Origin: Tubiluchus corallicola
Taxonomy: Eukaryota; Priapulida; Priapulimorpha; Priapulimorphida; Tubiluchidae
Assembly (NCBI GenBank): GCA_030141605.1
Contig: JAQGDQ010000399.1
Coordinates: 15,001-79,000, forward strand
Direction of reading: 5' to 3'
DNA: 64,000 bases
Made by a program: the position numbers and the translations under genes. Of the stretch, positions 1 to 64,000 are shown piece by piece. Under the pieces are notes generated by a model. It had not been told where the DNA came from, searched no databases, and was given only the letters and a program-made list of their open reading frames with translations. Each line of letters starts with the position of its first letter. Position 1 is the stretch's first letter.

Positions 1-230
1 CCTTCTGGCAGATTAGGCTTATTTCAGTATTTTCGAAATATGTTAGAAGGATTTAGTAATGAAACTGCAATAAGCGCCACGTTTAATTAGTAAAATCACG
101 TTAAAGTCGCGATCACTTCATGCTTGGGCGCCCTCATTTTCAATGCCCATTCTTCTTCCAATGACGTCATTCGTCCGAAGAAAAGTAATCAAAGTATCAG
201 AAGTTTTTGCAAACAAAATAATTACAACAG
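1..230 (+). mobile_element. MITE family A, copy 1 (left end cut by window)
   Basis: This is the left-truncated first copy of a dispersed non-autonomous element also found at 4230, 10808 and 12302. The shared core runs from a GGCTTATTTCA-like stretch through the 'cgatcacttcatgcttggg' block to the palindrome TGACGTCA at 162-169. Similarity fades near 230, just before a short (gaa)n run at 240-271. No protein is encoded. Confidence 0.75.
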
Positions 231-857
231 GAATGAGTTTTTGAAGAAGAAGAAGAAGAAGAAGAAGAAGGGTTGCATGGATATTATAGCCAATTCACTA
301 TGTTCCTATTGAATCCCTTTGCGTCCTTATTCATGGACGTTGTAGGTCCTTTACCTTTCTTACATACGTTTCTTGCTTATTGTGTACATTTTTGATAAGT
401 CTGGTGTTCATTTTCATATTTTATTGTCAGGCAAACTTCTGTTGTTACTAGATTAATAATAAACCGTTTAGAAGCCAACGCATTCCTAACTGTAATACAT
501 TAGTTTAGCCTTCATAGAATCGTAGTTTTGTGCAGATGACACCCTTTTGTTAGGTCTCTGCAATGTAAAATACTAAAGTAACTTACTAATTTATCTCATA
601 TCACCGTGTAAATGCCGTAAAATCAAGTAAATATTATTGTGATTCAAATTTCTATCAAGTTTTCCTTCTTTTTATACAGACAAGTATACATTCTAGCAAA
701 TGTTTCAGCATATGTTAATGTCTCAATGTCTGCAATAGGTGGAATGAGACCTTGAAAAAAGAACAAAGGTAATGCAACTTGGAGAGGAGACCTTCCAGTT
801 CATTGAAACCTGCGTGCACATTCATTTTGAAGCAACTTTCCAGCAATAATGGTTTAG

Positions 858-1322
858 TTAACCCTTTCAGTCCCAAATTATTTTTTTAATAAGGAAAAAA
901 ATTTTGGCTTGGTACTTTTGTTCAGTATGTCCATCTTGTTTACACATAATAATTTTTTTCTACCTGTGCCCGCGTGCTAAATATAGCCTGTATCCCACGG
1001 GATACATTGGGATTCAATGGAAGCATAAAATGTGCTTCATTTTGCATCTGCTGATTATTTTTTAAAGTATTTAAGACATTTAGTATGCACGCTATGCTGA
1101 TCTGTACAAACTCGTCTCTAAAGTACTGTACCTTGCGCAGTTTTTTTATGCTATGTAGATTTTCTAGTTTGCCATTTTATCACCATTTTAGTCTCTTGTT
1201 ATTGGCTTAAATCAAAATAACTATTAACAGATCAAATAACTGTCAGTTTTAGAATTTTATTAATTTTAAAGGCAGAAAATATTCTCGTATCCCATGGGAT
1301 ACAACGGGTATGAAAGGGTTAA
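858..1322. mobile_element. piggyBac-like MITE with TTAA target duplication
   Basis: The element begins TTAA-CCCTTTCAGTCCC and ends GGGTATGAAAGGG-TTAA. That gives imperfect terminal inverted repeats starting CCCTTTCA, flanked by TTAA on both sides (858-861 and 1319-1322). TTAA duplication plus CCC/GGG ends is the signature of the piggyBac superfamily. Near each end there is an internal palindromic motif of type ATCCCRYGGGAT (about 991 and 1289). There is no transposase, so it is non-autonomous, about 457 bp long. Confidence 0.8.
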
Positions 1323-2049
1323 GCCTGAGTATCAAACTACCCCACATATTTACCGGTTCACTAAGAGCTTGTGTGCTCTCGTTCATTAGCAACTGGTTTG
1401 AATGGCGCGCTACCTTGATAATCATGATCATGAACAGCCGTGTTCGTCTGTGACGTCAGTGTGACGTAAGCCCATTTTCATGACATCACATCAGGGCTTA
1501 CACAAACGTGCTTGACGCGCAGGGAAGTTGCACTAACTGGGTTAATTTGTGACGCAAGCGGTAGCTGTGTTCGGTTGCTGTTAATTCTTCTTAAATAAGA
1601 AACAATTGCTAATTTTCATAGGCAAGAAAATGTATATTTTGGACAACAAATCAAAATGAGGTTGAGTCTAATCAATCGTCTGGTTTTCTTTTAGGTGGTG
1701 CAAGAACTGCATAAGTCATAGTCCAATTGACCACTCAAATAGCAATTACATGTCCAAAAAGACAAATAACACAACAAAAGAGTTTTCTTACATTATTTTA
1801 TTACAAAATGGATTAAATATTTATGGCCTTAATGTTGTCACAATTGCTTGACACAGACAAATCACTTCAGTGTTTATAATGACGTCATTTTAATTTATTT
1901 TCTTTTTAAAATATGTTAATGTTACTGATACCGGACCACCACAGAAAGTCCATATAAACGTTAACAAGTTCAGAAAGGTTACTTAGATGCTCGTCGTTCA
2001 CTTTTGATTTTTTTCTTAGTTTGCTGATGATACTGAATTTATTTTCCAT
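1323..2049. other. Intergenic, no gene seen; CRE-like palindromes
   Basis: I see no coding potential here. Perfect TGACGTCA palindromes occur at 1451-1458 and 1880-1887, with related TGACGTAA, TGACATCA and TGACGCAA sites at 1460-1555. Downstream of the neighbouring minus-strand gene, a TTTATT at 1894-1899 reads AATAAA on its strand and could be its polyadenylation signal. Confidence 0.4.
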
Positions 2050-3360
2050 TTAGTCTCCATTTTGCCATAGAGGGTCAACAGGACCAGCACGTGGCCTTGC
2101 AACTGGTACTTGAGATCTTGGTCCAGAGTGGACTGGTAGAGAATCCACTCGTACGTTTTGAAATTGTATAGCTGGTGTTCTCTCATATGCGTAGGCGGCG
2201 CCCCGTTCGGTACCTCCTTCGCCAGAAGCAGTTTGTCTGTACTGTTGGGTGGCATCTTGCGACGCGTGGCGGGAGGCACTAAGTGAAATACCGGCTTCTC
2301 CAGACCCAGACCCCGTTCTCTCACTCTCACTGGATTCTTGTTGTCTAGCGAATCCCGATCTGTACCTGGAACCAATGACAATCTGTTCTCTTGTTCCCTG
2401 ATTGATAGCTTCCCGGGGCGCCTCAGCTGCAGCAACATCACGCCACTGGTTGAAATTAAAAGCTTCAACATCGATGTACAAGTGACCGAACGGATCCACA
2501 CCAAACGCGCTTGTGTCAATGTTGCCAAAGTTGCTGACAAAGTTGCCGTCGAAACGTCCACCGCCAACTACAGAGGTGTCTATTCGAGCTCGCTGTGCAG
2601 GTGGTATTCTTCTAACCGGTGTCAATTCTTGGACAGCAATGACGGGCCTTACGGGACGTTGCAATGTCCTTTCTTCCCTAATGGTTACAACATCTGTTGG
2701 AACGTCTTGAAAAGCTTCCTGTTCCTCTCTGATGACTACGCCATCTCTTAAAGAGTCTTGTCCAGCATTCACGACAAAAGCATCATCAGTGGTAACAGTT
2801 ACTATTGATGGCTGTTGTGCATCTAGTTCTAGGCCTACTAGACGTGCATCATCCCTGGCTGCAAATCCACGACCTCTTAGCCTTGCATCATCAGTGGTAA
2901 CACTTACTATTGATGGCTGTTGTGCATCTAGTTCTAGGCCTACTAGACGTGCATCATCCCTGGCTGCAAATCCACGACCTCTTAGCCTTGCATCATCAGT
3001 GGTAACACTTACTATTGATGGCTGTTGTGCATCTAGTTCTAGGCCTACTAGACGTGCATCATCCCTGGCTGCAAATCCACGACCTCTTAGCCTTGCATCA
3101 TCAGTGGTAACACTTACTATTGATGGCTGTTGTGCACCGAGTTCTAGGCCTACTAGACGTGCATCATCGCTGGCTGCAAATCCACGACCTCTTAGCCTTG
3201 CATCATCAGTGTCTGCTACATCGAGACCCTCAGATCTTCGGAATGTGGTGACTATACGGGGTTGATCTCCGTACGGGTTGAATCCCGATTGTCGACGAAG
3301 AATTTGGCAAAATGCAGACAATATGCACGTCAGCAAAATGGCCGCTTGTAAATTATTCAT
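2050..3360 (-). CDS. Secreted repeat protein 1 (unrecognised family)
   Basis: This gene encodes 436 residues from the ATG at 3360. I chose this start because it opens a clean signal peptide (MNNLQAAILLTCILSAFCQ). A pyrimidine-rich acceptor (ctttgtcag) lies one base upstream, so a 5'UTR intron is likely; the open frame extends to 3459 without looking coding. After a dibasic RR stretch come four 35-residue repeats (about residues 54-193), each carrying DDARLRGRGFAA and DDARLVGLEL. An acidic/basic linker follows, then a C-terminal domain of about 165 residues with NFGNID, EQIVIGSRYRSG, GSGSGEAGI, DATQQY, LPVHSGPRSQ and a final DPLWQNGD. That domain is shared with the gene at 6633-8135. There is almost no Cys and no membrane segment after the signal. 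The function is unknown; a matrix, coat or mucus structural protein is only a guess. Confidence 0.8.
   Translation of the reverse strand: MNNLQAAILLTCILSAFCQILRRQSGFNPYGDQPRIVTTFRRSEGLDVADTDDARLRGRGFAASDDARLVGLELGAQQPSIVSVTTDDARLRGRGFAARDDARLVGLELDAQQPSIVSVTTDDARLRGRGFAARDDARLVGLELDAQQPSIVSVTTDDARLRGRGFAARDDARLVGLELDAQQPSIVTVTTDDAFVVNAGQDSLRDGVVIREEQEAFQDVPTDVVTIREERTLQRPVRPVIAVQELTPVRRIPPAQRARIDTSVVGGGRFDGNFVSNFGNIDTSAFGVDPFGHLYIDVEAFNFNQWRDVAAAEAPREAINQGTREQIVIGSRYRSGFARQQESSESERTGSGSGEAGISLSASRHASQDATQQYRQTASGEGGTERGAAYAYERTPAIQFQNVRVDSLPVHSGPRSQVPVARPRAGPVDPLWQNGD
2781..3200 (-). repeat. Four 105-bp coding tandem repeats
   Basis: Four units begin at 2781, 2886, 2991 and 3096, each exactly 105 bp (35 codons), and are nearly identical at the DNA level. 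Differences are few, for example acagttact versus acacttact in one unit and gcaccgag versus gcatctag in the last. Each unit contains two DDARL motifs, so an older internal duplication predates the 35-residue expansion. Confidence 0.95.
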
Positions 3361-4229
3361 TCTGACAAAGAAAAATTTCGTTAGAAACATCGTTTTTTTC
3401 TCGTGGTGAGTTGAATTAAATTTGTTTTGAGTTACTTCACAACAAGATAATATGCCCATACAGCCCTACTCAGTGTATAAGTTGAGTTGTAAAATTATAA
3501 AATCATTATAATATTTTAATTTTTTTATATTTCTTTGCAAAACACGATATCATTACCGGTGTTGTAAACCAGAGCATGTTGTGGCTTCCAACATTTTTGT
3601 AATTTTTGCACAGACTGCACTTTTAATGCAGTTTGCCACACTCAGAACTGTACTTGAGTAATTAATGTCAAAGCCTTTCACAATTGTTGAGTAGTTTTGA
3701 AAGGACCTAGGTTATTCTTCTAAGGTGAAACATAAAACTGACAGAAGCATAATAATCAAGTACGGATGTGTCGGAAAAAACTGACCCTAAAGCAAATTTC
3801 TCGACAGTCACTGATCCATTTACTAACAGACTACTGGTAGTTTAAGTATCGTGAAGCTGCAGACGTACGGTAATCACTTAGCCACTTTTTTATTTAAGAA
3901 CATTTATAAAAATACGTAAAATGAAGTACTTATGTTGGCCATAATATACAATATACAATCACTTACAATGTATCTGCAATCACAGTTACAAATCAAATGA
4001 TTGTCAGTAAAAATTTCATTCTTAAATGCAAAAACTTGAAGGAGAGAGGCTATGGTAAAGTTAACATAGCTTACACACAAAACAATTAAAATCCCCATAG
4101 CTTAAGAAGTTACAATTTGCTAGTCTGGTGCTGAAACTGGCATGTTTGACACATTATCAAGATCATTTCAGATAGGTGCTTCTCTATTTTCGAAGCAATA
4201 TTCGTTTACACCTAATCTAGAATAATATT
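3361..4229. other. Upstream region of secreted gene 1; no gene seen
   Basis: This AT-rich stretch should contain the 5'UTR intron, first exon and promoter of the minus-strand gene ending at 3360. I cannot place the first exon or a TATA box with confidence. No other coding signal is visible. Confidence 0.3.
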
Positions 4230-4796
4230 TCAAGGAAAGGTCAAGCTTTCTAGGGTGACAGGCTTATTTCAATGTTCGCGAATCAGAATGTTAGAAAAGT
4301 TTAGTAACACAACTGCAGCAAGCGCCTCGTGTAATTAGTAAAATCACTTTAAAGTCGCGATCACTTCATGCTTGGGCGCTACCATTTTCAATGCCCAATT
4401 TTCCACCAATGACGTCACTCGTCTTGAAGAAAAATAGCACACTGTCTATCGTTATGAAAAGTATAACAAGTTTTTGCAAAAACTTAGATAGCTAATTTTA
4501 TAATATTTTTGCGTGAACATTAGGTAAGCTGTAGAAGTTTAAATTAGTTTAAGCAGCGCTCTCTTACGGAAAGCCACGTCGCACTTATGAACAGTTACGA
4601 TCTCTCCCAATTACGTCATGATTTTCAAGTGAATAGCGGCAACCATCATGTCTGAAAATTTCTATTCAGAGGTAGTATATTTTAAATTTATGCTTTATAG
4701 ACAGTTTTTTGCAAATTTCTTTGTTACATTTTTCTAAGTTTAAATGATACCAGTAAAATAAACCTAACATAATGAGTAAGTTGTTCTTTCTTTTAC
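4230..4796 (+). mobile_element. MITE family A, copy 2
   Basis: This copy starts AAGGAAAGGTCAAGC and ends GTTGTTCTTTCTTTTA, the decayed inverted termini of family A. It keeps the family body, including TGACGTCA at 4410-4417. It aligns over its full length with the copy at 12302. The terminal TTAA has mutated on both sides, which suggests an older insertion. Confidence 0.8.
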
Positions 4797-5743
4797 ACAA
4801 ACAGTTCTTACAGCAACACATTTGCATATGGTAAACATATATCACCTACCTGAGCGAATAGAACGTGTGGTCTTAAGAACACTGAATTGTTCTGTCGTGT
4901 CACAACAACTGGCAAACTCATGTCATGACAACATCTCTTTTATACTTCTCTCTTCTAGACATTGACCTTATTATGTATTTGACCAGTTTTTATTTGTTGC
5001 ATACAAGACGGCATTAATGGGACCATTTCGTCAAAACAAAATGATATAAGGCGTTCTGGGCCTTGCGGGCTTGGAGACAAAGATATTAGTTTGAAATTCA
5101 TAACATTCTGTTTGACATAACGAATGAAGCATCGAGGGGGTTAATCAGGACAATGCAAACTTGATATCGGACGTCAGTGAAACGGATCTTGCAAGTTTTC
5201 TGCCTAAAAAGGGACAAAAACTATATAAAAAACTCTGAAATTTATTTTTGCCCATTACTAGTGGCAGTGACGCGTTGAAATCAATCAAATTACCCATGAT
5301 TAATTACAGGGAAGAATCGAAGTTTTCGTGACATATAGCTTAGCAACGATGACCATACACCAACTTGCTTGCGGCGCTGTCTACAATAAACATAAATTAT
5401 TTATAGGTGTCTACATAAATTTTTGCTGTCCTATTTTCAAATTAACTTACACGACTGTGCAGTTTGTTGTAAATTCATTAATGTGGTTTTTACTTTGTAC
5501 CACGTGATACGTTATATCGTTATGTGGTTCCCATTAAGTCAGCAATGTCCATAAATTTGAGTTTTGTCATTTTGCTTAGTTGAGTTATGATTCAAAAAGC
5601 GGGTTTCCTCAACTGACCGTCTTGAATAAAGGAAGAATGCCGCATGCAAAACATCAAGCTCGATTTTGTTTAAATTTTGGATTTCTGAGCAAACCTACGG
5701 ATGTCTGAATGAAACTGGATTTTAAAGAATTGGAGCCTACTAA
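4797..5743. other. Intergenic, nothing recognised
   Basis: AT-rich sequence without a supported gene, RNA or repeat. Confidence 0.3.
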
Positions 5744-5896
<153 letters not shown>

Positions 5897-6135
5897 GATC
5901 TTTATTTAAAGTCGGCTTTTGGATGAGCAATCAACATTAGCTCAAAAAGCTATGATCGCCGACTGTAGATAACAAGCTACAGCTAGATAACAGAGAATAT
6001 TATTACCCCTTTTACCCTAAATAGCACGCGCCAGGCTGGGCAACCAGCAGGTACCATTTTTAATGTCTTTGGTATGACTCGGCCGCAGCATCGAACTCAC
6101 GACCTCCTAGACGAAAAGCGGACGCGTTACAACCT
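5897..6135 (-). mobile_element. tRNA-derived SINE, probably 5'-truncated
   Basis: Read on the minus strand, the head (about 6133 downwards) contains AACGCGTCCGC followed by a GAGTTCGATGC stretch. Order and spacing match a tRNA-like region with a GTTCGANTC-type B box. The tail is AAATAAAGATC followed directly by (ATT)n, which is the neighbouring microsatellite. This layout (tRNA-like head, unrelated body, simple-repeat tail) is typical of SINEs. I do not see a clear complete A box, so I infer 5' truncation. Confidence 0.55.
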
Positions 6136-6632
6136 CAATATTTATGTTTATGCACTTGTAATGCCTTTTGTGTAATCAATGCCATAGTATGTCAAACAAG
6201 AATTCGTATTCTAAACATACAGCTCAATTATCATCAGCCCACCACCACCACAACATCATCGGCTCATAAAACAGACACGTACTCCTGAAATTTTCTTATG
6301 CCATAACTACAGTCTATTTCTTTATCGAATACAATAATACTTATTAGTAAATTTTAGATACGATACACGATAATACAATAATTATTGGCCTTTTGCGTTG
6401 TCACAATCGCTTAACACTTTACAGAAACCCTCATTTTGTTTAGAAAGTTGTTTTATGTTCCAATTCTGAAACAAAATACAATTTTTATACAATTCTGTAT
6501 AAATTTTAGATCATCGTGATACTAGCAGAACTAATAGTTGCTGTGCTTTGTGCATTGGAAGCTAAGACTGTACGGTTTTATGGTTGTGAACTTTGAAAGC
6601 CAGTCTGTTTGAACACCAGGTGTAGTTGGTTT

Positions 6633-8135
6633 TTAATCTTGCCACAAGGGGTCGTTACCAAGAACTGGAGTAGATACCCTACGGCTTCGACTTTGCGTTC
6701 GTCTTTGAGCAGTTGCTGGCAGCTGACTTCGGGGACCAGAATGTACCGGTAAAGTATCCAGTTGAACAGCTTGGAACTGCAAGTTTGGTGTTCTTTGATA
6801 CCCATAGGCGGCGCCCTGTTCAGTGTTGCCTTCTCCACTAGCTGTCTGAGTGTACTGTTGGGTGGCATCTTGACTAGCCTGGCGGGAGGCACTGAGTTCA
6901 ATACCTGCTTCTCCAGAACCAGATCCGGATTTCTCCGACGAGCTGGACTCTTGCTGTCTGGCGTATCCAGAACGATACCTAGACCCAATCACAATCTGTT
7001 CTTGTTGGGCACCAGTCAGAGCTTCACTGGGAGCTTCATTAGCAGCATCGTTGCGCCATCCATTGAAGTCAAAGGCTTCAACGTTGATGTATCGATTACC
7101 AAAGTTATCAAATCCAAAAGCACCTGCGTCGATATTTCCAAAGTTGTTGACGTCGATTTCGCCTCGTCCAAATCCAGGAAGTCCAGCAGATGCAAAGGAT
7201 GAAGATGACCTTGCAGACGACCTGCTGCGCTGAAAATTCGCGGATTGCCCTGATGACGGAACCGCCTGGCGACGAGTGCTGGTACTAAGCCGGATGTTAC
7301 TAGCACGTGGTGCAGCGCCTATGCTTGTAGAAGAACTTCTGGAAAAGGAAGACGATACTTGATTTCCTGTAGAACCTCTACCAGTAAGATCTACTACGCG
7401 ATTTGTGCCTCTGAATTGCACGTTGTCACCTCCAGAAACGGCACCGCTTGTTACTGAAGCCTGGCCGAGTTGCTGAGCTCCCAAGGAAGCCAAGTTACCG
7501 CCTCCAAGCTGTTGTGAAGTCGTTCTTGTCTCCGAGAACCGGGTCACTTTATTAGTGCTTCCTCCTGTAGCTTGTCCATGCTGTCCACCAAAGGCAACAC
7601 CTTGTCCACCGGCAGAAGCCTGGCCGATTTGCTGAGCTCCCAGGGAAGCCAAGTTACCGCCTCCAAGCTGTTGTGAAGTCGTTCTTGTCTCCGAGAACCG
7701 GGTAACTTTATTAGTGCTTCCTCCTGTAGCTTGTCCATGCTGTCCACCAAAGGCAACACCTTGTCCTCCGGCAGAGAATTGACCGCCTTGAATTTTAGCG
7801 GATACTTTGTTGACTCCAGCTCCACCAGCTTGTGCACGAAGTCCCTCGGAGTAGCCATCCTTGTAACCTTCGTGGTATCGATCACCACCAGCTGCTCCGC
7901 TGCCGAACTGTGCACTAAACTGAACTCCTTGTTGCTTGGTGCTGGCACCAAACTGAGCTCCCTGTTGCTTGGTGTTTGCACCAAACTGAGCTGCTTGCTG
8001 CTGGCCACCATGTTGACGGGCACTTGACCCAACCGACTGTCCAGCATAACCGCCTCCCTGACAATTTCCATCCGGGCATTGTGTGAGCGCCCCAACTGCA
8101 CACAAAAGTAGAATACCGACGCGGAATGAAACCAT
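6633..8135 (-). CDS. Secreted repeat protein 2, paralogue of the gene at 2050
   Basis: This gene encodes 500 residues from the ATG at 8135, with a signal peptide MVSFRVGILLLCAVGALTQ. An acceptor (atgtttcag) lies six bases upstream of the ATG, the same arrangement as in the paralogue, so a 5'UTR intron is likely. The N-terminal half is Gly/Gln/Ser-rich: short AQFGANTKQQG-type repeats, then two 53-residue repeats (about residues 119-225). The C-terminal third matches the paralogue: NFGNIDAGAFG, EQIVIGSRYRSGYARQQ, GSGSGEAGIELSASR, DATQQY, LPVHSGPRSQLP and a final DPLWQD. Only two Cys follow the signal (CPDGNC). The composition suggests a disordered or fibrous extracellular protein. The family is not one I recognise, and no enzyme motif is visible. 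Confidence 0.82.
   Translation of the reverse strand: MVSFRVGILLLCAVGALTQCPDGNCQGGGYAGQSVGSSARQHGGQQQAAQFGANTKQQGAQFGASTKQQGVQFSAQFGSGAAGGDRYHEGYKDGYSEGLRAQAGGAGVNKVSAKIQGGQFSAGGQGVAFGGQHGQATGGSTNKVTRFSETRTTSQQLGGGNLASLGAQQIGQASAGGQGVAFGGQHGQATGGSTNKVTRFSETRTTSQQLGGGNLASLGAQQLGQASVTSGAVSGGDNVQFRGTNRVVDLTGRGSTGNQVSSSFSRSSSTSIGAAPRASNIRLSTSTRRQAVPSSGQSANFQRSRSSARSSSSFASAGLPGFGRGEIDVNNFGNIDAGAFGFDNFGNRYINVEAFDFNGWRNDAANEAPSEALTGAQQEQIVIGSRYRSGYARQQESSSSEKSGSGSGEAGIELSASRQASQDATQQYTQTASGEGNTEQGAAYGYQRTPNLQFQAVQLDTLPVHSGPRSQLPATAQRRTQSRSRRVSTPVLGNDPLWQD
7461..7778 (-). repeat. Two 159-bp coding tandem repeats
   Basis: Two units of exactly 159 bp (53 codons) start at about 7461 and 7620. They carry GGQHGQATGG, NKVTRFSETRTTSQQ and NLASLGAQQ, and the DNA is almost identical, with silent changes such as ggtcacttt versus ggtaacttt. 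This indicates recent duplication or gene conversion. Confidence 0.9.
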
Positions 8136-8199
8136 TTTAACCTGAAACATAATATGAATAGATCGTTAAATGTACTTTTAGCTTATTTTTAGAATAATA

Positions 8200-8625
8200 A
8201 GTATTGCAATACGGCTTCCACAGACAATTTTTAACAACTGATAACTGATGAATGTTCTCGCCAGTGAAACGTAGAGTGCAGACAATAGACAAACAGTAGA
8301 AGCATTACAGTATAACTACCAGCATAGATACATACATAGCATAGTGTTGAGAATAGCATCAATATTAATAGAGTATTAGTTTTACGTAATTATGATGTAA
8401 AATACAGAAGCCCAGGTTCATTTTGGATAAACTAGTAAGTGTTATTCAAAGTATTTAGTTTAAGCATTAAGAAATATTGCAATATTGCTTGAACAGACAG
8501 TTTTTTACAATTGATAAATGTTTTCACCAATGAAACGTAACACTCAGTAGAGTGCAGACAATAGACAAACAGTAGAAGCATTATAGTATGACTACTAGAA
8601 GTATAGATACATACATACATAATGC
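8200..8625. repeat. Two diverged copies of a ~150-bp block upstream of gene 2
   Basis: Segments at about 8200-8340 and 8465-8625 align. Both share tattgcaat, gacaatagacaaacagtag, aagcatta and a tail of tagatacatacata. They lie just upstream of the start of the minus-strand secreted gene, so they may be a duplicated promoter or first-exon region, or simply an old tandem duplication. Confidence 0.6.
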
Positions 8626-8956
8626 CGAGAAAGACGTTTCTATTACACTATGTGATCAATATAAACTAGTACAAAGGTTAGAAGTGCTGAATAAGAAATA
8701 TAAATTTCTATAAATTTATTATTTAATTCAAGTCTGATTAGAACGTTATTCCAGTTTGCCAGTAAACAGTGTTAAGGATGTTATGGCCTGTGTTGTCATC
8801 GAAAAGTTTGTTGATTTAATGCATTGCAGAATATGAAGGCAAAAGTTGGTCGTGTTGCTATTATGAGTAAAAAAACGAAAATTTCACGAAATATAAAATA
8901 AACTTCTAGTTTTGAAAGGTAAATAATATCTTAAGGCATAATAAGTCTATATTAGA

Positions 8957-9780
8957 CTCAGTTGACTTCATTTAAATCACAATAGTTAGTATTTAAAGGC
9001 AGTTGAATATTCATTTAAATCACAGTAGTTAGTACTTAAAGTCAGTTGAATTCATTTAAATCACAGTAGTTAGTATTTAAAGTCAGTTGACTTCATTTAA
9101 ATCGCAATAGTTAGTATTTAAAGTCAGCTAAATTCATTTAAATCACAGTAGTTAGTATTTGAAGTCAGTTGAATTAATTTAAATCACAGTAGTTAGTATT
9201 TAAAGTCAGCTAAATTCATTTAAATCACAGTAGTTAGTATTTAAAGCCAGTTGAACTCATTTAAATCACAGTAGTTAGTATTTGAAGTCAGTTGAATTCA
9301 TTTAAATCACAGTAGTTAGTATTTGAAGTCAGTTGAATTCATTTAAATCACAGTAGTTAGTATTTGAAGTCAGTTGAATTCATTTAAATCACAGTAGTTA
9401 GTATTTAAAGCCAGTTGAACTCATTTAAATCACAGTAGTTAGTATTTGAAGTCAGTTGAATTCATTTAAATCATTGTAGTTAGTATTTGAAGTCAGTTGA
9501 ATTCATTTAAATCACAGTAGTTAGTATTTAAAGCCAGTTGAATTCATTTAAATCACAGTAGTTAGTATTTAAAGCCAGTTGAACTCATTTAAATCACAGT
9601 AGTTAGTATTTGAAGTCAGTTGAATTCATTTAAATCACAGTAGTTAGTATTTGAAGTCAGTTGAATTCATTTAAATCACAGTAGTTAGTATTTAAAGCCA
9701 GTTGAACTCATTTAAATCACAGTAGTTAGTATTTGAAGTCAGTTGAATTCATTTAAATCACTGTAGTTAGTATTTAAAGT
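8957..9780. repeat. 41-bp minisatellite, about 20 copies
   Basis: Units of 41 bp centred on 'catttaaatcacagtagtta' repeat from 8957 to 9780 (for example agtagttag at 9311 and 9352). Two main variants alternate irregularly: one with TTTGAAGTCAGTTGAATTC, the other with TTTAAAGCCAGTTGAACTC. This hints at higher-order units. It is non-coding. Confidence 0.95.
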
Positions 9781-10807
9781 GAGAAAAAAACAAAAATTCG
9801 TTGACTAATTAAATCAAATCATACGAAATAAATAAACAAATTGAAGAAATATTTACATAAATTTTTTTAACATTTTCTCCATTTTTATCGTAAAAAAATC
9901 AAATTAAAATAAACGAATTATAATTATTCTTACCTGTGTTATATCTCAAAGACAACAAGACAGGTACCTGAGGTTCCTGTAGTGTTAAGCAATTGGCAAA
10001 GAAACGCCATTTTCACTCACTTAAATACTTTTCATTTCCGCCCGTGACCCAATAAATTAACGCTTCCAGATTGGTTTCGGCTATTGCCCACATCCACCTA
10101 GGAATTCTCTTGTTCAAATAAACCTATACGTGTTTTTAAATCAATGTTGTTTAATCATAAAAACGTTTTCAACGCGCAACCTTCTAATTCAAGCCTCTTG
10201 AGCATGGCGTTCCACGATCAGGGTTTACCAACTGTACACACTTCACAGCTCGTGAACTCTAAAAATGCGCAAATTGACGTTTTAGTAGCAGATAACAACA
10301 ACAAAAAAATGTCTGACAAAAATATTAATGTGCGTGTCCATGAAGTGTTTTCATGATGTTGCCTTGTTTTGCAGTTACCAAAACTAGGTAGTAATTATAC
10401 AAAATTGATATCTCTCATCTTCTTATAATATGGGATTGAATTTAAGCCCACCCAGTAGCTTAATCCTTGGTTTTATATAATCATCATGCTTTCGTTTCAC
10501 TGTTGTACTTGTAAACAGAAGTTCTGAATGTCATGTTGTTCTAAGCCGACTATTTGACTTTCTTCTCTTCACATTATAATCCAAGTTGAAAGCGAAAGGA
10601 TAATCACATACGAGGTGTTAATAGGATGCATTTGCTTTTCTGTTTCGTTTCATGGTTTCCAAATACCTTACTCGAGGTGGACATTTACCTGGGTGTGTAC
10701 CAAAATATTTAGGGGCCAGCAATTCAATACGTGAGTGTTTTTGAGTCACTCGGGTTGGCTCTAGCTGGAGCTATGCTTACTTTCGTTTGAAAGCCAATAT
10801 CCAGCGC
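9781..10807. other. Intergenic, nothing recognised
   Basis: AT-rich sequence. A 70-codon open frame at 10144-10356 shows no family resemblance and no splice context, and is not annotated. Confidence 0.3.
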
Positions 10808-11105
10808 TTAAAGGAAAGGTCAAGCCTTCTAGGCGGTTAGGCTTATTTCAATGTTCGTAAAAATGTTAGGAGGATTTATTAATAAAACTGCAATAAGCGT
10901 CTCGTGTAATTAGTAAAATCATTTTAAAGTCGCGATCACTTCATGCTCGGGCGCTTCCATTCTTCTTCCAATGACGTCATTCGTCCTGAGGAAAAGTAGC
11001 TCACTGTCAATCTTCATCAAAAGTATAATAAGTTTTTACAAAAGGTAAGCTGCAGTAGTCTGAATTAGTTTAAGCAGCGCGCGCTTACGAAAAGTCACGT
11101 TAAAT
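10808..11105 (+). mobile_element. MITE family A, copy 3 (3'-truncated)
   Basis: The left end is intact: TTAA at 10808-10811, then AGGAAAGGTCAAGCCTTC, with the body including TGACGTCA at 10972-10979. Similarity stops near 11105, immediately before the 20-bp minisatellite, so the right half has been lost or replaced. Confidence 0.8.
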
Positions 11106-11126
11106 GAGTTAAATGATAATTGAACT

Positions 11127-11775
11127 TCATGATGCGTGCCCTGCTTACATGATGCGTACCTTGCCTACATAATGTGTACCCTGCTTACATGATGCGTACT
11201 CTGCTTACATGATGCGTACCCTGCTTATATGATGCGTACTCTGCTTACATGATGCGTACCCTGCTTACATGATGTGTACCCTGCTTACATGATGCGTACT
11301 CTGCTTACATGATGTGTACCCTGCTGACATGATGTGTACCCTGCTTACATGATGCGTACCCTGCTTACATGATGCGTACCCTGCTTACATGATGCGTACC
11401 CTGCTTACATGATGTGTACCCTCCCTGCTTACATGATGTGTACCCTGCTTACATGATGCGTACCCTGCTTACATGATCTGTACCCTGCTTACATGGTGCG
11501 TACCTTGCTTACATGATCTGTACCCTGCTTACATGATGCGTACCTTGCTTACATGATCTGTACCCTGCTTACATGATGCGTACCCTGCTTACATGATCTG
11601 TACCCTGCTTACATGATGCGTACCCTGCTTACATGATCTGTACCCTGCTTACATGATGTGTACCCTGCTTACATGATGCGTACCCTGCTTACATGATGTG
11701 TACCCTGCTTACATGATGTGTACCCTGCTTACATGATGTGTACCCTGCTTACATGATGTATACCTTGCTTACAGA
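11127..11775. repeat. 20-bp minisatellite, about 32 copies
   Basis: The unit is TGATGCGTACCCTGCTTACA. The variable position reads GCGTACC, GTGTACC or TCTGTACC. From about 11454 to 11654, GCG-type and CTG-type units alternate strictly, giving five 40-bp higher-order dimers. One unit carries a 4-bp insertion near 11412. It is non-coding and too regular, with no spacers, for a CRISPR. Confidence 0.95.
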
Positions 11776-12301
11776 TGTAGAAAATGCTTTCATAAAATGA
11801 CAAAATTAGTACTAAAAATGTTAATAGTAGGCGGTCAAATATTCATACAACAGTCATAACTGAAAAATAAATTACCCATTTAGCTGAAGATTTCATTTAG
11901 ACCGGTATTGTTTGAATATCATACCAAATCCGCTGATGTCTAAATAACGAGGTTTATCAGACGAGCAATGAAAGTGGATCTGAGAGATATTATAGCCTTG
12001 AGGGCATTAACGTGTACACACGAGGTAATATGATGTCCTGAAAAGTTTAACTCTTCTCTCGGCCGCGCTATAATCTTCGCAGCAGGTTGTGTTCCGCTCT
12101 GAAAATTCTTTTGCTTTGAGATCGACGCGAAAACGATGAAATATTATAATAAAATAAATGGTATTTTTATTATAACACAGTTGCCTCAACTGTCTATTAC
12201 AAGTTTGATTTGTTTTAAGCTTTCGTTGTAGAAGTTCCAGTTTGTTGTTGCGAGTATCTTTATGTTGGTGTCAGTTTCTTTAATGTGCCACGGTAGCAAA
12301 T
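11776..12301. other. Intergenic, nothing recognised
   Basis: AT-rich sequence with no supported gene. Confidence 0.3.
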
Positions 12302-12946
12302 TTAAAGGAAAGGTCAAGCCTTCTAGGAGGTTAAGCTTATTTCAATGTTCGCGAAAAATGCTACAAGGATTTAATAATAAAACTTCAGTAAACGTCTCGT
12401 GTAACTAGTAAAACCACTTTAAAGTCACGATCACTTCATGTTTTGGTGCTTCCATTTTCAAAACCTATTCGTCTTCCAATGACGTCATTTGTCCCGAACA
12501 AAAGTAGTGCACTGTCAGTCTTCATCATAAGTATAACAAGCTTTTACAGAATAACTAGACAGCTAATTTTGTATACATTAGGTAAGCTGCAGAAGTTTTA
12601 ATTTGTTAACGCAGCTCGCGCTCACGGAAACCCGCGACGCGCTTACGAAAAGTCACGAAGTCTCACAGTTACGTCATGATTTTCAAATGAATGGGGCAAC
12701 CACCACTCCTCAAAAATTTCTATTCACAAATAGTATATTTTACATTTATGCTTTATAGACAGTTCTTTGCAAATTTCTTTGTTATATTTTTCTAAGTTTA
12801 AGTGATAATAGTAAAATAAACCCAAAATACTGAGTGACTTGTTCTTTCCTTTAACACACCGCAAACCGTTTCAGTGATAACAGTAAAATAAACCCAACAT
12901 ACTGAGTGACTTGCTCTTTCCTTTAGCACACCACAAACAGTTTAAG
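12302..12946 (+). mobile_element. MITE family A, copy 4, full length with duplicated 3' end
   Basis: This is the best copy. The left end is TTAAAGGAAAGGTCAAGCC and the right end, at 12854, is CTTGTTCTTTCCTTTAA. These are inverted repeats of about 19 bp, so the element is bounded by TTAA on both sides (about 553 bp). The final ~75 bp is then repeated in tandem (to about 12946, again ending CTTTCCTTTAG). TGACGTCA lies at 12480-12487. The TTAA duplication resembles piggyBac targeting, though the ends do not begin with CCC. Confidence 0.85.
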
Positions 12947-12948
12947 TG

Positions 12949-15160
12949 ATATAGACATAGACATAGAACATTTATTTTCTCCATTTGTTTGACATGATAA
13001 GCTTTTTTAAATATTACTTAATTATAGTAGTGGAGCAGGGCAGGGAAGGACCATAGGGTCATCTAGTCTCCTGCCCTGTCTTATAATTAAATTAGTATAT
13101 TAAAAGTAAATGGTGAGACTGCGGATAACAAAATCAAATAGGAAAAAAATAATAATAATAAACAGTATATATGAAAACAAAGTATAAATGAAAACAGTAT
13201 AAGTGAAAACAAAAAAATAATAAAGTTAGATGACACCTAAATCTAAACAAAACAATACAATTAATACAAGTAATTATGATTATTATATATATTTTCAAAT
13301 AGGGGCCTTATTGACAGGGGATTTTGACTGTATGGAGAGATAAAATAAGTATCAAAAAAGTGTAATATAGAAAATTTAAGAGAAAAAGTAAGTATAAGAA
13401 AGAGCAACAATTACTTAGGAAATGAGAAAAAAAACACTTGATAGCTTGCTTATTAGTCTTACAAGTTATGTATTACAGGTATATTCATTTAGTAAGAATT
13501 TTGTGTATTTTTTGGAAGCAGAAAATAAGCTACCTCCAAAGGTATCTTTTGGCAACGAGTTCCATAATTTAACTCCTCGTGATTTTAAGCTATTGAAACC
13601 ATGTCGGGTAAAAAATCTCTCCACAAAATACTGTTCATTAGAAGCAGCTCTTGTGGAGTAGGAATGTATATCAGAAACATTAGTGAAATATTCACTAAAA
13701 AGTTCGGGTAATAAACCAGCATTGAATTTATACATAAATTTGAACAACTCAAGATTGTAAATATCTTTTGCTTTTAAAATTTCTAATTTTACGAACGATG
13801 GTGTAGCATGATCATATTTGCGAGCAAAAGTTATTAGTTTTACTATTTTGTTTTGTTGTGTCTGTATTAATTTTTGAATTGATGCAAAAGCCGTACCCCA
13901 TGTTAAGATGGAATATTGTAAATAAGGGAAAACTAACGAATTATATAGAAGTTTCAGAATATATTGGTCAACGTAGTGCCTTACTTTTAAAATTATTCCA
14001 GTAATTCGACTTAATTTGTATGTTATGTGTTTTATATGTGGTTCCCATGTTAATTTATTATCAATGAGTAGGCCCAAGTATTTGATGTTGTCTGTTTCTT
14101 CAATTTTGTGTTTGTTTATTATAATATGAAATTTTGGATTATTAGCATTGTTAATTTGCTTATTGTTGATTATCATAAATTTGGTTTTTTTGTAGTTAAT
14201 TGATAGCTGGTTTGCCCTCATCCACAGGTCTATTTTTTCATTTCGTCATTAACAGATTTTTGCAGATTATTTATATTGGAGTCAGACATGAACAAATTAG
14301 TGTCATCGGCAAATATTCGGGTTCGAAAGTTGCTGCATGTGGGAAGATCGTTAATATAAATTAAGAATAGAAGAGGTCCTAAATTAGAGCCTTGTGGCAC
14401 TCCACACGATATGTGTTTATAGTCTGATGATACATTGTTAATAGATATGAATTGTTTTCTGTTAGTTAGATATGACTGAATTAGTTGCAAAGGTAGACCT
14501 CTGATGCCATAATGGTTTAATTTGGCTATTAGTATACTATGCTGTACGGTATCAAAAGCTTTTGATAAGTCTAAAAATATTCCGCAATTCAGTAATTTTT
14601 TGTCAGTGTCTAGAGAGATCGTGTCTATTAATTCGGATACAGCAAGGGCAGTTGAATAATTTTTTCTGAAACCAAACTGGTATTTACTTAGGATATTACT
14701 TTTCACAACAAACTGGTATAATCTCTTGTAAATTAGCCTCTCAAAAACTTTTGATACTGGTGATAAGAGAGATATTGGTCTGTAATTGCCAGGTTCATGT
14801 GGAGAGCCAGTTTTATATAAAGGAATAACTTTTGCTATTTTTAATATATTTGGAAAAGTTCCAGCATTAACCGATTTATTAAACAGTAATGTGAGTATTG
14901 GTGAAATAATTTGACTTGCAGATTTAAAAAAAGATATTGGTATATTTTGTGGTCCTGGTGATTTGTTTGAATTAAGTGTGTTTAAAAGTGTGCATGTTTC
15001 ATTTTCAGTAATAGGATTAATGAAAAAAGAATTTGGGTTAGGGTTTTTCAAAAAGTCAGTAAAATTAACGTTAGGTTTAGGTATTTTGGCAGCCATGTCA
15101 GGGCCTATATTTACAAAAAACTCATTTAGTTTACTGGCAATATCATAATGTGCAAATAAT
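12949..15160 (-). mobile_element. CR1/Jockey-type LINE, 5'-truncated, frameshifted RT
   Basis: On the minus strand, a reverse transcriptase of the CR1/Jockey superfamily runs from about 15150 to 13466. Visible motifs are NKSPGPQNIP, GNYRPISLLSPVSKVFERL, FGFRKNYSTA, FLDLSKAFDT, GVPQGSNLGPLLFLIYINDL and the catalytic FADD. The C-terminal region ends VKLWNSLP. The frame breaks once near 14222-14240 in an A-run: the first part ends NDEMKK-stop and the second resumes at MRANQLSINYKK, consistent with a single-base loss. There is no endonuclease region, so the copy is 5'-truncated. The 3' UTR has a hairpin and a short (TATGTC)-type tail at 12949-12969. Confidence 0.9.
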
Positions 15161-15619
15161 CCATTGATTTTGGTTTAGTGTTTAGGCTATAACAGCCTAT
15201 GATATTTTATTGATGTGTAACTTTATAGTTCTGTTTACTTTGGACCACCAGTAGTTGTGGTAAAATATACAGTGTTACAGTTCACCATAGTGCTTTTGTG
15301 CACACAACTAGTAACGTTAAAGAAGAATTAAAGTTGTAGTAACATAAAATTCATAGCTTTTGAAATTACAATGAATTGAAATTGATGACAGCATTTAGAT
15401 ATGTTATTCTTTGTGTGTTTTTACAATGGCAGTGGCTAGAGGTACGGATCTGTACTCGTCTTTTCTGTAATACTATTTTTGCAACAAATATGGATCCGTG
15501 CTTTTTGTGACATTTACAAAACATACGGGTTTTGACAATTTTTACGACATACGGCGTTTGACCATGTGCCCTGCACATCATTGAAAAGTACATGCCCACT
15601 TCATGTGAGATCACTGACA
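15161..15619. other. Spacer between the two inverted LINE copies
   Basis: Non-coding sequence with no recognised element. It separates the 5'-truncated end of the minus-strand LINE from that of the plus-strand LINE. Confidence 0.4.
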
Positions 15620-16749
15620 GAAAACATCAAATACTTGGGCCTACTCATTGATAATAAATTAACATGGGAACCACATATAAAACACATAACATACAAATTA
15701 AGTCGAATTACTGGAATAATTTTAAAAGTAAGGCACTACGTTGACCAATATATTCTGAAACTTCTATATAATTCGTTAGTTTTCCCTTATTTACAATATT
15801 CCATCTTAACATGGGGTACGGCTTTTGCATCAATTCAAAAATTAATACAGACACAACAAAACAAAATAGTAAAACTAATAACTTTTGCTCGCAAATATGA
15901 TCATGCTACACCATCGTTCGTAAAATTAGAAATTTTAAAAGTAAGAGATATTTACAATCTTGAGTTGTTCAAATTTATGTATAAATTCAATGCTGGTTTA
16001 TTACCCGAACTTTTTAGTGAATATTTCACTAATGTTTCTGATATACATTCCTACTCCACAAGAGCTGCTTCTAATGAACAGTATTTTGTGGAGAGATTTT
16101 TTACCCGACATGGTTTCAATAGCTTAAAATCACGAGGAGTTAAATTATGGAACTCGTTGCCAAAAGATACCTTTGGAGGTAGCTTATTTTCTGCTTCCAA
16201 AAAATACACAAAATTCTTACTAAATGAATATACCTGTAATACATAACTTGTAAGACTAATAAGCAAGCTATCAAGTGTTTTTTTCTCATCTCCTAAGTAA
16301 TTGTTGCTCTTTCTTATACTAACTTTTTCTCTTAAATTTTCTATATTACACTTTTTTGATACTTATTTTATCTCTCCATACAGTCAAAATCCCCTGTCAA
16401 TAAGGCCCCTATTTGAAAATATATGTAATAATCATAATTACTTGTATTAATTGTATTGTTTTGTTTAGATTTAGGTGTCATCTAACTTTATTATTTTTTG
16501 TTTTCACTTATACTGTTTTCATTTATACTTTGTTTTCATTTATACTGTTTAATATTATTATTTCTTTCCTATTTGATTTTGTTATCCGCAGTCTCACCAT
16601 TTACTTTTAATATACTAATTTAATTATAAGACAGGGCAGGAGACTAGATGACCCTATGGTCCTTCCCTGCCCTGCTCCACTACTATAATTAAGTAATATT
16701 TAAAAAAACTTGTCATGTCAAACAAATGGAGAAAATAAATGTTCTATGT
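15620..16749 (+). mobile_element. Second copy of the LINE 3' end, inverted
   Basis: This copy is severely 5'-truncated: similarity begins at about 15623 (aacatcaaatacttgggcc). It contains only the RT C-terminal region (KYLGLLIDNKLTWEPHI to VKLWNSLP, stop at 16244-16246) and the 3' UTR. It matches the reverse complement of 12961-14089 almost base for base; the encoded segment differs only at KVRD versus KAKD. Near-identity implies recent insertion. Both copies end at AAATAAATGTTCTATGT. Confidence 0.92.
16632..16674 (+). other. Structured hairpin near LINE 3' end
   Basis: A perfect 9-bp stem (CAGGGCAGG at 16632-16640 with CCTGCCCTG at 16666-16674) encloses AGACTAGATGACC, a CTAT loop and GGTCCTTC, with an inner GACC/GGTC stem. 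Outside it, TAATTATA pairs with TATAATTA. The same layout occurs at 41845-41887 in another LINE tail. It is likely the RNA element by which the encoded RT recognises its template. Confidence 0.7.
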
Positions 16750-17211
16750 ACTGATGCTCTATCGTGAGTATTAGGTTGTAGTATTAGTAGGTGAGGCCCT
16801 ATGAGCTTCGTGACCCTAATCCTGTGCATGTGCGAGCTATTAAATAAATAAAAACAACAATAAAAACCGTGGCTAAATCAAGAAGATTCAGCTGTAAAGC
16901 AGAATCTCAAATATGAATATAATTAGGAGTTTGAGACTTTGAGGACGATTTCCGTTAACACCGAGTTCTGCTGCACGATTGAAACTATTAATTTTGTAAA
17001 ACGAGAGTGCGCTGTGACACGCTGGAAATCGTACTGCTGCACCCAAACAGTACGCTTTGATATTATTATTTTGATTTTACAAAAATTTAATAATCTCAAT
17101 GAAATTTAAAAGTGATGCAGTGAATGGTTTGATGTGTTTATCTTTGTATAGTAAAACATAATTGTGTTCAATTTTAAACTTTTTTGTTTCAGTGTCTAAA
17201 CTTTTATTAAA
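16750..17211. other. Upstream of the Argonaute start codon
   Basis: About 16760-16855 looks like another short retroelement tail: a GAGCTTCGTGACCC stretch followed by AAATAAATAAAAACAAC. A pyrimidine tract and acceptor (tttttgtttcag, ending 17192) lies 19 bases before the Argonaute ATG, so the true first exon and promoter lie further upstream and were not located. Confidence 0.4.
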
Positions 17212-20200
17212 ATGCCAAGAAAGAAGCAAAAAAAACGTGGAGGAAGATCTAGTGGTAAACTCAATTTTGAATTAAATTCTGACATAGTGGCATTGAGATT
17301 TAATTACAGTACTTGCGGTATTGTAGACCTGTATTGTTTAATTGGGACTTGCACTAATAAAATGAATCAGCTTACAATATTAATAAAATGTTTATGTTGA
17401 GACAGTGTACACAAACATTTATATTCGAAAAACATGTTTGGATGTTGGAAAACACTGCTTATTTCTGCACATTATGGACAAAATATTAGCAGAATATTAT
17501 TTGAATATTTGGGTTTTTTCTTATCTTGGTATCCCAGACTCTGGTGCAGGAAGAAAAGACTTGCCAGAGAGGAAAGAAACAGTGAGTGAAAAACCTGAAA
17601 CTGAGGAAGCCAGCACTTCCGGTGACAAAGGAGATGTGGCAGGTGCATCAACTTCTGTAAAAGAAATAGGTATCTGACACATTTTATGATAATATCATAT
17701 TTGTAGCAATCATGCTATTGTGCTTGTGGTTGTTATACTGTGATTGGCATCGCTAATACAAATGTTGTGAACCTAGCTAATAACTGGCAGCTCTGGAATT
17801 TTTCGAAGTCTTGTCATTTTGCCCATTACTGAAAATTTTTGAATTGTTTACTATCAAACCAGTCCCCATTTGTATTTTGTTTATAATGAACATTTGTTTT
17901 GTTACATTGAATTTGACCATAATGAACATTTTCTAATAAAATGAATTAACTAGTAACGAGCCTTTTCCATTCTGGGCACACTGAATCCTAAACAAGTTTT
18001 TCCTTATGTAGCTTTGTCTAAGAAGTGAGTTATTCAAATGAACTACTCAATTAGCTTTTCATTTTTCTGCTTGATACATAGAACCCTGTTACTCGTAAGT
18101 GAATATAGTCGGCTCCATTTATTAAGCTCACATTAATTTAATCGGTCGCCTAATTGACTGAAAAGGTCTTGTACAGGTCGCTCCTATTTAAATGTTTATA
18201 AAAACTGTTGGCAATTGAGTCGAATAACTCCGCATAATTGATTCAATATTTTTGTTTCGGGTGCTTAAAATAAGCACCTGTGCGTAATCAGAGAGCTTTT
18301 GCTACTTTTAAGTCCCCCTGTACTTTGCTGCTTTTTCACTATACTTTAGTAGTCATGTGCAATCACGTGAAGTACCATTTTTATAAGTAGGTTTGTTTAT
18401 CATGTGCTGTTACACTAATGTAGAGTTTTTGCTTTGGATCTGTTACCCCCTTGTCTGCTGTACATACTAAGCTGATCAGTGATGACTCGAGCTTCTATAC
18501 CAGTAATACCACACCTGTCAGCTCATAGATACAGTTGGTTAATTGGGTCAGAACTTCTATCCCAAAGTGAGTCTGTTAAGCGGCAGCTACTGTATTATGC
18601 TGAATCAGATTCATCCTGTACAAAATAATAATAATTGTTTATGCTGTATTGAAAGAATTATTCTGACAAAGTTTTCTTTGAATAGGAGCACCAGTGCACA
18701 ATTTTTATGAGAGAATGGTACTTTAAGGCTCTCATGGATCATATAGTCTCTGACAGAAGCTAGCCTATCTTGAACTTTTATGTTCAAATTCTTTTCTTTA
18801 TTATGCTCTACTCCAGACTGAATAAGACCTAGTGTACAATTTTACTAACTCTCTTAGATCATTATTATTATTTATTTTTGATCAGCAGAATATGTATTGT
18901 ACGTCAATGTGATCATTACATTAAAAAGTTAGTACATTGACAAATAAAAAACAACTGAATAGTGGTTAGTAAGTCACCGATTTTGGCATAGTTATATGTT
19001 ACAACATTACTAAGATAAGGCTTATGTCAAGACAGTGTACAGAAGCATTTACATTAGAAAAATATCTGTGGATGCTAGAAAAGACTATATTTGGCTGTTT
19101 GTGAACATTACAAATGAAATATTAGTGCAGTAAACGCCGTTTATTAGACTCATGGTTAATAAACTCAGTTGCTTAATTGACTCAAAAACACCTGGAATGA
19201 GCTGCTCCTATTCACATGTATATAAAAACTGTCGGTAATTGACTTAAATAACGCTACATAATTGACTCTATATTTTTACTTCAGACACTTAAAATAACGC
19301 ACTTGTGTGTATCCAAAGAGCTTTTACTGTTTTATGTCATCTTTATGTCGATTTTGTGCACTGTAATATACTTAAAAACTGTCATGTTAGGCACAGCTTT
19401 ATAGCTTTGTTTGTAAGCTACAATGTATTTCTCACTGTAATTTTTATACACTACAAGTTCATATATCTTTTATCTTTATTAACGATACAAGTTTAAAGAT
19501 GATCATTTGCAATTTAGTGAGTGCGTGGAAGCAGCAGTTTATTGTGCCTTGAATAGCTGATGCTATAATGGGGTAGATGAAAAACGCAAATAATTGTATT
19601 TGTACTTTATGAGACGAAAACATTATCTTCCAATAAGTTTGCTTTCATTTCTATGTCAGTATATCAGTATATTTTATGTACCAAGAATTCAAAAATTCCT
19701 TCCTTATAATCCCTTTACATTATTTTAGCAAAGGTTGTGCCATTTTTTGATTTGTCATTTTCAAATCATTTTTAAAGCTCCAGGTGGACGTTCTGCTTTG
19801 TTTACCAAAAAACAAGGAAGTGACATTCCAAAGGGAGGTGGCGATGTACCAGATGCAAAAAGAGACACTGCTATGGCAAGAGCACCAGTTTCTGAACAAA
19901 AGCCAAGTGAGTGATATACAGTGACCTTACATAAAGAATAGCTTAGCCTAATAAAGTCAAAAACTTGGATTTGAATACTGCTCATGCGCAGGAGATTCCT
20001 AGCTTACTGTATCAGTTAATACTTTAAAAGTATATCATCCTTCAAGGGCTGTTTTTGCCTAACAATCAAATGCAGTTTTTTGCCAAATAGTAGACCACAG
20101 AATTTCTATTAGAATACAGCTCCCATACACCTTGCATGAGTCTAGCATTTCTGTCTCTGAACATGTATGGCATTTAAATCTGTAGATAAACATGCCACAT

Positions 20201-23200
20201 TCTACATTTTTTCTGCCAGGGTTTTCTCAACGTGTACTTTCAGAAAATCATTAATGGCTGATGCCTGGGCCAAATTATGACCTTCTGGGGCCCCAGGTTA
20301 ATGAAATTATGGACGGACTACTAGCCTGCACACATCTTCATTCGTTTCTACTCGTGATATATTTTAGCCACATTTGCATAACTTGAAGTAAACTTATTGC
20401 TTATTAAGGTAGAATGGTTATCTTTTGTTTGTCAATAAAAATAAACTTTAAGAAGTACCGCTATTTTACTACTTGTTGCAAACCAAATTAGCACCTATTT
20501 TAACACAGCCATAGTGAAAAAAAGATTTTTTTACCAGATTTTACCAAAGCTTGAGAACTTCCAAGCTTATGAGGCCTTAGGCTGCAGGCTATACTAGCCT
20601 ATAGGATAATACAGCCCTGGCTGACATACACATCATTTCTAAACATTTCATAATTCTTATCTATGTCAACATCAACAACTATCTTTTCTAGAACCTGTCC
20701 AGCCCATGTCAGGTGCTGTGGGAGGTGTTGCCGCACGTTTGCAGGAGATGAGCTTGATTAAACCGCCTCTTCGACCAGATGAAGGTGGAAGAGCCGGTCG
20801 CCCAATAAGCCTGAGAGCAAACCACTTTCCGGTAAAGATGCCTCAGCACGGATTTTGGCATCAGTATGATGTATCCATCGAACCACCTCAGCAGCCACAA
20901 AAGAAGATTCCTAAAAGGCTGTGCAGGTATCCAGTTTTTAATTTTAGCCACTGAGCAAACACATAGATAGAAAAATAAAGTTACTACAAACTTTAGAATT
21001 TAAAAATAAAGACAACTAAAGTAAGGCATAAGCCATGACAAATTTGGAATTGCGGGAGTTAAACGTAACTTTTAACAAATGCATATTTAAGTAATTAACT
21101 AAAATTTATAGTGTTACTGCAGGTAATTAGAAAATGTGTTATGTTACTTTAATAGACAACTGTTTGAGCAGTGTGTGAAAGAAAATCAACATCTTTTCGG
21201 ACAAGTCAAGCCAGTATTTGATGGGATGAAGTTTATGATCGCTTCTAATGTTTTGCCATTCCAAGGAGAAGTATGTTCAATGTCTTTTGCAAATGTATTT
21301 CTAGTTTTAAATGCATAGAAACCAAGGTGTTATATGCTAACCGTTCACATTATTAAAGCAATAAAGCGTTTTGCTGTGATTAAGGTGTGTTGATGCCTTA
21401 ACCACACCCAGCACCTGGTGCCCCAGCTCTCTCCTTTACCCCGCGTCACCACATACATGTTTCACAACTTACAGCATACGATTATGTGATACAAATCAGG
21501 GATGAACCGGATATAGTTTTGCCGGATCTGGATCTGCATGAGCCAGATCCGGTTCCGGTTTCAGATCTACAAATTAATGTAAATGATAATTTCATTTGTT
21601 TAGCCTTTTGTTCTTGCGGTTACACCGCCTGTCCATTTTCAGCATCACCGGGTGATTTTAAGTGGAAACAGTGGCAAACGTTGATGTATTATAAATTTAA
21701 ATACTTGATCTAACCTTGGTTTAAACTAGAAAACTGCCAAACTACGTTTTTACTGGCAGTAGATGGTTCTAAATTTTTAGGAGACATTTTAACAGCAATA
21801 ACGCTATCCTTGGATGCTCCTTGATGCATGAAATCATAGCATGAAGATTACTGTTATCGCTTACGCTACAAGCATGGCAGTATAAAAACTAAGCGGTACT
21901 TTCTTAAATTTCTGAAAATTTGAATAGAAATTTTCCAAATTTTTTGAAAAGATTAAAAACTATTCAGGTTATTAAACTGTTGTATATTGTATATTTTGTT
22001 CTTAAACACTCTAATTTTTTCCCAGTTGATGCACAAATGGTAGTTTTGCACACAGAAAAACAGATATACGATCAGTGCAAAATGCGACGAATGTTTTTTT
22101 GTCGAATCCGGATACATTAAAATTACTGGATCTCAGGATCTGGAACCCGATCTGGCACATCCCTAATACAAATTGCGTGTTATTATATATAAAACAAACT
22201 CCATTGTTCTATGTAGGATTTTTCCTATTTAAATTTGTCATTGGCGTCAAAATAAAATATTAATTAAGTAAATCAGCTTCAAAAAAGAAGGTATGATGCC
22301 TGCCAATAGCAAAATATAGTGATTTACAGCACCAGAGGCCACTAGTTATTGGAGTTATTTAACTAAGGTTAAGAGTTAAGAATAAAATCACAAAATTTAA
22401 TTATCATATCACTACCCTTCTTAAGCTAAAATATCTCTGTATTTTCAGTTTTTCAAGTAACTGCTAATGCGTTTAAGGAAGTTGCATCAAATCTTAATAA
22501 TTAAAATTGTCTTTCAAAAAATTATGGTCTTGGCTATCAAAGACTTTAAAAAGGTTTAGAAATGCAGCTACAACAAATTTATTTTCATTTAAATTTGATT
22601 TCCAGTTGCATGTATGATAGCATCAGTAGTAGAGCCCTTTCGTCTAAAACCAAATTAATGTTTACAGACAATATTGTTAGTGTTTTTGTTTAAGTTCAGT
22701 TGTTCTATAGCACTCTCTCCAGAATTTTTCCAACATAATGAATAATGGATATAGGCCGGTAATTATAAATATATATTACACATATATAAACATATATGTA
22801 ATATATATAATCTTTAGTTGTTTAAAGTGGATTAAGAAAACACATGATTCAAGTTTCTCTACAGTGCAGGTGCAAGTGAGTCAGTGCATTATAACATTGA
22901 TAAGATTTTCAAGTAAATAACATTAATTAGGCAAACATATATCAGTTTGGCATAATATATATTATCTGGGCATTAAACAATGCAGTAAATCATCTAAATT
23001 AAACAATACATGAATCTACATCAAAAGAAATGCAAGAATAATAGCAATGTTGTGCTTATTCTTCAGTTAGTAAAGTTACTAAACTCAATATTTATCTTTA
23101 CTTGAACCTTTTGGTTGATTTTATAAAATCTTGAACTATAAACAGTAATAGCCCAATAATTAACAGGGTCAGGTAATGAATCTTTTTTGGGGGACTGGTG

Positions 23201-26200
23201 TTGCACTGGATAGATTACAGATACTGGGGACACACTTATGAAAATATTAAAGGATGGCACCAATATAATTATTACCACCTCATATTGCCTACATTATAAA
23301 CTAAGTGATCATGTGCAGTGATGGGCCACTAACTTTGTTAATGTCTAGGTAAGGTAAAATATCTCCATACTTTCATATACCTTTCCTGAATATGGACAAC
23401 TTGTTTTTCCAAAAATAACAAATAGTACTAGATGTAATTAGTAGTAATTATATTACTTTATAAGTTGACTCGATGCATAGCGAGGTGATGGATCAAGATC
23501 TAATTGTGATGTGCTATCAACTGTTGTGAAATCTTAAGTAAAAACATCTTAAGAACTTGTAAGGTTGTACGTCAGTATCATAGTTGACTTTTGGCTCAGA
23601 ATGGCATTAAACATGATGGTAAAATGATGCCACTACATGAGCCATTAATCATGAAGCGTCCTGCTCTAGGACCTTAGTTAATGACTGTTGCAGATTTTGT
23701 GGTCACAGTGTTGCCAACTATCTGTTTTCAATTTATTTCTTTTTTCAGCTTGTTGACCCCTGAAATTTGGTACACTAAGCGCATGCTTAGGCTGCCTATG
23801 TGTTAATCAGATCCTAATAATGGTGATATGCATCTCCTCTCTACTAAAAATACAACGTTCTAATGTTACTTTTAATACTAAGAATTTAATTTCATTTTCA
23901 CTAAGTATTTAATTTGTAAGGCTAGTGATACAATTATGCAAGCGTTCCAACTGTTTGTTTTAATTTTGATGCAAGTGTGTATTTTGCTTAACTGACAAAA
24001 CTAATACACTTATGGTTATATATTTTAGCTTTTTCTTTTCAGGAGTATACCTCTGTTTTAGTCAAATCAGTTTTTGTCCTTGAAGTTTAATTTTTACTTT
24101 TGCTAATTTTTTTACTGTTTTGACATTTCCTTGCTAGAGCCATCCTTACAAGAAACAAAGTATATGTTCGTATTTGTAATAATTAATATTAAAGGCTGAA
24201 GTTGATGTATCCCTACCTGATGAGAAAGAACGTGAAAGAAAGTTTAAGATTAAGTTGAAAAAAGTTGCACAGATCGACTTGTCTGAACTAGCCAAGGCAC
24301 TGACTAGAAAGCCATGTCTTATGCCGCACGTGACTCTACAGGCACTGGATATAATATTTCGTCACTTTCCAGCCACTAAGTAAGTATATCTCTAACTGTT
24401 GTAATCTAACAGCAAATGAAACAAAGCTTAAACATTTTGATGACGATTTATTTTTCTGCAGCTTTTGAGTAACTTGAAATCTTCAAACAAGCAGTTATTT
24501 AGTTTGATTTCTTATGTAATAAAATACATTGATGATGCTTTTTCATTTCAGTTTCATCTCTGTAGGAAGATCATTTTATCAGATGCCTAGAGATGGTGTC
24601 GGTGTTTCGCTTGGTGGCGGAAGGGACGTCTGGTTTGGTTATTATCAGTCCGTCAGACCTGCTGCGTGGCAACCAATGCTAAATGTAGATTGTAAGCAGC
24701 AGTGCACAGATATAGTGTAGCTAAATATAATAGAATATAACTTTATATTTTCTTTGAATACACAAAAAACATGATAAACACGTTATTTCTATTATGGTCC
24801 AATACAACAGAGGCTATTAAAAATGCTGCAGATTACTATGCAGATAGCTAAGATTATGTACAAATCAATTAATAGTAAAAGCGTAAGTTAAATCTCAAGT
24901 GTACTGTAAATCATTAACTAATACCACAAGCAACTAATCAATAGTTAAGAAAATGTAAATGAAAATAATAAAAGCTACAGATGTTAATGTATTGTACTAT
25001 AAGGTATGAAATACTATTTGAATTAAAAAATGATGTAAAATCCAGAGTGTAAAAACTATATTTTGGTTGCATATTTCACATTTGCTTTTGTAGAATGACT
25101 CAAACGTACAACAGTGATTCAGTTTCATTCAACCAACTAAAATGCACTGTAGCAGCTGTACACGTAGAGCGGTTATGATGAAACAACTGGTTTTAACTTT
25201 CTATGTGACTTTACTAAAAAGAGGTGAAACTGTGAAGTGAAACCCAAATTTCTACTACGTATCTTAAAGAAATAAGCGGACTAGCAGAAATACATTTTCA
25301 TTTATCACATTGCTCTTGCTTTTGTGACCTATTGCTGTTACTGAAAACTGTGGCCTAATCAAATGGCGCACTAGTTTTATTAAGGAAATTTTCTTAACAA
25401 TAGCTTCTATTGGGTAATTCCGCACTATACCTGGTTTTAAAATGCCATTGGCTTCATTATACATGGTATTATTAAGCGGCAGTTGCTGTTCAGTATGATA
25501 TCATTAGTTAGATGCCTTTATTAACCATTCTGTGTTCACTCTACTGACTGCCGTAAGCTATTTACGATATTATTAGATTAAAGGTGGTGATGTGAAATCA
25601 ACTCGTTCAGGACGTAAGAGTTTTCTACATTTTGTCAATGGGAAACAATTAGATTATACTTTACAATTTTTGTAGGTTTCTACTTCTCTATACTTTACAA
25701 TTTTTGTTGGTTGCTACTTCTTGTGCAATGGGCTTTCATGTAAAATTGTGTATGAAATGTATTTGATTACCATAGACAAATTAAAAATCGATTTTTGACA
25801 AAAAAAAGAAAAAACCAACAGTAACTGCAGTTTTTGCATCGCAACTGATTTCACATAAGTGGTACCACTGTACATTGTTGTGCCATATCACTTGTGTGAA
25901 ATTAGCTAATGCAGAAAATTTCAACTAACCAGGCACAACACTCTGATACAGTTTGGCCTCAAACCTACTCTGTTTTTAAGAAGAAATTCCTGTTAAAAGA
26001 TGAGACAGCCTTAATTTGTCCTTTGCCGACTGGTTGATTTTTCTTGCAACTTTGTACAGCAGACAGTTCTCTTGGTCTGTAGCAAACAGATGATCCGTAA
26101 AGTAATGTGTATGATCGCACAAGTGCACACCAGACTAAACTACTCTATAGGCTTAATTGGATTGTCTGAAAAGGGTATGATTTTCTCAGTTTTATCCAGG

Positions 26201-29200
26201 TAAATCACTTATGAATGTTTAAGCAAATAGCACAATTGAATAGTCGACATTGTCGTGAATAGAACAGTATCTAGTTTGTAATCGTTTCTGCTAATAGCAG
26301 AAAAGTCATAGGTATTATTTTGAATGGTGCCGTCCTGAAGGAGTTAATTACACTTTTACTTTGTTGTTATTTTGAACTTCTGTACATGTATACACGTTAT
26401 TTTTACAGCAACTGCAACAGCATTTTATCCATCAAAGCCCTGCTTGAATTTCTTGTGTGACGTCTTAGAAACGTCTCTGGATAAATTGAGGACGCCATTG
26501 AATAACCGCGACAGTGAGAAGTTCAATACCGAAATCAAGGGTTTGAGAGTGCAAGCGAGCCACACGAAGATAAAGTACCGTGTGAATAAAGTCACTCCTC
26601 ATCCTGCTCACACGCAGACGTATGTACCTCATGTTAATGTTTATTAACATTGTAACCCATGTCAGTGTCTTTATCTTTACACTAGTGTCAACTCTAGTCC
26701 AGAGTCAGCCTTGATTCAGAAAAGTGACACAGAAACAGAGTTGTGTACTTGTCTGCATAATAGGTGTTGTTAGTTTCTAATAATGAGTATTGTTAGAAAC
26801 TTCTGGTCGGCAGACAGCCAGAACTTCTGACTATTGCCTTTGTTATTAATTTGAATTTGTTACATTTTAAACTGTTGAAATAATTTAACGTTTTTTCAAC
26901 AGTGATTTTGAAAAGTAGTGTATGCTAGGATAAGTCAGTGCTTTTAGACAGGTGGTTTTCACAACAGCATGATCTTACAAAAATATCATTATTTTAGCAA
27001 CGCAGTTTGTGTGGCATGCGTTAGTTGGAGTGACAATCATTCTTAGCGAAGAAGTAGCAAGGAATTGTGGGTTGGGGGAAATTGACAATAGAGTGAGGTA
27101 ATGAGGTTAAGACAGCGAGGCCTCGTAGACCAGCGAGAACACCAAAGCAGTTTGGAGAGTCTGAAGAGGCTAAAGTTTACAATTCTCTGCACTTAAAAAA
27201 TTAGTTCGTGATGCACATTAAGGTTAGGGTTAGGGTTGGGTTTGGGTTTGGGGTTAGGGTTAGAGTGCTGCTTATATAATATAATTCACTGTTTATGCAT
27301 TACATGCTGTTACAAACTTTTCTAATCTGATTTCATCCTAGGGTTATTATTCTCGGTTAATATTTAGATTTCAGTTGAATCTAGAATCAGGGGAAACAGA
27401 AAATTGTACAGTGGCCAGTTACTTTAAGCAAAAGTATAATATTCGACTACAATATCCGCACTTGCCTTGTCTACATGTTGGCAATGTTGAGAGGAGCGTC
27501 TATATACCGGTCGAAGTGAGTAATGTCATATTTAAGTCATGCATTTGTTTGTTCTACAATGACATAGTAATTCTGAAATCATTTAACATGATCTAACTTG
27601 ACATAAAACGACATGCCTGAAATGACATACGTTACTAGTAATATTAATTGAAAAATTTTGGGGAACATTTCCAGACCACAAAAAAGTGGCACAAAAATAA
27701 TCTAAAACTTTTGACAATTGAATGATCTATTTTGTTAAATGACAAATGACATAGAAAAATTTAGTCAATGACTATTTTCAAAAGAAATAGATAACATTTC
27801 TGTTTTACTGTCAAAAGTTTAACTTTAATTTTAAACTGTCATAATTTATACTGTCACTGTTAGCAGGCCATTACCATCAGCTGTAGATGGAAGATGATAA
27901 AAATTCATGTCTGAGCAAGATTTTTATCAAAGCTTGCTACTGCTTGCTACATCTCTTATTGATATTCTCACTTGGCTGTTTTTCCTTCGTTTTTTACATT
28001 CTGAAAGTTGATCTTGCATTCGTTTTCGTCCTGACCAGTCATCTTTCCTGGGAAGTAAAATGTGCATAGCTGAAAACTGTTTATGGGTTGGCACCCGAAA
28101 CTTTTTTACAATGTAACGTTTATGTTCTTTTCTGTTATTTGTCCTTCATCTGTAGATGTGCAAACTCGTCGAAGGACAGAAGTGCAATAGGAAGCTTACC
28201 GAAGACCAGACAGCTAATATGATCAGGCATACAGCTAAACCAGCTCCAGAACGAGAAAAAGCGATCAATAAATTTGTATGTATGCTGCTTTCTCATTTCT
28301 TAAACTATCTGATTATTTAATTTGCAAAGGCATCATGTTTAGCTGAAAAGCATAGATGCATGATTTACTACAACATGATTTACTATAAAACTACGTAAGA
28401 GTAATGTAGTATAAAACTATGTGATAACTGCTTTTTTACTTCATGCAGATATTACTACGTAAACAGTATGTTACATTTTCGTAAATATTATATTTGTAAT
28501 GATACACCTTAGTCATGATTCGATACACATCATGATACTAACCTCACGATACTGTACCTATCATGATACACATCGAGTTAACATTGCAGGTTTTAATAAA
28601 AAAACTGGATTAAGCCCTTGGCACACATTATATATATATTTATACATATACATAATACATACATACTATATTTATCAAACAATTTTAAGATTGTTAAGTG
28701 CTAAAATAATTCGGCAAACTGTTTGGTTTCTGGTTATACTCTTGTATTATTTGCATTGTAAGCCATCAGAAATGCAGAATATTTCAATACATTTTTATTT
28801 AAAACATGCTGGTGCATTTTCTAGTCCACATTTGCTGCAAGCCATTTCAGAAACATATAAGCAAAAACTTAATTAACCTACTATACATTATTATGAACAA
28901 GTTGCGCTTTATTCCACACTGCAGACCCAAGGACGTGCTGAATATCAATGATTCAGGTCTTTGCGACACTGGTGCACTTTGACGACACTCATATTGTCAC
29001 AAAAGGTTTCACGATGCTTGGGTCTATCGTTACAGGCCTAGTAAATATATACTTTGTGGTCATTCACTTTCTGTTCCCAGTGCTGCCATATGTAAAGCTT
29101 ACCTATCGGACATGCTCACAGTATTGAATTTTGTTCTTACACTGTAATAAAACATTGATGCCAAATAAAATTGTTTCATGATGCTTGCTGGAAATGTTTA

Positions 29201-32200
29201 AAGTCTGGTGGAAATTTAAAGTGGAAACAAGTTTTCTTTAATAAAAAGAGCTAACTTTAACTTAAAATTTTACGTTAAGGCCAACAATAAAACTACATGA
29301 TCCTGTTTCCATCTAATCGCCCGGCTGGGAATTTTCCAATTTTTTTATATTCATATACTTACTTGGCACAGTAACATACAAGAGTATTTTGTAATTTAAA
29401 ATGTAAAATGCAATAATAGCATTGTTTCGACAACTAGTGTTTCCTCTTATACCATAATTATCAGAACATGGGTTCATACTGTACAAAAAATAGACTATAC
29501 GATAACCGAAATTATGCAATAATTCAGTAATACAAAACAACAAATTAAACAAAGAGAGCAAAATTGTGCATTGAGAAAATTTAAGCGTTACTGCTAACCA
29601 ATTTGAAAATAAACATTTCAAATGATTTTAAATATTCCACAATTCAGTTTTAACCATTCACAAAACGTTAAAAAACTTTTTTTTTCAAAAAAATTTCTTC
29701 CCTCTTTACTGACATTTTTTGAGCCTACGAGGTAAGACAAAAACGAAATTTTTTTTGGCTGGCTTAAATTTTTTCAATGTCATGGCTTCCTTTTAATGAA
29801 ATCGGGCCTCAAAGTTGCCTTTCCTCCCCAAAACATTTTGTTCAGTTTTGCTTGCTAAACTTCAGATAATCGCAGGCTAAACAACTGTGCCAGCAACTGC
29901 TTCTTTGGATACGGCGTCATTTCTCTGATGCTGAATTTGTAAAGAATGCAACACAACAAAATGTGACATGTCATAACCAAACGCAAACGCTTTGTCTGGC
30001 TTTTGCTGGCTTCGTCTAACGTGTGAAACGGGTGAAATCAAGTTCCAGACTCTCTTCACTCCCGATGGACTGTTATATAAACCACCATGAAAAAGTTAAA
30101 AAGTATCAGAAAATCTTAATTGGAGCCTTTTCTTTCTGTTTTTGTATAAAACTGATTCTGCACAAAGCACGCTGTACTTGACCTTTAAATGACGAGTGCA
30201 ATTTGTGGGGTACCTAAACATTTCGAGATGCCGTTTGTATATATAGCTTGGTTTTCTGTAGTGGGTCACTGATTCATATTGAGCTTCAATAAGTAACTCA
30301 CTCAGGGCCAGATTTTGGGGCCCCTAGGCTCATGAGATTATGGGCCCTCACAGACGGAACTACCCTCTAATTTGCCATGCTCGTCTCGAATATTTTTACT
30401 TGTGATATATTTTAGCAACATTGGTATAGCTGGAGGCCCCATATTTCAAATAAAGGGCTTGAAAGATGGGCCTTTATCTCAAATAAAAGGCCTCAAACAG
30501 GAATCCTTTATCTCAGATGAGGAGCCACTTTAAAATTAGATATTCAGACTTCCTGGTCTTCTTTTTTAAAGTCAGCAATGCAGCTTATGGGCCCACCCAA
30601 GCTTGAGAGGCCCTATGCTGCAGCCTTTGCTAGCCTACATGGTAATCCAGCCTTGAACACACCATCTAGGGATAAGTAGTTTGCTAGTAGCAGTAATTTT
30701 TGTTTGGCTAAAGTAAATTGTTGCACACTAACCCTTTTTTTCAGGTTCAGGAAGCCAATTACAATAAAGATCCGTTTCTTAAAGAATTTAACATAAGCGT
30801 TGACTGTAAGATGGCAGATGTTCAAGGAAGAGTGCTTCCGGCTCCTGAATTAGGGTATAGAGGCGAGGTGGGCAGATTAACTACATTTTGTAATTTGTTT
30901 ACACAATGTGTGATTTTCATCAAACTACTTATTTAACTGTTATTTGCTATCTAAAGGCTTCATGATAGTTGAAAGGTCTAAAGTACTTTTTTATTTAAAT
31001 GTGATGACAATATTGGTGGTTAAGCTGCAGATAAACAGTGATAAACATTATTTGCCTGACAAAACTGTGTGGTAAAACTGTACTAATCTGAGATGGTTGC
31101 TCATTAGTACGGGAACTTGTTAAGTGGGCTAGTTTCATGAGCTTCTTGTATTGCATTGCAAACAATGTATTGCACAGTTAATGATGAACAATAATTTAAG
31201 TCATTGAATGTATTTTTGTAAAAAAAACTTAAATTCTTTGAAAAAAGGCTCTTATTTTGATAATCTAGGTGACTGAATCGTGAAGTGACATATCTGAACT
31301 TGTCGGTTGTACTGACTACACTGAGCATACAAACTTCATTTTCTGTGAAAGGTTTTGCATCTTTAAATAAAGTTTTCCCCAACTGATTTGCTTTTAGGGA
31401 AACCGAGTTTCAATATGCAACCAAAAGGACGACTATTGTTGATAACAACATGGTGCCTCTTCATTGTTTACATTTTGATACAGCCTTACATCAGCATCAG
31501 AGCACTTTCACAAGCCAGAAAGAAATATATAATAAATTTGTAAACTAATGAACACTACTGTCCTAGTAATACGCCCTAAATAATTACTAAATAAATTTAG
31601 CAACTCGCGCACAACAACCCAAAAAGCAACGTTAAACTGCCAATTTCACATCTGGCTTGTGAAAGTACAGTGATGGTGGTGGTGGTGGCGCTGGCGGTGG
31701 CAGTGATGAGGTTGAGGATGAGGATAGAAACTTGCTTTGAGATACCGTATTATCACCAACAGCTGTTGTTTTGGTTGCATTATTTAAACAATGTTTTATT
31801 GTTTTAGCAAAAAGCTCATCCAGTAGAAGGTAAATGGGACATGAGAAACCGACAGTTCAAAGAGGGAAAAAAGATTAACGTGTGGGCAATTGTTCACTTC
31901 AAATACCCCGAAGATCGAAGAATACTGTACGAAGACAAACTTGCGTAAGCGTTAAAATTTTGTTCATTGTCACCAGATCCGGATTATGACTTTTTGGGTC
32001 CCCTGAGCTAATGAAATTACCGGGCCCCCTCACGGGCATGCACCTTCTAGCTCTCCTACAAAATGAGTAAGATGACGAACAAACATGAACTGAAGCCCAT
32101 GAGTTACAAATAGAACTCGAGCCCCTTATCTCAAATAATAGGGCTCGAGCCCCTTATCTCAAATAAGGGACCACTTTCTTAAAATTGAGTTTTCAGATTT

Positions 32201-35200
32201 TCAGGCCTCTTTTTTTAAAGTTGAAATTTTATTTTAAGTTAAATGAATTATTCAGCAATGCAATATTCAAAAAAATATATTTTAAAATCTTTTAGCAGGG
32301 CCATCAAGTTTGGGGCCACCCAAGCTTGAGGGGACCTAGGCTGCAACCTATAGTAGCCTATAGGGTAACCCGTCCCTGATTGTCACAATATACAATTTTT
32401 GTGATATCAGCTGAAATAGTCAAGTGAAATATTTCAATTATTTAAACTGTGTAAGTCTTCAATGATTTCTTGTATTGCTTTACAAAACTCAGTTTCCTAT
32501 ATGCTGTAATTGTGCTGAAATTACTAGCAAACCTGTACCAGCAGCTTAAGTTTGGTTGCTAAGTATATTCAAAAATCAGCTCATCTCCTTGCAGCTTACT
32601 CATATTTTTAATCAAAACAACGCAGACTCATTACGGCTGCACACTCTCCCCACGCCTACACCACTCCCAGAATTATCAGGTGGCACCCTGATCAGGATTT
32701 GTACTTGCCTGCTTTTCCTGAATGCTGGAACCCAGTCAGATGCTAATAATAATAATAATAATGATGATAATGATGCCAACATGAACAACAACAACAAAGG
32801 AACCCCAAATTCCCTTGATAACTACCCTTTGTGTCAGTGTGTAAACTAGGTGCCTAATATGAGTCTAGTTGTATCTGCAAAATTCTAAGTTCATGATGCT
32901 TTTAAGCAATTCATCATCAGCTAAAATTGATTACAATCACTCACTATTTAGCATTATTTTACCCAACATATTTATTTGTCTTTCTTTTCTATAGTAATTT
33001 CATCAATGAATTGCAAAAGATTGGTAGAAATAGTGGCATGCCTTTCAATTACCGACCTTGCAAAATTGACACCTTGAATAGACCGGAAGACATTGAGGGC
33101 CATTTTAAGATTTTACAGGAACGGCATAGAGTGGAACTGGTTGTAATTATACTGCGGGGAAAGTGCTCTAAGCATTACGGTATGTAGCATGTAGATTTTG
33201 TGACTTAGCACCTTACCTGCTGAACTCAACCCATTTTAGTCTCCATTCTGTACATGTGCACAACACAAGACAATGCAAAATTCCAGAAAGCGTGTGAGAT
33301 CTATTTCTACATAAATGCTTTTCAGGAATATTATCAACCATTTTATTCATAGCAGTAGATTAATTCCAATAAATTCACAAGTATTCTAAACAAAAACAAA
33401 AGTCTTTTTGATGGACGATAAAATCAACCAGTGCATTTTTATTTGGAAGTTTTGCAAACGCAGCACTGACTGGCCACTGCCAGCAGAAGGCCATCCACAT
33501 GTAACAATATAATGTTTAGAATAGGTGGGTAGCAGGAGACGTGGTAATGCCATTATAATGCAAGGTAGGTAGGTGATTTAGTCATGATATTGTTATCTGA
33601 CTTCACACTTTTTTCATACGTGCGTGCAGCAGACAATGCTACAAGGCACAGCCATTGTGCGCTGATCCTCATCCTGATCCTAATCCCAGGAGGCTACCAT
33701 TTTTGCCAATTTCTCCGTAAAATCTGGGTTGTTGAGAAAGAGTTTAGGGAATTAGGACTGTAACCGCCTCCACCGCTGATACCACTGATGGTTTCCCAGT
33801 TACTTAACAAAAGCAGTGTTGCTGCCTGTCCTTGGGAGGAGGAACAGTAAAATGTACATGTTATTTATGTGTGATTTCGATATTAGCCCTTATTTTAAAT
33901 ATTCATCTTTGTGTGACTTTACAGTCATTTTTTTTTATTTAATTGTTTATTTGGTATGCAGTACTTTACATTCGTTTTTATTTATTTAATTTTCGACTTA
34001 GTATGTGTTACTTTACAATAATTTGCATGTACTTTCAGCGGAGGTGAAAAGAGTTGGTGATACCAAATTAGGAATGGTTACACAATGTATACAGGAGAAG
34101 CAATTGCATAAGTGCGCGCCTGCAACACTCTCCAACCTGTGCTTGAAGATCAATGCAAAGCTGGGCGGAGTCAACAACATAATACCAAAAGAAATCGAGT
34201 AAGTTTTATAATTCTTGAAATTAGTTGATGAAATGTTCAAGATAAATTAACCAAGATATTGTTATATGAAATTTAGTTGAGTGGAACTCAATGGATTCGT
34301 GTGTTTACGGAAAGTAGTGCAGAGAATAAGTTATAACTGTAACAAACACTCTTGTGCTCACTCACTCATCATATCCGTCATCATAGGAGTCCTCAGGCTT
34401 GCAATGATGGTAGTCTTGATCTGTACATGTACTTTGTATGCAAGCATTGAGCAATAACTTCCTTTGTGTAATCATAATAATTAGTTAAAGAAACTTCAAT
34501 GTCCTTTGGGGTTATATAAGCCTTTAAATGCATATTTACAAACATTTGAAGTGGCTAAACATAACCTGTTTTCTAAATTTAAGCCGTGTGGAATTTAATG
34601 TTGATATGAACATGCCTTAAGTAATTGAGACAACAGTGTGCTCTCCATCTACATTCGAAATGTAACTGCGTTATCTTCAATAGTTAAAGGCCTATATGAC
34701 CTTAACAGATATTGAAGTTATGATTACACAAAGAATTCATAGTTATTATTAAACAAAAGAGACTTCTTAAAATTAAATAACTTACCTTTTTCTGGCAAAT
34801 TTCGAGTGTGGGCATTGCCATAATGATCGCCATGTTTCGCATCTTTGGTTACTGATGTTTGTTTACCAATCTTTGGTGACCTTGTGACTGTACTTATAAG
34901 ACCTCGTGCTTTTGTCATTCATCTTGCGCAATGAAAAATGACTGTTCTTCAAATTTAATGTCGCTAACAATGAAGTGATAAAAAATCAAAAGAAACAAGT
35001 TTTACAGTAAGCTTACGATAAAATAAACTGAATATTCGTAATGATCAGTGGCGGCTCGTGTATAGGTACTTGGAACTGCAGCATCCCCTACTTTCATTCA
35101 ATATTATCAATAATATTCAGTATAATAAGTCTTTTCTTTCATTCTTTCTTTATACTTGTACGGAACCAGAGCAAGTGAGGATAGTTCTGTTTGCTTTTCA

Positions 35201-38200
35201 GCCAAGCACACTGTGCTCACAACTCCTGCAACATGGTGTTTGCATGTTGTGCGCATGCGGCCATGCGCACATGTCTAAGCCCAGGTAGAGAAAGTACTGT
35301 CCCTTACACAGTTTGTTACAGTTGTCACGTTCTTACCGTGAATGGATCAAGCTTGAACTGCAACAATTTAGGATATCAGAAAGCAAAAAAATTTTTTTTG
35401 TTTGGGATTCTATCAAGTTTATGCATAAACTTTCATATGTTTATTTTATTTTACACAGTATTAAAACAATGGCTAAAATTTTCTGAAGCAGCACCCCCAC
35501 TAATTTTAGCTACAAGCTGCCACTCGTAATGAGAGTAGGATTTTAAGTTGTAAAAACTTATATTATAGTGAATGTTTAGTTTGACTTTAAACTACATTGG
35601 AGGATGCAACACTCTACTTAATATTGTGAAGCTGCCATAGGTTTTCATTGCTTATTTTTAGGGTTAGAGTTTTTGAAAGACCCGTCATAGTGTTTGGAGC
35701 AGATGTCACACATCCGGCTCCAATGGAGAAAATGCCCTCAATTGCTGGTATGGTGGGTAGTCTAAACCGTAATGCTACGCGTTACACTGCCGAAGTCAAA
35801 GTTCAGGAGTCAAGAAAGGTTAGAAAAAAGGCAGTAAAACATGTGTAAAATCTATATCTTTGGGGTCAAGTTTAGATGCTCAACAAAATGCAGCAAGCGA
35901 GAAGTAGATTATTATTCAAATATAAAATGAACCATTTCTTTGCAAAAAGGAACTAAGTAACTATTGAGCCTCTAATATATTATAATAAAGAAATACAGAT
36001 TACTTTATACTATGGTCTACGGGCTCCTCAAGATAAATGTCAATAGAAGCAAAAATTTTAAATGTTTTGCAGATTTATTCTATTTCTGTTATCTCTGCCA
36101 TATTTACAAGGGCATTGGAATATTTCTGTTGTTGACGCTTCCACTGGCGTTAGTTGACAGTTACAGTTTCTTGTTAGCTGAGCCTGCTACTAGACATTCT
36201 AAAAAATCTAAACTCGCGCTAATGACATCTATTAATAAAATTAATAAAATAATATTTTTTTCTATTTGTATATTCGCTCAAAGAATTCTGAATGTCCTTT
36301 TGCTTCTATACAATAATTGTTCTTCGTGTGTGGCATTGTCTGTTTTGTTGTCCTTGGAGATTACTGATCATTACCAATTTGCCACATGAGTTCAGCTCCA
36401 GATTTTAAAAGTATTGTAAATAAATTGCATTTTTCTTTTTTCTTTTTTGCAAAAAGGGGTGGAATTTTTTCAGCCCCAAGCAGAACTGATCCACGGTTGC
36501 ATTTTCTCAATGACTTCAAGCTTTACCTTTGGATTCAAGTGCGATTCTGATAATTAAATGAAGAATATGGAGGAATCAGCTAGTTGTCTCCTTGCTTTGT
36601 ATCATTTGTCAATTTTTCCTTTTTAAAGGTGAAAAACAAAGACTGGTGTTACAGGAAAAAGATAAAAAGATACTACTATGTTGTTCTCATTAGCTGATCA
36701 AGTGCTTTGAAGAACTTCAGAGCCCTCGAGCTTCTTACAAATGCTGTGCTTTACAAAGGGCAACCTGTTAAAACATGTTACAGAGAAGTGCCTAACCTTT
36801 CTACTTAAATTTGTTAGGAAATCATAGAAGATTTGGCTCAGATGACAAAGACGCTGCTGACTAAGTTTTACAAACACACGGGTGGTAAGCCAGAAAAAAT
36901 TTTGTTCTACAGAGATGGAGTGAGCGAAGGCCAATTTCAGCAGGTATAGCTCTGCTACCTACTAAAATGCTAAATTAACCACTACTGAATGACTGTGTTC
37001 ACACAAACTAATTTTATCAGTTTTAATTGCTTAAAGGTCAAATACAGCAGGCTAATTTCAGCAGGTACAGGTATAGGTATAGGTATGCTACCTACTAAAA
37101 TGCTAAATTAACCACTACTGAATGACTGTGTTCACACAAACATAATAAAATTAGTATGCATAAAAGCTTGTGTTTACAGGTGGATCTTAACGTTTTTAAT
37201 TTCTGTTAGCAGTTATTTGTGCACAAAAGCAGCCTATTAATTAAGTGATAATTATTTATGTTTGTTCTGTATTACTGTGTGTTAAATTCATTTTTATTAT
37301 GGAACATGGCATTAAATTGTAGTAGTCTGGAAGAAACATTGAAATAAGTTGTCAACAATTTGTACAGGCAGATACCTGCACCATTGGCTATTAATCAGCA
37401 GTATTTCAAGTACTGTGTGCTCTTCTGTGTAGAAGTGTGCAGCTTCTCATTACGCTGCTGTGAAACACATCTACATCTTTGTGGAAGGCTACCATACGGC
37501 TATTGTTATAAATTCAGGGATGTTTATTGTGAATTTTAACTGCTATTTTTATCGTGATGTAGGTTCTTCAGGCCGAGTTGACGGCAGTGAGAAATGCATG
37601 CCGGATGCTGCAACCTGACTATGAACCCGGTGTTACATTTATAGTTGTTCAAAAACGCCATCATACCAGACTTTTTGCAACTAATGACAGAGATCGGGTA
37701 TGTTTGCCTTGCCGATTAATATTGTCATGAGAGCAGTAAGTATGCTTATGCAGCAAATTCCTAGGCCTTCCAGAAAATCAGTCAGTGCCAAAATACCATT
37801 TAAAATTCTGTACAACCTGACAGAATTGTGTTTTCGTCATGCTGTATTGATGCAAAATTATGATTAAACAAAACTTTTTATAATGTTTCACAGTTCATTT
37901 TTCAGACGTTTTTGGTATTATTCTTGCCCGTGGCCTCAACGTAAATTCTAGAAGATGATTTGAAATGATAGCAATTGATTATACGGGGTGTTAAGTAAAT
38001 ATTTACTGGTCATATGTTAGAATAATGCGCTAATTTTATGCATGAATGTAGGGTGTTTCGAGATAAACAGCACAATTCTGCTATTTCTGAATCTGAATAT
38101 GCTAATCTATGTACAACGAAATATGTTTTAAGTCAGGGCTGTGCAAATTGCGGCCCGCGGGCCACTTGCGGCCCGCCGAGAGAATTTGTGCGGCCCGCGA

Positions 38201-40685
38201 AGAGATTTGTCAACCTAATGAAAGTGCGGCCCGGGCGATTAATTGGGTGTCCATGCCACGATCCCAAAGATAGTGCGGGTAAGTGCGGGTAGTTTTTTCT
38301 ACTAGATCGGATGCCATTAACACTTACAAGACGGTTGTAGCTTAATAACACTGTACTACACAGACTGTGTGATACATATTACTAATATGCATTGTACTGA
38401 AATTACCAATATCTGTCCTGAAAGTAGAAATATATGGTTTGTAATATAAATTTTAATAACTTCTAAAATAGTTTCTTGAGTGTAGTAGTAATGATGCACG
38501 CAGGTCGGATGCAAAAAAATCGTTATTAGGTCTTTCTGTACTTGGCTCCTTGATCTAACTGCATGTGGCCCGCAGGAATAGCGGAAAAGTTTAATGTGGC
38601 CCGGCTAGTCAGATAATTTGCACACCCCTGTTTTAAGTCGTTTAGTAAGAGATTATACTACAATAACTTGTAAGGTGTTAACTTGCATAAAAAGCAGGAA
38701 CACATTTAAGAGCATCAGTATGTACCTTTGAATGTATGTTGTTTTGTCCAAAATCAAGCTGGACTTCTGCATTATTACATCATAATGATGTGAAATAATG
38801 TCAGTTTTTTTTTGTAAGTCTACGTTTTCTACCATATAACCTGGCATTTGTGCATTCCAACATATAATCACAGTAATTGCATGAGCAATTTCGGTTTCCC
38901 ATGTGTGTATTGGTGTGTATTATACATGATGCATAATCGGATGATGGCGTCATGTGCGAATGAATGCGGATCATGTATCAGGCATTACCGATTCCACACG
39001 TTTAAATACAAACTGTTGTACATGCATTACAGAGCACGGATAATGCACCATGCGTTATGCGCACATGTAAGTGTACAGTGACAGCATTAATACAGAATAT
39101 CAGCAGTAAGTTGATAGTAATGTGTTACCTTTCTTTGCAATAATCAGTAACCTTTTTAGATGGGTAGGTCTGGGAACGTACCACCTGGTACTACTGTGGA
39201 CCACACCATAGTGCATCCTAACGAATTCGACTTTTACCTGTGCTCTCATTATGGAATCCAGGTATTTTGTAAAAATATAGTTATACTCGATATTTTAAAT
39301 AGCAGTTAAGTATAGAAATTGTTTAACCCATTTAATTTCTGATATGGTGGTAATTTACTGGTAAAAAGTTGTATTTTAAGTAGAATTTACAAAAAATATG
39401 TAAACCCATTCAGTGTCTGCTAGTTGTTGTTACTTTTTAACACCTTTAATTAAGAATCATGTCAGTTTTTGCTCAAGTACCTGCACCTTTGTTTTTGAAT
39501 TTCCTTAGCTTTGTTTGCTTGGGAATCTCTTAATTGTTTTGTACTTTGTCAGTTGTTTACTCAAGAATCATGTAATTCTATAACTTTGTGTGTTTTCTCA
39601 TTTAGGGGACAAGTCGACCAGCCAAGTATCAGATTCTCTGGGATGATAACAAATTTACTTCAGACGAAATACAAAAGCTGACTTACCAGTTGTGCCACAC
39701 GTACGTTAGGTGCACTCGCAGTGTGTCTATACCAGCTCCGACGTACTATGCCCACTTGGTGGCATTCCGGGCTCGTTGTCTCGTTGCAGAAAAACAGTAC
39801 AGCAGGTAACTAGAACAGATAGAAAATGAGTTTTTGAAGAAAACTTTGTTTGATAAATGTGTGGACAGGCTTTGAGATTCTTCCTTTTGCATTTCACTCG
39901 CAGAATTAAAAATGTCATGAGTAACAAAAACTTAATTGTGCTTTATCAAAATTTTACATAGATCCTATTCTTGTTAGTCAACAATTTTCGGGTTATTGTT
40001 AATTATTGTGTATCCAGACTAAACGGTTTTCTCGCCAAAAACTGCAAGTAATTCGCAAGCGGGTTCACACTAGAGAGTAATGTCTGCTGCGAGTTACTCC
40101 CTGCAGCAAATGCGAGCAAATCTAGTGACAGATCTTGCTGCAGTATTCAGACTAAAGAGAAATTCATTGTTTCACCAATGATAAATTTTATATTTTTGTT
40201 TTGATTAATGAACCTTTACAGAGTGAACATTGAGGGCTCTAATCTGTGTACACTTGTCGAACTATTTCGTGATTCGTCTATGGCAAAATTTAACTCACTT
40301 CGTTATAAAGCTTAACTCGCCATAATGCCAACTTTTTTCCCTTCCAAAGTGGGTGGTATAAAGAGATTTGACTGTATGTGTTTTGGCCAATCTTGAACAG
40401 AAATAGTATGAACCTACTGCTGTAATCCGTGATAAGTTTGACTTCTAAATCCAGAGAACCAAGTTTTCTTGTGTATATAATTTGATAACATCTTGTTGAC
40501 AGCTACCAATGTTTCCACCCGATATAAATGTTACGACTATTATTTTCAATGTTTTTGAGTGTTCTTGTTTTCTCTTTACTAGTCAAGGTTCTGCTGTTAC
40601 TGCTGGGAGGGAAATACTGATTCCTCTCGAGAAACTACAAGAATTGGTGCAGGCTCACGTCGATCAGGGCATGTACTTTGCATAA
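17212..40685 (+). CDS. AGO: Argonaute protein (AGO clade), 20 exons
   Basis: Exons: 17212-17254, 17538-17669, 19778-19906, 20692-20926, 21156-21270, 24195-24379, 24552-24691, 26409-26619, 27368-27515, 28156-28275, 30745-30867, 31808-31944, 32995-33179, 34039-34198, 35662-35818, 36818-36943, 37563-37697, 39160-39261, 39606-39805, 40583-40685. All phases join, giving 961 residues. A basic, then Glu/Ser-rich N-terminal extension (about 1-120) precedes the N domain, L1 (VGRSFY, about 282), PAZ (about 330-450), MID and PIWI. The guide 5'-phosphate pocket is intact: Y634, K638, Q650, K671, K675 (human AGO2 Y529, K533, Q545, K566, K570). The slicer tetrad is D702 (GADVTHP), E741 (KEIIED), D773 (YRDGVSEG) and H911 ([11 protein letters not shown]). 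The C-terminus is the conserved MYFA. It should bind small RNAs and cleave targets. It is AGO, not PIWI clade, yet clearly diverged from vertebrate AGO1-4. Confidence 0.95.
18116..18592. mobile_element. Tc1/mariner-pogo-like MITE in Argonaute intron 2
   Basis: Decayed termini are TAGTCGGCTCCATTTATTA on the left and, read inward from the right, CAGTAGCTGCCGCTTAACAG. The element is flanked by TA. The body aligns with 19128-19340, which begins CAGTAAACGCCGTTTATTAG. A further right-end fragment is at about 25470-25492. No transposase. Confidence 0.6.
19128..19340 (+). mobile_element. Partial second copy of the pogo-like MITE
   Basis: It begins with CAGTAAACGCCGTTTATTAG and parallels 18116-18330 through ataaaaactgt, taattgac and agagctttt. 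Its right end is not recognisable. It lies in Argonaute intron 2. Confidence 0.55.
20274..20619. mobile_element. hAT-like MITE family C, copy 1
   Basis: The termini (CCTGGGCCAAATTATGACC, and inward from the right CAGGGCTGTATTATCC) are inverted. The body matches the elements at 30303 and 31974 (ggggccccaggttaatgaaat..., tcgtgatatattttagc, gcttatgaggcc). The flanks GCTGATGC and GCTGACAT look like a decayed 8-bp duplication. Argonaute intron 3. Confidence 0.65.
21497..22165. mobile_element. hAT-like MITE with perfect 8-bp target duplication
   Basis: The 669-bp element starts CAGGGATGAACCGGAT and ends GGCACATCCCTA. It is flanked by the identical octamer ATACAAAT at 21489-21496 and 22166-22173. 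The interior is rich in GGATC/GATCC-type palindromic motifs near both ends. Short open frames inside it are not genes. Argonaute intron 5. Confidence 0.85.
22480..22765 (-). pseudogene. Decayed LINE reverse transcriptase fragment
   Basis: On the minus strand, short RT blocks appear in shifted frames: [19 protein letters not shown], then [18 protein letters not shown], then [18 protein letters not shown], corresponding to the fingers and the first catalytic region. Stops and frameshifts separate them. It is antisense within Argonaute intron 5. Confidence 0.7.
22774..24194. other. Rest of Argonaute intron 5, nothing recognised
   Basis: AT-rich intronic sequence. The acceptor at 24194 is a weak AT-rich tract ending in 'aaag'. 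Confidence 0.3.
24692..26408. other. Argonaute intron 7, nothing recognised except a MITE end
   Basis: About 25470-25492 resembles the right end of the pogo-like MITE at 18592. The rest is unremarkable AT-rich intron. Confidence 0.3.
27217..27266 (+). repeat. Interstitial telomere-like TTAGGG tract
   Basis: About 50 bp of TTAGGG, TTGGGT and TTTGGGG variants in Argonaute intron 8. A shorter degenerate TTAGGATTAGGATTAAGG tract is at about 42380. Confidence 0.75.
28490..29040. mobile_element. Possible degraded DNA transposon
   Basis: The left part repeats TCATGATACACATC-type words. The right part ends with GGGTCTATCGTTACAGGCCT, which resembles a hAT terminus. I cannot define matching termini or a target duplication. 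Confidence 0.3.
29041..30302. other. Argonaute intron 10, first part, nothing recognised
   Basis: AT-rich intronic sequence with no supported element. Confidence 0.25.
30303..30655. mobile_element. hAT-like MITE family C, copy 2
   Basis: It starts CAGGGCCAGATTTTGG and ends GGTAATCCAGCCTTG, imperfect inverted ends of the CAGGGC type. The flanking octamers AACTCACT and AACACACC match at 6 of 8 positions. The body aligns with copies at 20274 and 31974. Argonaute intron 10. Confidence 0.75.
31496..31674. mobile_element. Small foldback/MITE with ~24-bp inverted ends
   Basis: The arms at about 31496-31519 and 31651-31674 share an inverted core, CTTTCACAAGCCAGA, with 20 of 24 positions matching. 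The loop is about 130 bp. Superfamily not determined. Argonaute intron 11. Confidence 0.55.
31974..32378. mobile_element. hAT-like MITE family C, copy 3, perfect target duplication
   Basis: The 405-bp element begins CAGATCCGGATTATGAC and ends GGGTAACCCGTCCCTG. It is flanked by the identical octamer ATTGTCAC at 31966-31973 and 32379-32386. It lies only about 30 bp after the donor of Argonaute exon 12. Confidence 0.88.
33521..33870 (+). repeat. Dispersed repeat family B, copy 1
   Basis: It starts at a 'taggtgggtagcaggagacg' stretch, continues through CCATTATAATGCAAGG, a GTAGGTAGGTGATTTAGTCA block and a CGTGCGTGC region, and ends near GGAGGA...AAAATGTACA. It aligns with 44877-45195. Argonaute intron 13. 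Superfamily unknown. Confidence 0.65.
34199..35037. other. Argonaute intron 14, first part, nothing recognised
   Basis: AT-rich intronic sequence before the hAT element at 35046. Confidence 0.25.
35046..35525. mobile_element. hAT-like MITE (CAGTGGCGGCT type)
   Basis: The left end is CAGTGGCGGCTCGTG; inward from the right end it reads AGTGGCAGCTTGT. The flanking octamers GTAATGAT (35038-35045) and GTAATGAG (35526-35533) match at 7 of 8. The interior carries two overlapping meaningless open frames. Argonaute intron 14. Confidence 0.75.
36929..37142 (+). repeat. Tandem duplication that copies the exon 16 splice donor
   Basis: The segment 36929-37009, holding the last 15 bases of exon 16, its donor and the first 66 bases of the intron, recurs at 37050-37142. 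The second copy therefore contains GCTAATTTCAGCAG followed by a GT donor at 37065. That donor has itself grown into four near-identical hexamers (GTACAG, GTATAG, GTATAG, GTATGC). Confidence 0.9.
38134..38630. mobile_element. hAT-like MITE with perfect 8-bp target duplication
   Basis: The 497-bp element starts CAGGGCTGTGCAAATTG and ends AATTTGCACACCCCTG, inverted ends of about 16 bp. It is flanked by TTTTAAGT at 38126-38133 and 38631-38638. Near the ends it carries repeated GCGGCCCGC-type words, very GC-rich against the AT-rich intron. Argonaute intron 17. Confidence 0.9.
40290..40375 (+). mobile_element. Right end of a Tc1/mariner-like MITE
   Basis: It aligns with the right half of 43220-43395 through CATAATGCCAAC, CTTTTTT and the terminal GGTATAAAGAGATTTGACTG, followed by TA. 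The left end is not found. Argonaute intron 19. Confidence 0.55.
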
Positions 40686-40781
40686 ATCGTTTCTGAAAAT
40701 TCGCGCCACATGGTAATGAGTGAAGTTGTGCAATGTGCAACTTTAAGAAACGTTAATGAGCCACATTCAGATTATGGAACT

Positions 40782-40835
40782 AATAAAATCTGACTTCAAA
40801 ACACAAACCACAAAAACTGTTGAAAAGTCAATAAA
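40782..40835 (+). terminator. Candidate polyadenylation signals of Argonaute
   Basis: AATAAA hexamers lie at 40782-40787 and 40830-40835, about 100 and 145 bases after the Argonaute stop codon at 40683-40685. Further downstream AT-rich sequence to 41820 shows no gene. Confidence 0.5.
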
Positions 40836-41844
40836 TACAATCGTTGTTTTATCTTTAGAACACAAATGATCGAAATTTAATGAATGTTTCCAGTATCTCA
40901 TTCTAGTGTTTCCTTGCATCGTGAATCTGTGATTACATTATTATTTTCAATACTTTCACACTTACTGATTAGATACTATGTTAGGATGTTGCTAATGGAA
41001 AGTCTTTGCTTTTTTGTTTGTCATCTTGATAAAAACAGACTTTCGACTGGTGTAAATAAACACCTGTATTATGTTTGTACTACATTTTCTATCAGTAAGC
41101 ATTTTTTGTTTATTCCTTATGTCAAAATGATATAACGTGGTATCTTAGTGCTTAGCATATTAATAAGTATTAAATAGTGCCGTGCTTTTTTAATAGCATG
41201 GTATTTAATTTTTGCACTTTTTATGAAAGAATGCTATTTTTATTATATACCTTTTCACCGTGTAATGATTGTAGATGCTGTATAATTATTGGTATTATAG
41301 TCGAGCATCATATTTGGTGTATTAATTCATTAGTTTGCTGTTACATGTAAAATAATGTTTTTGCAACACTTAGAATTATGTTATCCATTTATATACAATA
41401 ATAATTATGCTATATACGTATAAAATATATCGCGTTATTTTTTTCAGTCATTGTTTTGCACATTATTTTGTAATTGTGTGTAATTTTACTAAGAGTTAAA
41501 TTTGCTATGACACTTATTAGCAATTATGTAGTTTGGTTATTGCACAGAAGTGACAGACATTTATACAATTTATTAAGTTTGTTCGTACTGTCGGTACGTG
41601 TATTTGCATTGTAGTCTGAATTTTTAATATCGTAGTTAAAAATTTATTGCTCATTAGTGAATAGTTAACTTTTTCAATGCTATTACTAAAAATTGGGAAA
41701 AAATATATTTTGAAAAAAATATTGTTCATTGAGGTAAAAATAACATTGTAAACTTGAAAATCCTGTAAAATTTTAGTTAAGTGTTAATGAAAGTAAGAAA
41801 GACAGCAGGCTTAAATTAAATAAGATTTATCAGCTGTACCCATT

Positions 41845-42010
41845 AAGGGTAGCTGACTCAATGACCAATTGGTCTTTCGCTACCCTTTCTCCTGCACCCC
41901 CTTAACTCTTTCCTTTATGCTTAATTTATCCTTTTTAATCAATAACTATAAAAATAATAGTCAATTTGGATACTGGTGTAAATGAGATAAATAAAAATGC
42001 CTATATCTAT
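41845..42010 (+). mobile_element. 3' tail of a second LINE family with the same hairpin
   Basis: The hairpin is AAGGGTAGC (41845-41853) paired with GCTACCCTT (41879-41887), enclosing TGACTCAATGACC, AATT and GGTCTTTC. The tail follows after about 100 bases: AGATAAATAAAAATGCC and then a CTATATCTATGTCTG end. The layout and terminal words parallel the LINE at 15620-16749, but the surrounding sequence differs. No coding part is recognisable, so it is a very short 5'-truncated copy. Confidence 0.65.
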
Positions 42011-43219
42011 GTCTGTAACAATCTGTGATTACTATATAGTGATATATAAGCATGTACTAGATGTACCATAAATTTGCCAAAATTTGTTTAAGAAATTCTG
42101 TTAAAAATATAGTTACTTGATTTTACTGTATGATATTCATTCAGAAAAGTACTTTCCGCAAGGAAGTACAACTTCATGAAACAAATTTCAATGTGTTTGT
42201 TTCGATTTTAGTTACCAGTTAAGTTCAGTTTTGTGTTTGCAAAACAATGACAAAATATTCATGAGCTTTTTCCAAGGTTTTAAGCTTTTACCCACACCAG
42301 TACAAGTCAGGCAGTTTTTGGTAACTGACTGAAGTTCACAATTTCCAATACACAAGAAATTAGATCCTGAAGCACATTAGGATTAGGATTAAGGTTAGGG
42401 TATTTAAATTGTGTGGGGAATTGTAAACTCCTTCCTGGCAGTGAGTTAAATCTTCCTTAGCTCTATAACTGAGTTAAAGAGGCACAAGAGTTTGGCTTGC
42501 AAAAATTACTGCATGCGCAGTCTCTATTGCAACTCACCAGAAAAACAAACAAAATTTTGGTGTAACAGATTACAATTATACAAAGTCATTTCTCTCTAGT
42601 GAACAATTATACAAAGTTAGATCACTTCTCTCTAGTGAACAATTACACAAAGTTATCATTTCTCTCTAGTGAAGTCGTGGCTATTACAAGTGCAGTAAGT
42701 GCAGGATTTTGAACAGCAACAAATTTTGTAAATTCCAAGTCGTCTGATAACAAGGTACTACGCTAAACTGACCCTACAATCAAATCTTGATAACAATGGT
42801 AACAAAACAGATATTCAAGAAGCAGTTAATCACACAGATTTAATATTGTTTTATTTCAAAAGACCTACAAAATTCATTGATAAAAAATTTACAAACTAAT
42901 TTAACATCACCCAACATAACATAGACAATATGCAAACACTTAGGCTATAGTGATACACCGACAATTTATACTCCCATTTAATATTAATAATTTTAACACT
43001 ATTTAAAATCTATTTGATTAAGACTCCAGCACCATGTATTTGAATCCATAACCATATTTGACAAATGTAATTAAAGTCACGTAATCCCATTAGCCAGGCA
43101 TTTTTAAACCAGCCTTTTATACCAAAAGTACTGATATACCCAAAAAATTAATTTATAAATAATAGTCAAAGAATAAGCCAAATATATATTCCATGCTATT
43201 TACAAAATAATTTATGATA
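42011..43219. other. Intergenic, nothing major recognised
   Basis: Around 42580-42680 three imperfect ~31-bp tandem units share TCTCTCTAGTGAACAATTA. The rest is AT-rich. Confidence 0.35.
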
Positions 43220-43395
43220 TACAGCCAAACCTCATTATGTCTCTCCTTTACGATGCCAACCTCACTTAACGCTCAATATTTTGAGCAACATTTGCACAGA
43301 CATGTATATATTAATGCACTTCATTATAATGCCAAACTCACTTAATGACAACTTTTTTGCAGTCTCATAGCAAGCGGTATAAAGAGGTTTGACTA
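43220..43395. mobile_element. Tc1/mariner-like MITE, 176 bp
   Basis: Left end ACAGCCAAACCTCATTAT; inward from the right, ATAGTCAAACCTCTTTATAC. TA lies at both borders. It shares its right half with the fragment at 40290-40375. Confidence 0.7.
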
Positions 43396-44124
43396 TATTT
43401 ACCTATAGTAGAAAAATCATCTTTTTATTTTAAATGGTCAGTATTAAATTAATAATTGTTTGGTGAGAAATACTGTACAGTAATTCACAATGAACTACTG
43501 TTCAACAACAATTTTTGTCCATAAATAATTTATTAATTGACTCACTAGTTTTTACAAATCAGATCAAATTAGAATGTTAAACAATTTTGTAATTAATAAA
43601 CACTATTACAAATTACAATGCTCAATAACTAGCCTTACAACATGATGTTACGTAGTCAGATAGCTAGTGCAACAACTTACAGGATATCAGGAAATGTTTA
43701 AATACCATCACAAATAGATATAAACACATTATTTAATATGTTGATCAATATTTTTTATTTAACATATTTTAAAAATTCTTTCAACTTCTTACTGCCAGAA
43801 GACAAAAAATCAACAAGGTTTTTTGAACAAATAAGTTATGACGCCATTCCCATTGAGAAATCAACATAAACCACGTCGTTCATGCTTTTTTACAGACCTC
43901 AAGAGTTGCAAACAGTGACTTTACTAGTATTAAGATGAATGTTCTTTACGCAAAAATTAAATGCTCTTTCTCAAGGTATTGTCCGTTTTTACCTATTCTT
44001 TTTGGTTCCTTCTGTACAGAGAAGAACAATCAAGAGACACTCGTTAATATCACAATTATTTCCAGCTAACCACTGATTGAGCATATCACTGTCTTAGTCT
44101 GGCAATTTCAGAACGACAAGTACT
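43396..44124. other. Intergenic, nothing recognised
   Basis: AT-rich sequence with no supported gene or repeat. Confidence 0.25.
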
Positions 44125-44324
44125 AAGTGGCGTTTACATGGCATCCGGAGTGCGGATGTGAAATAGATAAAATTCGTTTATATTGTTTTCAATGCACTCA
44201 TTTATCAGGCCTGTGTTATGCATTCTTTTTTGCAGCTATTCCTATTGATTTTTATACGCAGTTATTCTGCAGGTGAATAACGTACAATGCATAACACATT
44301 CCAAATGCCAAGTAAATACCACTT
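44125..44324. mobile_element. 200-bp MITE with ~28-bp inverted ends
   Basis: Left end AAGTGGCGTTTACATGGCAT; inward from the right, AAGTGGTATTTACTTGGCAT. About 22 of 28 positions match. The target duplication is unclear, so the superfamily is open. Confidence 0.7.
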
Positions 44325-44876
44325 AAATCTCTAACCAGCCTAGCATGCAATGAGTTAAATGCAAGAAGCATTTTTTAACTTCAGGGCTTTCATCAGAAAT
44401 TAGATTTTTCCTTCAAATGTCAGTAGGAACAGGATTTCTGGCTAATAATGTAGTGTTTGTTAAGTTATTTATGCTTCTTTTTTAACCTGTGTTTCTAACA
44501 TAAATTAAATCAGCTCCAGCAAACCTAGCCATAAAATACGAGTGTTCTCAAAGTAAAAGTGTGGCTGAGATATGACAAAATGAACTGGACTACTGCATTA
44601 TGATGTCATAATGATGTAAAGATAATATATTTTTATGTCATTAATCCACTTTACCTACCATATAACTTGGGGATGACCACCCTCACTGCCCTCACTGGAT
44701 TTTGTTCAGTGCAAAATCTATATGGTTATAGGATTTGCTAACTAAAGTACTGTTTCTTTTGGAACAACCTGTATATTTTTGTTAAATAATTCTTGAAAGG
44801 TTTTATAAATGCTGCTACTTTACAAACAGGACTAAAACAGTATTAGAGTCCACGGTCATATAACGATATCAAGCTT

Positions 44877-45290
44877 AGGGTAGGTAGGTGGCAGGAGACG
44901 TGATAACGCCATTATAACTCAAGGTAGGTAGGTAATTTAGTCATGACATCGTTAGTTTTCATGCGTGCGTGCCAGCAGCAGATGATGCTACAAGGGTGCA
45001 GCCATTTTACTAATTCCACCAGCTGCCATTTTTATCAATTTCTCCTCGAAATCTCAGTGCGCTGTGTTTGTTTGCGACAATTGGGTTACCACCGCCTTTA
45101 CAGCCGATGCCACTATAATCCATTGATGGTTTGCCGTTAATTAACACAAGTGAAGTTGCTGACTGTCCTTGGGAGGAGGAAGAATAAAATGTACAAAAAG
45201 CTACATTCGTGTCATATTGATATCAGTATAAAGGGTAGGTAGGTGGTGGCACATATGATAACACCATTATAATACAAGGTAGGTAAGTCC
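44877..45290 (+). repeat. Dispersed repeat family B, copies 2 and 3
   Basis: 44877-45195 aligns with 33521-33870 (GGCAGGAGACGTGATAACGC, CATGCGTGCGTGC, TGTCCTTGGGAGGAGGA). A partial third copy at about 45232-45290 repeats only the first part (GGTAGGTAGGTGG ... CCATTATAATACAAGG). Confidence 0.65.
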
Positions 45291-45508
45291 TCGAAATCGG
45301 CCGAAAACTTGATATCATTACATATGGATGGCCCTTTAGTCTTTAACAACGATAAAGGAGTACACAAATCTAACATTTTTTCTAGATCTTCAATAACACA
45401 CGATTACATCATCGATGAAAATAGATTTATAGGGTACACAACAGACGTCAGTTTCATAACTTTTACCTAAATAATAACAAACAAATATCACAAATACACA
45501 TCCTACTG

Positions 45509-48500
45509 TCACCTTCTCTTCTTTCTTGTCATTTTTATTTTCTTTGCTTCTTCCTCCAGTTTCATATCTGTCAGATCTTCCAATTTCCCCAGCCGTGTAC
45601 TAAAAATTGAGTGAAAGCAAAAAATAATAATAAATAAAATAAGCAAAGATGAAAAGAACAAATTAATCTACAATGCAACAAAAACATTGAATGCTTGCAG
45701 CAGGAAGTGAACGCTGGCAAACATTTTATTAAACATTTTATCAAAAATTATTTTGCTCATAAATGTAGCAGTAATAAGAATATAAAGATTATTGCACAAC
45801 ACGCATTATCATGTTTATAAAATTAACCTAATACAGAACGAACAAACTTAACCTTCAAGATAATCCGTGAAAATCAATCGGGGCACATGTCAATAAATAA
45901 CTTTCGCTATCTAGAATGGCATAAAAATTAGTTGCAAGAATCAATTAAGTTTAATCTGGTTCCAATAAATGAAAAGCAATGACATTTAATTTGCAACTAT
46001 ATAGAAGTTAGCTTCTGCAAAATAGAAAAAAAACATAATAGACAACATTGAGAGCAACCGCACAACCGTTTAAATTGCAAATTTAGTTGTAGGTAGCACG
46101 AATCAAAGCTACATGTACTGACTTGTAGACAAGTTCATGACAAGGTTTGCAGTAAGAAATAAATGCAGGAAATTTACCATATTTACTGCTGTACTACTAT
46201 TACCTAACTTGCTAGCTTACCTTCGAGCTTCCTCTTTCATTTGCTGAGTAAAACTAGATTCCATATTGTAATCATCGTCATCTGACTCGTATCTGTACCT
46301 AAATAATCATTAAAAAGTTTAATGTCAAACTCGCGTGTACTTTTTCCACCCATAAACATGCTGTTAAGTGTAGCAATGCTGCATTTCCTGCTAAATTTCT
46401 CCACGGCTGCTTCTATGTGGCACTCTATTCCATTCTCTGTTTCTCTAGATACCTAGCCAGCTTGATAGAAACTTGACAGTGCCCTCATATGTAAAGGTTC
46501 GGCTATATGCAATCACACTGTCAGCTTTTTTTACATAACCCATAATACATGTTATTTACTCTTTTTCTAATTTCAGTAAATGAATGATCTTTCACCTATT
46601 ACCTTATTAGAATACCACTTCAGAAAAAATCGATTGCTAATTCTACTTACCGGTTTCTATCGTAGCCAAATATTTCAGTAATGTACTTGGACACATCTTG
46701 CTCATTAACCTCTCCCTCTTCGTCACAAATGAAGTCGTCCATGTCTGAGTCCCACTCTTCCTCTTCCTCATCTTCCGTCTCTTCCAAATACGGATTTCGG
46801 AAAGCTGGAGTTTTAAAAACTGCACATTATGAAATACCAATCAGTAGGGTTTGCAAATCGAATGGCTAATTAAGCTAAAAGTGGAATCATTATCATTAAT
46901 TTGTCATCATTATAACAGAAAGGGCAGGTAAATAGACAATTGTGTTTTCTGGCTCCCTCCAAAATTATGCCAGTATACACGTGCATGCATGCAGGCACAC
47001 ACACATATAAAACACTACATTCTTGTATTACATCAATTCTTGCGTCAGTTCAAAATTTTTATTCCAGGAGCTGGAATTATCATGTATTTTTATTAACTGC
47101 TCAGACTCAGTTTAGTAAAAGGTTCTGGTTCAACACCTGAAAAACTGAAAAAACGAAATGGTGCGATAGGGTTTGTTTTGCCATTTCCGAAGTTTCTTAC
47201 ATCAGTACAAACACTAACAAATTGTATGATAAAACAAAACTCTGCAGTTTCCTAAATCTACCACAAAAAAAACAAAAGCTTGGAATTGTCTCTTTTTTCT
47301 GTAAGCACAACTGTATGTCATTTTTCTATGCAATTAAGAACCAAAACAACAAAAAAAAGAGAAACCTCTTTACCTCCTCTTTTATAGTAAGCACCAATGG
47401 GTGGAAGATCCTTCGATACGCCTCTCTTATACACTTTGCCGATCGGTGGTAGTTTTCTTGGTTTACCATCAACCAAATTTGGTTTTTGAGGAATACTATT
47501 ATCAACAATCTTGGCATTTTGTTCTTTTAACCTTGGGGAATTACTATGTTTGAGTCTTGATTGAACATTCGACATTTTCGGGCGCTTTGAGTCAGATAAC
47601 CCTACATCAGAGCCAGTACGCTTAATGGGACTGGGATGATATTCTAGTTGTTTACGTTGTGATGTTCCTTCTTTTTTGGGATGTATTTTCTCTTGGCTGT
47701 CGTTCACTTCTAGAATGTCAATGTCCTTATATTTATGCTTCGTACTTCTGTTGTTTGGTGCCATTTTTCTTGAACTGTGTTCTGAAGCAGACCTTTTTGC
47801 CAGAAGAGCTTCAAGTTCAGCAATTTCCCTCTTCTTGGCTTCTAGCATTTCGTTGATATCGACAGCCTTGTTTTCTAATTCTTGCACTTTTCCAGATTGT
47901 ACACCATAATCCCTATCGACAGAATTATCTCTTTTATGTGATTTCTTTTCGCCACGATGACTAGAAAAACCTGCATGCTTAGTACCGTCAGTCGATTTTG
48001 TTTTTAAGCTACAAACATTGCTCGAAACTTGTTTGTCATTTCTACTGACATCAGATTTCGATGACACAACAGGCTTCTTTTGTTCAAGTTTATTGCTAGA
48101 TTTTCCATGAGACTGTTTGTGAGCTGAATTAAGTCTTAACTGAGAATTAGAAAACGCCTTTAATTTACTACCTGAAGACTGTTCGGAAGCATCATTACCC
48201 GTAGAGCTAATACATTTTTTTGACTTATTATCCTGATGATATTTTGAACTGCTACCGTTAGCACTGCTAGCAACATTTTTTATTCTACCTCCCGACGAAA
48301 GTTTAGAACTGCTGTTACCAGTGCCACTTGTAAACTGTTTGTATTTGTCACTTGAGGAATATTTAGAACTGCTGCTTGTAGAATTGCTCAAAGACTGTTT
48401 TTGTTTGTCACCTGACGAACGCTTAGAAGTATTGGTATTAGAACTACTAGTAGATTCTTTTGGTTTGTCATGAGATGAATGTTTTGAAATGTGGTTGTGC

Positions 48501-51500
48501 AATTTGCTACTAGTACTAACACTGGATTTGCGGTGTTTGCTGGCTGTCAAGAAAACTGTAGATGAAATGTTGCTGTCTTTGCCATGCTCCGATTTAGTGG
48601 ACTTTCTGTCTATAGTTGCTTGTCCTTCGCCTTTTCTATCAGTTGAATTGGAAGAACTCACTGAATGCTTGAAAATTTCTTTCTTTTCATACCTGTCTTT
48701 TGCTTGTTTTTCATGCTCTCTCCGACTTGAATCAGCTGGTTTATTTTCTTTAGCAGAGTTTTTACTAGAAGAGAGACTATGAGATCTATCACTTTCTTGT
48801 CTTGATATGTGATTAAATTTGGCACTATCCCCAGACTTGTTAGCCATGCGGCCAGAACGAGATTTACGACTTAATCTTTCCTTATCTCTATTAGTTTTCG
48901 GTACATTTTTGGGGGAATGACATTCTCCACCTTCTGATTCAGATGCAGAGTCGCTAATTTCATGCCGTGTCTGTCTCTCACTGTACCTGTCTACCTTTAA
49001 TTTACCACGTTGATGCATATTAATATCTGTCTTCATCTTTTTGCTAAGCCCACTACTAGGTTTTGCGTCGGCACCTCTTTTTCGTGACTGCTCCTCCTCT
49101 CTTCTACGTCGTCTTGCCTGCTCCACTAGTTTCATTTCCTCTTGCTCTTTCTTTGTCAGCAATCGCCTCTCTGGTGAAGCCTTTTTCTGCACAACAGGAG
49201 GCTCTGGAATTGGCTCATGTTGCTTTTTTTCAGCGAGCTTCAGCAGCTGTTTGAAGTCCATTGCAGAGGGAGGAGGAGGGCGCCGTTTTGGCTTGGGTTT
49301 CTTCTCAACTTTTGCAGGTTTATCGCTGTTATCATCTTCATTATCAGACTCCTCACTAATCATGTGATCATTGAGCATTTTTGTTTTATTCTTGCTTAGA
49401 ATGCGATCGACTTCCTCTTTTCGCACTTTCTTCGAGGGCAGCTTCTCCAGTGCTGGAACGTGTACATTTTTGCCTATATGTCTGGATACGTCATACGATT
49501 TGCGAGGCGTTTCTTTAGACCTGTTAGATTTCTTGCTTTTAACAGGGTGGCCGGTTATTTCACTCTCGATGCATTCCAGACGTTCATTCTTAATTCTTTC
49601 CACCTGAATAAGAAAACAGTTTTTACAGTGCTTGTTTGTTTGTTTGTTTGTTTGTTTAAATCTGTTAGTCTTTGAATCATCAGAGTTTAATCTTTATTAA
49701 AAAACATTAAAATATTAACAATAAAGTATAAAATGTAAAACAGGATAAAACAATATACAGCAGAAATGTAAATTTACAAATAAAAATGGCTAGTTAAAAG
49801 ATTATGGTTAAAAGAGCAAAGAGCCATGGCTACTTGCACATGCTTGTTAAGAGATAAATGATTGTTGAGATTTACATCTTTTAAATGTTTTTGAAAAAGT
49901 TTACTACTCTGAGCACAGACACAGGAGCACTGCCTACAGACTCAGTGAGAAGATTCCAGACTTTAATTATTCTGTTTGAGAGAAAAGTTTTAAAACAATC
50001 AAGTATGCAATGGTTCAGCTTTAACCAGCACAAGTGAAAAACACAATTAATGCTCATAATTAGCACAAAAAATGTACACCAGGGTAAACAGTACGCCCCA
50101 AGCTTATATACCTACAAGCTACTTACCCTTCACAGTTCACATACACTTTAGTTTAAAATCAATACCCGCCATGCTGACAAATATAACAAGGTGATAAACG
50201 TTGAAAAAACGAAATGTTTAACTATTACTCCCCCTAGTATGTGTCAGTTCTGTAATCTGTGTTCTTGGGATTGTAGCTTGTAGTATTATTCGTCAAAGCA
50301 AGACTGAGAACTATTTTGGCCACATAATTTTCAGAGATAATTGGGACGATCTTAATGTTATTAAGTAATGAAGTGTTTACTATGATACAGCAAATAGCAT
50401 CTTGGGAAAATTTTGTCTTTGTACCAAAAGTGTTCAAAACTCGTTCGTTCAATTCGTATAGCACCTTATTCTATGGTGTGGCAACATAGAGGCATTTTTA
50501 CAATTACAGTTTAAATAAACTTAAAGTAGATCATAATATCTCGAAGCAGTAGCTACTCAATTATTCACATGATGACAGTGCTAGAACTATTTCAGTAAAT
50601 CATAATGTTGTGAAATTTGATGTTACATAGGAAACTGACTTAGAGAACTTTTGCATATAAGGGTAATATCTCGTTTAAATTCCCTAATTAAAGATTTACC
50701 CAAAAGTGAAGTGGTTTTCACTTCTAACATTAGAAAACAGTGGAGGAAAAAATTATATAGAAGTATGGTTAGACGAAGCCAGCAGTTGCCATATTAGACA
50801 TACTTTGATGCTGAGCATCGTACGACAATTTTCTGCTGTATATATATATATATATGTTGCATGTAATGTTGTAAACAGTGTCTAATTGTGGCAGGGATAA
50901 GCAGATCAGCTAGTTTCTCAGTTTGCAATAAACTTAATCAGCAAATTTGCAAATCCAATCTGGTCCGCAACTCTCTTTATGTTTAATAATGAATCCGATC
51001 TGCAAAAAACGTTAAGGATCTTGGTCCAATCCAGTCCGCAGGACTGTGGTACGTTCCTCCCTGGTTGTGGCGTTATGTTTTTTTTAAACGTAACTATGTT
51101 TTTTTTGTGAGTAACTATGGGCTTGACTAGAAATAAAGCATTAAATCAAATCAAATCAATAGTGAAATGACAAGAACAATAATAACCTAAATGATAAGTT
51201 TCAATGATACTGCAATACCACACCTTTTCTTGGAATTTTCTCATTTCCTCCTCATAATTTTGTACGTCTCTTTTGTTGATCCGTAGATCCACCTTGTTTT
51301 TGAGATTGTCTTTGGTTCTTGAAGCCATGGAGTGGGCTGTGCGTCCCTTGTTCGCAGCTTGCCTAGCCGCAAGTAGCTCCGATTTTTTACGCAGAAATTC
51401 GTACTCTGTAAACATTAATAAAGTAAACCTAGAGGCAGGTAATGCATAGTCTAAAAAAATAGTTTAGAATATAAATCCAAAATTTATATCTATCCACAAG

Positions 51501-54500
51501 AAAAGTTTCCTCCAAAGTCTCCAACTCCTAATTTGAAACCTGCACTTACTAAAACAGGTTTAAAAGCTTAAAAGCAAAGCATAATTATTGCATTACCGAT
51601 ATAGTGAAACAATGGAGCACATTGAAGATAATACAAAAATCAACAGCAAGTAGGTCTGAAATGAGTGTACTAGCTTCAGGAACCTTCTACATTCTTTACA
51701 TGAGGATCATTTACAACATTGGCATCAGTTCTTAACAGACCTTGATTCAGTGGTCTGTGATTTTTACTCCTAGTATGTATAGGTACATACTCCACTATCA
51801 TGTTAGCATCACAGTCACTTGGACCACATTTAGTATAAGCAACATCCCACAAAATCTTATTGTTAAAATTGGAAGGATATTATTTTAAACAGTGTTGGCA
51901 TCAATGCTGTCATTGTCAACAATTGCCATCATTATCATCATCATCACGGTCATCATCATCATCATCGTCACTATCATTATCGCGACCTTCCACCTTTTAA
52001 CTGCAACTCGTTAGGTGTAGGCAATAGAATGAGACACTGACCCTTAATCTTTGACCTTACACCACCTACTATAGTTCTGCCTAATGTTGAGGAAAAAATG
52101 AATGTGAAATGTAGAAAGCCCTGGTATCATCTCATCCCTGACAGGGGAGGGCAAATAATACTCCTGAAATTTTTAGTTTCTAGGCACCAAAGTTAAATTA
52201 TCAAAAAATTAAGGCAAAAAAGTAAAAAAGTTAAGGTAATTTCTGAGTACCTAAGCAATAATAGCATAAGTAAACTTAGTAATTACTAAGTTTTCTTATG
52301 CTATTATTGCAGTTCATAGCTGGTATTTATATATATATATAAATATGTTCTTTTGTACCCATGACGAAAGTCCAATACACTAAAATGTGCTTAACTTTCA
52401 ATAATTGTAATACCCTTTACTGCATGCACCATAATTGTAAAATACATCGTGAGACTCATAAAACACTACTGTATTACTGAGAGTAGTACAACTAATTGTG
52501 TTATGTTTGGTACTGATGGCAAAGAAAACCAAGCGATTTGAAAAATTGCTTGTGAATTTGCAGAGTGTGTGAGAAATAAAATTTGACACGTGCGCTTGTG
52601 AAAAACTCAAAGTGTACATAATACAATGCCAATGCATGAAATTTGGCAGGTCTGCTGCTAGAGCTTACCCAGTACACACTAGTATCTGCCATGCTATAGC
52701 ATCTAGCAGATACAGAAAATGACTGATAGGGCATACATAGCATAAAAACCCATAAAACATTTTTATTTTTAACACATATTAAGATAACCCAAGAATTATA
52801 AAAACACTCTACTGGCTAAAAACTTAGTCAGTAAATAGATTAGTACTCTATTCTGCACAAACCATCTAACATTATAAATATTATTTTGTGTAAAATAAAT
52901 TGGTGGTATCTACCTACCCTTTTTCTTTTCTTCATGCTCTTTGCGCTTGAGAAAGGCAGAAATCGCATCCGATTGTACCTTTGATCGAGGTTCTTTCTTT
53001 GCAGGGCTGATTTTTGAATTGAAATAAGCAGTTTTCTGAAAAGACGTAGTAATTTATTAAGTACCGGTGATTTACATAATTCCATAAAATTTAATTCAGC
53101 ATAAATTTAGATTTTAAATTTTATCTGTACATTTCCTCCTTCATTTCCAGCAACCTCAAATCATTCTGCTTTCCACAACTTCTTTTGCCCTCCTGGTGTT
53201 TCTGCTACAGCCTGCTGCCTCAACCCTCCCACAGGCCTTGCCTCAACTCTCCCCTGCCTCTTCAGCCTTCATTACACGACCATACCATCTTCACCTATAC
53301 TTTCTCAACCCCCCCCCCCAGGCCTTGCCTCAACTCTCCCCTGCCTCTTCGGCCTTCCCTATATGACCATACCATCAGCTACGCTGCCTCAACCCTCCCC
53401 CAGGCCTTGCCTCAACTCTCCCCTGCCTCTTCAGCCTTCATTACATGACCATACCATCGTCACCTATACTGCCTCAACCCTCCCCCAGGCCTTGCCTCAA
53501 CTCTCCCCTGCCTCTTCAGCCTTCATTACATGACCATACCATCTTCACCTATACTGCCTCAACCCTCCACCAGGCCTTGCCTCAACTCTCTGCTGCCTCT
53601 TCAACCTTCATTACATGACCATACCATCTTCACCTATACTGCCTCAACCCTTCGCCAGGCCTTGCCTCAACGCCTCAACTCTCCCCTGCCTCTTCAGCCT
53701 TCATTACATGACCATACCATCTTCACCTATACTGCCTCAACTCCCCCCCCCCCCAGTCCTTGCCTCAATTCTTCCCTGCCTCTTCAGCCTTCACTATATG
53801 ACCATACCATCTGCAGCTACGCTGCCTCAACTTGTCATCAATCTCCTGCTCACCAGCCGGTCCATCAATACCCACGTCATTGCTCCAGAATGCCGCACCC
53901 ATCAGTGCTGGTACCGGTTAACAAGTTAATTTTTTTAACTGGTTAATCAATCTTTATAAAGGTGGACTCTAAAGTTCCTCTAACATGTTCTGTCACTGTC
54001 AGGGCTTACTCACAGAATCCAATCAATCATTGGTTCTATATGGGAAAGTGTTTCACTTAGTTCAACAATGCTTGGCATCCCTACAAACAGAGACTTTTCA
54101 CTTTCTATGTAGACTTTCTATATATAATGAAGTCTAGCTCGAAATATTGCTTGTTAGATTCAATACCAACTACACTGCTTAAAAACTGCATTGATGATTT
54201 AATAGCACCAATTACAAATCTGGTTAATGAATCACTGACAATGGGTCATTTTCCAAAAAATTGTAAATGCGCTGTAGTCAGGCCACTTTTGAAGAAAAAA
54301 GGCATTGAGTTGGTCTACAAGAACCATAGACCAATTAGCAACCTGCCTTTTCTTTCAGAAGTGATAGAGGCAGCAGTTTTAAACCAGTACATAGAACATC
54401 TTGAGCGCAATGACCTGTATTTCACACGGAATTCAGCATATAAAAATATCACAGCATTGAGACTTTATTAGTTAAAATTAATTCTGATATAATGAACAAC

Positions 54501-56444
54501 ATGAACAGACAACATGTAACATTGGTAGCGCTATTAGACCTGAGGACAGCCTTTGATGCTGTTGATTTTGACATTTTAGCTTATACATTTGTTAAGAGGC
54601 TTAATATTTCTGGAAATGAGATGAGCTGGTTCCAAACCTACCTTACCAATAGAAAACAGAGGATATTAATTAACAATACTTTGTCGGAATCATTTAGCCT
54701 GAAATATAGGGTGCGTCAGGGAAGCTGCATGGGGCCAGTCACATTCTTAGGCTATCTGAGTTTTCTGTATGATATTATTGCAAAACATCTTCCTATGGTT
54801 AGCAGTCTTACTGATGATCATCAACTTTATCTGGCCCAAGCCATCAACATCTCAAGTTCAAAATGATGCTATTCAAGCCATGGAACAGTGCATCAATGAT
54901 GTTCGAGCATGGATGCTTGCTCATTGTTTAAAAATCAATGATGAAAAAACAGAAATTTATTGTAATTGATACCATGCAGCAGCTAGAAAAACTTTCTGAT
55001 GTTATAATAAAAATAGGGAAATCTGAAATAGAACTGCACACCAAGGATGTAATTTAGGGGTTATCTTTGATGCAAATATGTCAATTGGTTTTCACATCAA
55101 TAACGTTTGCAAAAAGTCTTATGCTCAATTAACAAGAATTAGACAGATTTGCAAATACCTAAACAGGATTTCTACCGAGGCTCTGATTCATTTCTTTATA
55201 AGTTCGACTCTGGACTACTATAATGCATTGCTGCTCAATGTATCAAAAAATCTATAAACAAACTATAAAAAATAAAGTACATAACTCCAACATTACGGGC
55301 CCTACACTGGCTTCCTGTGCCATCTAGAATCAAATTGAAAATTGATGTGCTGGCATTTAAATGTTTACATGGTCAAGCCTTGTGCTATCTTGCAGAACTG
55401 ATTAGTGTCTATGCGCCATCCTAAAACTTAAAGCACAACAAAACCCTCCACTTACATAAAGCCTAAAAAATTAAATTTTGTACTACTTATATACTGTTTT
55501 TTTGCACACGAGACGTGCATCGGCAGTAACGCTGTATAAAAAATGAAAATTTAAACTCCTGCATTAGAAGCAGTCATTTTGGCAATAAATCATCTGAAAC
55601 AGGTTTGGATAACACTGAGTAAAGTTTGAAAAATAATCAGAGCATTCATAGCGCACATGTCACTAAGTAAAAAAAAATTTAAAATACAGTATCTCATCAA
55701 TAGATTAAAATACATTTTTTGGTTAGTGAATGGTGCACCCTGGAGGTTAAATCAGTGATTTTTACCAATTGATGAAAACATTTTAAATAATTAATAACTT
55801 TTTTCTAGTTATATAACTTATAAGTCTCTCAAGCAGGCAAGCGAGTCTTCTCTACCCACACATGTTGGACATCTGAAATTTTTATTCCTCTAAATCTCAA
55901 TCCTAAACATCTTTTGTGAAACCTTTCACTACACCTGAATTAATTCCAGCTCCTTTTCAACAACGCGCACAAAAAGTCCAATATCCACGTAGCAAGGTGA
56001 AACAGCAGTAGTATATATACAACACAACTAATTATTACAACCACTTACATACTGTCATGGTTATACTGTCATGATTAAGGATTAAGGGAGCACACTCATA
56101 GAAAAAACATATTTTTTCACAAACTACTGGTAATACTAATGTTAATTGTAAATAATTATTAAAGATTTTAACTTTTCTAGACTTAACAGAAGGCAAAAAT
56201 AAAGCCATAATAATCTCAGCTTATCTGCTGATCGTAAATAAACTGACTGTGAAGTAACTTCAACCCTACCAATGACCTACATAACCTAGTATACGCCTTC
56301 ATATAAGAAAGATGGATACTCTGTGACACTGTGCCTGTAAAAGTGTACTCATCAGCAAATATAAATATACAAATTTACCTTTTTATCTACTGCGCTATCA
56401 TTCTGTTGTTTGTCTGCAAGTTCTAGTAGATAATTGAAATCCAT
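45509..56444 (-). CDS. SPTY2D1: SPT2 (SPTY2D1) histone chaperone, 7 exons
   Basis: Exons in transcript order: 56379-56444, 52918-53035, 51224-51405, 47374-49603, 46651-46804, 46221-46298, 45509-45599. All phases join, giving 972 residues, longer than the human protein (about 685). The N-terminus MDFNYLLELA and the following SKVQSDAISAFLKRKEHEEK, ARQAANKGRT and ASRTKDN match the conserved SPT2 N-terminal region. An AMDFKQLLKLAEKKQHEPIP motif follows in the large exon. The long Ser/Lys-rich middle is disordered, with ~20-residue repeats. The C-terminus is an acidic run, then DVSKYITEIFGYDRNRY and a basic/coiled end (LGKLEDLTDMKLEEEAKK), the H3-H4-binding SPT2 domain. Role by family: nuclear, recycling of H3-H4 during transcription. 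Convergent with Argonaute; divergent from the SHIP gene. Confidence 0.95.
48171..48470 (-). repeat. Degenerate 60-bp coding repeats in SPT2
   Basis: About five successive 20-residue units occupy the Ser-rich middle of SPT2. Each reads as a Ser/Thr/Asn run, then S-K/S-x-S-S-G/S-D/G-K, then K-x-K plus a hydrophobic residue (for example SSSSKYSSSDKYKQF, NSSSKLSSGGRIKNV, GSSSKYHQDNKSKKC). They are diverged at DNA level, so this is an old expansion. Confidence 0.65.
49690..50070 (-). pseudogene. LINE RT C-terminal fragment in SPT2 intron 3
   Basis: The minus strand encodes FKTFLSNRIIKVWNLLTES, SVGSAPVSV and VVNFFKNI, which match the W-N-x-L-P-x-x-V plus FK region at the C-terminus of CR1/Jockey RTs (here W-N-L-L). 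An AATAAAGATTAAACTC tail is near 49690. It lies in the same orientation as SPT2. Confidence 0.7.
50893..51063. mobile_element. Short hAT-like MITE
   Basis: It begins (C)AGGGATAAGCAGATC and ends ACGTTCCTCCCTG. The flanks ATTGTGGC and GTTGTGGC match at 7 of 8 positions. The interior has repeated GGTCC, AATCC and GTCCGCA words. It lies in SPT2 intron 3. Confidence 0.6.
51406..52917. other. SPT2 intron 2, simple repeats only
   Basis: A (atc)n-type tract at about 51930-51980 and a (ta)n tract at about 52327-52342. An inverted pair around 52253-52310 (AATAATAGCATAAG / CTTATGCTATTATT) would form a hairpin. Confidence 0.4.
53209..53835. repeat. 85-bp minisatellite, about seven copies
   Basis: Units of about 85 bp, strongly C/T-rich on the plus strand, share GCCTTGCCTCAACTCTCCCC and TGACCATACCATCTTCACC. 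The period is not a multiple of three, so the open frames across it are artefacts. SPT2 intron 1. Confidence 0.9.
54127..55420 (+). pseudogene. Decayed non-LTR reverse transcriptase
   Basis: In broken frames the plus strand encodes NHRPISNLPFLSEVIEAAVL, LLDLRTAFDAVDFDILAY, FQTYLTNRKQRILIN, RQGSCMGPVTF and a mutated catalytic box, TDDHQLYL (A to T before DD). A C-terminal ALHWLPVPSRIKLKIDVLAF-like stretch is near 55300. Stops at about 54470, 54864 and 54967 break it. It is antisense in SPT2 intron 1 and unrelated to the LINE at 12949. Confidence 0.85.
55421..56378. other. SPT2 intron 1, first part, nothing recognised
   Basis: AT-rich intronic sequence adjoining the donor of SPT2 exon 1. Confidence 0.25.
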
Positions 56445-57708
56445 TCATTAAATAATAATAATAATAATAGACAGCTGCTTCCACACAGAAGCGAAACGAA
56501 AACCATTTCACATAATACAACACAAAGTACTACTGTACCTGGTGTACTGGTGCACAGTGCCATCTCTCGTCTGTAAAGCAAAGCAATAATTTGTGTATTG
56601 TGTCAATACTCACAACAACATTGGAAATGGATTACGTTGAACATTTGTTGCAATGTGCGTTTTTGTGATATGAAATTTTGTAGTGCGTAATGTAGAACTG
56701 TGCTTAAGATTACATTGTCGAATCATTTTGAGATAATTGCCTTCGATGGTAATGTAGCTTTTCCAGGAAAAACGAATTAGCTGACATAGTTTGTTGTATT
56801 ATTATGTTTGAGTTGTTTACACGGATATCGTATCCTGAATTGATGATGATCATCATCTAATACCTTTTAGCAATTACGGAGATATTTTAATATTAATCTG
56901 TTAAAAAGACTGTCACAGATAAACACAGCAGTTAGTCCAGCTAATACTAGATACAGCAATGCCAGCAAGAATATTCTATTACCTATTTTAATATACCGTT
57001 GGCTTGTGAGCTCTACTTTTGTATCCTCGTTATGATTAGTCATTGAATTTGAATATGCGCCTTCTGAAGGCTTAGAAATCTACAGCTAATAGGATAATAG
57101 TAGCAATGATGGCGTTCATCATAACTTTACTTTATATGGAATTAAGTTGTGCTTCTCTTCAGTTCACATTATTTCACCCAGCCAACTATAAAAACGTGAG
57201 CTTTTCAGCATAATTAAAAAAAAACCAAAGAAATGTTACAAATTCTTAGCATGTGCAGGAATGTTCCAGTGTTGCAGTGAAACAATATGGTACTGTCAGT
57301 TTTTGATGCTAGTTTAATCTGTTGCCCCGAACATTGCAAATGTGATCACATATTTTTGCACTATTTCTGCTCATAGAATGCTTGTTTTCATTACTTAAAT
57401 ATTAATATTTATATGATTTCTTTTTAAGTACGGTGGTGGTGATGATAAATAATAATAGTATTTATTGTAATTTAGATACATTTAAAAGTCCTCACTGTTT
57501 ATATGTTTTTGTAGGTACTTCACTGGGATTATTTTGGGTGGAAATTATGTAACATAGAACAAAAATTTGTTGCTTCATAGACCCTGCTCCCACAGAGTTG
57601 CCAGCTTTTACATAACCTATATCTCCAACAGCTGTCAAACTGGGGAATGCAAAGCTAAGTGGACATCGGTCCCGTCGGTATCACAATCCATTCTACATTG
57701 CTGCTGCC
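56445..57708. promoter_or_regulatory. Shared upstream region of SPT2 and SHIP genes
   Basis: The two start codons face away from each other across about 1.26 kb, so both promoters should lie here. On the SPT2 side, an (ATT)n run at about 56452-56468 is followed by an extra out-of-frame ATG overlapping the start. On the SHIP side, possible 5'UTR acceptors (tttttgtag near 57514, ccaacag near 57634) precede the ATG. No TATA box could be assigned. Confidence 0.45.
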
Positions 57709-60700
57709 ATGCCTCCACCTTGGCTTCATCAGAACATAAGCCGTTTGCAGGCCGAAGCCCTCTTGTTAGAAAACAAGAAGGATGGCTCATTTTTAGTGCG
57801 AACTAGTGAAACTGTGTCAAACGTATTTGTGCTATCTTTACTTTGTGAAGGCAAAATTCACCATTACAGAATATTTTCTGACAACAATGGCAAGCTGTCT
57901 GTTCAGGTGGTGGAAGGTGCTAAAGAGATGAAATATGACACTTTGACTGATCTGATACACGGCCATATGGTGCCCGATAATGGACTTAAATTTGAGCTAA
58001 AATATCCAGTCATGGTTGCCATGCCAAGACTGCCAAGCACGCCAGAAATACCATGTGGTTTAGATTTCGACAGCTCTAGTGATGAAACCGAAAAAAGTGA
58101 AAGTGTTCCCAGGGTTACACAACTGCAAGACAAGTTTAATACAATGTCCGAGTTTCTTGAAAATGATCTTAAGTCTAAACTGGAGAGCTACGTTACTAAC
58201 GGTGCTAAGACTGACATAGAGTCTGTGAGTAAAGGTAACATACAGCTACCAGCTCTTCGACAATTGCTCAATGAATCTGCTTCAAATTTGACAAAGGAAG
58301 CTGGCAACTTCCTTTCTATTATCAATTCATTTCAGGATCTGTTCAACATTCCAAATGCACAGGAAAGAGAGAAGAATGCCTCAGATGACTTTGACGGCGT
58401 GTTAAACAAGCTACAGGATTGTGTTTGGGGAGCAAAGGCACTGGAAAAAGGTGCTGCAAAGTGGTTTACCATGGATGGCATTTCTCTTGCTTCTTCTTCA
58501 TCAGTCGTTTCCACCAGTTCTGCTCCTCCACCGTATTCGTCATCTGAGGAGGCGTCGTGCTGTTCTGGTGTGCCACGAGTTCCGGTGACATCTTTCGAAG
58601 TTAAGATAATCAATCCCAATTTCAGGGTACTGCAGACAAGTCAGAAGGCAGTGGTAACAGTCGAGGTTACAACGGGAAAGTTTTATGTGATAAAGCGGGA
58701 TGGATCAAGAGATGTACTCGACGATAAAAACATGTTCACGCATGACCGTGTCCAGCAGCTTATCAAAAGCAGCTCAAATAAATCCAAACTGGACGTTATG
58801 ATTTTAGGACTAAAAAAACAAACTCTCCTGTTTTCCAATGCTCAAGAACGGGAGAAATTCTGCCAGCTGATGCAGTTAATGAAGTGTGTGCACACTGACA
58901 ATCAAGAAGTAGATAATGTTTCCCTATTTATTGGTACATTTAACCTAGCAGAGACTATGCCGACAGAGTCTCTCCACAGCTGGTTCTTGTCACAGGGCAG
59001 CGGTAAAACTCGCGATTCTACTTTTGATTTCATGCCTCATGATATATACGTGGTCGGTACGCAAGAGGACATTATGAGTGATAAAGACTGGTGTAGTAAG
59101 TTGATATCCACTTTGAAAGATTTAGTAATGATAGAGTTTATTGTCATTGCATCATTGTCAATGTGGAACATCCGTCTAGTTATTCTTGCAAAGCCAGAGC
59201 ACAAGCATCTTATCAGTCACATCAAAACCGCAACTGTCAAAACTGGTATCGCCAACACTCTGGGTAATAAGGGTGCCGTTGGCATCTCTTTTCAGTTTAA
59301 TTCCACCTCGTTTTGTTTCATCAATGCACACCTTGCATCCGGCCAGGAGAGGCTGGCAAGACGTAATCAAAACTTCCGGGATGTTTTGAAAGGTTTGCAG
59401 TCACTTGGCGAAAAACACTTGAACAACTTTGACTTGACCGGGCAGTTTCATCATGTGTTCTTCTTTGGAGATTTAAACTATCGTGTCGACTGGCAGCAGC
59501 AGGTATATGTCTCTTATTATTTCATTTTTACATATATGTAGTTAATTGATATAAATGCAAAAGTAACCATTCAAATGAATTTTGTAACTACATAATATAA
59601 TAAAATGTAATGTAATGTAATGTAATGTAATGTAATGTAATGTAATGTAATGTAATGTAATGTAATGTAATATAATGTAATGTAATATAATATAATATAA
59701 TATAATATAATATAATATAATATACACTTTATTAAAAAATTGCAGTTTATATCACTTTGCTTCATGACCATACTGAGTTATGGTCATTATAATACTACAA
59801 CAGGGCACTTAATTTTCATCTATAATTTCTTAAAATTATTCTGTTTTTCTGTTTGTCTTCAGTGTTTTGAATAACATGTAGTAAACTTCACATAGTCCAA
59901 GTCATTCTTTTAATACTTATTTAAAATCGGATAACAAACTGTGACCCTTTAAAATGTTAATAATATGTAATTTGCATATGTTTATTGCTTATACTGTCTT
60001 GAACGAACGTTTACCTTAATGTATATTTGTTATATTATGTGTATGTACACTGATATAATAAGCAAACATGCGATGTAAAACAAAGAAAGTGTTCGTACAG
60101 ATTTACTAGGCAATGTACCAATCAAGTAAACATACATGCGTACAATCATACATGTATGCATTTGTTGCATACTACATGCTACAAAGAGAATTAGAAATGA
60201 ATGACCTTTCGTGAACATTTGTTAGCTGATGTAATTTACCTTGCTCATAATTGATAATTATCACTTTTAAATATCAACTGCCTTCCTTGCCATAAAACGT
60301 TTTGGGGGTTTTATCACCATTAATCTGGTTCTGATTCTGTCTGAACTGTAAAGAGACTTAATTTTTTTCTATAAAATTTTAGTGACTTTATAGCAGTGGA
60401 CCTACCAAGTGCTCAGGATACATAAAAGTAGTGTTTAAAAGTGCATTAGTTTGCAAGTGTTTTACTGATTGTCATATGGTGTATTATACTTACAAACATA
60501 GGAGAAAATACTGATAACTTCTTTTTCAGTTGGTGTTACAAGAAGCAGAAGTGATAAGAAAGGCACCTGATCCTAAAGACTGTGGAAAGCTTTTTTGTCA
60601 CGACCAGTTGAATCTAGCAAAGCAAGCTGGTGATGCTTTTGCTCATTTTAATGAGGAAGAAATAAAATTTCCACCAACCTACCGATTTGAGAAAGGTGTT

Positions 60701-63700
60701 TCACGTATTCCAATATTTCTTTGTGATTTGTGTCATGGTTGTTTATTAGCTTTCTGTGATTTATTAGTAGACGTTTGATTTAATTATCTAGTAATTTAGT
60801 GGGAGTGGTGGTGACTTTTTTATTTACACAATGATTGCAATTTGATACGAATGTTTGTCTCTTGGAAAGTATCCATTTAAGTTACTACACAGAAAATGTA
60901 AGATAAGCAACATTTGGCGATTATACATATTATGATATATTGTGTCTTGTATATGTGTGTGCATTTGTTTAAACTTTAGATTTAGCTTAAACTTCAGCAA
61001 CGATTAGCAAACTTCAGCAAGGCAGCAGTGATTAAACTTCATTTATTGGAAGTTAATGGCAACTGTTAGCTCATATGTAGCTTATGCATTAGAGCTGAAA
61101 CATATGATAGACGTACAATAATTGTTTGTATCAAATGTAGAAAAGGGCACTGTAGGACTGATAGCCTGTAGTTAATTATAATATGGTATTAATTTCACAG
61201 TGTTAGCTGGTGGTAGCAATTGGCAAGAGATGTGTCGTGCAGGAAAAAATAATTTTAATTGTCAAATATTAAGCAATTTGGTAACTATTGATAAATTTAA
61301 GCATGAGGTGTGATAAAATTACAAGGCACATGCGGAAGTTAACTTAGCAGAAAAATGAAGAAATATTTAAATTAAAATGAAATAATAGCTGATTCACTTG
61401 TTCTTAGGAGACAGACAGTTGTACTCATGGCAGAAAGTGAAGAAGTCTGGCATTAGAATCAACTTGCCCTCGTGGACAGACAGAGTTCTTTGGAAATCTT
61501 TTCCAGGCATTCATATAGTTTGCCGGTCCTATGGCTGTTCCACTGACATCATTTGCAGTGACCATTGTCCAGTATTCAGTACGTTTGACGTTGGCATCGC
61601 AGCTCAGTGTCTTGCTAAAACGCCAACCAACCACACAAACGTTGAAATCATCTTCGACAGTGTGTCTGCTGAAATTCGCACCATGACACATCAGAATTAC
61701 GTCATAGACTTCTTTTCTAGCTGTCTAGAGGAACAGGTTTCCAGCAAACCGAATGCTAATTTCATATCAGAGGTCACCGGATTCAGTTCACCCACATGGT
61801 CCTCTGCACTTCTGCCTACACTGATACCCATCAGTTCTGATGCAAGTTATTTGGAGGATCAGTTCATACTGCTGGCAGTGAAAGGTCTTGATTGCAACGA
61901 GTATTACGGGCATGCAGTCATAGCAATGAAGGACATGTTCAGTATAAATGCTCAACCGTTTGCTGCTTTTCTTACACACAATGGAGATCCGACTGGAAAG
62001 ATTCGTGGACGCATGCACGTCAAAACTACACAACCAGATGAAGGGTTTTATACAAAACGTGTCAATACCAAGACGTATGAACTAATTTCATTCGACGATC
62101 CCATAATCGAGAAGGGAGCATCAAGGTAGGAGGAAAAATGTCCCAACTTTTGAGTGATCTTTTGTGATTAGGAGTCTAGTCACATAGTAAATTATAATTT
62201 TTCACTGCACAAGTTGTATTTTTTAAATAATGAAAAGCAAATTTCCTGCTAGGTTATTAAACACATTTCTTTCACATATGTGCTGAAAGCTATAGTCACA
62301 TCCTGTGCTCTTCTGGTCACAAACATAAACTAACACACATTTTGGGTTTTTCAGTCACCTCATTTCAGTTGCTAGTACAGGTGATGTAGAATAAAAAAAG
62401 TATTCGAGTAATTACGCTTGCACTGTGCTTGTAATTATCCAACTTTTAAACTATTCTATCTTTACATATCGGCTAGTCGACTACACGCAATACAGCAGTC
62501 ACATTTGAGCAGGTGTCTTAGTTTGTTACCTTAACCGATGCCCAATATACAGCAAAATCATATTGTCAGTTTGGTTGTACCTGCGTTGGCATTAAGTTGA
62601 TCAACTTACAGCACCTTTTTCATCGAACGTCAGCATGCCATGCGAACCCTTTACTTCAATAAGCCAAAAGCCTTGTTCAGCGATCTATACAAAAATAATC
62701 AATTGTCGCTAAGCTTAAGGAAAACACAATTTTTAAATGATGCCCAGTTTCTAAATTCTAGTGCTGGAACATCTATTTAATTGCTGTTTATAATTCTTCT
62801 ATAGGTATGTCCAAATGACACAAGACGTGAAACATCAGTCAATGATACTGTCACCTAGTGAAGCTCAACCAACCTTACCTAGCCGGTCTTTGAGTGAGAT
62901 TGTCGAATTTTCTAGCCCGCGATTTGGCAATGTTTACGAACCGGTAGAAACAATAGATAATGTTTATGATGTGCCACTGACCAATGGTTGCGATAGGTAC
63001 TTGATCACTGATTGTTGAATAATAAAACTGCTTTAGTATAATTTTGTCTTTCCTGTTTAGTATAGTGTATCTGGACAACTGTGAGTAGTTTTAAATTTCA
63101 TTCATGCATTTCTTTCATACACCAAAGTAAGCTATATTTTGCTGATACTGTTTATCTTGTTTTGTTATAAAGTCAAAAAGGATAAACTAAGAAACATTTT
63201 AATATTTTTGAATACGTGTTATAAGCTTAATAATAAGTAAATTGGACTGCATGATCATCGAAACAGGCGTGAACTTCTGAAATATAGAATAGTTAGTAAG
63301 CGTTGATGATTGAATTTTGCCTGTTATTGAAGTTGGTGGACACCTCTGAACCTGTATAGCACGGAAGAAGTTACACACTTAGTTTGTTACAGTTAACTGG
63401 AAAATTTTGTAGATATGACTTCAAATTAAACTAGACCATTGGGTCATAATTCGCTTTGGTTGCTTTTTTGCTTTTCTAAATGATTAATGAATGTGCCAGT
63501 GTTAGGTACCTTGATTTTGATTTACATCTTAGATGAGCTTAATTTTTCATTTTTCAAGTCTACAGCTGTTCCAAATGGGGCACTTTCATGGATTTTGAAA
63601 ATGAATTCCTTCAAATTATGGAAATTGTGACTGTCACTCTAAAGAATGTTCAGTGAATAGTGATCCTGGCAATATTCTAACATTATAATTTATAATGAAG

Positions 63701-63932
63701 TATATTCTACAGGAAAAATGATTCTCTCTTAAACGTTTCTGTGGATCATGGTGATGCTCCTCCACCTATTCCTCAACGGAGCAGCTCCGTGAAGAGCGAG
63801 AAGACTACATCCATGTCCCTGTTTCAATCTGGAGAACTGGAAACGTTGTTCTCATCATCACCAGCAAGTCAACCTACCATTCCTACTCCATTGCAACTTT
63901 CTAAAATTCCTACTGGGTTTGTGTGCATCTAG
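57709..63932 (+). CDS. INPP5D/INPPL1-like: SHIP-type SH2 inositol polyphosphate 5-phosphatase, 5 exons
   Basis: Exons 57709-59502, 60530-60695, 61408-62125, 62805-62996 and 63713-63932 join in phase to give 1029 residues. The N-terminal SH2 domain (about 4-100) has GSFLVRTSE with the phosphotyrosine-binding Arg. The 5-phosphatase domain (about 403-715) shows IGTFNLAE, PHDIYVVGTQED, LAKPEHKHLISHI, KTGIANTLGNKGAVGISF, INAHLASG, FFGDLNYR, PSWTDRVLWKS and SDHCPVF. A SHIP C2 region (about 730-870) has FFSSCLEE and GKIRGRMHV. The tail holds two NVY motifs (Y937 EPV, Y947 DVP) and a proline motif APPPIPQRSS. By family it removes the 5-phosphate of PI(3,4,5)P3 at membranes, opposing PI3-kinase signalling. 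The tail is short, with no SAM domain. The start fits SHIP proteins, in which SH2 begins at once. Confidence 0.95.
59603..59724. repeat. (AATGT)n/(AATAT)n pentanucleotide microsatellite
   Basis: About 17 AATGT-type units are followed by AATAT units, one base apart in sequence, 100 bases after the donor of SHIP exon 1. Minus-strand open frames through it are artefacts. Confidence 0.95.
60696..61407. other. SHIP intron 2, nothing recognised
   Basis: AT-rich intronic sequence. SHIP introns 1, 3 and 4 are likewise without recognised features apart from the pentanucleotide repeat. Confidence 0.3.
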
Positions 63933-63963
63933 CATCTACGTTCTTTGCCATTTTCTTCTCAAG

Positions 63964-63969
63964 AATAAA
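63964..63969 (+). terminator. Candidate polyadenylation signal of the SHIP gene
   Basis: AATAAA lies 32 bases after the stop codon at 63930-63932, supporting 63713-63932 as the last coding exon. Confidence 0.6.
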
Positions 63970-64000
63970 TGCTTCAGTAGTGTTAAAATATTGTCATTGT

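Follow-up and report, generated by a model that had tools for sequence, protein, structure and literature searches.

3′ hairpins of CR1 and L2 LINEs

In amniotes, CR1 LINEs possess a 3′ hairpin with a microsatellite, which passages of three papers propose as a binding site of the reverse transcriptase (RT) (PMC4316615, PMC8665684, PMC5729268). In the case of zebrafish L2 LINEs, the relevant passage of PMC4176376 reports that the ORF2 protein was shown to bind the 3′ stem-loop. For UnaL2 and ZfL2, whose stringent-type tails (L2 clade) are outlined in PMC4176376 and PMC5135761, recognition by the ORF2 region between the endonuclease and RT has been shown experimentally. Furthermore, a passage of PMC5135761 mentions mollusc SINEs that share a 3′ end with oyster CR1 LINEs and carry 3′ stem-loops.

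We analyzed a 64,000-nt stretch of Tubiluchus corallicola DNA (the window) and the 343.5-Mb genome. We regard the hairpin families found there as further members of this already described kind of 3′ hairpin. According to the original prediction, such a structure had not been described; the passages on amniote CR1 cited above contradict this. In common with amniote CR1, the present families encode an endonuclease and RT, and close to their 3′ end a hairpin precedes a short terminal repeat. However, amniote CR1 has an octamer microsatellite (unit, ATTCTRTG), whereas the terminal units here are TCTATG, ATT, GAATT, TTCATAG and others. In addition, the outer stem here has at least 9 bp, and several inner-stem variants occur within one genome. 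The tails of UnaL2 and ZfL2 also combine a stem-loop with a short terminal repeat. In contrast to these elements, the present families are known from sequence, and UnaL2 has a GGAUA loop; its loop and core sequence differ from those of the present hairpin. The mollusc SINE structures are likewise invertebrate CR1-related 3′ stem-loops, a likeness by description.

Hairpins of the window and the LINEs that carry them

Two hairpins with a common plan had been predicted in the window, at 16632..16674 and 41845..41887 on the plus strand. Both were confirmed at these positions and with this plan, and their 9-bp outer stems are fully paired. The former reads CAGGGCAGG-A-GACTAGATGACC-CTAT-GGTCCTTC-CCTGCCCTG and the latter AAGGGTAGC-T-GACTCAATGACC-AATT-GGTCTTTC-GCTACCCTT. 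The stems covary, as had been claimed, with compensating changes at stem positions 1, 6 and 9. The folding z-scores are -4.75 and -4.81, respectively. When up to three mismatches were allowed, the core pattern matched the window three times, each time exactly, against a chance expectation of 0.10. The third match (13045-13068, minus strand) lies in a hairpin at 13036..13078 that was absent from the original prediction, and is part of an inverted second copy of the LINE at 16632.

We grouped the LINEs into families by tail, hairpin and RT; this grouping is our own. Family F1 has two copies around these hairpins. Copy 1, on the minus strand, comprises the RT part (RVT_1) of ORF2 (14230..15174), the C-terminal part of ORF2 (13466..14245), a 3′ UTR with the hairpin at 13036..13078, and the terminal repeat TGTTCTATGTCTATGTCTAT (12951..12970). 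Copy 2, on the plus strand, is 5′-truncated. It retains the C-terminal part of ORF2 (15617..16246), the 3′ UTR hairpin at 16632, identified by pattern match and fold, and an AAATAAA word followed by the TGTTCTATGT end (16733..16749). The 3′ UTR hairpin at 41845 belongs to F2, and its first base is the start of the copy. This 5′-truncated fragment (41845..42014, plus strand) consists of the hairpin, UTR, ATAAATAAA word and TCTATG-type repeat, and the AGATAAATAAA word with the terminal repeat occupies 41985..42015. It is 94.8% identical to L053, an RT-bearing copy.

In the genome, the exact core has 717 matches (361 + 356), against 0 for a reversed-pattern control. The hairpin is located in the 3′ UTR of LINEs with an APE endonuclease and RT, approximately 60-115 nt upstream of the short terminal repeat. 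Ten families are RT-bearing and four more are known from tails alone. In all 14 families read, an AATAAA-like word lies downstream of the hairpin, and a family-specific short repeat also follows. The architecture, formed by RNA of the sense strand, is a long outer stem, an asymmetric internal loop, a short inner stem and a 3-5-nt loop. The internal loop (GACTNNAT / NTTC) is unpaired and nearly constant in sequence. In the outer stem, the sequence varies freely across families and pairing is mostly retained.

Domain searches placed PF03372 (APE-type endonuclease) above the cut-off in F1, F7 and F3 and below it in F13 (20.9 vs 24.5), and RVT_1 above the cut-off in all four RT parts submitted. 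RNase H was not found at E 0.01 or better in 10 ORF2 pieces. Three ORF2 starts gave PHD scores of 17.2, 22.8 and 17.3, all under the Pfam cut-off of 24; according to a passage of PMC4120745, a PHD finger close to the beginning of ORF2 or ORF1 is common in the CR1 and L2 lineages, although not exclusive to them. An RT tree covering only the families of this genome groups them among themselves, with long-branch warnings. A four-sequence alignment shows, by eye, a conserved K/R-rich segment between the endonuclease and RT.

We then searched 20 RT-anchored loci with a covariance model derived from copies with the exact core (R1); the loci were picked by hand from 127 RT matches with at least one per identity group. 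Sense-strand matches lay 3′ of the RT in 16 of these loci, with E no higher than 2.3e-7 in 13. The other three (L058-L060, F9) scored no better with R1 than antisense noise, and their hairpin rests on the fold and a retained ATGACC-NNNN-GGTC. Scores were strand-asymmetric: 30-73 bits for the sense strand and 16-21 bits for the antisense strand at the same places. In 15 of the 20 loci, no other 50-nt fold within the final 1.7 kb was more stable than the hairpin, and in two it ranked second. R1 found no match in four relatives. L062 runs off the end of its contig, and the tail of L068 seems to hold another repeat. In L069, a divergent hairpin was found by eye and with a model that this locus helped build (R2). 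In L070, no convincing hairpin was seen; the candidate is the third-best fold (z -1.2) and was left uncounted.

A putative 3′-tail recognition structure and its alternatives

Judging from these sequences, we consider the hairpin, with a probability of roughly 85%, to be a putative 3′-tail recognition structure of a group of CR1-like (stringent-type) LINEs. The ORF2 protein of the element would grip the hairpin by its shape and constant internal loop, probably via the segment between the endonuclease and RT. By this grip, the RT would select its own RNA and use the terminal repeat as the starting point of target-primed reverse transcription. The single genome contains matched ORF2 and hairpin variants, with changes of inner stem, outer stem and loop and one divergent lineage. 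From this natural series one could learn how LINE proteins read their RNA.

The hairpin might instead be mainly an element for 3′-end processing, stability or export of the LINE transcript, with no RT-binding site. We regard this as unlikely. All 14 families have it upstream of the AATAAA-like word, which fits such a role, but AATAAA words require no such hairpin. Moreover, the place before the terminal repeat and the published ORF2 binding of 3′ stem-loops in other LINEs favor recognition by the RT. Several copies, including that at 41845, are truncated exactly at the 5′ foot of the hairpin, and these 5′ truncations in F2 suggest contact of the hairpin with the reverse-transcribing complex.

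Common ancestry alone, in which young families have similar tails and the structure persists without selection, is still less probable. Hairpin copies within one family are near-identical, as this idea expects, and relatedness of the sequences inflates shuffle-based scores. However, the RTs of the other families are only 47-63% identical to that of F1, and in BLAST comparisons among F1, F2 and F3, the 3′ UTRs aligned little apart from the hairpin and about 13 nt on its 5′ side. Alignment A3 contains one representative for each of 14 families; L016 (decayed), L007:3530 (insertion), two copies of already represented families and L070 were left out, and F13, which is off by one column, was retained. 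In A3, 9 of the 15 pairs carry changes in both arms and are still paired, whereas slid controls gave 1-5. The shuffle mean was 5.1 and one of 500 shuffles was as high; the covariation score was 0.372 against 0.219 in shuffles (0/500 as high), both comparisons being subject to the inflation mentioned above. Further pair types showed no excess over shuffles among the 14 representatives (17 vs 16.5; 246/500) or in the first alignment (9 vs 11.7; 497/500), as ancestry alone would allow. Alignment A1 holds 22 hairpins out of 24 distinct ones; of the four L012 tandem copies, two were omitted. Together with the further copies in LINE 3′ UTRs, the cross-family covariation upholds the claim that the structure is preserved between LINE families.

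The inner stem also varies in step: GACC/GGTC occurs in 717 copies and AACC/GGTT in 162, and the single-sided mixed forms in 22 and 12. The prediction of a constant GACC/GGTC middle failed, since AACC/GGTT and GACT/AGTC occur in related families; it looked constant because the search pattern itself fixes these bases. An alternative inner pairing, 5′ GACT with 3′ GGTC, may be the one used: it fits 94.5% of cells, though with zero double changes. Among 13 representatives, single-sequence minimum-energy folding favors a pairing of this alternative type in seven (F2, F5, F7, F8, F10, F12 and F16).

A palindromic DNA motif serving as a protein-binding site, or a miRNA precursor, is most improbable: there is a long inverted repeat, and weak miRNA matches were among the sub-threshold Rfam matches, which we took for chance, but no Rfam family matched the window at the gathering score, the model scores are strand-asymmetric and the constant bases sit in the unpaired internal loop.

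Relatives elsewhere and truncation at the hairpin foot

Two looser patterns matched 13 and 14 IMG/VR contigs. On these 27 contigs, R2 returned 18 matches with E up to 5, of which the top one reached only 17.1 bits (E 0.1); therefore, the contigs were taken for chance and used as a negative control. No relatives of an F3 RT were found in IMG/VR. A pattern with an amniote-like 3′ arm matched 0 IMG/VR contigs, which is no test of vertebrates. A SINE with a LINE tail was also considered and rejected: ARAGORN found 0 tRNA genes in 15 of 74 loci, although decayed heads may escape this program. The CR1 end of birds and turtles, ..CTGGACTAGATGACCT..AGGTCCCTTCCA.., may fit the same core. An owl primer contains CTGGACTAGATGACCTCC, and CR1 is not named in that part of the paper (PMC3948869). 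A pigeon primer was uninformative.

We tentatively suggest that CR1-lineage LINEs may have kept the same element for RNA recognition, alike in shape and in sequence (GACTNNATGACC..GGTC.TTC), since before the protostome/deuterostome split despite turnover of terminal repeats and stem sequences, and that the reverse-transcribing complex may stay anchored there, so that first-strand synthesis would often end exactly at the 5′ foot and leave hairpin-plus-tail copies such as that at 41845. To our knowledge, truncation at this foot has no earlier description. If it is real, such a hotspot would bear on the site at which the template is gripped as target-primed reverse transcription proceeds; it may also account in part for why CR1-like elements are so severely 5′-truncated.

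Hairpin-bearing LINE copies in the window

The original prediction placed one hairpin plan (a 9-bp stem, a constant GACC/GGTC middle with constant flanking bases, and a 4-nt loop) in two different LINE tails, at 16632-16674 and 41845-41887, and both hairpins were confirmed at these positions. A third core was found on the minus strand at 13045-13068 by a pattern search allowing up to three mismatches. All three cores in the window are perfect, and 0.10 is expected by chance. The LINE family F1 is present as two mutually inverted copies, with 100% complementarity between the arms at 13428-14095 and 15617-16284. The minus-strand copy contains an RVT_1 domain (14230-15174, minus strand; E 2.4e-29) and ORF2's C-terminal part; its plus-strand counterpart is 5'-truncated. 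A different family, F2, accounts for the hairpin at 41845, and the window holds only a 170-nt stub of this family. This stub is 94.8% identical to the tail of genome locus L053, which has its own RT (60% identity to the F1 RT).

In the 343.5 Mb of the assembly, the exact core (GACC/GGTC, 4-nt loop) had 717 matches and the reversed pattern none. Among the 20 first-fetched places, an AATAAA-like word lies 3' of the core in 19 (the exception is L019), and most have a short family-specific repeat (TCTATG, ATT or GAATT). One tail of family F4 (L012:424-697, minus strand) contains four tandem hairpins with a period of 76 nt.

Covariation and the inner stem

We aligned one representative per family (n=14; ten families with RT, and F4, F5, F6 and F16 known by tail alone). 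In this alignment, 90.8% of the cells were paired. Two-sided changes occurred in 9 of 15 pairs, compared with 5.1 in shuffles (1/500 as high), and the covariation score was 0.372, compared with 0.219 in shuffles (0/500 as high); this control ignores relatedness. When the partners were slid, the score was 0.074-0.250. Further pair types showed no excess (17 versus 16.5 in shuffles). An earlier 22-copy alignment gave double changes in 6 of 15 pairs versus 4.4 in shuffles (23/500 as high), under a control that likewise ignores relatedness. The predicted structure holds: the hairpin is real and structurally constrained.

The inner stem, which had been described as constant, varies: F7 and F8 carry AACC/GGTT, and F16 carries GACT/AGTC. 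The genome-wide counts are consistent with this. With loops of 3-6 nt, AACC/GGTT occurs 162 times in the genome, and the one-sided forms GACC/GGTT and AACC/GGTC occur 22 and 12 times, respectively. It is the internal loop, GACTNNAT / NTTC, that stays nearly constant. Covariation favours the inner pairing given above but energy does not settle it, because an alternative, 5' GACT with 3' GGTC, fits 94.5% of the cells with no double changes and is the single-sequence minimum-energy choice in 7 of 13 representatives. In the 14 families, the constant 5' GACT is able to replace the inner GACC opposite the 3' GGTC, giving two competing folds; a switch between them is conceivable.

Attachment to LINE 3' ends and truncation at the hairpin foot

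Because a choice of copies based on the hairpin was to be avoided, the F1 RT was used as the genome query. It gave 127 matches, with identities of up to 100% for copies of F1 itself and of about 63, 60, 59, 58, 55, 53, 48 and 47% for non-F1 groups. We took 20 of the 127, each with its RT and 1.7 kb downstream, and searched them with a covariance model (R1) trained on exact-core copies only. R1 matched on the sense strand, 3' of the RT, at 16 of the 20 loci, so further hairpins do lie at LINE 3' ends. Thirteen of the 16 had E 2.3e-7 or better; those at L058-L060 (E 0.0098) are at the level of antisense noise in the same table. Among the four non-matches, the contig of L062 stops ahead of the UTR, the tail of L068 has, by eye, another repeat in its place, and L070 gave no convincing hairpin by fold scan or R1. 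L069 has GGAGGAGGACTCGAAAGC-AAAAT-GCTCCTTCCTCCTCC, in which the plan is unchanged and the inner stem differs. A later model (R2), whose training set contains L069, matches that locus and also L047, a near-copy outside training (E 0.002). Among 30 loci, the best 30 of 150 RVT_1 matches, R1 had no match at E 1 or better, where 1.5-kb flanks may miss some 3' ends; L047, one of these 30, does carry the divergent form.

In the window, the first base of the F2 copy is also that of the hairpin. Starts were counted relative to GACT, which places the hairpin start at -10. In a core-selected F2 sample of 16 rows (15 distinct copies; L054 = L075), 4 started at -6 to -10 (window, L009, L010 and L017). With duplicates included, foot starts were rarer in the other families: 2/45 rows in F1 (L100, L105), 1/31 in F3 (L093; L013, of another family, excluded), 1/14 in F4 (L148, at -11), 0/5 in F7 and 0/6 in F8. 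Because the first F2 sample was core-selected, sampling was repeated with 40 copies selected solely by 127 nt downstream. Of these, 24 continue past the hairpin for about 225 nt or more in the upstream direction, and 4 reach 162 nt or more before GACT. The remaining 12 have 11 distinct starts from -170 to +31 (L188 and L079, one insertion, were counted once), and 3 of the 11 are at -9 or -10. A flat distribution predicts 0.27 per 5-nt bin (P about 0.003). These data, from a small sample that is blind in F2 alone, are suggestive of a clustering of F2 5' truncations at the outer foot. L183, L191 and L194 are further F2 loci listed for foot truncation.

LINE type, known 3' hairpins and other features

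By Pfam, an APE endonuclease was above cut-off in F1, F7 and F3 and below it in F13; RT was present in all four RT parts given, and Baculo_FP_2nd in both ORF1 pieces given. Three ORF2 starts had a PHD finger, every score being below cut-off, and RNase H was not found in the LINE pieces given. As far as the consulted part of one paper goes, PHD fingers are common in, and not unique to, the CR1 and L2 lineages, and ORF1s are varied (PMC4120745). An RT tree, which drew long-branch warnings and included no reference CR1, placed the window's families together with L047, L069 and L070 in one group (96/93), separate from the remaining RTs in the tree. The hairpin is very likely a 3'-tail recognition hairpin of CR1-like LINEs.

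Bird and turtle CR1 elements end in CTGGACTAGATGACCT..AGGTCCCTTCCA. If this end is right, then the core sequence is common to the Tubiluchus elements and amniote CR1. The sole printed trace found, in the accessible part of its source, is an owl primer containing CTGGACTAGATGACCTCC (PMC3948869). The hairpin had been put forward as novel; however, the portions consulted of three papers already describe a similar one in amniote CR1, conserved at the 3' end with an octamer microsatellite and suggested as an RT recognition site (PMC4316615, PMC8665684, PMC5729268). According to excerpts of other reports, zebrafish ZfL2 ORF2 proteins bind their own 3' stem-loop via the region between endonuclease and RT, recognising the stem generally and the loop specifically (PMC4176376), and stem-loops are mentioned for mollusc SINEs that have a 3' end common to oyster CR1s (PMC5135761). 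In the open-licence texts, as far as these were accessible, we found no description of a hairpin with this core in an invertebrate CR1-like LINE. The probable 3'-tail recognition hairpin is of a known kind, and this single genome offers a rich set of variants; the claim to novelty fails.

Elsewhere in the window, a two-frame RT fragment at 54061-54866 (plus strand) comes from another, distant LINE, and neither R1 nor R2 found a hairpin near it. Two related minus-strand ORFs (2050-3465 and 6633-8165), each internally repetitive, share 74% DNA likeness between 2103-2389 and 6716-7002 and had no Pfam matches. Tandem-repeat arrays (periods of 20 nt and 41 nt) occupy the stretch that starts at 10988 and the one at 8886-9923. 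The plus-strand feature at 57616-59541 is of SHIP type, with SH2, inositol 5-phosphatase-like and SHIP C2 domains, and by eye the ORF at 61389-62129 may be its continuation.
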